Notes under the pieces: model-generated | Told to the model about the DNA's origin: nothing | What the model saw: the letters and a program-made list of their open reading frames with translations, nothing else | Database searches by the model: none | Part shown: piece after piece, positions 1-64,000 of the stretch | Numbering within the stretch: position 1 is the first letter of the stretch | How the letters are laid out: every line of letters starts with the position of its first letter | Made by a program: the position numbers and the translations under genes | From: Morchella semilibera | Lineage: Eukaryota > Ascomycota > Pezizomycetes > Pezizales > Morchellaceae | DNA: 64,000 nucleotides | Direction of reading: 5' to 3' | Assembly: GCA_009192285.1 (NCBI GenBank) | Contig: CM018603.1 | Coordinates: 1,527,802-1,591,801 of the forward strand

Positions 1-1421
1 GGTGGCTAGTGCAGGAAGGAAATATGAGAGGAGAAGGATGTGATTAGGAGTTTGTATCGTGGCGATTTTTTCCTCTTATTGACTGGCCTTTAGTTGTATG
101 ATTCTGGGATATCGATATCATGTAACAGGAGGGAAGAAGCACATGTACGGCGGCGATCGACTGACCATGGCAGAAAAAACTATGTACACGATCTAAGTCT
201 TTAGTAGTACGAGTCCTAAGAATACAATGACTCGTTTCTCTTTCACATAATTATCTTCAAGCGAAACTGCTACAGGCCCTTGCTCGGTGGGAGAAGAATC
301 GGACCCTGAATCATATGCGATCACTCGCCCGCAATTCCCACCGCAAAAACTGGGAGTAAAAGTACTACTTTGCCCTGTCGGACATATGTCTTCAGTGATA
401 CGTTCCCATATATCACAAGTATATTTTACACCCAGATGGAGGCTAGGAGAACAAAACTTCTGTTTACAGAGTGCGCATCTCGGTGGTAGTGGGTGTCGGC
501 TTGACTATCCTCACAACCCGTAGCTGGTAATTGTCATATCGTAATTAAAGAGGGCAACCGCGCGAGTAAGTGTATTCAAGTGTGGTTCGTTCACTATAGA
601 AGAACCTCTTCTTTTCTTTTCTTCTTTTCCCTTCTTTTCTTCTTTTTAATTTGGGGGATACAACAGAAGGCTGTGTAGAAGCATTTAGCAATTTATTACC
701 GGCCAATAAAAAAACACTCTACACAATACTCCATACCAAAGCCCAACCCCCCGTCCAGCATCGTAACTTTATATCTTAATGTGGGATATAATATCATCTC
801 ACGATCACATGCACAATATCCAAACAATTGAATCTAGTAAAGGTCCACAATTCCATCAATATATTTTTCAAAGGCGCTAGACTACAGGATATAATTTTGA
901 AACCTTTTCCCCCAGTCTCACCCCCTGCACGCTCCAAATCCGTCTGTTTATCTAACCCCAGGGTCCAAATGCTCGATTAGTTCGGTTAATTGGAGCAACG
1001 AGGAGCTCGAGGAGGATACTAACCCTTTAGCCCCCCCACCAGCCGCAAGCCCCCTTGCATTTTCCGGATATACTCTGTAGTCGAAAGAGAGCAATTGGCA
1101 GCGGGGTTAGGCCAATTGCAGGTAAAGCTCCCCCGCCTGCCCATATACACCGGATTAGATTAGGCACTCTTTCTTGCATGGAGGGGTTTTATATCAGCGG
1201 TAACATACCAGGCACAAAAATGTGCTGAGTCTATTAAGGAACCGCCCCCCCCAAAGGAGGGATATGGTCCCTGACATATTGTGCCTATGGATATAAACCA
1301 CATGTTAGCAGACTAGAAAACCAAAATAAGAATGAGGCACCAAACCGGGTCACCAGAACAGAAGCGACAAAGACGGTTTCCCGTTAATTGCCTGGGGCTC
1401 AGCTAGTAGTAGCAGAAGCAG

Positions 1422-1892
1422 CAGTACGACTACCCTACAAGAGATGCGCAAAGATCTCAAATGCTGCATTGACTGAAGTGTTTTAGAATTGTATTAGCTA
1501 TGCATCTTAACTGCGTAAAGAAAGTGTTTATGAATATCAATTGTAACTTACCAGCCAGAAACACTTCCCCCCCCCCCCAAACCGAGGGCTTGCGTACCCT
1601 TTGGCAAGGTTCTGGCGGAGCCACAGGGCTAATCCAATACGCCAGTCAGCAACTGAGAGCCAAAAAATATTCACAGGCCATCGAAAGGCAGCGGGATGAT
1701 GAAGAATTAATACTTACATTTCTTAAATGGAATCCCTTGGACTCTTCCCTAAATACAGGCACCCCACAAGAGATGAGATGCATGCAGACGTTTGGCAGCA
1801 GGGCAGGGCAGGGCAGCAGCAGCAGCAGATCGTCGTTGTCCTCTATTTTCCCCACTGCCCTGCCCGGGCAGTACAATTACCCTACAAGAGAT
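1422..1892 (-). repeat. 17-bp motif, cluster 1 (three copies)
   Basis: Three minus-strand matches to GTRGGG, five spacer bases, GTACTG lie at about 1422-1445, 1752-1774 and 1869-1892. The first and third match the core fully. The middle one is degenerate (GTATTT in place of GTACTG). Each is preceded, reading on the minus strand, by a short pyrimidine run such as ATCTCTT. Function unknown. Confidence 0.6.
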
Positions 1893-2729
1893 GGAGTATT
1901 CTCCTCATCTTTGTATCGGGTTGAGGAGTGAAAGAGGGGTAGGGGTAAGAATATATCGAGTTGAGGGGTGAAAGTGGGGTAAGAATGGTGGTGAGGAATA
2001 GGAATAATGAGAAGATGAAGTGGTGAAGGAGGGAAGGAAGTAAGGAAGGAAGATTGGAGGGATTTTCTGGTTTTTAAATGTAGCTGCACCCCAGCCCTCT
2101 AGTCAAGCTAGCAAACTGCTTACTTACAGAGCAGATAGCCTGATCAGTCTGGAAAATTTGCACTGATGTAGAGGACAGTATATATATATAGCTAGTAGTA
2201 ACCCCGCACGAAAGGAGAGAATATAAGTAAAATACCGCTTCCCCGCCCCCATTACGTATCCTTCTGCTCTGCTCTGCTTAGCAAATTTATACATATAGTC
2301 CTGGTACCTCTGGTCCCAGCTTCTAAGTACGTACGCGGTCCTCATTTAGTGCATGCATATTATACTATAGCACCGATTATATATGGGTGTCAGTCTGGCC
2401 GTCCTGTGTGGCAACGCAACGCCGAAGTCCACTACCCCCCAATTAACCGGGGGGAAAACGGCCGAATCATTAATTCTAGACTCTTCTAAACGTTTGGCCG
2501 GATTTTATCGGCTTTCGAATCAGAATATGGCCGTGCGGAGATACGTAACGTACGTACTGATACCCATATATACCCGCGGCTACCGGCCCAATATATCCAT
2601 AGCACATATACGCACATATTTTCTAATCGTCCAACAGCCACCCGGCCAGGATTTGATTTACTCCCCAGTACAATATACATCTATATCACAACCTATCACT
2701 CGTCCGAGCCACTCATGAACGATCATTCG

Positions 2730-2754
2730 TTATTTATTTATTTATTTATTTATT
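2730..2754. repeat. (TTTA)n microsatellite
   Basis: About six copies of the tetranucleotide TTTA in a row. Nothing indicates a function. Confidence 0.9.
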
Positions 2755-3448
2755 ACTTCATACATGCATGCAGCCTTCCGGCTATGGCAACCGTCTTCCC
2801 CCTCTCCGGGGTTGACCTTCTTCCCCTCAAGCTCCTCCCTCCAAAAACACAAAAGCAAGAACAAACAAAGAAAAACAAACCCAAACACATACGCACCAAA
2901 CGACCATTCGTGGTTGGCCCCTCAGGGGAAAAAGATCGACATTGGCACCTTCTCACCTCATCGACACACATCTGTGTCCCTTGAGGTCAGGTATATACAA
3001 ACTAGTCCAGACCTTGTCGATGGTATGTAAATATTAGGCACATCAATCTTTCAAGAGCTAACATAGGCCGCGCAGAACCAATCGAACGAAGGAGAATCAT
3101 GTAGGCCCACTACATGCAGCTCATAACATGGAGGTCCAACTTCCGTTTCCGCTATTGATAACTACACAGTACAGCACATATAACACACGTGCATATTCAT
3201 ACCACCCGGCCTACCAACCACGGCCCAAGTGAGGACAGCTCAACCAACGCATATTCATACGCAAAGCCGACTCTACTCCCGGCGGCGTCTCGTCGCTACA
3301 CCCGGTAGCTCGTAGCACAGCAGCCATGCACCGAACCAACCCCATAGGACGACGAATCCGCCAATATATATTGTATATACATGGGCTAGCACGGACTGCA
3401 TTTGCACTTAACGTACCCATAAACCAACATAATGAGACCCCCACCACC

Positions 3449-4137
3449 TCAGGCCTCGCCACAGTTTTGCTGCCCGCGGGCAAGCGTGTAGTCGGCCATG
3501 TCCCAGAGCATGTCGATCGCTGACTCGAAGTACGTATCGTCCTCTCTGGCATCGACGGGGAGGACGCTGGCAACCTCCTTCTGCACGTCTGCCCGCAACA
3601 GGAACTCTCTTGCCATGATGGAACCGCGCAGGTCCTCGTCGGTGATGCTGTAAACGTCCTGGAACCGGACTACATGGCCAGTGTTAGCGTCCCCCAGCTC
3701 CCACAGCACCATAAGAAAAAAAATAACTAACCTAGACTACGCGCAATAGCCCCAACCACCGCCAGCACCGTCGACCTGAGCACGTCCTCGTTGTCGCCGG
3801 CCCTCTGGAGCGCACCCCCCACCGCAAAGAAGCGCTTCCGCAGGAACTTGAACTCCGTAAGGTAGAACGCGTGCTCCCTGGACGAATGGCCGAACCTGTG
3901 TCCTGGGAGATAGGCTGTGAGGCTGTCCCACATGATGAGGGTGGCGAGCCAGAAGCAGTCTAGCGGCGTCTTCATGTTCCTCGGGGCGAGGAGGAGTCGG
4001 TCGGGGGTGAGGGTATTGGGGGTCCAGGGGGGGAGGGTGCGGCGGTAGATGGTGGTGGGGGTCGAGGAGGTGGAGGTGGGGGTGGTGAGGGTCGAGGAGC
4101 GGGAGTGGGAAGAGGCGTAGGAAGTGTAGGAAGACAT
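3449..4137 (-). CDS. hypothetical protein, two exons, about 208 aa
   Basis: This is an unrecognised protein built from two minus-strand exons, 4137-3732 and 3669-3449. The 62-bp intron (3731-3670) starts GTTAGT and ends with a TAG acceptor, and joining them restores one frame (ARSL-VRFQDV). The first 40 residues are Ser/Thr-rich and probably disordered. The middle (LDCFWLATLIMWDSL, then an aromatic and basic stretch) and the acidic second exon (SITDEDLRG, LPVDAREDD) look like a folded domain. No signal peptide, membrane helix or catalytic motif is visible. Start: the ATG at 4137 opens the frame. The intron model is inferred from splice signals and frame continuity. I cannot assign a family. 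Confidence 0.6.
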
Positions 4138-5908
4138 GGCTTCGGGGATGGGTTTTCTTTTTTTTCTTTTCCTGATTGTTGGCTTGGGGGAGAGTGTGCT
4201 CAGTTCAAGTGCTGAGTTAAGGGAAGGGGAGGGAAGCTACGGTGATGTTACCCTTCATCTAGGGCATAAAATGCTAGTTGTAAAGTATGCAGTTGCAACT
4301 GTGTTCTCAGGAAATGGTATAGTTATGTTTCCTACCTTATACGGCTTAATTCTACAGCGTTTGTCATACGCACTATCGCCACTTTCCTATCTGCTCTAGA
4401 ACAACAACCGCCCCGTAGCTAATGGAGCGCTAGGTCTGGGCCGGGGATCTTGTACTTTAGCGAAACGATTCCTACATTTTGGGGCCTTCTCTATAGAAAT
4501 TCTGCACAGTTACCGCAAGCCCGCACTAAAGATAGAGTATGTATATACTTCAAGTATATATCCCATCCCAACGCAGGTTCCCGATGTCCTCTCAAGAGCC
4601 CACTCTCCACCCCCCCCCCCCCCCCCCCCCGGCGCCCCTAAAACCCAACTCCTCTGGTCGGAGAACATCCCGTCCTGTTGGCAACAACACCAATTATCAC
4701 TCGATCAATCATTGACCGGCTATTGGGTTAGGGCTACATACTAAGGTGCGGCTCTAAACCGAAACCTAACCCTTGTCCGTTGCGACCTGCGTCAGACATC
4801 AGTCCGGATAAAATTCCCCCCACGCAAGGCTACGTACGACGCGCGTCTACCCACAGGAAACTTTACGATCAAGAATACCCTCTACTCTAACCTTCTCCTT
4901 TGTTTAGTGTGCCTCGTACATGTAAGTACCTACCATATGTAAGTATATGTAGGTACATGTATGTAGGACAGCCACCCTGGTTCCTGATTTACAGTGCAGA
5001 TCGCTGCCGGGAAAGAATCGCCGTGTTTGGAGTAGTCGCGGGAGGGGAAGGTTCCGGAAGGCTTGGAGATGACGGATGTTACGGTGGATGCTTTATGGCA
5101 AGCACAAGCGGGGTATGTGAGGAGAGTGCATGTATGCAGATTAGAATTCCTCCATATAAACCAGTCCATGACACTTGAGTGACTCTACTACATGTATATA
5201 TGCAAATCGCAAAACGTAATAGCATTACCATTTTACCCGACACGCCCCGAGAAGGTCTGCCTTGTGTGTGGTTTTAAGCTTAAGAGTCTTCAAGGGCTTC
5301 CCTGACTTAGGAGTTCCCTGAAGAAGTTCCCTGTGTTAATTGCAGGGAGGAAAAATGTACCTACATTTACGTGGGTTACGTACATACGCAGCTCTAGAGT
5401 AGATTCATGTACTAGCTGTGTAACATTGAAGTGTCTTTGGCGAGGTCTGTGTTACGTTACAGACAAAGTTGGTTAGTGTCAATTACATAAATTGGATGGG
5501 GGTCTGGGCCAACGTCGTGGATTGGAAATAGAGCGATGATGTGATGTCTTGCAATGCCTGATCTAGATTTGCTTTCATTTAATTGGGCAATGTGAGGGAG
5601 AGTCATCGTGGGTACGTACTATGCTCTGTCCCGCGATACGAGAATATGTAAGGACAGCAGACTAACTTCGCGCAAGGCAGAATGGCTGTATTAAGCTTTA
5701 AGCTTCACGGACAATCCACCGTTCGACATATACACGCATTTATACATACACAAGTATACATGATGCATTCGATATATATATATAGTATACCTGTACAATA
5801 TACAAATATATAAAACCCCCACAACTTACCTCCCTCTCGACTTGAACCCACCATCGAAACCCCCCCCCCATCTTCACCAGACAAAGGCACCAGCAAATAG
5901 AACCCACA
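4138..5908. other. intergenic region
   Basis: No gene is supported. It contains a poly-C run (about 4610-4630), three TACATGTA palindromes (4917, 4954, 5189) embedded in GTAGGTAC-like sequence, and an AT-rich TATATATA stretch near 5774-5783 that could serve as promoter for the hydrolase gene starting at 5909. Confidence 0.5.
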
Positions 5909-6997
5909 ATGCTCTCAACTCTACTTTTTCCTCTCCTCCTCCTCACCTCTGTCTCCGCCCAGAGTCCTTTCCCCCCTCTCTCCGGCAGCTATAAGGTCGG
6001 TACCACTACTCTCAAACTCACCGACACCAGCCGCACCGATCCTCTCGCCCCCACCCCGCACACCCCCCGCTCTTTCGCCATACAGCTCTTCTACCCCACG
6101 TCCAACACCACCACTGCTCCTCTCGCCCCGTACATGCCCCCCGCGACTGCCACCCTCTACGAGACCGCCTACGGCCTCCCCCCCGGCGCCCTCAACTCCC
6201 TACAGCCCAACTCCCATACAAATGCCACCTACTCCGGCCCCCGAAAGCCAGGTATCGTCCTCTTCTCCCCAGGCCATCAGACCTCGCGACACCTGCACAC
6301 CGCTCTTGCCGAGGACCTTGCCTCGTCGGGCCACGTCGTCCTCCTCACGGACTACATCTACGAGGCTGACATCGTCGAGTTCCCCGACGGCTCCTATATC
6401 CTCTCCACCTTCCCCGCAAACTACACGGACGCCGACATCCTCGGTCTTGAGGCCACCCGCGTTGCAGACACCCTCTATACACTCGACCACCTCTCCGCCA
6501 TCCTCTGCTCCATCCCTGGCGTCCCACGCGCAACCACCCCAGGCAAGATCGCAATGGTTGGCCACTCCCTCGGCGGCTCGACGGTTGCAGCCGTCATGGG
6601 CGTGGACAAGCGCGTCGCTGGCGGCATCGCCATGGACGGGAAGATCTGGGGGTCTGTCGTCGACACTGGCTTTTCGGGTGCGTTTATACTCATGGGTGCG
6701 GCGGAGCACTACCGCGCTACGTATGAGTCGTGGGGACGCCTTTGGGCAAATCTGAGGGGGTGGAAGAGGGAGTTGCATTTGGAGGATGCGGTGCATTTGA
6801 CGTTTACGGATGCGGCGGTCATTGTGGAGTTGTTGGGATTGAAGGCGGTGCCAGGGATGGTGGAGTTGGTTGGTGGCATTGATGGTCTCCGCGCGTTGGC
6901 GCTGCAGAAGGTGTACGTGGGTGCCTTTGTAGATATGGTGGTTGGCAAGGGGGTGGGTAGGGAGGAGGGGAGGAAGACGTTGAGTGGCGGCAGATGA
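5909..6997 (+). CDS. secreted alpha/beta-hydrolase, PAF-acetylhydrolase/chlorophyllase-like
   Basis: A 362-aa single-exon ester hydrolase, probably exported. Residues 1-17 form a signal peptide (hydrophobic core LLFPLLLLTSVSA, likely cut before QSP). The nucleophile elbow GHSLGG places the catalytic Ser near residue 220. The Asp in AMDG (about 243) and the His in DAVHLTF (about 296) are the likely rest of the triad, in the order and spacing seen in the platelet-activating-factor acetylhydrolase/chlorophyllase group. Several NxT/NxS sites near the N-terminus fit a secreted glycoprotein. The ATG at 5909 is chosen because the signal peptide begins there. GC-rich codon use contrasts with the AT-rich flanks, as expected for a real gene. 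The substrate cannot be told; lipid esters or other small esters are possible. Confidence 0.85.
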   Translation: MLSTLLFPLLLLTSVSAQSPFPPLSGSYKVGTTTLKLTDTSRTDPLAPTPHTPRSFAIQLFYPTSNTTTAPLAPYMPPATATLYETAYGLPPGALNSLQPNSHTNATYSGPRKPGIVLFSPGHQTSRHLHTALAEDLASSGHVVLLTDYIYEADIVEFPDGSYILSTFPANYTDADILGLEATRVADTLYTLDHLSAILCSIPGVPRATTPGKIAMVGHSLGGSTVAAVMGVDKRVAGGIAMDGKIWGSVVDTGFSGAFILMGAAEHYRATYESWGRLWANLRGWKRELHLEDAVHLTFTDAAVIVELLGLKAVPGMVELVGGIDGLRALALQKVYVGAFVDMVVGKGVGREEGRKTLSGGR

Positions 6998-8093
6998 AAG
7001 GTATCCGGAGATGGAGTTTGTGCAGTAGGGGAGTCTTTGGTAGAGGCGGCGATGGCTCAATACTACCGTCGCAGATGGACACCTGCAGTTTGTAATTCGG
7101 GTACTTCTAGTACCCCTTGGATAGATAGATACATGTACCTACATGCAGCTAGTAGACAATCATAGAATACAATACTTTAATTCCCTCACCAATCCTTTTC
7201 ACTCACTTCTCCCGCGCCCTCCCGTAAAACCAAGCCTCGAGTGAGCACCGAGTGAGCACCCATGATCACGACCCCCAGATCATTACCCCGCCAAGAGCTG
7301 ATTAACCCAAACTTGCCACCCACCCTAGTAGTACAGCCCCCACTAACCCATCCTCGGCGGAATACTAACCCATCCTCGGCGGAATAGTAACGCAAGATCC
7401 CGCTCTAGGATTAGCCTAGCCTGTCATGCTTCATGAATTCTCACTCGGCTCAGTTTTGCTTTTTTGCTGGGGGCAGGGCGTTGCTACTGGCAGCAGAGCC
7501 GGGTGCAGCGTGGAATGGTATGCCCGCACTTGATGCGGGCTTCTGGGTCTGAGGATATTTCTTATGCCGTTAAACGTACACGGAGTAGTCAAACAATGGG
7601 GTACAGGGCGGCGGGGGGCGGTGGGAAATATTGTGGTTGGGTTAATCATTTCCAGATATAATTCTTACCGGTAGTAGTGGGTTTTGTTTGGGCGCTCTGT
7701 TTCGGAGTTTTTGTTCTTTTTTTTAGGCGTGTACATGTATTTAATGACGTAGTGCAAGTACAAGTATGTGACGTAGTAGACTCGTACCCATCTCCTACGA
7801 GTAGCCTGTGCGGGGGAGGGCTGGGTACGTACGAGCCTAGTGACGTAGGTGCGTGTAGAGGAAGGATATGCTTGCGGCCGTGATGTATGTACTAGCTAGG
7901 GTTCACTATACTATAGCTCCACTTTCTCATGACGGGCCTTGATCGAGTCTCCATCGATTCGACCACCTCTCTACAACTTTGGCCGCCGCCGAGGCTAGGA
8001 ACTCCTACCTCTCTGGAATTTTGCCGCCGCCGAGGCTGGGCACTGCTCCAGTACATCGTAGGCCGGCGGCGTAGCCCTCAGCAGCCTCTGGGA
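6998..8093. other. intergenic region
   Basis: No gene is supported between the hydrolase stop and the TATA box at 8094. It holds two TACATGTA palindromes (7130, 7732), the 22-bp direct repeat at 7343-7386, and two imperfect copies of GCCGCCGCCGAGGCT (about 7981-8036). Confidence 0.6.
7343..7386. repeat. perfect 22-bp tandem duplication
   Basis: Two abutting identical 22-bp units, each beginning CTAACCCATCC and ending GGCGGAATA. The element is short and there is no sign that it is mobile. Confidence 0.9.
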
Positions 8094-8101
8094 TATAAAA
8101 A
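8094..8101 (+). promoter_or_regulatory. TATA box of a putative Pol II locus
   Basis: TATAAAAA is followed within about 15-30 bases by a long CT-rich run (TCTCCTTCTTCTCC). That is the usual arrangement of TATA box and start region in filamentous fungi. Downstream lies a series of canonical introns, so the site may drive the candidate transcript that follows. Confidence 0.5.
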
Positions 8102-8339
8102 CCTGCCTATTCTCTCCTTCTTCTCCTTCTTCTCCTCATTATCTCCTCATTACTCACCTCGCTGCATGGTATACTCCCATCCTACCGATCTGTGGTGTAT
8201 TCTCTCTGCCTCTGCCAGCTTCCGAGAAAAGTCGGTCATTCTTGATCCGGTCTTTTGAGGATAACCTTGTTGGGTCGGAACTCTCGCTCTCCTTCTTCCC
8301 TTTCAGCTTGGTGTTCCGGCTCCCTCATGTCGACACATT

Positions 8340-8486
8340 CTCCTCCTCCGCCTCCTCCTCCTCCTCCTCCTCTTCCTCCTCCTCTCCTCTCTCTCACCAT
8401 TACTGCGGCTGTGGACCTGGGACTCAAAAGTTCCTCGTCCAATCAGTTCCATTCTGGTTCCTCCTCCTCCTCCTCCTCCTCTTCTT
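8340..8486 (+). repeat. (CCT)n microsatellites
   Basis: Two runs of CCT/CTC triplets, about 8340-8385 and 8459-8486. They create artificial poly-Pro, poly-Ser and poly-Leu ORFs in several frames, which I do not annotate as genes. Confidence 0.85.
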
Positions 8487-8910
8487 GAAAGCATGCGTGA
8501 ATGCTGCTTTTCAAATACACGCTCTTCTGTTGTCTTGGGCTTGGGCTGCGGCCATTCTCCTCCTCTCCGCACTCTTTTATAAGAGAGCTTTTGGGCTGGG
8601 CTGGGCTGGGCTGGGTGATTTTTTCTCCCCCAACCTCTGTTTTAACTCTTCCTGGATCCCCTGGTAAGTCTTCTAATCCTCACGTCCCAAGCCCGCCGCA
8701 TAATGAGCTAATATAGTTATAGGAGAACACTCTCTTATCTTTTCTGATCGCTCATCTTGCAACAGAGCATAGCCGCCGCAACTACCTTTCCTCATAGGAT
8801 TTCTTATTTTCTTGTTTCTGTTTTTTTTCTCCTCTTTCTCCTCCTCACTCCTCACCCCCTCACTAATTACATGTATTATATCATCTCTTACTGCTGCGGC
8901 CCGCCGTCTT

Positions 8911-11220
8911 GTTCTTGTGGGGTGTCTGTACTGTCCCCTTCCATTTCATAGAGCTTGTTGTACTGTATCCCAAAGCTCGTGTTCTGTGGGCGCCGTCTGT
9001 ACCTTTGCCAATTTGTAATGCCATCGTTCCGTACCACGCATTGGTGGCTGGTGGGCCCTTGGTGTATTGGGTCGTTGGGGTGTAAGTTTTTCTAAACCTT
9101 GAATAAATTATAAGATCATAGCTAATCACATTTAGTATCAGAATCTTTGTATCATATCTTCCCAGGTGCTGTCCTGTTACTCCTCCTGCCACTCCAGCGT
9201 TGCTACAATGCTTCAGATCTGGGGTGCTCCTACCGTATTGCACTCTATCTTGATTCGGAGGGGGCGGGCAAGTTCCCCATCGGGGATGGAAAAGCCACAC
9301 CGAACGCTATCCTTCTGCTTCGGTCCCGCCTCCTACAGAATAAAGCCAATGGTTCGATCAAATGTAAGAAACGTCCATCTTCGAAAGAATTAGAATTTCT
9401 AGATATTATAATACTAATTGGCCTTCAGGATCCAAGCCTTTAAGGCGATTATGAAAGTGGGCTCTCCTGCAGACACTACATCCCACCCATTCGGGGGGGT
9501 GGGCCAGTTCCCCATTGGGGCCAGGAAGAGACCCAAGCCATCCTTGGCCTACGTTGATCCCCTAGATTGCAGAGATTCTTCGGGGGTATGAAGCTCTTAG
9601 AACACTCCTTTATATGAGATATGGTGCTAATCTGTCTTCAGTTGCCCTATCAAACTCATAAAGAGGTCATGGAAGTCAGGGCATAAATTGCCAAAGCGGG
9701 GGTATTTCCCATCCCTTATTGGGGACGGAAAGAAACCCCAGAGCAATTCTTAGCCTACGCCGACCCCCCTAGATTACAGAGATTGTTTGGGTATGAATCT
9801 CTTAGAACACACTCATATATGAGATATGATGCTAATTTAATTAGTCTTTAGTTGCACGATCGAAGCTCAAGAGGGGGCTATGAATGTGGGGGCTCAAAAA
9901 GCGAGTCTCCACATTCAGAACCTCCGATTGAAAAGAGATCAACACTAGGCCCCCATATATTCTTGTAGGGCGAGAGTACTGTACCCCGTTTCGTAAAAGA
10001 TCATTCCAGTACGGGCTGAAACAATACCGCCATTCGATTCGGTCCCTGTGGACGCCGCACTACGGGGGCCTGAAAGCCGAGAATATACTGCAATCTTGCC
10101 CCCAACACATTGGATAGGTTGTCAGCATAGCTATCGTCGTCAATAAATACCGGCCTTGGTTTCTGTGGTGCCCAGAAGCTTGAAAAGTCATATAGATTCC
10201 TGTAGGGCGAGAGTACTGCATCAGGCCCTGTTTGGGGCTCGATTACATTACTTCACCAACATCCGCGGTGTCGCCTTTATCCTGCCAGCCTTTGGTTTCT
10301 ATCTGGGTTAAGCAGAGAGCAGTACAAAGAGCAATATCGATTTTCCTAGGGCGAGGGTACTGTGGCTTTGTTTGTACCCAACCACCCACGAAGCTTCGCG
10401 GGGCAGTCTAGGCACTCCTCTACATCCAAAGAAGCGAGCAGCCTGATTAATGATCAGTGTCGGTGGTCATTACCAACATCTTCTGGCCTGCTTGGTTTTC
10501 TTCACTATGCGTCACCATGAGAGACCAAGACTTGAGAGGTTCCATCCGGTTTAGGAATCGAGGACTCTGCAAAGATTTGTTGGTAGTTCTGGCCCCTTTG
10601 ATGGTGGGGGGTGGACAGTACGGAAAGAAATATCAATTCTCGTGGGGCGAGTGTACCGCCGAGGTAGAGTTTCTTTCTTTCTTTCTTCTTTTTTTGACGG
10701 TATTCCCGGTGATATACGTTTGGTTGGTGTGCTGTTGCTAATTCGATACTTAGATAACACCCACTAGCCAGCAATGTCCTTCTTACATTTGTGAACACTC
10801 GCAGCACGAGAAAATTTCATTGTCAGTATACCTCTCTTTATATTTAAGTTGTATCAAAACAACAGCTAATACTCCTCTTATGGAGTGTCGTCCTGCAAAC
10901 AGCTCATTACCAGGGCAGCCTCCATCTCACTCTGCCCCCTTTTAACCGCCCAACCTCCTTGAACAAGCTGGGCCTTGCATCAGCAAAGAGTTCACCTATA
11001 ACTCAGTGAGGGTACACCCCCAGTTCGCAGGCGGCACTTGGTAGGGCGACGAACAGCCAGCTAGAGATATTCCTTCTCTTGTAGGGCTACTGTACTGCAC
11101 AAACAAGACTGATGAGATAGGGAGTGTGGGTGGGGCACCTATCAGGCATCATCTTCCCCGAACCATGATATTCAACCGTGTGGATCGAAAGTATCTCTTC
11201 TTCTGTGGGGCCGCTGTACT
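8911..11220 (+). repeat. 17-bp motif, cluster 2 (seven or eight copies)
   Basis: Plus-strand copies of GTRGGG, five bases, GTACTG lie at about 8911-8933, 9959-9981, 10196-10219, 10340-10362, 10636-10659, 11074-11098 and 11195-11220. A weaker one with a different spacer is at 8981-9003. The best are at 9959, 10196 and 11074. Every copy follows a short pyrimidine run (TTCTT, TTCCT, TCTCTT). Intervals of roughly 115-440 bp separate the copies from 9959 onward; the gap after 8981 is larger. All share the strand of the predicted transcript starting near 8130. Confidence 0.65.
9429..9851 (+). repeat. tandem duplicated exon-intron block
   Basis: Segments 9429-9641 and 9642-9851 are diverged copies. 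Both contain a TTCCC..TTGGGG stretch, then TAGCCTACG or its variant, CCCCTAGATT, CAGAGATT and a GTATGA donor, followed by an intron with AGAACAC, ATATGAGATATG and GCTAAT. A third, more diverged exon copy is at about 9255-9345. Duplication of a whole exon-intron unit by unequal exchange is the simplest reading. Confidence 0.6.
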
Positions 11221-12005
11221 ACAACACATCTTCTTTCGGTAGCCTAGACGGTCTCTATTTAGTCAGTGGTAATGTTTAGTTGTACAGTCAGGCAAAAGAA
11301 TATTTGAACGACATATTTTTGCTTCTGGCTGGTGGTGTTGTTTTCATAGGCACAGCTGTATACGTACATCTTTTGGGGTATTTTTTAAGGAACATTTTTA
11401 TATTCATGTTATCTTCCCTCGCCGTCAGCATCCCTCTTCGTCGGTTGCCTCATTCTGTGCCCCGTGCGGGTGCGTTGTGAAGAGGGGTTGGTTGGTGATC
11501 TGGGTTGTTGCACTTGTTTTTTTGAATTTATATAATAAAAAACATAAACAGTTTTTACCGTGTTCTTCTTCCTTGTGAGACTTATAGAGAGAGCCTGGCT
11601 GTTGTTGCGGGTGTGTGGTGTGGGGATGTCGTTGCAGGTGGGGCTGTATGTAGTCGATCTTGAATCTTGGCATGTGTGAAGTCACCGAGTGATATCTGAT
11701 GATCAACCCGTGGAGGTACATAATGGTGTAGATGCCCATGTTACTCGTTATCAGCACCTCGTACACGGTGAGAAGCACCCCACCCCAGACCCGGTCTCAG
11801 GCAATACAACACCCCCTACATTACCAAACTGCAAATCACTGAAGACTAGAAATGCTTTTCTAAAGCTTTCTTGCAACTGGCATACCCTAGGGTACATCGA
11901 TTTGTATGGTGACACGGTAATCTATCCTGGGTACGGGGATAAGAAATGATAATTCTGCATGTTTTGGGCCCAAAAAGTGAAGTTATCTTTCGTACTGGAT
12001 ATAGA
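9959..12005. other. gene-free stretch
   Basis: No protein gene is supported. The left half carries the 17-bp motif copies. A minus-strand ORF at about 11425-11740 has a short hydrophobic start (GIYTIMYLHGLII) but no family resemblance and no upstream exon that I can defend. Confidence 0.45.
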
Positions 12006-12124
12006 CCGATATATATCCTGAAAGGGCGATATATATATATCCTGAGAGGACGATATATATATATCCTGATAGGATGATATATATCCCGATAGGACGATAT
12101 ATATCCTGATAGGACGATATATAG
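12006..12124. repeat. AT-rich tandem repeat, about 20-bp unit
   Basis: Six or so copies of a unit close to CGATATATATCCTGATAGGA. Early copies are longer because of extra TA dinucleotides; the last three are nearly identical. The unit is partly self-complementary through ATATAT. Confidence 0.85.
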
Positions 12125-12358
12125 GCGGGGTTATGCCGAGCCATCATGAACTTTTTCAGCTTCATCACCCGATCATCAAGAAACTACTATATGCATCACC
12201 GCCCACATCAATAGTACCTTCAGATCATCTCTTCCATCATGGGGCTTGCCAGAGTTGGGGAACACAATAACTACAAGAAGTATTTGCACATGAATCTGAG
12301 CAAAACAGGTTGGGGTTTATCTACTACTGTTCTAATGATCTTGATAGTTGGCATTCAT

Positions 12359-12437
12359 GATGGTGAAGGTGAGAAGCTGATGGTGATAGTGATGGCGATG
12401 CTGATGATGATGATGATAGTGATGATGATGATGTTAG
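12359..12437. repeat. GAT-rich trinucleotide repeat
   Basis: Imperfect (GAT)n/(GGTGAT)n tract running straight into the GC-rich minisatellite. No coding support. Confidence 0.8.
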
Positions 12438-12448
12438 TGATTTAGCTT

Positions 12449-12652
12449 GCTGTCCTGCCGTCCCCGCTGCCCTGCCGTCCCTGGCGCCCTGCCGTCCCGC
12501 CGTCCCCGCCGCCCTGCCGTCCCTGGCGCCCTGCTGTCCCGCCGTCCCCGCCGCCCTGCCGTCCCCGCCGCCCTGCCGTCCCCGCCGCCCTGCCGTCCCC
12601 GCCACCCTGCCGTCCCCGCTGCCCTGCCGTCCCCGCCGCCCTGCCGTTCAGC
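12449..12652. repeat. GC-rich minisatellite, 17-bp unit
   Basis: About twelve copies of a unit close to CCGCCCTGCCGTCCCCG, some carrying TGGCG variants. It sits abruptly between an AT-rich satellite/GAT tract and AT-rich DNA. It produces Gly/Arg/Ala-rich ORFs on the minus strand that I regard as artefacts. There are no spacers, so it is not a CRISPR array. Confidence 0.9.
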
Positions 12653-14613
12653 TCCCCTACCGCCTGCATCATAGCTTATACCCTCTATATGATAGCTTAG
12701 CATACAGCGATGATATCTTATCGGGGAGTGGAGATATGCCTATCCCGAAAACTCGTGAAAGTGCACGAGTTACGCACCTGGAGGTATAAAGCATCCTTGG
12801 TTTAGGATACATTAGTATGGGAAAAGTACCGGAGGCTTTCATCCTCTATAGACAATAAGTTATCTTTTCGACTCGTGTACCACAGGGATATTATATTGCA
12901 CCGCGAATTAACACATGAGCCAACGCCTCTACCCCGCGGAAGCCGCACCTAGTGAGCCACAGCTATAGCTAGCTATCTAGTAGGACCTCACCCCCACACC
13001 TTCGATTACAAGTTTACTGCCCGCCCCCATGCATAGCTAGAAAGCTATATAATATAACAAGCGGCCCTATATCGATAAGACACCCTGCTGACTATGGATC
13101 CTTTTGGTATATATATAGGCTCGCAACCCACTATTCTATTGGCACTACGGGTGAGAAGCTCGTTCTGAGCGACACCGAACACCACAGTACCGGCGGCGTT
13201 CTGCCATAATTCACGGGCTCTAATTCATATCCGGAGGTGGAGTGGGTGTTGGGCGATACCAGTCTGGTCTATGGCTGTTCCAGGGTGTATTTTAAGATAG
13301 TGTTTACCCCCGCCTAGGCCTCTACTAAGCGGATGTTTGTGGGAAGAGAAAGGCACGCCTGTGTAGAGATATGGAGAGAGTCTATCTACATAAAATAACG
13401 CACCACGTACCACCGCCAGCCGGGCGGATCTATGGCCGGAACCCCCCCCCCCTTTCCAACGATATATGCAAGCCTCTCACCGCCACCGGATCCTCGAGTC
13501 GATATCGCCTTGCGTGGCGAGAACGATCGGGGGCGTGTTCGTTAAGGGGCTGTTGGGATGGCCCAGTTGATCAGCTTGCGTTGCGTGCGAGGCGTGATCT
13601 GCTCCTGCTGGCGTATATTTACCAATCCTACAGGCTGCGTGTGGGATGCTCCTGCGGGATCTGGGAGCGACCGCTATGGTTGTGATTTGTTAGTAGTACT
13701 GCGCTGGTGCTATGCTAGCTGTGGGGTTTCTCGGGTTCGTGTCCCCGTGCTTGTGCTTGGTCTGCGGAGATGGATCGGTTACCCCGTTTTGTGGTGTGGC
13801 TTTGGGGGGATGGGTCTGGATAGGATACGTTTAATAAGCCTGTCAATGTGCGCGCGTGTTGGGGCTAAGTGTTCGTTTTCGCACAACTAATTACCTAAAC
13901 TACGGCCTCGATATCTAAATGCTAGCTAGAAAACCAGGAAACTCTTTTTTAAAGGAGCTATGCTGATCCGAGGGTATTAAGTAGTGTGGTTCCCACTTTT
14001 CAGCACCCCACTTCAGGGAGGATGCTTATAATAGTAAAGCGTCTAGATGGTCACCGCCTATGCTAATCCTCCGCCTCAACACCCCCATAACTCACGACAT
14101 GAACAGAGGGTTTCTGGACACTATATGCAATCAGCCCCAACACTACCCTACCCCCCAGGGACTGCGACAGATACAGGCCAGCAATTACACACTCACCGTA
14201 AATCTCACAATGTGGTGCACGCTACCACCAAGACCATGGCTTCGGTGTAGCAGGTGGTATTTCACCGCCGTACATACTGGGTTTCTCCGCTCAACTAAAC
14301 CGTCATCATAAGAATTATTGATATGGGGGCGCTGGTTCGGTTCAGGTGTTTTCTGGGTGTTGCGGGTCTGGGTGAGCGTTCACATACAATGTCAGGGGGG
14401 ATAACACACCTCGTTAATCACCATCCTGGCTATCGAGCTTGATTAAATGGTAATTTTAACCAAGAGTTCACGGTCCGAGCGCGTTAACGGGCAGACCAAA
14501 ACACCACCGGTCACTCGGTCACCTTCCAGGCGGTGTGTTGCCACCCCTAACCCTTGATGGCGAAGGTTTAGTCATCAAAGAAAAAGCAAAATGAAAAAAG
14601 ATTATTAATGTTA
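12653..14613. other. gene-free stretch
   Basis: I see no gene, tRNA or strong repeat. ORFs such as the one at 13558-13890 have the Cys/Val/Gly-rich composition of chance frames and no motif. Confidence 0.5.
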
Positions 14614-14696
14614 CTCTCTGGCGGGGAATTGAACCCCGGTCACTCGCGAACCAATTTAATGACAAGCGAGTATACTAACCACTATACTACCAAAGA
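14614..14696 (-). tRNA. tRNA-Asp (GTC) with intron
   Basis: On the minus strand the acceptor stem pairs TCTTTGG with CCAGAGA (one G-T pair). The D-arm is TAGTATAGTGGTTAGTATA-like and the anticodon stem is CTCGC/GCGAG. The loop starts TTGTCA (anticodon GTC) and is extended by an 11-nt intron after position 37. The T-arm is CGGGG-TTCAATT-CCCCG. A TTTTTT tract downstream (about 14595-14600) is a Pol III terminator. Confidence 0.88.
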
Positions 14697-17600
14697 TGTT
14701 GATAGTAGGGATAATTTTGGATTTATAACAATATACTCCACCAACACTCCACCCGAACCCCCGGCTTCATAACAGAACACCCCCCGTCCCGAATACAACA
14801 TACTGGGCTCGATTATATGTACCAAGTATTTTACTGTGCCACGCACTGGTCCTAGAACCCCCTACGCAATACTACCAGGAGTCCCCGGCGTACACTCCCG
14901 GCGTACACTCCCGACTTCAGTCAAGTTCATAACACAAGAGCATCGGCGGTAGTAGAGGCCAGTGCAGTTAGAAAGAGGCTTTGAGGTCAGTAACCGAATC
15001 GTGTAGTCGGAGCATGATTACATGTATTCCTGTATACTTAAGCATGTACACCACCCTTCAGTCCTATAACCCCTCCCTTCGATTTCTCAAATAATCGAAG
15101 TTACCTATATAGCACCCCCCCTCCCCACATTCAATAAGGTGGTACCCGGTTCCTGGACCCACTATCTCCCGCGGTACGCGGCAGAAAGTCACAGTGCAGG
15201 AGAGACAAGCTAGTCTTAGTCGTGATACATACATGTAGTTGCTTTCGTGGATTTGGAGTTGGGCAACCGAAAGTATGCTCTGCGGTTCTAGTTGACATCA
15301 GAGACTGAATAATAATGCCCACTCTAGCTAGTAATACAAACCTAGTCCTGTCGAGCGATCGGACTAGCTCTTACCAAGGCCCCCGCTTGCTTAATGGTTG
15401 ATCAAAAAAAGGGGGGGGGCCTCGCCTCTGTGTCCCGGAGAGAGGAAAACCAGATTAGAAAAAGTACTATTAGTTTAGTGGTAATGCTCTCTTGCTCGGC
15501 TGTCTGAATACTTAAACTGCAATTGAGTAATATAATGTGACAAATTTATAAAACACTAACTTTTATTAGGGTTATTGGCTGGTGAACCAGACCATACACG
15601 CTTCTCCTTAATCTTTACAGTACTAACTACTCTTTCCCCTCTGGAATCCATTTTTTGTGTTGAGTCGGTTGTGTAACCGTATGGAAGGTATGTACAAGGC
15701 AGGAGCGGAAGGATGGAGGGCAGAACCCATATCGATAGTCCAGTCCATGACCTAAAAGGACCTAATCATATAACTATCAGTAACAGGAACATGATTATCA
15801 CTCGAATCATAAGGCTTAACCACCACTCAATCCCACACTTCCTCTCGTTCATCTCACAAATCCCTAACCCACCCTCACCCAGCCCCCAAAACCAAGTTCC
15901 TGGAAAACGGTTTTTTGTTGTCAAAAACCGGAAAAGATATTCAAAATAAACTTCTGGAAGAACATAATATTGGATCTGGGATATTAGCGTTAAAAATTCC
16001 CCGTGGATTAAAGCAGGACTAAAGCAGGACAATACCTATTCAGTACTCGCAATTAACAACACCGCCCTCCTGACATGACCTTCCCGCCCCACAAACAAAT
16101 CTTCCAAGACCCTCCCCAGCCCAAAATGTCTTGGAGCCTTTCTCCAGAGCTCACAAAGGGTCTCCCATATTTAAATCTGAACTAAATCAGAACTTGATAC
16201 CCATCCAATTAACTCTCAATCTTTAAAATCGAGACTGAAGGCATGTAATATTACCTTACTCGCATCCTCGCTTTGCCCTCGCCTTGCTGGCCTAGTGCTG
16301 CTCGAAAACTCTCCCCCTGTATAGTTAGAATTAGATTTAAAAAAGTATGTAGGGGGCTGTGGTAGAATTGAACTTACTTGGAATATTCCGGAGCCCCCAT
16401 TTGATATTAATAATGCGCGATGATGGGCGTATAGAAAGTTCCCAAAAGGCAGAACGAACCCCTATCGTGGGTTTCTATGATTGTCAGAATCGTTTACTTA
16501 AATTTAGATGAAGAACCCATACCTAGCATTCAGCTTGCTAATTACCAAGTTCTCGATAGAGAGAGCACCCAAACCTTTGCTCAATCATGAGCTCGAATGC
16601 CCTCCATACAGGGATAGGAAGCACTATCTCCGAAAGAGCGACTCACTTTATTTAACCATTAGTAAGGTTTTTCTTATGTATATGGAATAGGCAGGGCTAG
16701 AAAATCAGGTAGGTTCTCTTACCGCAACTCAAACGACCCAAATCACCGAGGGCGAACGGCCAGGTAAATGTGGTATTATTCTCCAAAACACACAATACAA
16801 TCTACGTTGGTCAGCTTACAGCATTAACAATTCGGAGAGAGTTACATACATTTGAAGTGTTCCCGCACCAGATGTACTCACGGATTCCCATCCAAGTACA
16901 GTGGGAATATTTATACACATATATCCCCTGGGAGGTCTAGTATCCGGTTCGATGAGTTGATTCACTCGAATTGTGACCTTAATAAAGGGCTCAGGTGAAC
17001 TAAAATAATACCACCGCATAATACGCTCATTAGTTTCTCTATAGACGATATTAATAATAGCAAGATAGAGAGTATTATTCACCAGTGCTTGCAGGGGGCG
17101 AGCAAAAATAAACACCGGGAGAGCCACATATATGAATATTGTGGTCGTTGCCTAAATCGTCTAATCCATACAGTTAGAAATCAGAATTCCTGTTGAATAC
17201 ACAGTTTGGAAAGAAGTTACATACTGATTCAGGGCCAACTCTGGCACTAGGGCCCAAACTAATACCCAAAATTAACGAGAACTCCCACCAGAAATTCGGG
17301 TGGTTACTCCATACCATCTTGAGCCATGTCCCATTCTACGACACAGGAATCTATTACTTAGCATCCTGTATTGGTAACTCAGGTGTATCTTACATACGTG
17401 ATGTCCAGCCTCTAAGGCAAACCCCCAAAGACATGATGGCTACAGTTGGGAACCACTTATCCAATAAACGTGGTTGCAAACTCTGGCCTAAGACAACTCG
17501 CGTCTCTCTTATATTTAATATAATTGAGGGGCACAGGGCACACAACTCTCCATAGGCTATCAACGTCTGTTAGTCCATGATGTTAAGAGATAAATGGAAA

Positions 17601-20600
17601 GGATTTAAGGAAAAAACTACTAACGTGCAAGTATCTCTGCAATGCAGATTCAAGCTACTATAAGCCTTCGTATCAGACAACGCCTGTCTCTCTTACTAAT
17701 GCTTTGTAGAAGAAAGAATAGCTACTGGTGAAGAGGATCAGAGTTAGAATAGGCTTTATTGTAGAACATGCATAAACATTATCAACTGATTACCACCGCA
17801 CGGCCGTTACTTGGATGATTCAAAGGCTTTGATACCCAAGTAGGACGGTTTGGCTGAAGCTCGAAGGAGATACTCACTTTCCTATTCCTTGAGAAAGAAG
17901 AGCCACAAACCGGAGATAGATCTGTTGATCATCTCAACTTTGGTTTCGACACAGCCTGATGGGTTGGCTTGGATGGGCTCAGAGAGAAATAGATAACCTC
18001 TCATTTAGAGACAGTTTTGGATAAAGAATGGGATACAATTCGGTCGAATAAATTTTTGGTGTATTATTAGAGGGCGAAGAGTAGGAATGGAGAAGAGGGA
18101 TAAGAACGTTTTATTATGTGGCCCGGCGCTAAGACTCCCGAATAATCATACAATGGTATAATCTTAGAGGACTCTCTGCATACGTATACATAAATCAAAT
18201 CAATTCAAACGATTAATACAATAGTATTATTGTTGATATAATACTGTGGCCCTAGGGACGCCCTGTGACGCAAGTCCATCGCGGCGTTGACTGTTGTACT
18301 AGAGAGATGACATGGTTAATCACTTAATGTTGGCTCGGGCGACTGCAAGAAAGTTGTAGCACACTAAAAAATATTAAAAATTAAAAAAACAAAACACAAC
18401 CACAGCCATGCTTTCGTAGAAGCTTGTCTCTACAAAACCCCACCGAGGATTCCCTCCCCTCTTCCATTTCCTTTGCCCTATGATCGGCTACGAGCGGGCC
18501 GAGTATAGGCTGAAGACAACGCCTGTCGCTCTTACTGGCAGGGGTGCTCCAGCATCTGACTGAAAAAAGCCAGTGCTGGGCCCCCTACCTATTGCCGACC
18601 ACCGAGCAACCGGACCGAGTGATCTGGTGTGGTGGTCGTCCTCCCGGTGTTTCGGGGTTCTGTGTACAGGACCCAAAAAATTTAGAGCACTAAGCCCTAC
18701 CTTCGAAAGATCGGTCAGTACATGTCTCATTAATTTACCGATTAGCGGAGAAGAAGCTTATTTACCTCTCAATTAAATGGGCCTCGAAGCACAGAGAACC
18801 CCGCAGCAGGCAAATCTGCCATAGGAGGCCCTGTAGGCCGGCCCCACCGAACGAAATATCTATAGTAGTAAAAATTGTCAGTATAGAGAATCCCCTACGA
18901 AAAAAGAATGTCATGTTATCGAACTGGTGTCTGACGGAGTAGATTGTCTTGGACCCCCCACAACTATATCAAAAACCGCCAATATTAGCAACAACACAGA
19001 TAAACGGATGAAAAAGTAACCGAAAGTGACAACTTACTATCTGATCTGTTTTGTGTGGTATGCATATGCATAAACACAGCAAGCAGCAACAGAAGGATAT
19101 ATATCGCCGCCCGAAGGGCCGGTAGATATACCTAGTGTCCCACAGTACAGCAGCCCTACAGGAGAGGAGAGTCTTTGCAGTACAGTTGCCCTACAAGAAG
19201 CTTTTGGACATCAGGCGCTGGTATGGAAAGAGAAAGGAAGCAAGATAGTGAGAATGATTAGGATTGTATAACTAGGTAAGTCGACTGTCCACTGAGACCT
19301 ACCCTCAGTGTGGGCACTAGTATTAGGGCTGACTTGTTATTTAGGGTTATTGATTCCCAAAGGGCAACAGTGCTCAGTAAGCGATATAAACAGTCACAGG
19401 AGCAGGTGTTAGGTATCATATATACCTGGTATTGCTGTTGATCGTGTGCTTAAGCCTCGGCCAGGGCAAAAGAGCTAAGAAGTACCAATACCAAAGACTA
19501 TAAAACACCTAGAGAGGCTCAAAAATGATGTTTTGCGTAAAGCAAATTACCTTTTCCATATATCATGCATGTATCTACGAGGACTATATATTCATTATAT
19601 TAGTGGTTGGTCTAATAGACTTGAATATATGGCCATCCAGTTCCGGGATAATAGCATGATGAGTTATACCCACAGCAGTATTTTGATACCCAGCTCAAAT
19701 CAGCAGTAAGACAAAGAGGCTCGAGTGAGTGATCGTGAATCACTCGACTGAATTTGCTTACATCAATCATACCACATCACTCGACTTTAAATTTCTTCCG
19801 TCAAACTGTGATTATTATAACCGGGCCAGGGGAATGATGATTTTATAGTTAAATCTAGTTCCGTCTCACTTAAGTACATGTATCTTGAAGAACTCCACGC
19901 GAACGCGGCTAATCATGACAAATCACTCACTCCTCCTTACCCAGTCGTTCAAACAAGTAGGACCCGACGCTCCGGTCCATCACTATACTACATTATACCC
20001 TCCTCGGTTTAATAAACTCAACCGACTCAAGTCCTCCCAGCTTTAAAGGCTTGCGTTTCGGTGACTCGACACCGCCCGCCCAAACCTTCGAGCCTGCACA
20101 ACCGAGTACCTCCTACCACACGTAACCTCTAACGCTCCAACGAATAACCGCTTTTGAATGTTATCTCCCCAGAGCAACGCACAACGGACACCAGCACCAG
20201 AGCTCTGCCGCCCAGCGCCCCCACCTCAACTACCATCCACTTAACCTCCAGCTCGGTCCCGGTATTCGCACCCTCTCGAGTCTAAGTTGGTGGCAGCCCC
20301 ATCGGTGTTCATCCGGAGCCCTGGTCACTGTATCTCCAGAATATGGCCCAAATATAGACCACAGCGGTACCCCAGATGAGAGCTACTACGTGTTGAGCAT
20401 GGCGAGGTAGGAATGAGTAATGATACTAGAGTAGATAGTGCCGACAATAGACGTCGAACAACTAGGACATGACGAGATACAGGGCGTACTTCCTCAGAGC
20501 CAAACATGCCATCCCCTTCTACAAGGTAACTAGAAGAGGGGGAGGTGATGATCCAGTCTAACTAAGTAGCTTCCAGCAGGCTCACATCTTCTTAGTGGGG

Positions 20601-21357
20601 TTTGGGATACGAACACCTAGTTATCGACTAGGTATCAATAGCAGAAAGGGACACCCAAACTACACTTTCTACCTACATAATTACTCTAAAGTCTGCGTTA
20701 CAAACACAGCGGCATCTATTCTCTAGTAAGCTAGCTTTACACAACCCACCAGGAACCCCACCATCATACCCTTTCCTCTTACCCCCGCTTCCAGCCCCGA
20801 CTCCCTCTCAGATACATGCCCAGGAAGCCCCTTTGCAACTAAAACGGTAGACTTGATATGAACGAGCCGGCATCACTAACAATAAAGATATGATCCAAAG
20901 GGGCCGTGTTTGTGGATATTCACTGATATTACATATGTTAACAGCACCCAAAGACTAAATATGCAACGGGGTGATGATATGTATTGTGGGTGGCGACATG
21001 CAGTTCTTTACCATGACTGTGTTTAGGGTGCGTTTGGTGTGGTTGTGCTTCATGCAGCGCTTTGTCAAGAAGGGGTCTGTTTGGCCATCCGGCCAATCAA
21101 ATAGGGGTGAGGGGAGTAGGTACAAGCCCAGATCGCAGCCAAAGGGCTATGTTTCAAGCAACGATGGCAACGATCTAAGCACATTTCAGAGGCCATTCCC
21201 AGTTTCTCTAGGCCAATGATAACCCCCCATTACGAGGCTACAAACCATTGACCCCCCTCAAGCTCCGCATAGTTTTATTCACAAGTCCCACCCCAATCCA
21301 GGACGAGACACTCTACTCTACTCTAAGTTATCTACACTACATACATATCTACACCCC
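14697..21357. other. 6.6-kb gene-free stretch
   Basis: No gene is supported. A D-arm-like fragment of tRNA (about 15470-15500) and a short stem near 16350-16400 look like decayed pieces only. A near-identical 22-bp string (AGACAACGCCTGTC then CTCTTACT) recurs at about 17676 and 18518, suggesting old dispersed repeats. TACATGTA occurs at 15019, 15230 and 19875. ORFs of up to 120 codons (17193-17555) lack motifs. Confidence 0.5.
19143..19200 (-). repeat. 17-bp motif, cluster 3 (two copies)
   Basis: Two minus-strand copies with perfect cores lie only 35 bp apart: 19178-19200 (GTAGGGCAACTGTACTG) and 19143-19166 (GTAGGGCTGCTGTACTG). Both are preceded by pyrimidine runs. A palindrome-like GCCCGAAGGGCC stretch lies just left at about 19110-19121. 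Confidence 0.7.
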
Positions 21358-23232
21358 TCACCTCACCTTCCTCCTCTCCTCCACGCCCTCCACCCCCTTC
21401 CCCCAGTTCCCAGCCCTCCTCCCCCACCTCACTACGCTCCAAAAATGCTCAATCCCAAATCTCGGCGGCGCCTCAGGATGTCTCTGGAACGGACTAAACG
21501 CTATCCCGTCCCTCTTATGCTCGCTGCCGACAGGTACGTCCCCCACCTCCCCGCCACTTACTATCTTCTCGTCACTCACCACTTCACTCTTCCCAGGCCT
21601 CCCTTCCCAATGCCTCTCTACCACCGACGGCCGCCACTTCACCCCCTCCCACCAGCCCTCCCCTGTCACCTCCCACAGACGGCTCACTGCACGTCGATAC
21701 GCAAACTTCTCGTCCTCGCCCGTCCACGCCGCCGCCCTCCCAAAGTCAACCCCGCCCGGCGCCGCAGGCTCCGAGCGGCCGGCACCATCGTACACCGATA
21801 TATTTGGGCGGAATGGGGCCGTGAGGTCTTGATGCGACTCTGCATACACCTCGGCACTGAGCGGATCAGAGTCACCGGACATGTCCCACTCGCCTTTTTC
21901 CTTCTCTGCAGGTGAGGTTGTGGTGGCGGCGACGGTGTCAGGGAAGAAGAGGTCGTCGATGCTCTCAACGGTAGTGGAGATGGCGAGGCGGACACCTGAC
22001 TCGTAGATGGCGTCAAGGAGCGTGATGAATCGCCGGGCTTCGTTTTTGCGGTCACTGTGTGTGAGTGGGGGGATGGAGGCGATGAAGAGAGTGTGGTAGT
22101 GAGAGGTGAGGGTGATGTAGTCGGCAGGGCCGAGGGGGGCCGCGCAGAGGTCGGCGAAGGTGAAGAGAGCGATGCCGGAGTGGACGTGGGGGATGTGTAG
22201 GGTGCGGGTGTAGACTGTGAGCACCGCTGGTTTGAGTTCGGGGGCGGCGGGTGAGGATGCAGAGGCGGCGGCGAGGACGGTTGTGATGGCGGTGTCCCAG
22301 GCATTGGGGGGTGAAGACGGCGTGAAGTAATATTCGGGCATCCGCCCGCTGGTCTCTGGGTCTGACTTCAATTCTGTCGTTTCGGTTTCTGCGCTGACCT
22401 CGTCGCTAAAGCCAACACGCCACCAGCGCCGCCCTCGGGCTTCCCGTCGCCAGTCCTTCCCTCCACCTATATCCCAGTACTCACACCTCGCTCGCAGTGC
22501 GGCCAGAAGCCCTTCAAACTCGCGTTGTCTGCCCTCGCCCGCGCCTGCTACCAAGTCCTCCGCGCGCCGGTTCGAGCTCCCCACAAGCACACCTCCCATC
22601 CCCCAAAACCCTACCAGCAGGCCACTGACCAGCTTAGCGGCAGCCCTGTCAGGCATCTGGAATTCGTCTAAGAAGAGAATTGGGCTCTCCATCACTGTTG
22701 CGCGCGCAAGACGCAGAAGCGAGTACTCGTTCTCCTCCCCCGGGAGCGCTCGCGAATGCCGTAGTGACTCGAGGGAGGTGATGATGTGCAGCATGAATGC
22801 ATTGAAGTGCCAGCGCCTCTTGGAGGCTGTTGGGAGGGAGTGGTAGAGGAGGTCAAGCAGCATGCTTTTACCGGTGCCAACCTCGCCGCTGAGGAGGAGG
22901 CCTTGGGGCGTGGTGAGCTCGAGGGCATGGTCGGCGGTGGTGAGAACGCGGATGATACTTTTGGAGTCGCGGTCAGCACCCAGGAGGTTTGGTATGAAGC
23001 GGCGTGGTGGTGGGGAAGTGGTGTCAAGAGCACGGGCGAGGGAGTGGAGGCGCGTGTTGAGGTACGGGGGTGGGGTGTAGTCGAGGAGGCGGTCGTAGAC
23101 GGATTGGAGGATGAGGGCTGCGCGGTGCTGGTTTGGATCGGGAAGGAGACGGGAGGTGGCAAGGTATGTACGGTAAAGGTGGAGCGGATTGGTGATTGTG
23201 AGGGAGGAGGCAGCAGTGGAGGAAGGAGGCAT
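21358..23232 (-). CDS. AFG1/LACE1-family AAA+ ATPase
   Basis: A 624-aa single-exon protein of the AFG1 (LACE1/ZapE) ATPase family, which in yeast and animals acts in mitochondria in quality control of inner-membrane respiratory-chain proteins. The N-terminal NPLHLYRTYLATSRLLPD with a following Gln and YDRLL matches the family's entry helix. Walker A GEVGTGKS is at residues 116-123, Walker B ILFLDEF at 185-191 and sensor SSNR at 219-222. VESIDDLFFPD and GEDEKFAYRRAVSRLWE are the conserved C-terminal blocks. It is longer than the usual 450-520 aa because of acidic and Gly/Ser-rich inserts and an 80-residue tail ending in basic residues. No strong mitochondrial presequence is seen at this ATG, so an upstream exon is possible. 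The minus-strand start at 23232 is the first ATG. Confidence 0.85.
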   Translation of the reverse strand: MPPSSTAASSLTITNPLHLYRTYLATSRLLPDPNQHRAALILQSVYDRLLDYTPPPYLNTRLHSLARALDTTSPPPRRFIPNLLGADRDSKSIIRVLTTADHALELTTPQGLLLSGEVGTGKSMLLDLLYHSLPTASKRRWHFNAFMLHIITSLESLRHSRALPGEENEYSLLRLARATVMESPILFLDEFQMPDRAAAKLVSGLLVGFWGMGGVLVGSSNRRAEDLVAGAGEGRQREFEGLLAALRARCEYWDIGGGKDWRREARGRRWWRVGFSDEVSAETETTELKSDPETSGRMPEYYFTPSSPPNAWDTAITTVLAAASASSPAAPELKPAVLTVYTRTLHIPHVHSGIALFTFADLCAAPLGPADYITLTSHYHTLFIASIPPLTHSDRKNEARRFITLLDAIYESGVRLAISTTVESIDDLFFPDTVAATTTSPAEKEKGEWDMSGDSDPLSAEVYAESHQDLTAPFRPNISVYDGAGRSEPAAPGGVDFGRAAAWTGEDEKFAYRRAVSRLWEVTGEGWWEGVKWRPSVVERHWEGRPGKSEVVSDEKIVSGGEVGDVPVGSEHKRDGIAFSPFQRHPEAPPRFGIEHFWSVVRWGRRAGNWGKGVEGVEERRKVR

Positions 23233-24798
23233 TGCTGTTGAGGTAAGTGAGCTATCGAGACCTGTAGATTAAGTTTTTATGAGTAATTGATGGCCAAGGG
23301 CGGTGAGGCGTGTGCTTCCTGGTAAAACCCAGGACTTGTACCTCCCAGTGACTAAGGAATGGGCTCGATGTGCCAAAGGAATAAGGGACGAAAGTTCATG
23401 ATATGGCGAACTGCCCTTATAGATCTCCCCAATAGCCTCTCTTCAAGATGCAGAAACAAAGTGTGAAAAGAGAGCTCCAAGCAGTGCCCAAGGGGGAAGG
23501 GGAAGGTGAGGGTGGTTATGAGAGAAAGAGAGAGGGAGGGGACAATTGAGATAAAGATTGAGTGAATTGAAGACGATTCGATTCGATTGAGAAGAAGAAG
23601 AAGAAGAAGAAGAAGAAGACTGTGATGGTGAGAATAGGTTGTAGTTGACCTCTCTTGTTCCCCGTGACAGATTCGTCGCCGTCGTCGGTAGCAGCTCGGC
23701 TGTCTCAGATGCAAGGTGGCCCAAGCTCTATTGACAATTCTTGGCACCCATTACTATTTTACCGCCAAGAGTCTACATTATCTGGGATCAATGATAGCTC
23801 TCACGGGAAATCTAAGGTTTCAATTGGATGGTTAGCTGCCCCAGATTTCTATAGGCAGAGAACCGAGTGTGTTAAGGGAGATGGCATACATATACATTGA
23901 CAAACCTCACTGCATACATTAGTATATGTACATAATAACGTCCCTCTGACCAAGATAAATATTTCTTCTCTTTCAAAACTACAACCCCACGCGAGCAAGG
24001 AGGGCCCAGCATGCCGCGAAGCGGCAGATGGCCCCGACTACGTGCGAAGATGTTTACTACACATCATTGCATTCTTGAACCGACGATATGTGGCCGGGGG
24101 CCGCTCCTCACTAGTATATATATATATATATATAGCACCACCAGTCATGGTCTTGAGCACTACAGGGGTTATATAACTACATGTACATCACGTATAATAC
24201 ATGTATTTAAACCGTAGTGCAGCGTTGGAGGCCCGTGGCCAGAAATCCGCCCAAGAGCACTTCCTATACATGAGCTCATGATCAAGCACTACGGCTTCGT
24301 GGCAGGTTGTTCTTGTACACATATGCCCATCAGCATCGTGTGTGATTAGGAATATCGTTAAAGGGTAGGAGGGTCAATGGGCCGGTTAGCACTCCGTATA
24401 AGCCGGGGAAGAATTAAAGAGTGTTTTTTCCCCCGGTTTAGGGGGGCCCCGGGGGCTCACTCGAACCTCTCCCCACTACATTAGATATCGGGTTAAGGTT
24501 CTCCACTTGATAGAGGGATACATGTCTAGTAGGCCACCTCTAGTATTGTAAATTTAGAATCAAACCTCTTATATAAACGTATACATCATGTATTTACATG
24601 TACCTACACATGTACTACAAGTATGTGCATGTGCACCATGTATACATCCTACATCCAACGATCGAACACCTATCCCACAGAAAGAAACCGAAACCTATGG
24701 ATTAATAGGCCGCAAATCCTCTTCTTCTCCCTGCCAGATATGCCGTATTTCATATTGCCACATTACATGTAACCAGCGCTAGTCTATCCATCACCGAC
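23233..24798. other. intergenic region
   Basis: No gene is supported. It contains a (GAA)n microsatellite (23590-23619), a (TA)n run near 24114-24132 and TACATGTA at 24178, 24198, 24595 and 24764. The first 500 bases probably include the AFG1-like gene's promoter and 5' leader. Confidence 0.5.
23590..23619. repeat. (GAA)n microsatellite
   Basis: Ten uninterrupted GAA triplets, probably upstream of or within the 5' leader of the AFG1-like gene. Confidence 0.9.
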
Positions 24799-24805
24799 TA
24801 TAAAT
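24799..24805 (+). promoter_or_regulatory. TATA box of a second putative Pol II locus
   Basis: TATAAAT followed about 20-25 bases later by CCTCTCTCTCCTCC, the same TATA plus CT-rich arrangement as at 8094. It precedes an intron-containing, ORF-poor stretch. Confidence 0.45.
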
Positions 24806-24829
24806 TCAGCTCTTTGACCTCTCTCTCCT

Positions 24830-25850
24830 CCACTCTCTCCACCACTCATTTTATCCCCGAGAAACTGCCTAGCCTCTGGATTCACCTCATCCAATTTATT
24901 CTTTCTTCTCAGGCAGTTCTCTCTCGTCCTGTACGCAGCACTGCTTGTGGTCTCTACTGATAGAGACAGTCATTGCCTCCGTCACTCTCTTTCTTTGCTG
25001 TGCGTAGCACTGCTTGCGGAGAACTACCTTCTCCCCCTGGTGGTGTGCCCTCTCTTCCATCTTCTTCCCCCATCATTCTCTCTCTCTCACCCCGAAAAGC
25101 CTCATCCCCAGAATGCCTGATTTCTAGGGTATTGTCTCAAGAAACATATTGAAGTCGAAGATTCGGCGACTTTCGGGTTAGTTATCTTTATTCCTTTTTT
25201 CTCCGGCTCTATATATCCATTACATGTGCCTATACTAATATACAAAACCAAAGTCTTTGTTGCAGATGGCTTTCATGCCAGAGAGGGCCAAACCAAAAAA
25301 GAAAACTATTTCCCAAACGACCACTTCGGGCTCTCACCGTAATTTTTAGGTGCCACTGTTAAAGATCATTCCTCACTTTACTGGTGTGTAATAATCTCAT
25401 TCTAACTAGTTCTTCTGTCTTTATTTCTTTTATCATCTTGTTATTGCTTCTGCTTTCACCACGTCCCCCTTATCCTCGTTAGGACACTCCTTCCAACCAG
25501 ACATTTTCTAGTTTTCTTTCTAACGTAAAATTTTATGCAGGCTTTACTTGCTTTACAGTAAATTCCCTGCCGCTGCGTGCCACACTTGCTTTACCGCAAA
25601 TTGTGTTTCTGGGTCTAGAGTATTCAAGGTCCTTACGGTATGTTTTTTGTTCACCCTCCTTCCAACTGGATATTTTTTAGTTTTCTTTCTAACGTAAAAT
25701 TTTATATAGGCTTTACTTGCTTTACAGTAAATTCCCTGCCGCTGCGTGCCACACTTGCTTTACCGCAAATTGTGTTTCTGGGTCTAGAGTACCCAAGGTC
25801 CTTATGGTATGTTTTTTGTTCACCTCCCTCCCCAAAGCTAATGTAACTTC
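24830..25850 (+). ncRNA. candidate spliced transcript with duplicated exon, no long ORF
   Basis: No protein is recognised. A canonical intron (25177-25265: GTTAGT donor, TACTAAT branch, TTGCAG acceptor) is followed by an exon that opens with ATGGCTTTCATG but stops after 27 codons. Further right, two 97-nt exons (25541-25637 and 25710-25806), each after a CTAAC branch and an AG acceptor, are separated by a 72-bp intron with a GTATGT donor. Two near-identical strings around CAGCACTGCTTG (about 24950 and 25005) lie in the leader. A length of 97 nt shifts the frame on each repeat, so coding through both copies would change frame. It could be a lncRNA or a relic gene. Confidence 0.35.
25487..25825 (+). 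repeat. 169-bp tandem duplication (exon plus intron)
   Basis: Two head-to-tail copies with a 169-bp period differ at only a few positions. Each contains the tail of an intron (TTTCTTTCTAACGTAAAATT then AG), a 97-nt exon with no length change, and a GTATGTTTTTTGTTCACC donor region. Confidence 0.9.
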
Positions 25851-27326
25851 TATATAAAGAAATTATCTGATCTGAGACTAGATAGCCCTCTGCTAGTCCA
25901 ATACCCTTGATTTAGACATCCAATTAGATTTATTATTCAAGGTACACCGTAGTACCAGGAGGATTAGTAGGAGGTAGGAAAAATAGAAACAAGTATGTTT
26001 TTCTCTTTCCTTGCCTTTTATTCTTACCTATTCTAAAATCCAGGGCCAGTCCTCTAGCAAAGTTTATCTCGCCGACATTAGGAGTCTCCCACTATAGCTA
26101 GCCGTTCTTGAATAACAACGACCACGAAAAAGTATTCTATTCTTCCTTTTTCCCTCCAACCCCCCCCCCCCAAACCTCCCCTCCTACTCTGGCTCCTCTA
26201 TCTCCTCCTCATCTTGCCTCGGCCCTTCCTTCTTCTACCCTCCCCAGTTTTCTTCCTCCTCTGTCTCCTCCATACCCTGTCTCTTTTCTCGCCTCAAGTC
26301 TTCTCAATAAAGTGGTTGACTAGCCTTGTGGCTGGTTAGTCAAACTCGTTCCGACAACTCAGGTGCGGTTGGATATAATCCTGAGTAAAATTATTCCCCA
26401 ACTACAGGCCACTACAACAATTAAGACATCATCTACTGTTATCTTAGAGAGCATCGAGTGTTTGAGGCAGCTGCAAAACATTTCTCAACTCAGTATAATA
26501 TAACCAAGCATGTTAACTAGCTGTCCCCAAGACTCTCAAGGTTCTGAATCCGAGTAGAAAGCAAAGCCATAGGGTTAATAATATAGGGCGAGTTAACATT
26601 TGAAATATACATCATATTATTATATCATTCTTTTAATTGCTGTTCGCTTTCCGTGATCAAAAACTTGTGGCTTTCCGACTGAAACTTACAAAACCAATTC
26701 TCAGCTCCCTATGGTATTTACCTCCCTATAGCTATCAATCCACTCTAAGCATCCAAGTCCCCAGATCTATTAATACCGTACGAGATTCTGTTTTTTTTTT
26801 TAAGTAAAGGTGGCTTCATAGCGAGTTAAGGTTAGTTTTATCGGTGTGTTATATTAAGTATATGTCGGTATCTATTTTAGCAAGAGTATATACCCTATAG
26901 CTACATTTCCGATCATTGACACAAACCCCAACAGAAGAGCTTAGCGCTGTAGCGGGTATATATAGACCTACAATTCCTCCGCAAAGCTTAAATTATGTAC
27001 AGAGAGTGTTAATCTCACCCCCCAGTACCACCCCAGCAAAGCCGAGTCTTTGATACTAATCCTAATCTAGTGCGGCCCGGGGTAATCGCCATTAGCTAAG
27101 ACCTAGCTACCGTAAATTAAAGCTTTTGCATCCACGATCATGATAATTGATACAAGTCCCATCCAAGACGGCTGGTTACGGAACACCAGCACGGCACGGC
27201 ATGAGCCGAAAGGCCAGAAAGCTAGATTTAGCTTTATATCCACAAACAAATTCTAGCCCTAAATTCCCATCTCTCCTTTTTCTATCAACCCCCCTCTTAT
27301 TCGGAGAAACACTCAAAGAACCCATA
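25851..27326. other. intergenic region
   Basis: No gene is supported. A pyrimidine-rich stretch (about 26150-26300) makes a chance Pro/Ser-rich ORF. There is AT-rich sequence otherwise. Confidence 0.5.
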
Positions 27327-28595
27327 ATGCACATTTCCATCAAACACCCCGTCTTAGTACACTTCCTCCCCCTCCCCCTCCTCTTCCTCATCTTCCAGTT
27401 CCTACCTTTCGCCTCCACCTCTCCCGCTTCTGGGATTCCTAAGTACACTGGGAAGAAATGGTGCAAAATCCCTGAGGAGTATTGCATCACCCATGATGGT
27501 ATACACCTCCTTCTCACCTCGCTCGCTACAATACCCGCAAGCTGACTAGAGTGATGCATACAAGGCTCCGATAAGGTATGCTACATGCCGTTAGGGATGC
27601 GTTGTGAGAGGTCCGGTGAGATAGTGGATCTCACGCAAACAACTACGGAGACGGGTATGATGCGATTTGTGGGGACTCTTGATGGGTTAATGGGACTGAT
27701 GGGTGCGGGTAGTTACTGTTACGATCCAGTTTGACGAGATGGTGGAGACAGGGTTGTCGGTGTTTCAGTTTGTTGATGAGAGTAATGTTATGAAGTCCAT
27801 AGAGGATGGGGAAGAAGAGAGTACGTAGAGCCCCTTAGAGAAACGGCACACGTACTATCTTTTATCATCCACTGATGTTCGCTATCCCTGTAGGGAACAA
27901 GACCAAAAGTGGACTAGAAAAAGAGGAAACGAAGGAACCTCCTGAGGACCAGATGCCAGGTGCACTTGAAGAGCGTGCAGCTCCAGCTGCAACACCTATG
28001 TCGATGCTCTATGCTTATATGGGAGAGCTCAGTATTCAGGATGGTGCTACGCCTTTACCAAAAATTGAGAGGCTCCCAGAGTCGGATATTAAGTTTGTGG
28101 ATTATACTGAGCTCGATATCCCTTTTATAACTAAGAGAGAAATGGAGGAGGGAGTGTTTGATGATGGTATGGAGACCCCCCACCCTATATCAGAACTTCC
28201 AGCAGGCCATTAACACCTCCACCCCAGCACACCCACCAAAAAGCGCCTCAACACCCCATCCATCTGCGCCCCCGAGCCAAATTTTCGTCGCCAGGCAGTC
28301 CCCCAAAACGGTATGGGCGGAAAAGCCCGTCCTAGAAGTTAGCTGTGTCGTCCGCCCCCGCCTTCTCTGGGACGATTTTAAGATTACCTGGGGACCAGCC
28401 TGGAAGGACGTGCCAGGGTGCAATAGATTGTTCCATGCTCTTGGTAAGCGTGGGCTCGTGACGGGATATAAATGTGAACAGTTTGCGGACACGATGACGA
28501 ACTCATTTTATATGGAGGCGAGGGGTCATAGGCCTCGGTTCCCGAAGATTCTGGTGGCCGATGCTATTAGGGAGACGTTCTCGAACGTACTTTGA
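27327..28595 (+). CDS. predicted secreted Cys-containing protein, five exons, about 340 aa
   Basis: I do not recognise the family. The first exon encodes a signal peptide (basic start, then LVHFLPLPLLFLIFQFLPFAS) followed by KYTGKKWCKIPEEYC. Joining exons 27327-27498, 27565-27654, 27713-27820, 27894-28153 and 28203-28595 by canonical GT..AG signals (introns 66, 58, 73 and 49 bp) gives one open frame. The second exon supplies two more cysteines (VCYMPLGMRC). The middle is acidic and proline-containing, and the C-terminal part (WGPAWKDVPGCNRLFHALGK, then two aromatic and basic blocks) looks like a small folded domain with two Cys. This fits a secreted protein acting outside the cell, possibly effector-like. 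Introns two and four are the least certain; frame continuity is the main support. Confidence 0.6.
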
Positions 28596-28878
28596 GCAAT
28601 TAGTCCCTTCATGGTATTTAATAGCTAGAGAGAAGCTAACGATTACTTCTTTTAGGAAAATACACTCTACTATCGCGGATATGAGAACTCGCTGCTGTGT
28701 GAGAGGAACTCGGATGGTTGGTTCTCGAAGAAATTATGAGTGGAAACCATGGCAGGTTTTTCTTCTGATTTTATAGCTTTGTGTTAATTGGTCATATCCT
28801 GGGCGTATGTAGCTTGGTGTTTCAATTATTTTGCTTGTTTGTTGGAATTTTTTGGCTGAAAGGTTGTTTACGATACGC
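28596..28878. other. spacer between secreted-protein gene and tRNA-Gly
   Basis: Short spacer; probably holds the 3' end of the secreted-protein transcript. Nothing else seen. Confidence 0.5.
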
Positions 28879-28963
28879 GATTCAGTGGTGTAGTGGTATC
28901 ACGGGCGCTTGCCATCTCTTGGATGATCTGCGCCCGACCCGGGTTCGATTCCCGGCTGATTCA
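28879..28963 (+). tRNA. tRNA-Gly (GCC) with intron
   Basis: Acceptor GATTCAG pairs with CTGATTC (one T-T mismatch). The D-arm is GTG..CAC and the anticodon stem GGCGC/GCGCC. The loop starts TTGCCA (anticodon GCC) and contains a 14-nt intron after position 37. The T-arm CCGGG-TTCGATT-CCCGG is perfect. TTTTT follows ten bases downstream. Confidence 0.85.
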
Positions 28964-29366
28964 TCGAGCCTTCTTTTTGTCGTTGCCCAGATATAGTTCT
29001 TATTTCAACGCCCGTAGCAAAAGGCTTCATCCTTTGGATCATCATCACCAACCCCCATGCTCCATTTCTATTTATGTCACTTGAAACTAGGAATTGACGC
29101 GCTAGATATCAATTTTCACAGCCCTTGATATACATAGACTGTATATGCCTTTGAGGCCGATTTCGATGAATCCCGACGCTATTAGCATCCCACAATAAGC
29201 ACGGAAATAAAAGCATCTCCCCACCACGTCAATACCAGAAACCGAACCAATTGTTGGACCAGTGTAGTCGTTTTTGCGCTCTTAGCCACTTCTTTCTAAA
29301 CCCAATTCTCCTCTTACCTCCGTAACATACCCAACAAATAAAACCATTAAGACTAGTATATCACAG

Positions 29367-29447
29367 TTCTCCGTGGCGCAATTGGCTAGCGCGTTCGACT
29401 GTTAAAAAGCAATCGAGAGGTTGACAGTTCAAGCCTGTCCGGGGAAG
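29367..29447 (+). tRNA. tRNA-Asn (GTT) with short intron
   Basis: Acceptor TTCTCCG/CGGGGAA, D-arm GCGC..GCGC, anticodon stem TTCGA/TCGAG, loop CTGTTA with a 7-nt A-rich intron after position 37, T-arm GACAG-TTCAAGC-CTGTC. A long T run directly downstream is the terminator. Confidence 0.85.
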
Positions 29448-30668
29448 CAAATCTTTTTTTTTTCCCTCCTCCTCCTCGTTCCCCTCTTTAATTAATTCGG
29501 AGGTTGCCGCCGGGTGCGTAATTGATTAGATTAGATTAGATCTATGGGGTAGCTAACTACATGTACTCTCTTATCCCTGGGCTGGACCCTTGGCTCGAGA
29601 AGTTTAATAAATAGAGGACAGTGTGAAAATGTGTGGAACTTGGTTGTGTCTCCCACATCTCAGTTTTAACGGAGTACATCCAGCACAAACCCCTCGCCAA
29701 AACCACACCACCAGTTAAGCTGAATCCGTCTTGGGCAGGCAAAAACCCCACCTCAGACTAGAGTCTCTGTTTTTGATCACGGGCTAACGTTATTGCTGCG
29801 TAGTATAGCTTCTGAAACTACATTTCAACGCACCCGGTGATCCGCGGGTGCTGCTCTAGAAGGGTTTTTGACTTGATCAATTGACTTTGCCAGTACTTGC
29901 TCCCACAGACTGAGTCAGGCACCAAAAAGAGGCCCATAAACTCGATGGAATCAGAAATGATAGTATAATACCTAGCTTTGGGCCACAAATCACCCCCCAA
30001 GTTATTGATCGTTTAACTTTGGGAATTTACTCTCCTCTATAAGTGTAGTTTTGCGATCCTCGGTCCCATAGGCTGTCCCTATAGCTACCTAATTAATTGT
30101 AACTCTATCTAATTAAATGGGGTACGTTACAGGTAGTCTGGCTCAAGGTCCCTGTGTCATGGATAGCCTGGTCGTGAAACTCTGGGCCGGCCCCCGAGCA
30201 CCTAGAGACATGTGCCATGATCAGTGCACGAGTGATCGAAGGAGTCAATATATGAGAAACAGACTTATCATTTTCAGTCTACACTCCCATATACAAAAAG
30301 ACAGCCGACGGAAGAGATGTGTGCATCATGTTGATTTTCGTAGCTCTATCTTTTACATTCAATCAAGTGGGTACGGTCATCTAATCGTTTGATAGCTATA
30401 GACGGTAGGGAGGGGGTAAAATTCACCTACACAAAACTACAGGAATCAGAATTCGGACCCACGGCGCCCAGCCCATATAAAGGCCGATTATTTCAATGTA
30501 AGGGATCCGTGGATATCAATCTCCGCGTGCTTGTGTGGAATTGAGGATTTGTTTGTTCGAAATTAATCTTCCATCCCCATAGAACACATGTGTGTCCCAC
30601 TAGTTACTTAATAAGGATCTTCGTCAGACGATGCTAAGATACATGTAGATATAATAGGGTTATTTAGC
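29448..30668. other. intergenic region
   Basis: No gene is supported. TACATGTA occurs at 29558 and 30640, and a TATATAAA-like site near 30474 has no clear gene behind it. Confidence 0.5.
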
Positions 30669-30863
30669 TTAATGCGCAAATAATGTTCCGAGGATATAAT
30701 GTTGGTCTGATGCAGCAACGTGTTCTAAATCAAACAGATAAAACCCGGCCAGCCTGACCTCATCTTCTACCCAGGCCACTAACGATTCAATACATCCCAG
30801 TCTATCGCTATCTTTCCCATTGTTTGCGAAATTTTCACCAACATATTCTAATACCCTCGCCAT
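30669..30863 (-). CDS. small ORF, 64 aa, uncertain
   Basis: The minus-strand ATG at 30863 opens a 64-codon frame with a balanced, acidic composition (LGCIESLVAWVEDEV, FYLFDLEHV) that resembles a real helix-rich protein more than a chance frame. It has no motif that I recognise and could be one exon of a larger gene or a relic. Its start overlaps, head to head, the start of the plus-strand ORF at 30862 through a shared CCATGG. Confidence 0.22.
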   Translation of the reverse strand: MARVLEYVGENFANNGKDSDRLGCIESLVAWVEDEVRLAGFYLFDLEHVAASDQHYILGTLFAH

Positions 30864-31113
30864 GGAAACCCTAATCACCCCTTATATAAACACCTGGCGT
30901 TCCCGTCGGGTTTCGCCACGGACTACCAGGTTTCGCACGCTTACTCCTAGCTTGATGGAATACCTGGGGCTGTACGACGAGCTGTTCGATCTGTTGGAGA
31001 ACAGTGGAATCTACAGGACCACCCACAGGATACCCGCCGGCAACGGAGAAATCCACGAGTGGGAGTTCTGCAGAAATTCTCATCTTGAAGACTCCGAACT
31101 CACTGACAGCTAG
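30862..31113 (+). CDS. small ORF, 83 aa, uncertain
   Basis: An ATG in a favourable context (CGCCATGG) opens 83 codons: a basic N-terminal half (NTWRSRRVSPRTTRFRT) and an acidic, aromatic second half (EYLGLYDELFDLLENSG). There is no signal peptide and no recognisable domain. It overlaps the opposite-strand small ORF by two bases at the start codons. It could be a short protein or an exon. Confidence 0.28.
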   Translation: METLITPYINTWRSRRVSPRTTRFRTLTPSLMEYLGLYDELFDLLENSGIYRTTHRIPAGNGEIHEWEFCRNSHLEDSELTDS

Positions 31114-32379
31114 GGGTTCTTCTAATTGGCGTATGGGCTTCATTCGGCTATGTACCTAATGGTGGATTGTGGGGGCCGTTGTCAGTGAGTTGTGGACAAA
31201 GATATGGGTAAAACTAGCGAAAGGTTAGTCCCTAGTGAGAACTAGGCGAGGTTTTGTACTATAAGAGAGAGCGGACTGAAATTTTTATATAGATCTTTAT
31301 TTACATCATATTATGCCTCCATGCCTATGGTCGAAGTGGGGAGTTCTAACATTTAAATGCCGCTAAGTACGGATTTCCTTCAGCTTTTCGATAGTTATGA
31401 CGTCGTCACTCGTTGGTACCAATAGCTTGGAGTAAGGAGTTTTAATTCTAACATTTCCACTATAACTGATGTCCGCTCGAGTAATGTGGCAGTTACTCAG
31501 GCTATGCTATTGCACTTGTCTCGAATAAATCCAATTTGATGAATCTTCAACGACAGCGCAATCCTAAATATTCAGACCCACTCGGCATCTGTTTCGAGAC
31601 AACTACTATATTATGTACATGTAGCGATGGAACTATAGGCGGACCGGTGTTCAACCTAATTATTTGTAGCCAAACCAATAGGAAACCCTGCTTATTGAGC
31701 ACGACGAGGAAAACTTTTATATTATACCCCTCGGAAGCACCGCACCTAGCTATGCATCGGATCAACCCAACCGCCCATCCCCCTCTAAACCCTACTTTCA
31801 GGAGCTAGCCGGCCGCGATACAAGTAGCAGTCTGCACCCCGAGGACCAAACGCTTTGTCGATTGTCAGAGGTTTTTATTTTTGCTAATATTTGGTTTATA
31901 CTTTAGATAGCATTCAATGCCGAGTGTTCTTTTACCAATATTTCTGATGGTAGATACCTGGAATAAACCATTTTCATTCCACATTTGCTTAATTCATGCA
32001 TGGCAAATTGCAGAGCGACCCTGGCCCATAGCAACACGCACTTCAATCATTGACCCTAATTCAACATTGAAGCTTGGCAAAGTTCCTTAGGGATCCCCCA
32101 CTTGAACTGCGAGACTTCCCACCCTATTCAAGATTCAAATCAACCGCAATTATCAAAACCACTAAACACACCGACATGAGATCTCACCACCACATAAGTA
32201 CACCCAAATAATCTTTTCGTCCTTGCCTCTATCACCCACCACCCACCGCCGCGCCTCCATCACCACCACAACCAACTTCATCATCAGCACCATCTTATTT
32301 TGATCACCCAACTCCTTTTTTCTCTTATCTAACAACTCTGAATCCATTGACTCATTCTAACCAGCCGTTATCTAACACA
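31114..32379. other. intergenic region
   Basis: No gene is supported. The last 200 bases are rich in C and CA and probably hold the promoter and 5' leader of the gene starting at 32380. TACATGTA occurs at 31616. Confidence 0.5.
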
Positions 32380-33132
32380 ATGCCATCTTCATCCTCCACT
32401 AACACTAACCCACCCCTTGTCAATACTCACAAAGAAATCATCTACCTCAACTACTCTCCACGCTGCGACAGCTGCATCTCCGCGATGCGTGTAGCCGTTT
32501 TCCTCGCCGTTGATACACACGACTACACTCCTAAGAATCTCGGCCACTCAGAACACCGAGACGGCGACGTTGAATCGGTAAGTACTGACTCGGAGACAGG
32601 ATATATCCCTCGCGTTGCCAACGGGAACTGGAGGATCGACGTGATGAACAAGTATGGCATTGGATTGAGGCGACAGAGGGCGCCCACGAATAAGCAACCC
32701 CGGCCATCAGCCCAGCAGGGGATAGTGTCCGATTCTGGGCTTGGTTCTAGCCTTGAATCCGCCGATTCCACTTCCGCAGACTCCACTTCCGCCGAATCTA
32801 CTCATTCTGATTCGCCCAGCCATGGCTCCAGCACTCCTCCCATCTCGGGCCCTTCTTCTGGTTTATCCTCTCGTGCTGGCCCAGCGCCCGGTGCTCCTAC
32901 AACTCCCAGTATTCCCGGACGTTTTGTTTCTTCTATTCCTCGCCCAAAACCCCCCGGCCGCGGATCCAACCATCCCTCCACCTCTAGCTCGAGTTCCGGT
33001 CAAACCTCTGGTGTTGGCCCCAGGCCTAGGCCGGTGGCTAAGATAGGTCTAGCTCCTTTGGCTTCGATCCGCAACCCGAGGAAGGAACAGAAGGGAAACG
33101 GCGGACATGGAGAAATTGGAAGGGGAGAGTAA
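32380..33132 (+). CDS. hypothetical Ser/Pro-rich protein, 250 aa
   Basis: This protein is unrecognised. The first in-frame ATG (ACAATGCC, 32380) gives 250 aa; the open frame extends upstream but without an earlier ATG. Residues about 15-105 look like a compact domain (KEIIYLNYSPRCDSC, AMRVAVFLAVD, NGNWRIDVMNKYGIGLRR). The remainder is low complexity: SADSTSAESTHSDSP-type repeats, then Pro/Gly/Ser with scattered Arg, ending in a Lys/Gly/Glu tail. A disordered scaffold or nucleic-acid-binding tail is possible. A GTAAGT followed 16 bases later by an AG (32578-32599) mimics a tiny intron, but splicing it would break the frame, so I keep the gene intronless. Confidence 0.5.
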   Translation: MPSSSSTNTNPPLVNTHKEIIYLNYSPRCDSCISAMRVAVFLAVDTHDYTPKNLGHSEHRDGDVESVSTDSETGYIPRVANGNWRIDVMNKYGIGLRRQRAPTNKQPRPSAQQGIVSDSGLGSSLESADSTSADSTSAESTHSDSPSHGSSTPPISGPSSGLSSRAGPAPGAPTTPSIPGRFVSSIPRPKPPGRGSNHPSTSSSSSGQTSGVGPRPRPVAKIGLAPLASIRNPRKEQKGNGGHGEIGRGE

Positions 33133-35511
33133 AGTTGACTGTTTCAAGAAGTTCTCTCGGGAGCTACAGCGGGCCAATCAACATGCACTCGGAGTGGCTA
33201 GATCTCTTTCCCCTTTGGAGCCCTGGATACTTATTTGTACGCTTCTGGGTAGATTATAACCGAAAGAAATATGGCCGAATATAAAGCGAGTGAACTTCGC
33301 ATCATGACAAGACACGAATAAATCCCTGCGCAACATTTCTTCAGAATGTTTCTATGAATGCCCAAAATTCTTCTATATCAGCTAAGTCTTATTTATACTA
33401 GCTGTGGCTGGCCTTGGGCTTAATAGAGACTACTCCGTGGCCATGGGTTTGAGCGTATTGCGTAGAAAATTAAAAAGAGTCTTGCCGCCCACATGTTTCT
33501 ACGACAATATCATTAAAACAGCCGTCACTTAGCTCTAGGTCTTGATAGTCCTTGAATAGTAAACTTGATGAGACATGTCCAGGGAGTAGAGGCTTTCCCG
33601 CAGAACGAGCAATGAAAAATGGCAAATAGAGACAGAATTTAATCCCCAGTAATCATTGCAATATCGATATTCGGTGTTTGATTATGATATACTTATTAGC
33701 CTCGATCACGCAGATAACTACAGACAAACAGAAGTTTACTATTTGACAAATTGAGTAGTCTATACTTCCCAGCTCATACATCTATCTCCATGAATTTTCA
33801 GGTCTCCATATTCTTTGACGCCCCCGCGGCTGGCAGCTCCATAGCATAAACAAACGCAAACGCCCCACCACAAAACACTCCAAGCTGTGCTGGTCACGGT
33901 AGCTGCAATAACAAATCCTGGCTAAGCCCCGTTGCAACTCGCCCCTCCTACTACGCAATTAATGGATTAAACAAAAAAAAAATCCTTTCCACCACTAAAT
34001 TATCAAATCGAGTGACATCTTATGTTCGCTATCCACTAAAAAGTTTGTCGTGAGTCTAAATTTATAGTTAGATACTTATCTAGGAATACAATTTTTCGAT
34101 GAAAATCTACGCTCGACCCCCGGTACAGTGTATACCAACGTACATCTCCTTGAAACACTACATGTCTAGCCGATGAGACGTGAAATGGGTCAAAGATCTC
34201 CAAGCCCACAGATTGAGGTCATTTGGCTGACGTCACTGCTACCGTCCCATCACTGCTGGCTCATAACTCATTGCAACCTACGCAGCATCAACTATGAAAA
34301 GTATCCGCTACCGTTCGTACATTTCCTCCAGAATATTCCTGGCGCTAACAAGCCTTCTCCACCATTATCTAGAGCTCTTATCACAACAAGTCCTCTATTG
34401 CCCGTGGTGTGTTTCACTCCGCTACTGAAACTTGACGCCGCTGGGGACCGGACTGGCTTCAAAGCTCCGCGGCTGTTAACACTAGGCCGTATTTCGAGCC
34501 TCCGCCGCGAGGAAGACAAGCACCTTATTCCAGAACATATGCTGACCATGAGCACATGACCTGTATGTTTTTGAGTTCACTCTCAAGAAATGATCCGGTG
34601 TCTCGGAGCTTTGTCTGGGCGCTGTCCCGCGATTTCGCAGGGCTCGGTGCCTGCGATTGAAAGACAATATATTCAAGGGCCTGGACAGGACGTTCCGACA
34701 AATTCGCAACTACAGCTTTAACGTGGGTACATAGCAAGATATCATTGGTTGTAATTCATTGGAGAGCTAGAGAAATTACTAACAAACTTTGATAAGAATA
34801 GAGCTACTCGGAGAAATGTAAGCCATACATTGTTTCAAAATATTCTACGAGACCAATCGCATCACTGAAACACATGAAATACCGTTTCACCGCCAGCCAT
34901 CCATGGTAAATTGCCTCGATAAACGGACAGTCACATGGGAATTCGATTTCTGAGCATATGCTACTATGTAGATGGATTACTGTGCTTGTTCCCTCGAAAA
35001 CCCCTACATTTGGGTCATCGGAAAATATCCCGCCCATCAAACTTCTCCGCCACACAGCCACACAAATTTCGAGTGATTCACCATGAATCAACAACCACGA
35101 GAGACTTATTTAGAAGCCAGCTAACCAATTTATTTACTCGTAGCCTAGGGTGCGGGTAGGTGATGCCGCTCCCGAACCCCCGGTGCGGTACCATAGAGAT
35201 GCAATGTAAAGTCGCGAATCTAATCGAACGTACATATCATCAGTTACTAATTTATCCATGAATTAGTATAAGATATCCTGGATCCCGCATCGCCAAAAGT
35301 ATTCCCTGATTGACAATTTATTAACTACCGCAGCTTATCCTTCGGGTATAGATATGTGGTACAGGCAGGTACAAAATCTTTCATATATTGCTCAAGATCG
35401 CCATGCATTAACTCTTCAAATAGTAACTTGCGGCACACGATAATAGGCCGCGCCGCATTATAGCGCTCGCAAATCTACATACGCGGTAAATCCCTTCCGA
35501 GTAGGCGCATT

Positions 35512-35650
35512 CGTTCACGGGGTGAAGAGTTGACGGGCAGGGATTCTAACTATGAGCACTGAGAAACAGCCAAGCCTCTTTTTAATATTTCTTATTCGTT
35601 GAAACCTCCCTGCTCGTCAACACTCAGTGCCCGTCTTCACCCCGTGAACG
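35512..35650. repeat. MITE-like palindromic element, 139 bp
   Basis: Perfect 17-bp terminal inverted repeats (CGTTCACGGGGTGAAGA at 35512-35528 and its complement at 35634-35650) enclose a second inverted pair (GTTGACGGGCAGGGA near 35529 against a near-complement at about 35608-35622). The centre is AT-rich and non-coding. The structure is that of a miniature inverted-repeat transposable element or a large hairpin. I see no clear target-site duplication. Confidence 0.65.
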
Positions 35651-36776
35651 ACCACTCAACCCATCCTTTTGATCCACCTTCTGAAACGCCGCGGGGTACT
35701 TTATTCACATCCCGGCGTTGACAGGACCGGACACGACCCCGAGCACCGCCCTCCAGAAGAAGAGAGAGTGATATTGAACGTTAATTCGCCGATCAATTTA
35801 GCTGCCTTAGCTACCGGCGTTGTCTTACACTCTGAGACTAGCCCTTCAACTATTCCTGCATGCCTGGCAAGCGCGAAGAAATAAGGCAGAAAAAAACTAC
35901 ATTCATAATTCATGACCCGGATAGTGGACCCACTTGTGGGTAGAAAAGAGAGAGAGAAGCAAAAAAAAAAGCAATCCTTTACGGAAGTTAACGTGATGAG
36001 AGAAACGTGGCGGTTTTGACAGTGTTTCGGGGTGGGCGGTTGATTGCGATTTTACGCAATTTGTGTGGTCAATTGCGTTCGTCAAACAAAATCGGATTCA
36101 TGGGGAATAAATAATTTGGAGGAAACATTATGATGGAAAGTACCTTCTCCGTCAATCTGGGGGAGGAGGATGGTACTGGGGGGAGGAAGATGGTACATAG
36201 GAACGAGGATGGGGGAAAAAACGACCATACCGTATACCGCATCTGCATCTGCACTCCCTAGCGTACCATTGTTGGTTCCTTACGGGTACCTTCTGCATCT
36301 TTCAGCCACCAGCGTTCCTGTGGGCACAGTATGTGCATACAGTAGAGGGCCGTACCTACATGTGCTCTATTATATCGATCCTAAAGCACTCTGCCTCAGC
36401 CATGAATCGTACATACATCATCTGCCCATCTACGATACGCGGAAGGCTTACATAGTTACACTATGTACCATCGCCACTCTTCTGCGTAGCTACATCTAGT
36501 TAACTACCCAATCATTCAGCTTAAAGGTGGATTACTTACCAGTACCTGGGATAAGCTGGTATCAATTGCGCAAGCTTCCACTACCAAGACTACAAAAATC
36601 TACTCTAACCAAAGCATACGTTCATCCCCTATGTCCATGTAGGTACAAGTAGGTACCACCGGGTGCCAATACGCAATCGCAACTCTGTATCTTGTTTTGT
36701 TCAAAAAAGCAAAAAAGATCCAACATGTCTACCTACGCCGCACCCAGCTCTTCTCACCGAAATTGAAATTGAGGAT

Positions 36777-36980
36777 ATGAATGGAGGGCGCACAGGCTCT
36801 TACGCACGGACAGTTCTGGGCTTGGCACGTGCCAATGTCCCAATTGAGATCTGGGCAGCCGAAGAAGTGTGCGAGGAGGTACTGAAGCGAAAGATGGTGG
36901 CTTTCTCTTCTTCTACCTTACTTTGTGAAAACCTGGTAAGAAACCATGTTGCTGGGAGAGAGGTCATGCCCCTGATGTAG
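36777..36980 (+). CDS. small ORF, 67 aa, uncertain
   Basis: An ATG opens 67 codons with balanced composition (RTVLGLARANVPIEIWAAEE, then EVLKRKMVAF). There is no motif, signal peptide or neighbour that clarifies its role. It may be an exon of a relic gene or a chance frame. Confidence 0.22.
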   Translation: MNGGRTGSYARTVLGLARANVPIEIWAAEEVCEEVLKRKMVAFSSSTLLCENLVRNHVAGREVMPLM

Positions 36981-38000
36981 GTATGTACATGTAGGTACCG
37001 TCGCATGTACCTCCACTCTACTCATTCTAGAGTCTGTTGTGTTGGAGTAGACAGCATGTACTCTACCTACATGTAGGTACCACATATGCAGACGACGGGA
37101 GTTTGCTTCATGTGCACAAAGAAGCTCATCGTGCATCGACCGCGAGCGTGATGAGGCCAAAGTACTAGATAGGTAGAGCTCCGGTACCTGAATCCTACTC
37201 AGAAAAAGGGGTGGGGAGGTGATCCATCATGGATGGGTGGCACCGCATCCCTCGGTATCCCTTTCTCCCTGTTCCTTGGAGCGGACCCTGACTGGCAGCC
37301 CGCACAACCGAGGAAACGCTAGCGACGGATAGGGAATGGTTGGTTGGGGTCTGGTTGGATTTGTTGACCCGCGAGCTGCCCAAAGTGGGGGGGGGGGGGG
37401 TGGAAGAGAGAAATAAACTGCGACTCAAGAAATCGATATAAATTTATAATTGCTTTTTGGGGGGGTTCGTCGAATGAACTTCTCGAGAAAGGGGGGGCAG
37501 TGTGCATGGGATGGCAGAGATGATGAGAAACATACTGCCATTGGATAACAGAGTTTTAGCTTGGATTGGATTGGAGGGGAAAAAGGCCTTTAGTTGGTGA
37601 GAAACATTGAGAACTGCCCTGCAGCTGGAGGGGGGGGAAATAAAAGTAAAAAAACAAGAAACAGCTTGAGCGATATCAAATGCAGGTAGAGGGTAAATGC
37701 ATATGTTGTAGGCATGATAGGGTAAACAAAAACAGAAGCATGTATGGTATCAAAAGTCATAATCATCAATCATCTTTATCTTTTCTCTAGTTCTCTCTCT
37801 TACTTGGAATATCTTTCCTACGCTCTTCGCCTAGGTAAAGAACGAGTAGCTTTTTTTTTTATTTTATCTTCTTGATATTTACTAGACCCTTCAAATCGTC
37901 TCGTCTCCAGTTGCCTTCTAGACCTTTGTTCCTCCACCGTGCTCGTTCATCACCGTTTCCCGTTTCTAGCGGTAGCGAGTGAGTGAGAGGGTCCAAGAAG

Positions 38001-39518
38001 AGAAAGCTGTGTGGCCCAAGCCCTCGATCATCTGAAAGCCCATCAGCTTGCTTGCTTGCTTGATTTGCCCGCGGTTTACTTGCCTCCCCATACCTGGCGT
38101 TCGCTCCACACACCTACCTCCACCCTCTCCACCCTTCCATCGCTGTCTTTTCAGCATTCGCCTGTGCGGAACAATCAGCAGCGTCCATCATCATCATCAC
38201 CATCGCTACCATAATCACTACCATTGTCCAGGACGATCACCATCATCATCGCCTCTCACTCTGATTACTTGCAGGCCGCTATTCAAAGTACTCGCTCGGC
38301 AGTTCACATACATACTCTATCTTCCCGTCGGTGGTGGATCACAAACACTCACTTGCTCTCCCGTAGGTTCCACGATTGGTGTAAAATTTGTTTGATACCC
38401 TGCCGTCCTGCATTTTTCGACATTTCTTCTCGTGCACTACATACTGTTTTTGTCCATACAATATCTACTTTAGATAGGAAAAGAACCAACATCATCCTCT
38501 AATCTCTAAATTTGTCCCTCCTCCCCCCTCCCCACCCTCCCTGGTACACAAGAGCAAGGTACATCCCCGTCTTCCAGTTATATTGGCCAAAGGTCGGCTC
38601 CATACCAAATTTTAAAAAAACTCATTGCTCTACCGCAGCACCCTAAGCTGGACGGTTGACTGAGCTTCGATAGTTACTTAGCTGCATGTGTGCATTTACC
38701 TCTACATTTACAGTTCTGACTGACTTTGACTCTGGTAGTTGTAGTTGTTGTCTGGGTAACCCTACTTGCCTTGCAGAACCGTTGACTTTCGATCTTCCCC
38801 GTCTGTCCTGCCTGCTGTCCGTCCCATCCATCCCTCGCATCTCAACCTACCTGCATCATCCTCGATTTCCTCCTGCTGCAAAAAAAGAATTATCGCCCGA
38901 TAATTCGCTCCCTCCTTCCCTCGCAGTAGTAACAACCGTCACCACATCCCTACTCACTCTTTACCCATCACCCGCGACCACTGGTGGCTCCACCTTTTGC
39001 TTTTCTTTCCCTTCCTTCTTCTTTTAGAGACCCCTTCTTCTTTGACGGTGGTGATACTACTACCTCTACTACGTTCTGAAAAGCCGTTCACTCGTTTGCG
39101 GCTCTACTTTACTTGCCCACGACGCCTCGACGACAAGGAACTAAACCAAGACGAAAACGTTTAAACGAACGAGAAGAATCGGAATAGAAAAAGGATCTGA
39201 TCTTATGCTAGGAAAAAAAGTAGAACAGTGTTAGATTTTCTTTCTACCGGTTGTTGTTTGTTGCTTGCTTGCTTGCTGCACCCAATAGGTACCTACCCAC
39301 CCTGGCCGGTCTGGATTGAGAGCTTTGCAAGAAAACAGTTTCTCCTCCCTGCTTTGCCTTGTCCTGCCCTACCATGCACCACCACCACCCCCCCACGCAA
39401 CAATATCATCTTTATCCACTCCCTATTTCCCAAAAACCCGGTGCTGTCGTTTACTGATTCACGCTCTTTTTTTCTTTCTTTACGGAACGATAGATTGATA
39501 GATTTTTCCCTTCACACC
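38001..39518 (+). other. probable promoter and long 5' leader of the kinesin gene
   Basis: CT-rich, ATG-poor sequence with short chance ORFs, continuous with the kinesin frame, which is open from 39228 but has no ATG before 39519. Long pyrimidine-rich leaders are usual in filamentous fungi. I see no separate gene. Confidence 0.45.
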
Positions 39519-42338
39519 ATGACCATGACAACCACAACTTTACCACGGCCCCCACGGGCCTCTTACGTCGGACCAACACCGGCATCCGGTCTTCCTGCTC
39601 TCTCACAATCACTTAACCCGCGAGCTTCAGTCACCTCCCTCCGAAAAGTATCGCTCCTCCCACAAACACCACGAAAACCAAGCGGCCTCTCGATCGTCCC
39701 CAACGGCCGACCAACAACTCCATCACTACCGATCCCGAGCACACCCCAGGGCCCCCGAAAAGTCATCAGTATATCATCGTTTCCACAGCCACCGAAAGGC
39801 TCGGGCAGATCGAGCTTGCCAAATACGGGGTCGGGATTCTCGGAGTCGTTATTAACACCGACGAGTCCGTTGAGCAAAGGCCTCGAGAGATCACCGAGTA
39901 ACAGGGGGAGTATTACGGGTAATCCGGGTGCGGGGTTCGGAGGTGCGGGGACTAATGGGGCTGCCGGGGGTAATGGCGGTTATTTAAGCCCCCCACACTC
40001 CCGGAGTAGTAGTGCGCAAGGAAGCTATTCTACAAGTGCGACAACGATAGAGGCTTCACCGAGCCCCAGCGACGATCTGCGAGGGTTGTCAGACGACCCG
40101 AGCGGGAAGGAGCAGAAGGGGAATGTTATCGTCTCAGTGAGGGTAAGACCCGATGCACCCGATTCTGGGGGAGGTGGAGCACCCAACCCGGAGTGGATTG
40201 TAGATGGGCGTTCGGGAAAGGTTGGGTACGGAGGAAAGGACGGCGGGATATACGAGTTTGATAATGTATTTGGGCCGGAACAGAACAACAACCGGGTATA
40301 TGAGCATTCTGCGAAAAGATTGGTACGCAGGGTGATGGAGGGGTATCATGGAACAGTTTTTGCGTACGGAATGACGGGAACGGGGAAAACGTTCAGTATG
40401 CAGGGAATAACGAGCAGTCCTGGTGTCATCCCACTAGCCATCACGGATATCTTTGCTTTTATTCGAGAAACACCTGCGAGGGAATTCTTGCTGAGGGTGA
40501 GTTATCTGGAGATCTACAATGAGCGCATTCACGACTTGCTGGCGTCACAGCCGGGAGGTGCCGGATTCGTGCCCTTGGATCAGCAGATCAAGGGTGAGGA
40601 GATCAAACTGCGAGAAGACGCAAAACGTGGAGTGTATGCCACTCCGCTGAAAGAGGAAATAGTCCAGAGCCCGCAACAGCTGTTGCGTGTCATCGCACGG
40701 GGAGACTTGGCGCGGCGAACGGGCAGTACGCAGTTCAATGCGCGAAGTTCACGGTCCCATGCAGTTGTGCAGATCGTTGTTGAGTCAAGAGACCGCATCC
40801 CCGGCACCGTAGCGGGCGGAGGAACTATGGTGGATAATCGACGGGCAGGCATCACCGGAGGAGTGAGAGTATCAACTCTAAGTTTAATCGATTTGGCCGG
40901 GTCCGAGAGAGCTGCAGAGAACAAGGAGCGTAGACAAGAGGGTTCACATATCAACAGGTCTCTCCTTACCCTTGGAACTGTTATCGCAAGATTGTCGAGC
41001 GTCGACAAAGATGGAAACGGAAAGGACAAGGACGGGAATCATCTCCCGTACCGTGACTCCAAGCTAACACGTCTGCTGCAACCTGCACTGTCTGGAAACT
41101 CGCTCGTGTCGATCCTATGTACTATTGCGATACCACCGGCAATTATGTCTGCTCTTAACACAACTCACACTGGTGAGACGATGAACACACTAAAGTTTGC
41201 GGCGAGAGCACGAAATAACATCGTTTCGCATGCGAAGAAGGGCGATGAGAGCATTGTGGGCGGTGTTGGGGATGCTGGCAGCAGGGTACTACTGGAGAGA
41301 TATCGAATGGAGATCCTAGAGTTGAGGCAGCAGCTAGATAACCAGAAGAAAAAGGAGGGATCAGAAGTAAAGGATTTGGTCGAAAGGGAGGAGAAGGAAA
41401 TCGAAAGGGTGAGTTATATTTTGTTTCTGTTGTGTTGTGTCTCTTTGTTTCATTTGCAAGCCCCCTTGCATGTTGGAACGTAGCGCTGATGCGATCGGTA
41501 CCTGCAGCACTCTGAGCAACTACTCGAGATCCAACTCGCCCGAACGGCGCTTAAAGAGCGCATCGAGCATCTCAACCGCCTAATCCTCTCCTCAAAGTCA
41601 TCGGGTGTCAACTCAGCACGCAACTCATTACTTCCTGGTGCAGGCCACATGTCCTCCTTGTCTTTTCGCTCCTCAATATCCCCCTTGCATCCGCCCGGCA
41701 GTCGACCTTTCTCAACATCCTCAACAATCTCGGCATCAACAGCAATTAATGGATGCACCACGTCAGACACGGCAGATGAAGATTCAACTGGCGAATATGG
41801 TGATGGAAATGCATCACTTGGTGCGCAGGTTCGTGCTTTACAATCAGATGTAGCGGACAAGAACCGCTACATTGCGACCCTTGAGAAGCGTCTCCTCCAA
41901 GCGCGCCGCAGCTCAAATAGCCGAACAAGCTCGATCTTTGGCCCACCGCAAAAGCCACCAAGTCTTTTTGGGTCATGCGAGCTTGTATCAGAGGGACGAT
42001 GGGATATTTTGCTGAGGGAGAAGGACGAGGAGATCGCAGAACTGAGGGCCCGATTGGATGATAAAGAGAAGATGGTTGCCGCACTAAGGAATGCTGCATT
42101 GAAACGAGAGTTTGCAGAGACTGGTATAAGGCCTATCAATAGAAGTGTCAAGAGCGCGAGTATGGACGGTGCTGGGGCTGGATTGAGGACTATCAGTGCA
42201 GGCGGAAGAGGGCCCGGTATTGGCGTAAGGATGAGAGGTGCGTCTGACTCGGTTGCGCCCTTAAGAACAAGAGGCAGCACAGATAGCATTACAAGTGTCC
42301 CTGAGTGTGCCGAGCATGAGGAAGATGGAACGTTTTAA
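39519..42338 (+). CDS. kinesin motor protein, KIP2/KipA (kinesin-7-like)
   Basis: A plus-end-directed microtubule motor of the fungal Kip2/KipA group, which carries polarity and plus-tip factors along cytoplasmic microtubules. Exons 39519-41408 and 41508-42338 join across a 99-bp intron (GTGAGT..CTGCAG) in phase 0 to give 906 aa. A Ser/Pro/Thr-rich N-terminal 200 residues with basic patches precedes the motor (from about 203: VIVSVRVRP). The P-loop GMTGTGKT is at 284-291, switch I NARSSRSH at 407-414, switch II DLAGSE at 458-463, and the end of the motor is LKFAARARNN. Coiled-coil segments follow (RYRMEILELRQQLDNQ; LLREKDEEIAELRARLDD), then a basic, Ser/Gly-rich tail. The start at 39519 (CACCATGA) is the first ATG in the frame. 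Without the intron the protein would stop 25 codons past the first exon. Confidence 0.93.
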
Positions 42339-43439
42339 AATAATACAAGCGGAACGTCGTGTTAATAGTTTAACGCAACTGGGAGTACATATAGGATAGA
42401 TGCTGCGGTGCATCAGGTGCATATGGATTTTTATTCCTCGTTCTATCTTTTTTTTTTCTCTCTTGTATTCCCTTCTCCCTATATTTGTATTTTCTACCTC
42501 TTTTTCCGGATCTTAGTCCTTTTCTATTGTGCTTTTTTTTCTTTCTTTCTCTTTTTGCAGGTTGACAAAATTTCGGGTTGCTGGGGGCTATTTTCTTGGG
42601 TTTTCTTCTTGGTATTTGAAGTATTGGCTTATCTTTTTGCTATTGCCCCAGTGTTTTTTTTTATATTTCGATCTTTTGATACCACGGTAGTAGGTTATTG
42701 GTGCTGGGCTGGGCTGGGCTGGGCTGGGAATTAAGGCGGCGGGACGCTGTCCTTTTTTTTTTTTTTTTTTTATCTTACCTTCTATTGTAAAACTTAATTC
42801 TTCCGTCTAAACTCCTTTTTTTCTACTTCTTCTCGTGTTTGTATTTTGGGAGGGGAGTTTTTTTTTCGTTTTGCCTTGGTTTACATTTTGCTTATTTGAT
42901 TGGTTGATTGATATCCGGGGCCTTTGTTGTTTTTCTCTCTTCACTTTCTTTCTTCTGCTTGTTCGAGTTCTGCTGCATTCTTGTGATACCTTTTTTCTCT
43001 TTCTCTTTACATCTTGCCTACTTGCACACTTATATCTTCAGTTTTCGACGATTGTATCTAGAATCGATATCGATATCTCTGAGGCTATGTACTGTTCTGT
43101 GACCCGCGCGGCGACGAATTACTTCTTTTTTTTTATATATTACTATTTACTATTAATGGCTGATGTGGTGATACTCACTGATCCTCTGGGTTTTTTCTTT
43201 TCGGGCGGTATTATGGGGTCTTGTGGGGGGGGGGGGGGGAGAGCTAGAGGTGATGTGCGAAATGATAGTGGTAGATACTTAGAATTCAAGTAATACGATA
43301 GAGTGGGCCTAAAGCTTGCGAGCTGCCGTGGAGATGTTTTGACAATACAGTGAACGGGGCCATCAGATCTCACTCGGTTGCAGCGCTGCGATCGATGGCG
43401 TTGGCGAATTATACTTTACTTGTTGTTCCCGAGCGACAT
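42339..43439. other. T-rich 3' flank and spacer
   Basis: Long T runs (about 42751-42771 and others) and a (GGGCT)n stretch (about 42704-42728), probably 3' untranslated DNA of the kinesin gene. ORFs here are Phe/Leu-rich artefacts of the T runs. There is a poly-G run near 43226-43238. Confidence 0.5.
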
Positions 43440-43511
43440 GGTTCTGTAGTGTAATGATTAGCACGCAGGACTCTGATTCCTGTAATCCCGGTTCGGCTCC
43501 GGGTAGGTCCT
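43440..43511 (+). tRNA. tRNA-Gln (CTG)
   Basis: No intron. D-arm TAGTGTAATGATTAGCA; anticodon stem CAGGA/TCCTG with loop CTCTGAT (anticodon CTG). The T-arm CCCGG-TTCGGCT-CCGGG carries GGCT where GAxT is usual. The acceptor GGTTCTG/TAGGTCC has one mismatch and two G-T pairs. A T run follows at about 43549. Confidence 0.85.
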
Positions 43512-43634
43512 CTGAATGGAAGGGAAAGCTGAGGTTGAACTCTGATCTTTTTTTTTTGTTGTTGTTGTCGTTGTGCACCGGATTTGTAATCCGTACCTTT
43601 GGTTTAAGTACCGCATTAAGTCACCATCCAATAA

Positions 43635-43706
43635 TCCGTTGTGGTGTAATGGTTAGCATCAGTCGCTCTCACCGACTAGGTCGGGGTTCAATTCCCCGCA
43701 ACGGAA
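43635..43706 (+). tRNA. tRNA-Glu (CTC)
   Basis: Acceptor TCCGTTG/CAACGGA perfect; D-arm TGGTGTAATGGTTAGCA; anticodon stem AGTCG/CGACT with loop CTCTCAC (anticodon CTC); T-arm CGGGG-TTCAATT-CCCCG. No intron. A long T run downstream is the Pol III terminator. It lies 123 bp after tRNA-Gln, same strand. Confidence 0.93.
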
Positions 43707-44944
43707 CACATTCTTTCTCTTTTTTTTTTTTTTTTTTTTTTTCATTTTCTCCCGCCATCTTGGTTACCTCCCAATGAAACTTGGAGCGATATTTTTTTTA
43801 TTTCACGAAAATTAATGTAGAGGTTGGTACAGACGAGGATGCATGTAAAGGCGTAGTTTCCTGGACTTTGAAGGAGCCGAATTAACGATGATACGGATTC
43901 GAAAGCCGTAGTGGATTACTCACGACCTAGACTGAGAGGGGGGAGGGCTTATGGTCATTAATTGAAGGGGGTCACGATTGGACTGAACCAGGTGGGAACC
44001 TTGTACTTGACTGCCTTTTGGGCAAAATGGGCGAGGAGAAGGGAGAGACTACGCAAAAAAGTATTACTTGATGTTTTTGCCGTTTTTATTTATATCAAAA
44101 AAGAGGAAAGTCATAGCCCCGGGTATCTTGGGTGTGGTGCCAAAAAGAAACTAATACATGTGTGATAATGATAATAAATATTCACCTTGCGTTAGCAGTA
44201 TTCCACACTCTTATTTATAAATCTAAAATCAAATTGTTATATATTTACTTAAACAAAACACTTACTGTCAAAAAGCGACGTAAATAAATCATATTTTAAA
44301 ATGCTTGGCAGGTAAAGAGACCTTTATAGAGAGCTCGAGAGATAAGACTAAAGTCATTCTTTTTCGAGCGCCAAGCTTGTCTTTTTACGCAACAGACTTC
44401 ATTTTTTTTAACCGCCCTAGCTAGCCGTAACGTAGACCTAAATGCCAGAAACTGTATTCTATCCACTTGGCAAACTGGGCTTGCGGTGCGATCAAGCGGA
44501 ATAGAGCAAATCACTGATCATGAGTCCACTCAAATACTTAAGTATGTGGATCATGGAGCTTCTAGGGGGTATATAGTAGTTGGGACCTAAATGTTTATGG
44601 GGATGAACGTATAGAATGGGACCGGGCTACGTGTCGAGACCGGAGGAAATAGATAAGTACCTCCCAACGCGCATCGCAAGGAGCTTATGCTGCGTTCAAA
44701 TCAATAGTATCGAGTTATTTGTATATCAGGTTTCTGCGGGACGGTTCATCAACGATTTCAGGAATCTCGATAGGATTTAGACTAGCCACAATTGCAACTA
44801 GTACAAACAGAAATTAGGTCCTAGAAACATCCCGGAAGAATTATGCTAGATTTCGTTCATGAATACTTTAGGGATGTTTTCAAAATCCGTCCACCGAAAC
44901 CCAACATATAGTTTAAAGAAACCTACATATATAAGTAAAGGTGA
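43707..44944. other. intergenic region
   Basis: No gene is supported. AT-rich sequence with short frames. The last part should contain the 3' end of the convergent membrane-protein gene. Confidence 0.5.
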
Positions 44945-46447
44945 CTAGGAAAAGTGTGGAAGGAATTCCGCCCATCCCACAGTATCATAAATACCAACTG
45001 GGGCCGACCTAAAATAGATGAACGGCTCGACAATTAAATACACTCGTGCAAGTAGATAAATTGCTAAAAGAAATAATGCAAAAACCTGTATGCAAATATT
45101 GCTTCTCCCATACTTTAACTGTAATTGCTCATGAAATTCAGCAATTAGTATGAGTAAGGCACCCGCAACGGTAAGAATAACTGATGAAACTCTCCAAAGC
45201 ACACTCTCTGCATAACTCGGGAAACTAAAGTTCCACGCAAAACAATGAATTGCGCCAAAAAGCAACATCATAAGTGTTACTAGTGGAGTTATAAGCATCA
45301 TTCCTGCGTCCCTACGTTGTTTGAGGATGCTATTATGTGGTGTAACTGGCGCAATCAGCGCAGTCGACTTCGTGCTCGTGTGTTGTGCTCTAGAAGAAAG
45401 GAAGTCTTGCGCCCGCCGATATTTAGAATCTTCAATAGCTTTCCCAAGTAGCTCCTGTTGAAAATTCTTTTCAGGTTCTGTTTCCGACCTTTTCACGAGT
45501 ACTTCCGTAGGAGACACTGAATCGACCGGTTTGTACCACCAAAAGCTGTAGGTTGCAACTACACATGGCACGTATGCGATAGTTGAAACCTCTAGTGTCG
45601 AAATCACGAGCCCCCCCATATATCGCCCAAGACATTGCATAGACAACCATAGAGCATGCAAACATGCCATGGCTTTCCCTAATCTACCAGTCTCGAGCCT
45701 GCTTATTTGAGTTATTGTTTTGCTGGTATCCGGAGGTTCAATAACATTATTTTGGATCAACATCTGTATGCTTATTGCATCAATGAATTGCATGCCTGGT
45801 TCTTCCGTGCATTTCACTACAAAGCCCCCCATATTTGCGTAAAACGAGTGTGTTGTTGACCATTCGAAGTTGGGCACGCGGCCCATCTCATTGGCCGACT
45901 TCTGTGCATTGTACCATTGAAACATCGCAGTTGCTAAAATAAACTCGGGCAAGAATAGTTGTAGGAATATAGTGAAAATCTTCCCCAGGACTCTTTCCAG
46001 CCGCGTTTGATCGATTTCGTAAATATCTTCGTGAACCACTGTCCACATACAGACGATGATAGTGGCAAGACAGCTCCAGATTATATCGTTGGTTCCTCGT
46101 AAATTTGGTGCCGAGTACCATCCGACATGGAGATTTGTATCTGTGGCATTTGATGTGGCAGTGGCACCGTCAAAGTAGAAGGTGCTGAATTGTAGAGCGG
46201 TTATAGAGTAAAGGGTGAGAGGCCGTTGTGTTTTGGGATTATATGTTGTGAAGATCATTAATATTATCTGTGAGATAGTGAGAAGAATTGAGAAATGCTG
46301 AAGAAGGGTGGTTTTAAACTGGGACGATTCTTTAACTAAGCGCCAAAGTACATACTTGTACCTACCTCCGTAGTCCCGCACGCGATGTCCTTGGCAGGTG
46401 TATGGAAGGGCCCAATACTCCGATCCTGTGATTGTAAAACGAAGCAT
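44945..46447 (-). CDS. multi-pass membrane protein, fungal family of unknown function
   Basis: A 500-aa protein with about seven hydrophobic helices: HFSILLTISQIILMIF, IIWSCLATIIVCMW, IFLQLFLPEFILATAMF, VSTIAYVPCVVATYSFWW, MMLITPLVTLMMLLFGAI, VILTVAGALLILIAEF and IQVFALFLLAIYLLARVYLI. The blocks RGTNDIIWSC, FYANMGGFVV, the PCVVATYSFWWYKP segment and the ending LARVYLIVEPF..LPHFS match a widespread fungal integral-membrane family that is usually left unnamed. The region between helices four and five is charged and probably cytoplasmic. An in-frame GTAGGT near 46368 could mark an intron that would shorten the N-terminus, since the segment from MLRF to about residue 45 is less family-like. No enzymatic motif is seen. 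Confidence 0.75.
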   Translation of the reverse strand: MLRFTITGSEYWALPYTCQGHRVRDYGGRYKYVLWRLVKESSQFKTTLLQHFSILLTISQIILMIFTTYNPKTQRPLTLYSITALQFSTFYFDGATATSNATDTNLHVGWYSAPNLRGTNDIIWSCLATIIVCMWTVVHEDIYEIDQTRLERVLGKIFTIFLQLFLPEFILATAMFQWYNAQKSANEMGRVPNFEWSTTHSFYANMGGFVVKCTEEPGMQFIDAISIQMLIQNNVIEPPDTSKTITQISRLETGRLGKAMACLHALWLSMQCLGRYMGGLVISTLEVSTIAYVPCVVATYSFWWYKPVDSVSPTEVLVKRSETEPEKNFQQELLGKAIEDSKYRRAQDFLSSRAQHTSTKSTALIAPVTPHNSILKQRRDAGMMLITPLVTLMMLLFGAIHCFAWNFSFPSYAESVLWRVSSVILTVAGALLILIAEFHEQLQLKYGRSNICIQVFALFLLAIYLLARVYLIVEPFIYFRSAPVGIYDTVGWAEFLPHFS

Positions 46448-47936
46448 TCAGGTACGCCGTTCAAGCATTGACGTATATGTGCACAGCGATTTATAAAGTG
46501 CAATTCTGCATATTAATCAACCAAGTGCAGTTCTGCGGCTTGGCGTCCCCCAGCGTCCCTACTCCACGCTTTAGTCGGAGATCTAGCTAGAGGACGCAGT
46601 GGAAGTAATATTACCTATAAACAGAATACATGTATACTGATACAATATCTAGGGGTAGATAAGCTGGTTATTACAGCGGGAACCCTGGACCTCTCACCTC
46701 ACCTTCCTATTTACGGATTATTCAAAATTACCAGCGTTAGTATGCCCCTGATTTAATTATAAAACTTATTTGTGATAGATCTTATCCAACTAAACCTAGA
46801 ACAGTGGCTGATTAGCTGAAAGCTGAATTTGCTCTACAGTCGACTATAACCTCACCGAGTGACTTTCCATGACTGACTCTATTTGCCATCGCCTCCCTTG
46901 ATACGAGACTTATAATTATCACCCTCTAACCTTATTCACGGAGCATGTTTCCGGTGTAGAAACAACTATAACTTCGCAATTAACGACATAATCCTAGCCC
47001 CCGACGGCTTTAGCTTGACATAAATTAGCACTACTCAGAACCTGATCTCAGATGACATGCCTCTTGATAAATCTTGAGCTAGTTATAGACTCATGGTTAC
47101 AGACCTACTCCTAGCCTAGTTAAACGTTCCCGAGCCCTCTATGCCACCAGACTCTAAGCGTTATATATAGATAGAAGCATTGTGATTGAGGGCGTGGAAG
47201 ATAGTAGTGTTGTGGCGGTGGCATGGTAGTTGAAACCAGTCTATGCGTCCCCAAAAATCGGCAAGGGCGCTATAGAGCTAGCTGACCCACACCTGAGCCC
47301 TAGAATTAGAGATAGACTACCGGAATGAAGCCTGTGGTGCCACTTCGCTCTGGGTTACAAATAAAGCTAGTCGAGTTAGATACAGGACTAGCCCTACGGC
47401 TCATGGGGATGCATGAGACCTGTGGGTTTAAATCGGAGAAGTCACGTACCCACTCGAACCTTAAGATGCGATGTGCTGTACCCGGTATAATCCTCTAGAA
47501 TTCTCTTGCAAGACAAATCTACAGGACTCTAGAAAATGAAGTCAGTTCCGCGGGCAGTGGATTCCGGAAAAGTGGCTCGTTTTCACAAGATAGCGATGAA
47601 GTATAATATGTAGATGTCTGGGGTAGCTGCTTGTCCTGAGAAGGACACAGAACGCATGTGTGTATCTTGAATCACAAGCTCAAAATTGACTCAATGTACT
47701 ATTAAACATATTAGGCTACAATATTTAATAGCTACATGTATGACCCTTGGCAACTAAGAGCGAGGCTCCTCAGTCTCTAATCCTTTACGTACCCACCATC
47801 ATCAATGCAGTAACCGCTATAGCATTAAGCAAGCAGCCTTGTCGAAGTCTACATATATGTAAAGTACTATTTCCCACAAACTCCTTGCAGCACCGTGGCT
47901 AATACTAAGAACCCATGCAAATCACAAAACCGAACC
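46448..47936. other. intergenic region
   Basis: No gene is supported. TACATGTA occurs at 46627 and 47733. There is no strong repeat. Confidence 0.5.
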
Positions 47937-49417
47937 CTACCATGCAACTCCACTCCAGTCAAATTCACCATCCACGTTCCTCCATCTCTTCTGCACTATC
48001 GCCCTTTCCCAACCCATAATCACGGCCAGTAGCCTACAACTCGTACTAGCCACATCACACACTGTTGCTGCGTTCCCTTTGGCCGCCATTTCCCCCAAGA
48101 TCTTTAAATCCTTTAGGTAAGTCCTCCCCAACTGTATTCTCTGCTCAGGGTCCAGCTCCCAGAAGTCATCCGCCACGAACCCTCTCATGTCTTGGGACAC
48201 CTCCAACTCACCAAGCCATGTCTCTGTTGCTACGTCCCCCTGTGCTGGGATAAAGTCGACAAGCTCAGCGGATTCGTACATGTGGACATCGTCGGATGCA
48301 TACACGATATTCCCATGCTGCTTCCCGGCCATCTCTAATGCAGCCTCTACAAACTTCTTTGGGGGAACGAAACCATCACCCCCCTTTGAATATTCCCAAT
48401 CTAGTGCCTTTTTATCGCCTCTTCTAATATGGACACTCACTACTGGCCCAATAAGCTCTTTCTTTCGAGTCTCTACAAAGTCTTGATCCTCTGGAAGAAG
48501 TCCGAGCCGGAATAACGCCTCATAGCCTTCACGGACAAAGTTAAAGATTGTGGACTGGCGCAGCACTCCCATCTTATGAGCGTCTTCAAACTCGTCATTG
48601 AAGCTGTGTCCGAAGATGTAGGTGTGTGTGGAGGCAGCGACTATGAGGTGCTTTGATGAGTGTGGGCAGGGAAGCATCCAGTGTGGTGGTGGAGGTGCGC
48701 ACTTTGGACGCGGTAGCTGGAGGAAGTAGGAAGTATATGCGCCCCACGCCCTGCGTTCTTAAGTTAAATTTATACATGGGACTAGGATTAGAGGAAGGCG
48801 TACCAGTCACGGTCATTAACAAAGAAACTCCTTCCTTCCTTCTTTGCAAGGCCATACGCACTCCACAACCCCATCAATGCAACCCCAAACCCTGCATTCT
48901 TCGACTCCAGCATATATGTCAAGCTTGCATCACAAATCTCCATTCCTTTCTCAACCACCACATTCTCCCCACTCTTCGCTGGGTCGACGAACTTCTTATC
49001 GAGCGAATAGTACCCCAGGTGGGCATGACCTGCAAATTCATGGGCCGATTTGCATATACCCCGGTAAACTCCAGGCCTCAAGGGTTCTTTAATTCCCTTG
49101 GGAATCTCTATGGTCCACTTCCCCTTCCCTCCAGGGATTAAAGTCGCATTGACATCCTTCACACTATCGAAATCAACCTCTGGCACAATAGCTGGTGTGT
49201 GTTCGAAAATCTTGGGCACGATTACTATCATGAGCCACACTGCCAGTGACAAAAGTGCGCTCAACATTATAACACGCCCCTGTGTGAGCCATTTGCGCCG
49301 TTTTAAGAACAAGCGCGCAGGTTCAGAGTCCTCATAGCGCGGGAGGAAGGGCTCTTCTTCGGCTTGTGGGCGAAAGCGTGGCGTGAGTTGCGGCGGATAA
49401 GAGGATGATGAAGACAT
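47937..49417 (-). CDS. type II membrane glycosyltransferase, alpha-fucosyltransferase (GT23)-like
   Basis: A 475-aa protein from two minus-strand exons, 49417-48804 and 48750-47937. The 53-bp intron (48803-48751) starts GTACGC and ends CGCAG, and splicing joins FFVNDRDW to AWGAYTSYF in frame. A short basic cytoplasmic N-terminus precedes one membrane helix (residues 49-67, VIMLSALLSLAVWLMIVIV), the layout of a Golgi glycosyltransferase. The lumenal part carries SVHIRRGDK (about 310-318), matching the H-x-R-R nucleotide-sugar-binding motif of GT23 alpha-1,6-fucosyltransferases and related protein O-fucosyltransferases. PPPPHWMLPCPH precedes a conserved FGHSFNDEFEDA block. Fungal members are poorly characterised and the donor sugar is not proven. 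Start: ATG at 49417, first in the frame. Confidence 0.72.
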
Positions 49418-51047
49418 TGCTGACCAGTTCCGGCTGGTTATGATTCTTGAAAACGAGGTGATGTAAAAGTGGGCGATTGAACATCTCCAGAGAACGGCGT
49501 ACGTATGAAGCTTGGAACAGGGGTGAAACGCGTAATTGTCAGCCCTAACCCTACGGGCGGACTAATAAACTGATGCAATGATCCCTGGTGAAAATCAGGC
49601 GGTTGTATGAATAGCGCCCGCGCTTGGCGTTCTTGTTTGTATCTTCTTGTGTTAGGAGTTCTATAGTAGATAAATACCAACCATCGTCCTTAAGTGATAA
49701 CAAGCTAAAAATGTCTCTGCAGGATACTTGGAACCTACATCTAATTACACATAAGTATATAAATAATATTACATGTACATGTAGTTTACAGAAATAGGTA
49801 AAATCAAACTTGGTGGCGCTAGTGGTATCAGGTTCGTCATTAAAAATGACTTTTATCACGATTGTATTCATACCAAATCACAAGAAATCACTCACCTTCG
49901 CCAAGATCCATGATTGCACTGCTAAGGTGTTTGGTAACACTACTCTTTGAAGGTTCCGATGCCAGGTAGCCTGTTTTTTGCCCTTACTTAGGATAGTTTT
50001 GTAGATTAGATCTTATCAATAAGGATTAGGTATGCGTCTATCTAGAAAAGCCGCCTACCCGCCTGTTTATTGATAAGAGTGGCTCGCTGGATTCTGGGCT
50101 GACCCTGGTAGCGGATCCGGTGCTAAATTCGCTGCTATCTTTATTTACCTACTTTTTCTAATACTCGATGAGCAAGGATGGCATGGCGGAGCCTGAGTCA
50201 GCTAGAAATAGTGATAAAAACTAGTTCTTGATTCACTAGGCTTGGTGCTATAGATGCTGCATTCACCTACCTACCATTTTAGTATTTATTTGGGACATTA
50301 TTTACCTTTTTCTTTGGGGAAGGGGGCGTGCTCACATTTGGATGGTGGCACTGGTGTTAGTAGTGGTGGTGGTAGGGCTGGAGATGAAGAAAGAAAGTGT
50401 ATGGGCACAGGAGGTGACATGTGGGATGGGGAGGGGGGAGTTAAGGGGACGCCGGATGTGATATTCCAAGTATATAACCCTAACCCTAACTTTTTTTTTT
50501 CCCCAGAGCAACACTATGAACCTTTCCTGGTCTCTAAAAAGACCCTTTGGTTAAGGGTGCTTTGGGGGAAAATGCTATGCCTATCGCCAAAGAATGGTTA
50601 ATTGGTGAGCATTTTGGACTTAAGATCTATACGCGCATAGGAATATTAGTTCGGACGGTAATTTATTAGAGTTATAGAACAATACATGAAATATCATCTC
50701 TACTATATCGAGTCAGACTCCATGACGCAGTTTCGAAATTCTTGGGGGTCAAGCTGGGAAAGGGTATTATGTCCAAAGCTAGGGGAGTTGTGGAGTGAGT
50801 GCATGTCTACTCGGGTCGCTCGCCGAGCTACCACGTATATGGGGAGGGTAATTACATGTATACATGTATTTATGGAGGCAATTAACAGCCGGTACGGGCT
50901 GCACACGACCATTGTACCAATGTGGACAACTACTGCCGAACCAGGGTGGGGAGGGTTGGTGTGGGTGTTTATCTCCACGGTATCTACTCTACACTGGTAG
51001 TGATTACGGGGCTGTATGCACCCATTATCCTACGTCTGGCGATACTC
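49418..51047. other. intergenic region
   Basis: No gene is supported. Contains overlapping or adjacent pairs of TACATGTA at 49770/49776 and 50853/50861 and the short telomere-like repeat at 50476. Confidence 0.5.
50476..50490. repeat. short interstitial telomere-type repeat
   Basis: Two and a half copies of AACCCT (complement of TTAGGG), followed at once by a T run. Too short to mark a chromosome end. Confidence 0.7.
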
Positions 51048-51359
51048 GCTGACCCAAAAAGTGTGGCTTTACTAACAGAACTTCTTATCCCATACTTAGT
51101 AAAAGGTCGTGAAAAATTGCCCCAGTTCCTTTCACGACCTTTTACTAAATGCCTAAGTAGTCCGTAAAATGCTGACCCCCAGAAAAAGTAAATTTATTGT
51201 GGCTTTACTAACAGATCTTGTTATCTCCCTTATCAAATAATAGATCTTCCATATAAATTTAATTTCTCCGTTATAGGAGGGTCAGAAACGCTGTGAAGTT
51301 GCGAGTACATACATTCTTCTCTCTATTATAGGGGGGTCAGCATTGGCAGACTAAGGGAT
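51048..51359 (+). repeat. MITE-like element family A, copy 1 with a partial copy and hairpin
   Basis: The main copy (about 51151-51359) is bounded by inverted repeats: ATGCTGACCCCC at 51169 against GGGGGGTCAGCAT ending at 51343, extended outward by CTAAG..GTC against CAGACTAAGGGAT. Inside is GTGGCTTTACTAACAGAT, then ATAATAGATCTTCC. A partial copy (51048-51090: GCTGACCC, then GTGGCTTTACTAACAGA) lies to its left. Between them is a perfect 19-bp hairpin (51096-51114 with 51130-51148; arms TTAGTAAAAGGTCGTGAAA; 15-nt loop). The second copy is at 59768-59936. Confidence 0.7.
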
Positions 51360-54300
51360 GTGAGTATGTCAGGCAGCTTATCTGCAAGTCGAATATTTGA
51401 GAAAATCACGGATACGGGATCTGTTACTTTAAAATTTAAGCGAGGTATCTCGGTTGACTATCAAAGAGGTGTATGATTTACAATAGTAGGCGTAGCTAGC
51501 AAGTTTGACGTCGGCGGCAACATATGCTCCTCGGCTCTCCCTTCCTACTTGGCCCACATGCAGTGAGATTTTCTGAAGTCTAAGGCATGAGAGCTCGGTT
51601 GTTGTTAGTGTCACGAGGAGGAGAGGCTGTGTTGATACCTGAACCTAATTCGACGTCAGACCAACAGCTCACCAGGCGGCTGGTGGTGTGACAGCCACAA
51701 AGCCACCGCAAAATGTTGAGTAAAGGGGGCTAGTGAGAGCACACAAAGTAACTAACTTGACAGAAACGGATTGGTGCGTAATTAGTTGTGTAGGAATCAT
51801 TGATCCGGAGAGGGACAATTCACCCGAACTGCCCATGACGCAGATTGCCTTTTCAGGCCCAGTACCGTCATCGGAACGGACACCGGCAGAAGTCTTGACC
51901 TTATCCCGCAAGGTGTTCTGATGATTGGGCTTCTTCGTTAACGGGATTGAGTAATGAGGATGCTAAATTGGGCTGAGCTGTATTGTACGGGGCCGTACTA
52001 GATTCTACGCCTATATATGTGCTGAGGTAATGCATACGCTTGTTTCCTTGCTTTTTTTCACTCTCAAGTGACTTCGCCACCCGACCACCCTGCCTTTATT
52101 TTCCTCCTTCCCTCGAGCAGCACAGCAGCCTCCATCGCCTCACCAGCTCAACCACCACCGCCTCTTTCTTCCACTTCAGGCTCACCCTGAATTTCGTTGC
52201 GACCACCCGCCGGCAATCGTCATCAACCCAACCTCGGAACCCTACCACGGTTGCTAGGTGTTTCGTGAGAAAAATTGTTAAGATCTGCACGATCACGTTT
52301 GAATGAAAACACTAGGGCTCGACACTAGTGAGTGTGTGTTTCGCGATCAAGAATCAAATCAGAGGAGGGAACGCCATTGAGCAAAAAGACAAGAGTGAGT
52401 TAGCGAACTGGTGCGTGTGCGAGTGAGACAAATACTGTGGCCAGGAAGGAGAACATCGAAAAGAATAACAGCGAGAACTTGCACGTCAAGCAAGCAGAGG
52501 CAAGAACGGAAGAAGAAGAGCAGCGGTATCACTCATCCATACACTCCCGTCCAGTTCGAGGGGAGAGAGAAATCACCCAAGCAAGCAAGCAAGACAGACG
52601 CAGCAGCAGCACAAGCACAAAAGATTTCCAACATTTATCCCTCCCCCCCCGCTCTTCTGAATCCGTCTATACACACACAATTGCCATCTCATCGACTCTA
52701 TTTTACCCATCCATCAGAAGCATAAAATAATAGCACGCTTACTTACCCTATTAAATTTTAGCCTCACTTCTATTTCCCCCCATCCACTTCGGTCCTCCTT
52801 GGTGGTTACGGTGGCATAGACGTAAAAAAGAATTACAGAGGAAAAAAAAAAAAAGGTTGGTGCTACCCCCCCCCCCCAATGAAAAAAAAATCTTTGTCGT
52901 TGGCCGGCGGACGGGCGGCCAGGTCAGCCCCACCACAGAATGGGGCAGGCACAGCCATCGATCTGCCCATCCACTTGTCGGAAATAGGACCAAGCAGCGA
53001 CCGTGCCAGGGCTACATGGCGGTGGCTGGCTGGATGACCCCCCAAACTACTCTCAAAGCAAGGCTGAGGAAGGCTGATGATTGTTGCGAAGCAGAACGGA
53101 GAAGCCACACTCACGAACCCAACGCTCTAACAAACTCTATTGTCAAGAACTGAATTGAACGCGAATCTTCAAGCTTCCCGTATCGAGTGTACGCAGGTAT
53201 TATTCCCTTCTGCGCACAGTTTCCTACTGTTAGCCGTTTCGATTCAACTCACCCCCCTCTGGCACGGTACCGATTGAACCTTTTCACCACCCCTCCACGG
53301 AGTTTCAAAGTTATCGGCCCGTCTCGAAATCTGTGTTTCTTCCATTGCTAACGGATTCTGGTTCTGCGATCAAGCTTTCTATCGGGAGGCTATACGCGTA
53401 TCCCGATCTATAGACGCTTGTCGCCTTGTCTGCCTCTTACTTTCACTGTTCTCGCAACAGTTACCCGTTCTCGTTGTATCTCGAGTTCGACCCAGAGGAT
53501 GCACCACTTCCCGCTCTTCTACCTCTCACGATAGCAGCATTCCAAAAAGAAGGAAACAGAGGTCTTCTACCTCCCACAAACGACAACATATTAAACTTGC
53601 ATAATTGAAGTAAACGAATTATTACGCGCAGTACAGACGATATTGCTTTTTCTATCTCAAATAAAGCTTCCTTCGTTAGTAAAGGTGGGTTCGCTCCTCT
53701 GTGTGTTTATTCAGCCTTCAGCCCCCTCACCGACGAGAAAGAGGTGGGTTGTGGGAAACGGTCCATCCACATGCAGACGAATGCGCCTCACCCTACCACT
53801 CTTGCATACTCCTGTGATTTTCGCGTCTCAGGATTGCATCAATTCCTTATCGTTACGAATCTCATTTCTCCTTCTACCCCAGCTTCTCCAGGTTATTGTT
53901 TTTCGTACCATCCCCATTAGTGCTTATTTTGTGTCTTAATTTTACTTTCTTATTCTGCATTATATACTTCCGGGGTCATCAACGGAGTCATTTTTGCATT
54001 CCATTACACTCGTTAATCCTATCGCGCTTCGGCCGTGTGCATCTGTTGCTCATAAAGCGCCTTTACTATGCACCCATATTTCTCTTTTGCTTTATTAGGA
54101 TTCGCCGATTCATTATGTCACGAGGGGGGCGTTTATCTAATACGCTGCTTCAAAAATCACATTAGATGAGCGAGAGACATCAGGCTGACGGATGAAAAGT
54201 TTTAAAGTTGATTCTAGAACGCTACGACGAGATTACACGGCAGTTCATTCTTACTTTCCCTTATAATTTACTGAGGGAGAAAGAGAGCGCAGTTCAGCTT

Positions 54301-55236
54301 TCTCTCCCTGCTCTGCTGCCTTAATCCCTGTCCAAAGTGACTATCAATTACTTGGAGCCTTTGGGGCTAAGTTGCAGTTATATTTAACCATCCGCTATAC
54401 GTCGACCAATTGCATTCTTTTATCGACAAAAGCGCCACGGTAATTAGGAAAGGCTGAGGAGAAGAATACTTGTTGCTCTTCCCCGAGACAAATCTAAGCT
54501 TAGATATTCTTGAGATCCCTTGCTAGCAACTTGCATCGGGCCTTTGCCGTTGGAGAAAAGAAAAGAACGGAAAGGTTTCCCCCCAAATCCCCCCCGACAA
54601 GCAGGTGGAACAATCCAGGGACTGGGAAGATATTTATTTCGTTGAATACTTTTCTTTGTTTTCTCTTGACTTCGATTTCACCCTTAGAAAAAAGCATTGG
54701 TTGGTGAGCTAGGGGGCCTAGATCATCCCAAGGCAGACTAAAATTAACTCGCCCCAACGATAAACGAACACATTCTTGCGCTTGAGGAAGGGAAAGGAAA
54801 AATCAGACGAGGCTTGACACTTCGTTGAGAACTATTAATTCCCACTCCAGAAACAGAGAAAGGCCCTCCAACTTTCTCGGATTACGCAATTGTCGCCCTG
54901 TGTTACCCACGGCTACTGTGTTACAAATCTGTTTAGGGCTGAAAACGATCAACTAGGGTTGACGAAAAGAGTACTTAATAGGTAGGAGATGCGCCTCTTT
55001 TTTATTCCATCACTCCTAGCGTACTGTATCTGCAGCTTGAGTGGCGTAGATCTTGTTTGATCACTACTTCTTAGTTAGAGCCAAGCGTTCCTACTCAGGC
55101 ACCAGCGCGTTTATCCCTTTTGACGTTTCAGACGCTCTGGATGCCTTCCTTCTGTGCTTATTCGGAAACTAAAATTACGGGGCTGGGCGCTGATGAACTA
55201 TAGATCATTTTACGTCTTCGGGGCCCATTACTTGTG
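51360..55236. other. gene-free stretch, right part probably leader of the C2H2 gene
   Basis: No gene is supported. From about 52000 the sequence is pyrimidine-rich with CCACC/CTTCC strings and short GT..AG possibilities, typical of a long intron-containing 5' leader. Poly-A (about 52841-52854) and poly-C (52867-52878) runs are present. Confidence 0.4.
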
Positions 55237-57123
55237 ATGGCATCGTCGCAATACGCTTCAGTACCCGCAGCAACTAACGGAACGACCCTTGAAGCCTCTC
55301 GTAAAACAATTCCGACTTCCTCGGCAGCCTCTACTGCTGCTGCTGCTCTCGCAACCACTCCGGTATCACCCAAAGCTCCTGCAAACCTACCCCCATTACT
55401 AGCTCAGAAACTCCCGAGTTTCACCCCACACACCCCGCTTACCGGAGCAGCGGCAATAGCAAATAGACAGCAGAGCCGAAGCCCTAGAACTATGGCCCCA
55501 GATGATAAAAAACCCGATGGGTCACAGGCACCTAAACAGACGCCAAACCCAGCTTCAATCTTTACATCAAATCTTGGAATGAGCACGCCTGCTGATGCAC
55601 CTCCCAAGGAACCTTCTCCAGTTCCCCCTGGGCTAGGTGGCTTGCCGAGTGTTGCCGCGGCAGCTGCTGCAATGGACACGTCTGGTAGTTCGCCTGCAAC
55701 GTCAAGTAGCTTGGTGTCTAATGGTGCAACTGTTGATGGAAGTGCCGGAACTGTGACTGCAGGCCCGAATACGACGGATCCTGCACTGCTTCCCTCAGAC
55801 ATGAGTCAGTACCATACTCTGCAGCCACAACCACCTAAAATGTCAGAGCCCCTTACAGCCACTACCCCAACCACTCCCGGGTTTGGCAGTGCAACAACGC
55901 CCACAACCCCATTTAGCCCTAATAATCCAGGCAGCACGCGAGGGAAACACACATGCCCTCATTGCCACAAAACCTTCACTAGGCACCACAACCTCAAGAG
56001 CCATCTCTTAACACATGCACACGAAAAGCCATTTCTTTGCACGACATGTAACTCACGATTTCGAAGACTACACGATCTTAAACGACACACAAAGCTACAC
56101 ACGGGAGAGAGACCACATGTTTGTCCAAAGTGCGGAAGGCGATTTGCTCGAGGAGATGCCTTGGCTCGGCATGCCCGTGGTGAAGGGGGTTGTGCTGGAA
56201 GGAGAGGTAGCATGGGCGGTATGATGAATGAGGACGGAACCATGGTTCCTGGGCTAGGACAGGATGATGGTGATGGGATGGAAGGCTTAGAAAGTCTTAT
56301 TGATGATGGGGATGGCGATGTCTCCATGATGGATGAAAACGGTGGAGAGGGATCTGATGGAGGCCCTCGAAGGCGGGCAAGTCTCCCCAGCATCAAGACT
56401 GATTTCCACCCTGGTCACCAACAAGTAGGCCACCAAATGGGACAACATACCCCAATGACATCAGCTTCTGGGTACCGACCTCACAATAACACATATCCGC
56501 AGTTATCATCTGGAGCTCGGACAGCTTCGGCCAGTGGGCCAACTCCAGGGCTCTTCCCGCCGGGGAACTATGCACATGGGTTCAAGGCTACAACGCCAGC
56601 AAGCGCGAGTTCTAGTATGCAGACTAATAATATTAACTCCGCTACTGCAACAAGTCCTGCTGCAACCAATTCTGCGAATACAAGTATTCTTAGTCCTCAA
56701 AATGTATTGACAGACAGCCCTCGGGCGGTCAGTCCAGGAATGCTTCCAAGTCAGCCTGAAGGGATGACTAGGGATAGAACACCAAGTTTTACCTATACTA
56801 ACTCCTTGCCCGCACCCCAGCGAGAACGTGACGGCATGTTTGTCAATCACATGGCACACCCCCCTGCGGCTGGCCAACAGCAAAATGCTCACCAGCAGCA
56901 AGGTCCTGCAGGAGGGAGTGGACCTGCTCCTCAGGCCAATATGGGTGGCAATGGCCCGCAAAACAACGCCAACATGTTTGCTGGACAGGATGGCGGGTTA
57001 TGGGCGTACATCAAGACTCTCGAGGATAGGATAAAACACCTTGAAGAAAAAGTGGAACAGCAAGCGTCTCAACAGCCCCAGGCTCAACGACAGCAGCAGC
57101 AACCAGCAGCGCCAAGCTCGTGA
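55237..57123 (+). CDS. C2H2 zinc-finger transcription factor, Azf1-like
   Basis: A 628-aa nuclear DNA-binding regulator. After about 235 low-complexity Ala/Pro/Thr/Ser residues come three fingers: C240/C243..H256/H260 (CPHCHKTFTRHHNLKSH), C268/C271..H284/H288 (CTTCNSRFRRLHDLKRH) and C296/C299..H312, in which the last ligand is Cys319 (ARHARGEGGC) instead of His. This array with the FARGDALARH..GGC ending matches the ascomycete Azf1-type group. An acidic stretch (DDGDGDVSMMDENGGE) and a long Ser/Thr/Pro/Gln-rich region may activate transcription. A short C-terminal coiled coil (LWAYIKTLEDRIKHLEEKVE, about 588-607) suggests dimerisation, then poly-Gln. The ATG at 55237 is the first in frame; the frame also contains a GTG just before it. 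Target genes cannot be told. Confidence 0.88.
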   Translation: MASSQYASVPAATNGTTLEASRKTIPTSSAASTAAAALATTPVSPKAPANLPPLLAQKLPSFTPHTPLTGAAAIANRQQSRSPRTMAPDDKKPDGSQAPKQTPNPASIFTSNLGMSTPADAPPKEPSPVPPGLGGLPSVAAAAAAMDTSGSSPATSSSLVSNGATVDGSAGTVTAGPNTTDPALLPSDMSQYHTLQPQPPKMSEPLTATTPTTPGFGSATTPTTPFSPNNPGSTRGKHTCPHCHKTFTRHHNLKSHLLTHAHEKPFLCTTCNSRFRRLHDLKRHTKLHTGERPHVCPKCGRRFARGDALARHARGEGGCAGRRGSMGGMMNEDGTMVPGLGQDDGDGMEGLESLIDDGDGDVSMMDENGGEGSDGGPRRRASLPSIKTDFHPGHQQVGHQMGQHTPMTSASGYRPHNNTYPQLSSGARTASASGPTPGLFPPGNYAHGFKATTPASASSSMQTNNINSATATSPAATNSANTSILSPQNVLTDSPRAVSPGMLPSQPEGMTRDRTPSFTYTNSLPAPQRERDGMFVNHMAHPPAAGQQQNAHQQQGPAGGSGPAPQANMGGNGPQNNANMFAGQDGGLWAYIKTLEDRIKHLEEKVEQQASQQPQAQRQQQQPAAPSS

Positions 57124-57948
57124 TCACGAGTATAAGATTCTAGAAAAAGGGGGGGAGGGCGACATGTTGTAATGAAGAGGGCGTTTATGTTGTCATTGGT
57201 ATCTCTTTTTCAGCTTCTCTGCTGCTTTTCTCTTGTTTTTTGTTTTTTTTGTGTATTTTTGGGAAATCATTTTTCCCCTTCAGGCGCAGGGAAAATGGTC
57301 GGCTTTTCTTTTTCATCCATCCTTCTATGGCGCTCTGTTTTAACTATCCACTCTTGTTCTGACAACGGCGGCCGGTAACGACAACAAAAACGATTTTTCT
57401 TTTTTCTCTCATTCTTCTCTTAAAGCTAAGACGGCCTGGTGAAGTGATTGGTCAGACGGGAACGACAAAAAAATGCAGAAGAAAAAGACACGGAAAAGGG
57501 TAAAAGGAAAAATGGGAAAATCGGGGGAAAGGGGCATGAGGGAGGAAATGTGTGTGTATTTTTTGAATCTCTCTCCTATTAGTTTTATATTTTATTTTCT
57601 TTTCTCTCTCTCGGATCTTCCTTTTTTGTGTCTACAAGCCCTGTATCCCTTTGTTTTTTATTCCTATTTTTTCTCTTCCTATTTTTTCATTTTCATTTTC
57701 TTTCTCTCTCTTACATACCAAACCCACTGGCGGGGGCAACAGGCCAGGGGTCAAACTAGGATCTTTTTACGGTTTGGATTTTTTGGGGTTTGGAGAGGGT
57801 ATCTTGCCCTCTTCTCCGGAGTCGGGATCAATCTTTGGGAGGAAATCTTCTGGTTCTTAGTTTCCAAGTGCTGGATGGGGGGCTGGCATGGGAGGGTGGG
57901 CGGGTGGGCTTTCTGGGGAGGAGAGAGCGGCGGCGGGATTATTACTTG

Positions 57949-57980
<32 letters not shown>

Positions 57981-59222
57981 TCTATCTCTCTTTATCCTCC
58001 CCGCGATTCTCCTCTTTCCTTTCTTTTCTTCATTTCCCGTTCTATATTGAACTTGTTGGTTTTTTTTTCTTTCTTTTGCGTCTAGCTCAGTTAAACTGTG
58101 TCTCTTAGGGTAGGGGTAGGGGTACGAAGGTGGTGGGAGGAGGCGGGGGGGGAGGCGATTAAAATTCTTTACAATCTCATTGGCACTGTGCATCCTCTTT
58201 TCTAAGTAGTTTCTTTCTGTTTTTTTCCGAGTATTATATGGATGATCAATAAAAGTTGGGTTACTACCACACGCCGCTAGTTGGTTTGGTTGGGTACATG
58301 TAGTAGTAGACTAGAGAGTACTAACTACATGTAGTGCTAGTGCTAGTGCCACTTCTACTAGAGTATATGGCCCGCGGCCACTTTTATAAACACTACTCTA
58401 CAAGACCTCAGCCTCACACTCCACTACCCTCCCCGGCGCCGAGAGCCTATAGCCCATTTTCATCCTACACGCGAGCACTCTAAAATAAATGCCACAGCAA
58501 ATCAACTAACAATCCACGAGTGCACTGGCCACATCCATATTCCCAAACCCTGAGTCCAAATCTTGAGCTCTTGGCGGGCTATTCACCAAAACCTGTCACC
58601 AAGAACTAAATATTTAGACCCAGAACTTGTTGGCTAATACGCTCTAATAATTAACTATAAAACCCACAGATTAAGCCCCCGACTGTGGTAGAAAAAAGAA
58701 AAACCATTCCGATGCAACCATTGATCTAAAAAAAAAAAAGCCAGAAAAACATCAAGCATCTTATACAATTAAAAAGAATAAAAACGGAACCAACCACGTT
58801 CACCAATCGCCCTCTCTGTAGCTATAACAGAGCAGAGGAAGGGCGTCTCTTCAACAGGGAACACCGATGTAGTCCGTAATCTGCCGTCTACGATCCTCAA
58901 CCAGGGTATTCGCGGGCAAGGCTGGAAGTCCGAGTGCCTGAGAAGCGGCTTGAAGTTGATTTGCTGAGAATCATGAAATATTAGCAAGGACCACATTAGA
59001 CCTTTTAAGCCAACAGAAAAAAAGATCGGCAAATAAAAGGATCAGCGTCTACTAGCCGGAGGTAGTAGGTATGATATTTCCTATGCCGCTCACAGAGGCC
59101 ACTATCATGGTATCAAAAGTACAACCGTGCAAGCATGGCTATTAACTGCGTTTACCAACCTAGTACGGCTAGTAGAGGATTATCTTTTTTTTGCCGATCT
59201 TTTCTTTTCTGCAAACGACGGT
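57124..59222. other. T-rich 3' flank and intergenic region
   Basis: Probably 3' untranslated sequence of the C2H2 gene with very long T runs (57955-57980), then AT-rich spacer. Frames here are Phe/Leu-rich artefacts. TACATGTA occurs at 58295 and 58326, and a TATAAA near 58385 is not followed by an ORF. Confidence 0.5.
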
Positions 59223-59627
59223 CTATTCAATAATTGCTAATAGGGAACACTTGCCAGTAAACGCTGAAAGTTGATGGCGGGTTGCCGGCAATATATGGTC
59301 ATTCGGTATCGCAGCTAGGTATCGGAGCGGTGCGAGTTCACTAGTAGAGGCATTATACAGCCTCATTGGCAGAAATTGCTGCCTAGTTGAACTGTGAGTC
59401 ATGCTGTCTGGCCAAACGAGGACAGGCAAAGACTTACTCGTTTTGAACCAGCCCAACCAGGCCTTGTAGTTGTAGAATACCACCTCTAAGTTCTGAAATC
59501 TGGCCTCCGAGTTGTGCTTGTCCTTGTGCAATCTGGTCTCGAAGTTGTGCCAGTCCTTGCTCAAGGGAATTTCATCTCGAAGGATTTGTAGACCATCGGC
59601 AAGGCGTTGGAAATCTGCTTGAGCCAT
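59223..59627 (-). CDS. small coiled-coil protein, 134 aa, possibly decayed
   Basis: The ATG at 59627 begins MAQADFQRLADGLQILRDEI, an amphipathic start like that of small coiled-coil proteins found in multiple copies in some fungi (from memory, not checked). It continues with charged heptad-like sequence (DWHNFETRLHKDKHNSEARF) and, near the end, LPMRLYNASTSEL and LPATRHQLSAF. The frame upstream to 59795 has no ATG and is MITE sequence. In the second half a GTAAGT (about 59435) and odd local composition suggest an unrecognised intron or decay, so the C-terminal 70 residues are uncertain. No enzyme motif; function unknown. Confidence 0.4.
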   Translation of the reverse strand: MAQADFQRLADGLQILRDEIPLSKDWHNFETRLHKDKHNSEARFQNLEVVFYNYKAWLGWFKTSKSLPVLVWPDSMTHSSTRQQFLPMRLYNASTSELAPLRYLAAIPNDHILPATRHQLSAFTGKCSLLAIIE

Positions 59628-59767
59628 CGTATCCGTTTGAAGTGTAGTATTGTAAACGAGCTGAGTACCGAAGAAGTCCTTTCTCCCAAAATAGATTTTA
59701 CTCCGTATATGCAGATCGAGTGGTGGGGTTGAAGAAAAAACAAAGGAGAGAGCGAAAGCTCTCTCTT

Positions 59768-59936
59768 CATCCTTCAGCCCGCCAATGCTGACCACCCTAT
59801 AATAGAGGAACTAAATTTGTATGGAAGATCTATTATTCAGTAAGGGAGATGACGGAATCTGTTAGTAAAGCCACACAAAGCTTGCTTCTTCTTGGGGGTC
59901 AGCATTTTACTGACAGACTAAGGGATAGTTACAACT
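59768..59936 (-). repeat. MITE-like element family A, copy 2
   Basis: Reverse-oriented homologue of the 51-kb element. Inverted ends are CATCCTTCAGCCCGCCAATG with CTGACC on the left and GGGGGTCAGCAT..CAGACTAAGGGAT on the right. The interior TCTGTTAGTAAAGCCACA and GGAAGATCTATTATT are complements of the copy-1 interior. The coiled-coil gene's ATG lies about 140 bp from its left end, so the element sits in that gene's promoter region. Confidence 0.7.
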
Positions 59937-61807
59937 CCAGAGGCCAAACCACCTCTAGTACAATAGTACACATAGCATGACAACATACATGTAGCAACGA
60001 TTGACCACAATAGAGAGTGCTCACCAAGTGCCAAAACCGATAATTTACACTTCGCCACATTAAAAGGCGGTTGACCTAAACCGTCAATTTTGACCAATTT
60101 TCTAAAGTGGGGATGTATGATACGCCCAGAGATGTTTACTGTTATACTGCGCGTAGTTTACTCTATATCCTGCCAGGGTATTTCAGTACAGTAAGCGAGT
60201 TTCTCCTTCCTTGTGTGGTTAATTACAAGTAGGGGAACTGTCAACTTTGCCTCCCGCAACCGTCACATTCAAAGTGTCAATTATTGGATTTGGCACTTAA
60301 TAACTACTCTCTAGTACGCTCTATTCAACAGTTATAAACCATAAAAGGAAAGGCAATTCCCTTACTAAGTGGTGCACGGTCCAGGTCGTGAATTTGACCA
60401 CTTTCACCATGGGATAGACCGAGTGCACCTGTGCACCTGTGCCATAATAAAGGAAGCATTTTAGCCACCATTTGGAGTAGGGGCTGCGGGTTCAGGGTCA
60501 GGTTTACTGGCACCAAGCTGGCACGGCACTAAGGAAAAGAAGTCCCGAGAATTGATTTGATCCCTGACCCTGGATGATTAATTCCCGAGGAATTGAGCCC
60601 CAAGGATTGAGTACCCGGAGCCAGAGCCCTAGCCCTGCTCCGCGCGAGTACCTACACAAGTACATGTATTTGATATCCTTCTAGCGTATTTCACAGCCTG
60701 GCGAAGTGTGAATTGTAATAATATTCCGACCTTGAAGCGCTTTAACAGTACTCGCGCCAGGAACATGCAACTGACATTACAGGGGTTACTTGTACAGAGC
60801 GATGTTGATCATCAAATTGAGCCACAAGTGCCACAGAAGCCACAGGTGCTGGATACAGACGAAGGGATGCACACCCCTCCTTGCGTATCGCCAGCCGTCT
60901 CCAAGAAGGCAGCTTTAAAGCAAAACCTAGCCCTCACTCTCCCGCCTCTGTTTTTGCGAATGGATTATTACCATGGGTCTGATGATACTATGGAGACACC
61001 TGAAAAAGGTCACAGGAGGTGACTCGCCGGGTTTAAAGAGTAGGACGGAAGTACAGCGCGAGGTCGTAAATTATGGGAAGACACCAAAAATCAACTTGGT
61101 CTTAGAGACCACCCAATTAGTACGAATAATTTCTGATGTAGGCAACGACTAGGAAGAGTGAATTTGCCGAGGAACTTGTCGGGGGTCTTGGTCAAAATCG
61201 ACCACCACAGCATCTCTTCAACCTCGATAATGTCAAAATACAAGGATTACCAAAAATGGAGCCCCTCCACCACTTCCGGGGCCCGTTTCCCTCGATGTAC
61301 TATTACTAGAGTAGAGTAGAGTAGTACTATTACTGTACCTAAATGTCTTGTAGCATAAGGGGGGGGTTTCACCGGCCACTAGCACAAGGGCCAATGACCA
61401 ATCGGCGTTAATGGGGGGGGATCTTAGCGCAGCAGCTAGTTAACACGATGCTGTACCTTATCGTGTCACTGCTACAATTGACAGTACTGCAACTATCCAC
61501 CCTACTAGAGTACATACTTCTTAGCCTACTGGTTACCAGATCTAGGGTACATACACACTTGCTTTAGTAGGTACGTGTACTGCTACAATAGGGGTAGTTA
61601 ACTGCGTACGGCCATTTAGCAGTAATTATTTATCTTATCTCCCTCCAAGCTAGCCAGGTACAGATAAATCATTAGATTGTAGTAGATACTAAGTCAAGGA
61701 TCCTTAACTTCCAATTGATAAGAGGCGGAACTTTCCGCCACACTCTATCTATATGTACTTATGTAGGTACATGTATCCTACTAATCACTTCCCCCCCCCC
61801 CCACCTA
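59937..61807. other. intergenic region
   Basis: No firm gene. A frame ending at 61022 (first ATG at 60765) gives 85 codons with no motif. Poly-G runs near 61361 and 61414, a poly-C run at about 61791-61801, and TACATGTA at 59986, 60661 and 61768. Confidence 0.5.
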
Positions 61808-64000
61808 CTACGCCGGGAGCACAGTATAAACCCCGCCCTTTTTAGTACCCCGTGATACGTCTCCCCCGCCCTGGATAGCAAACGGTGCGCCGTCGCCAAC
61901 CGTGACATTCAGAGGGTTCCCCAGCCTCGACAAGATGCGAGCCTTGACTAGCTGCTGATGCTCCCACTCGATATCGACCTCGAAGCCGCCGCGGGCCACC
62001 AGCCCAGTGACGGCGCCGGCCGAGTAGTTTGAGGATATGGCGGGGAGGAGATGGACCGTCCCCGCGTGGCTCTGGAGAAGCGTTTCGGCGATTCCGGCGC
62101 TGCTGCCGTAGTTTCCTATGGTGGCATCAGGCAATGTTAGTCAAATTTCTTGAGGAGGAACGGGGGGGGGGGGGTCTAGTTACCGTCGGCCTGGAATGGT
62201 GGGTGCAGGTCAAACATGTTTGGCAGGGTGGACCCTCGGATGATTTGTTCAATGTGGAACCATGCAGTGTCGCCCATGTGCAGCCTGGCAAAGAAGTTGA
62301 TTGTCCACGCCCTCGACCAGCCCGTTCCCGCGCCGCCGTTCGCCAATCGCCGCTGCAAGGTGGCATTCGCGGCCGTGGCCCACACCGGCGTTGTCAGCGG
62401 GGTGATCTGGTTTCCCGGGAACAGCGCCCACAGGTGAGAGACGTGGCGATGCCCGGGTTCCCTCTCCGCATAGTCCTCCATCCACTCCTGGATCTGCCCG
62501 TATTGGCCGATCCTAAGGGGGAGGAGCTTCTCACGGTAGGCCTTGGCCTTTTCAACGTCCTCAGTTAGGCCCAGGATCTCGCTGGCTTCGATAAAGTCCG
62601 AGAAGAGGCCGCGCAGGATCTCCATATCCATTGTAGCGCCGATGGTGATAGCCTCTTGCTGCCCATTTGGAAGGATGTAGATGTTCTCTGGGGAGGTGGA
62701 GGGGCTGGTGACGTAGCTCCCGTTCCGTTCAATCAGGTAGTCGAAAAAGAATTTCGCGGCGCCATGAATGAGTGGAAGCTTCTCCCTCAAAAAGTCCTTG
62801 TCCTCGTTAAACCTATAGTGCTCAAATATGTGCGAGGAGAGCCAAGCGGCGCTCATAGGCCATATTGTGTATCCAGTCCCGCGGTCAACTGGTGCTGCAT
62901 CACCCCAGAGATCAGTATTGTGGTGTGCCGTCCAGCCACTGCAATTGTACATTCCCGCTGCGATCTTCTCGCCCCGCGGACGCATGATCTCCATCAGCTC
63001 GAAGAGCGGGCTGTGTGTTTCTGCAAGATTTGTTACTTCAGCGGGCCAGTAGTTCATCTCCGTGTTAATGTTGACCGTGAACTTGCTACCCCATGGCGGA
63101 GAATACAGGTTGTTCCAGATACCCTGTAGGTTCGCCGGGAGGGAGCCCTCACGGGAGGAGGAAATGAGCATAAATCGCCCCGAACTGGAAGTAGAGGGCC
63201 ACAAGTTCAGGGTCGGCCGTACCAGCCTTGAAGGTGGTGAGGCGGATATCCGTGGGCAGCTGCTTGAGGGAATCAGGGCTGGTGCCGAGGTTAAGACTCA
63301 CTCTGCGATGGAGCTTCTGGTAGTCGGAGATTGCCTCTTTCTTGAATGACCCGTACTTGCCTGAGACAGCAGACAGGCGTTCAGCGACCTTTGTGGCAGG
63401 AGTGGTGTAGCGGTATGAGGTTTCAGAAGCGAACCAGACAATTACTTCATCAGCTTTAGTGACGATAATATTTGTGTTGTTTCCGGCCGAGACGGTTCCT
63501 GCGTATGCATAGATGATTGTAAATATCTCATCATCAAAACTAGAGCTTTAGGGGCAACCAACCTCCCTTGATCTCGAACTTTGCGGTGGAATTGAACAAG
63601 ATGCCATCCGCGCCACCAATCAAAGCTCCCATATTCAGCGAGTTCCCACTCACAGATCTCGTCAAATCACCATACGACCCATTTCTGAACAACTCTGCCG
63701 AAAACGAGATCGACCCCGGCGCCGAAGCAGCAAACCTAAATCCCAGCACACCTGCAGGATGACTCGCCACATATTCCCTCGTATATTCAACCCCATTGTA
63801 CGTATACTCCACACCGATCGTGCCCGTATCCGTATCCAGCCAGCGCTCATATCCAGTTACATTCCCCGTGTGCCCAAAGTTAAACGTGATGTCGCCGAGC
63901 GGCATATAGAACCTCGGCGATGTCGGGACGGCGGCCATCCCATTGAGCATCGTTGACCCCGCGGCAGTAATGTTCCCTGCGTCAAGGAGCTCACGGACTA
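61808..64000 (-). CDS. GH95 alpha-L-fucosidase, 5' end outside window, 1-bp frameshift
   Basis: A glycoside hydrolase family 95 enzyme (inverting 1,2-alpha-L-fucosidase type), probably secreted. The minus-strand gene is open to the right edge ([22 protein letters not shown]), so its start is missing. Exons: 64000-63563, 63498-62184 and 62113-61808, with introns of 64 and 70 bp. Family residues are present: the Asn pair in [12 protein letters not shown], Glu in STSPEN and Asp in [12 protein letters not shown], by analogy with the bifidobacterial enzyme's Asn421, Asn423, Glu566 and Asp766. At 63178-63181 a run of four C puts the upstream part (VALYFQFG) and the downstream part ([19 protein letters not shown]) in different frames, and no intron can bridge them. 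Either this is a recent inactivation or a homopolymer error. The rest is intact. Confidence 0.88.

Follow-up and report, generated by a model that had tools for sequence, protein, structure and literature searches.

The palindromic octamer TACATGTA in noncoding DNA of Morchella semilibera: probable excision scars of Tc1-type transposons

The palindrome TACATGTA is highly over-represented in the Morchella semilibera genome, with its excess confined to noncoding DNA. We consider that its copies are probably accumulated excision scars of Tc1-type transposons, and hence mainly a mutational scar. Clean before/after pairs number only two, in one genome, which weighs against this reading. More tentatively, one TA-directed 6-bp micro-insertion process, with a Tc1-type transposase as its likeliest agent, may have rewritten some 20,000 intergenic TAs into TACATGTA.

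The window, i.e. the whole stretch of 64,000 nucleotides that was analysed, contains exactly 29 copies of this exact 8-letter palindrome, the first at 4917 and the last at 61768-61775, against Markov expectations of 1.2 (order 0) and 1.7 (order 3). An earlier note had put these figures at no fewer than 29 copies for about 1.2 expected, a roughly 25-fold excess, and its count proves accurate. Expectation rises to 6.1 at order 4, 13 at order 5 and 22 at order 6, the high orders being for the most part a restatement of the word itself. TACATGTA is the commonest of the window's palindromic octamers and, on the plus strand, only the poly-T and poly-C octamers exceed it. The overlapping (49770/49776) and adjacent (50853/50861) pairs pointed out earlier are both present among the copies (strand "." throughout; exact matches unless described otherwise):

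4917..4924, copy 1
4954..4961, copy 2
5189..5196, copy 3
7130..7137, copy 4, within an antisense stop-free stretch (6203-7138), not coding according to the HMM
7732..7739, copy 5
8868..8875, copy 6
15019..15026, copy 7
15230..15237, copy 8
19875..19882, copy 9
24178..24185, copy 10
24198..24205, copy 11
24595..24602, copy 12
24764..24771, copy 13
29558..29565, copy 14
30640..30647, copy 15
31616..31623, copy 16
36986..36993, copy 17
37068..37075, copy 18
46627..46634, copy 19
47733..47740, copy 20
49770..49783, copies 21 and 22 (at 49770 and 49776), forming TACATGTACATGTA with one TA in common
50853..50868, copies 23 and 24 (at 50853 and 50861), adjacent, forming TACATGTATACATGTA
58295..58302, copy 25
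58326..58333, copy 26
59986..59993, copy 27, 57 bp outside a copy of MITE R1
60661..60668, copy 28
61768..61775, copy 29

Genome-wide (56.8 Mb), TACATGTA occurs 22,206 times (0.39/kb) and its reversed form ATGTACAT 3,723 times, and the adjacent-pair arrangement TACATGTATACATGTA is found at 100 places, compared with 4 for the reversed word. A 249-kb sample holds 150 copies where an order-3 model expects 7.7, giving TACATGTA the top z-score among the octamers listed, which are those having at least 12 copies. Density in this sample (0.60/kb) exceeds that of the genome because loci at tandem TACATGTA sites (L002, L004, L005, L007, L009, L026, L028 and L029) were chosen, together with L027, picked from a stretch on the genome-wide listing of the word; the loci not chosen for sites, without L027, contain 67 copies in 172.7 kb, that is 0.39/kb. 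Outside the sample are L001 and L003, owing to overlap with further loci, six copies on C10 (L006, L008, L010, L012, L014 and L016) and all later loci. The signal is nearly exact: the eight transversion neighbours sum to 83 for 86 expected, only TACTTGTA being raised (22 for 10) and the remaining seven not, whereas the four transition neighbours are about doubled (89 for 44 expected).

None of the 150 copies in the sample lies in predicted coding DNA, as called by a home-made ab initio HMM (63 gene models, unchecked against annotation), where 0.26 would be expected from a Markov model of the same coding sequence. The earlier description of the octamer as excluded from coding exons thus stands as to its absence, but coding DNA is not depleted below chance; since so few copies are expected there, 'excluded' comes down to an excess confined to noncoding DNA. 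In spacers of loci not chosen for sites, we counted 21 copies in 25.6 kb of divergent, 18 in 32.5 kb of tandem and 15 in 25.1 kb of convergent DNA, or 0.82, 0.55 and 0.60 per kb, respectively; the whole-sample densities are 1.00, 0.86 and 0.55 per kb. At most, these figures suggest a weak promoter bias. In the 14.7 kb of noncoding DNA of three repeat-rich loci no copy was found for 7.8 to 8.2 expected, an absence that agrees with youth or closed chromatin and also with selection.

The origin of individual copies can be followed inside MITEs, by comparison with sister copies. Among 44 fetched copies of two unrelated families, R2 (20 of 40 scored places fetched, picked among the more diverged) and R3 (20 of 40 fetched), there are three internal TACATGTA. 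Two of these, one in each family, are clean 6-bp insertions converting TA into TACATGTA, and the third lies within an 18-bp insertion. In R2, the copy within L028 has GGTGGTAAATACATGTAGTTTATC (site at 9852) in place of the GGTGGTAAATAGTTTATC present in L044 and L045, from which L051 and L047 differ by one base; in R3, copy L073 has AAAGTACATGTATTTGGG in place of the AAAGTATTTGGG shared by 17 of the 21 other copies. The chance that a random 6-bp insertion creates a new TACATGTA is 0.0008. A few bases gained and TA duplicated at a former TA, as in Tc1/mariner footprints, are thus found in these MITE copies. Since the internal copies came by insertion, two out of three as clean 6 bp at TA, we favour an insertion process among the options offered earlier, which had included a sequence-specific mutational or insertion process, a protein-binding site, an origin, and an insulator or chromatin signal; the binding site gains little from position, neighbour words or the Homeobox_KN match described below.

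Two further 6-bp R3 insertions look like decayed forms of TACATGTA (TACATGTC in L070 and CACATGCA in L073), and both R3 and R2 bear other TA-duplicating micro-insertions; the simple ones (TATATA, TAAATA) say little because tandem slippage yields that form with a probability of 0.39. Of 44 R3 ends, 7 complete an exact TACATGTA together with the flank and another 4 do so with one mismatch, an odd feature of this family that weighs against the scar reading. The two R2 carriers are diverged by 22% and 16%, and this gives no proof of age because TACATGTA is missing from five other R2 copies diverged by more than 16% and the figures are raised by subfamily structure. A third pattern, in R2, matched nothing beyond the already known copy L046, and in the young MITE R1 two patterns returned no TACATGTA, a zero in line with the scar reading but a weak one, since it covers only those R1 copies whose anchors are intact.

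The surroundings of the octamer look like those of a palindromic target preference. When TACATGTA is collapsed to TA, its flanks resemble TANN[TA]NNTA: at 92 isolated sites, A is present at -3 in 60% and T at -4 in 53%, compared with 30% for each at 12,800 control TAs. Left and right flanks are independent (both sides in 19 cases for 21.6 expected). A TA four bases out accompanies 38% of flanks and 10% of control TAs, and none of 20 comparison words (n at least 30) exceeds 0.20. The 'GTAGGTAC-rich strings' around copies noticed earlier are therefore partly right, in the sense that GTACCTAC is enriched (28 for 5.9) along with this TA four bases out. Copies are also clustered, 35 of 99 gaps being at most 250 bp for 10.8 expected, and on C1 five of 99 gaps are very short (6, 8, 10, 10 and 11 bp) for 0.5 expected.

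According to the model that we propose, a Tc1-type transposon with CA...TG ends would insert at a TA of accessible intergenic DNA, duplicating it. Upon later excision, cuts placed within the element, two bases from either end, would leave its terminal CA and TG flanked by the two TAs, converting TA into TA-CA-TG-TA with an exact gain of 6 bp. Such scars would build up, tolerated chiefly in intergenic DNA, and would be eroded slowly by point mutation. A later hop into one TA of an existing scar could generate TACATGTACATGTA, as at 49770..49783, and where both TAs of a TATA or a TANNTA were hit, spacings of 8 and 10 would result. The transposon as maker of the insertions, the two-base cut and a same origin for most of the 22,206 copies are what this model presumes. 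A cut two bases inside the 5' ends has been measured for the ISY100 transposase, as described in passages of PMC2170065.

Candidate sources are present in the genome. The DDE_3 transposase domain gives 69 matches, 57 of them above cut-off (duplicate contigs included). One Tc1-type element has an open frame of 378 codons, ends CAG...CTG and a TA duplication, within TAGG[TA]CCTA; this CA...TG element is low copy, and the sole other full Tc1-like element read ends in CTC...GAG, i.e. the CT...AG type, which leaves the former no more than a candidate source. A scan for TA-flanked inverted repeats as CA...TG source has little power, returning 32 candidates against 25 in reversed sequence. With TACATGTA masked, two of the 15 other TA-XYyx-TA palindromes stand out, TATATATA (52 for 9.2) and TAAATTTA (14 for 4.8); another four or five reach roughly twice their expectation with counts of 5 to 8, and among these 15 TACCGGTA is not enriched (2 for 2.5 expected). 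TACATA, a candidate partial footprint, is raised (237 for 137 at order 2), yet the TA preference in its flanks is 0.14 versus 0.38 for the octamer.

Alternatively, TACATGTA could be the binding site of a homodimeric transcription or chromatin factor, selected in intergenic DNA. We regard this as unlikely, even if several observations accord with it: the palindrome itself and its restriction to noncoding DNA, symmetric extended flanks (TANNTACATGTANNTA), clustering, few one-step neighbours, absence from the three repeat-rich loci and the highest density in divergent spacers. However, spacer differences are small in loci not chosen for sites, seven of the eight transversion neighbours are not raised, and the internal MITE copies arose by insertion rather than substitution. 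Irx homeodomains carry alanine at position 50. An Irx-like homeodomain with this alanine was not found in the genome, where one of seven candidates matched Homeobox_KN (PF05920), over profile positions 1-31, continuing as VSNWFINARRRR with isoleucine at the Irx alanine position; divergent or split genes could escape this search. On the side of a binding site are also reports from Phytophthora, in which motif-1 is present in 12,070 upstream regions (in passages of PMC3520976) and M93 is over-represented in hyphal promoters (in passages of PMC3597505).

Other sequence-specific insertion, for instance by a transposase that has become domesticated or through a DNA repair step writing CATG and a second TA at TA steps, seems improbable to us. 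To our knowledge, no such process is described, and the known Tc1 footprint reaction yields the same letters; nevertheless both clean insertions are precise and sit at a TA, few of the elements seen have CA...TG ends, and R3 and R2 bear the additional micro-insertions mentioned above. Composition, microsatellites or one repeat family would account for the octamer only in a very improbable case. TA-rich strings surround some copies and the order-6 model predicts 22 of the 29 in the window, largely by restating the word, but the reversed form reaches only a sixth of its count in the genome. Moreover, to the question raised earlier of whether a third-order Markov model of intergenic DNA predicts the count, the answer is 8.9 for the 150 copies seen in noncoding DNA of the sample (30 at order 4), leaving the excess unrefuted. 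Nor do the copies belong to a single repeat family, the other point raised: they share no repeat, and beyond about 8 bp their flank profile is near background, without the shared flanks of a dispersed repeat.

Excision scars of Tc1-type transposons, our preferred reading, have a precedent in C. elegans, where taCATGta is a recorded but rare Tc1 excision footprint (Eide and Anderson 1988, cited in PMC3520976, in passages of the latter). The same eight letters, the duplicated TA target and the four bases between the TAs are shared with that footprint, which is called rare in the worm, whereas the Morchella genome alone holds 22,206 copies of the word. In Phytophthora, according to passages of PMC3520976 and PMC3597505, this very abundant palindrome (motif-1 / M93) lies upstream of genes and has been suggested to bind a transcription factor, possibly an Irx-like TALE homeodomain protein; a footprint origin was rejected, the word being called a rare Tc1 footprint (PMC3520976). 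There its role is taken to be protein binding, with correlates in expression, while in Morchella the spacer bias is weak and the origin is by insertion where checkable.

If our reading is right, a palindrome that motif discovery finds over-represented in a fungus or oomycete can be the scar of a transposon instead of a regulatory site, and such motifs would call for a different interpretation. The scars would also tally past transpositions of which no element survives, at as many as 22,206 sites across the 56.8 Mb. If a single micro-insertion process did rewrite these TAs, the genome would carry throughout its length a legible record of former transposon hops, and the process would have supplied finished palindromes in large numbers. 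The Phytophthora 'promoter motifs' TACATGTA and TACCGGTA would then be the expected leavings of CA...TG and CC...GG elements, and may be scars. In cyanobacteria, a single octamer palindrome, HIP1, is likewise present in its exact form in vast excess across the genome; it is common in coding DNA, unlike the noncoding excess of TACATGTA.

Other candidate precedents were set aside: TACATG is absent from the excerpted text on Magnaporthe MoIsw2 palindromes (PMC11481914), the letters of TACATGTA occur only in primers in PMC8081344 and PMC3349750, and none of three sub-words is present in PMC11267843. The duplicate contigs C9 and C10, considered as an allele pair, were likewise discarded, six stretch pairs offering no informative TACATGTA difference. 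Three of these six are 100% identical where aligned, one holds a diverged repeat region, and two display mainly single-base or homopolymer-type indels with a few longer ones.

The palindrome TACATGTA occurs exactly 29 times in the window (C1:1527802-1591801 of a 56.76 Mb assembly in 23 contigs), whereas a third-order Markov model expects 1.7; the over-representation described in the earlier note is thus confirmed. Across the whole genome, the octamer has 22,206 copies and its letters in reverse order 3,723; the tandem TACATGTATACATGTA is found at 100 places against 4 for the backward word, these counts taking in near-identical duplicate contigs. C9 and C10 are near-identical with shifted coordinates and resemble one chromosome assembled twice; C12/C13 and C21/C22 are likewise near-identical and shifted, judged by matching positions of hits. 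A sample of 248.7 kb of extracted loci, some picked at known sites, holds 150 copies for 7.7 expected, and no octamer present there 12 times or more has a higher order-3 z-score. While the sample density (0.60/kb) is biased upwards, loci not picked for sites carry 67 copies in 172.7 kb (0.39/kb), matching the genome. Also enriched in the sample are ATCACTCG, CTAGCTAG, GTACCTAC and long poly-C and poly-T tracts.

None of the 150 copies lies in the 62.6 kb of coding sequence delimited by a self-trained coding HMM, where a coding Markov model expects 0.26, and the 190.6 kb of noncoding DNA contains 150 against 8.9 from its own Markov model. The excess is therefore that of noncoding DNA, and the enrichment stands against a model of such DNA. 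The proposed exclusion from coding exons holds as an absence, but one expected at so low a figure that it says little about avoidance. Genes of the window match kinesin, GH95, AFG1 and C2H2 families, which are not fungus-specific. A 5.8S-like fragment with letters typical of fungi and a fungal-looking intron in L030 suggest a filamentous fungus.

Three MITE families of the genome
R2, about 382 bp: L020:5834-6215 and L034-L053, TATGGTGCGG...CCGCTCCATA
R3: L028:3956-4183, L015:7196-7425 and L054-L073, ends TANATGTA followed by CCCAGGG, 44 ends
R1, short: window 59783-59929 and 51160-51285, CCCTTAGTCTG...CAGACTAAGGG

Self-comparison of the sample first placed the octamer within a repeat, which is R2 (119 matched stretches; 319 candidates, 40 of them scored; 20 copies extracted). 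The R2 copy in locus L028 reads GGTGGTAAATACATGTAGTTTATC where L044 and L045 read GGTGGTAAATAGTTTATC; L051 and L047 are one base off, L050 has TATATA at the TA where L028 bears its insertion, and the remaining copies have different or deleted sequence. In L046, the octamer lies within an 18-bp insertion. For R3 (105 candidates, 40 scored; 20 more copies extracted), L073 reads AAAGTACATGTATTTGGG and 17 of 21 other copies AAAGTATTTGGG, while L070 and L073 each carry one further 6-bp insertion corresponding to TACATGTA with one or two substitutions. Altogether, the 44 MITE copies (11.6 kb of interior) contain three exact internal octamers, two as clean 6-bp insertions and one in the longer insertion; none of these three arose by substitution. 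In simulation, a random 6-bp insertion creates a new TACATGTA with a probability of 0.0008. Insertions of 6 bp of other form are CAGCTG (L037) and CTTGAC (L052). Octamers straddling R3 ends (7 of 44 exact, 4 more with one mismatch) were left out of the internal tally. R3 end flanks show A-5 in 34/44, A-7 in 26/44 and T-8 in 24/44, and from its sequence R3 would either be a TA element with ATG[TA]CAT as its target or end in ATGTACCC and duplicate no target. R2 is probably not a Tc1-type element, since many copies are bordered, by eye, by direct repeats of about 7 bp.

Cleavage of a Tc1-type element with CA...TG ends at two bases inward of each 5′ end would, on excision, turn TA into TA-CA-TG-TA, and we consider it probable, though far from assured, that the octamers are scars of this kind. 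In the accessible text of the sources, such a cut has been measured for the related element ISY100 (PMC2170065), and taCATGta, the same letters as TACATGTA, counts among the rare footprints of Tc1 in C. elegans (PMC3520976, citing Eide and Anderson 1988), whereas copies here number 22,206. The genome has 69 DDE_3 matches, 57 over cut-off. The Tc1-type element at L032:868-2287 displays an open 378-codon transposase frame with DDE_3 and HTH_Tnp_Tc3_2, ends CAG...CTG, a TA duplication and a low copy number. It sits in the palindrome TGTAGG[TA]CCTACA, and its apparent target TAGG[TA]CCTA fits the flank preference of TACATGTA. The other full Tc1-like element read ends differently, and its target does not show this preference. 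Consequently, the low-copy L032 element is a candidate source at most. Scars need not equal surviving elements in number, because each neutral hop would leave one. The literature consulted on the octamer and its core, fungal motifs and Tc1 footprints, mostly short of full text and with subscription papers outside it, yielded no description of TACATGTA as genome-wide excision scars.

R1, a young MITE with about 91% identity to the window copy (259 candidate places, 40 scored), gave no TACATGTA with two search patterns, and three repeat-rich loci have none in 14.7 kb of noncoding DNA for about 8 expected. These absences fit a slow accumulation; selection or closed chromatin would fit as well. 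Locus L018 (C12:1000001-1010000) is N at 4,471 of 10,000 bases, the remainder being repeat-rich and devoid of the octamer. The two R2 carriers are diverged by 22% and 16%, which does not decide age, as five other copies diverged by more than 16% carry no TACATGTA.

With the octamer collapsed to TA at 92 isolated sites, strands pooled, A is found at -3 in 60% and T at -4 in 53%, against 30% at each position for control TAs (n=12,800). At these sites, agreement between paired flank positions does not exceed the level set by composition, and a TA is present on both sides 19 times for 21.6 under independence. This looks like a palindromic target preference around TA, a symmetric target pattern being also reported for Sleeping Beauty in the available part of PMC5801840, but a protein site could look alike. 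That TACATGTA is a protein-binding site, which we judge rather unlikely, would explain why the word is palindromic, why its flanks are extended and why copies cluster on C1 (gaps of at most 40 bp, 11/99 for 1.8 expected; at most 250 bp, 35/99 for 10.8), the clustering being partly due to the space occupied by genes. The insertion origin found in the MITEs counts against it, as does the near-exactness of the word: in both-strand counts of the sample, the 8 transversion neighbours total 83 for 86 expected, with TACTTGTA raised (22 versus 10), and the 4 transition neighbours 89 for 44. A TA four bases out accompanies 38% of intact copies, 21% of transition neighbours, 16% of transversion neighbours and 10% of control TAs, one-mismatch neighbours thus retaining part of the flank signature. 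To us this points to an exact word in decay more strongly than to a degenerate motif.

The one Homeobox_KN match found in the genome reads ...VSNWFINARRRR, which we take not to be Irx-like. For Phytophthora, the same octamer has been put forward as a binding site and, in the portions of the reports at hand, is enriched in the promoters of particular stages, whereas promoter bias is weak here, which also tends to argue against a binding site: loci not picked for sites have 21 copies in 25.6 kb of divergent, 18 in 32.5 kb of tandem and 15 in 25.1 kb of convergent spacers, the whole sample tilting more toward divergent ones (36 in 36.0 kb versus 15 in 27.5 kb for convergent). Both readings may be partly true, excision scars being used as sites once formed. 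According to the text available of PMC3597505, two motifs of P. infestans, M93 (TACATGTA) and M94 (TACCGGTA), are identical outside their central bases, as two-base scars of elements ending in CA...TG and CC...GG would be.
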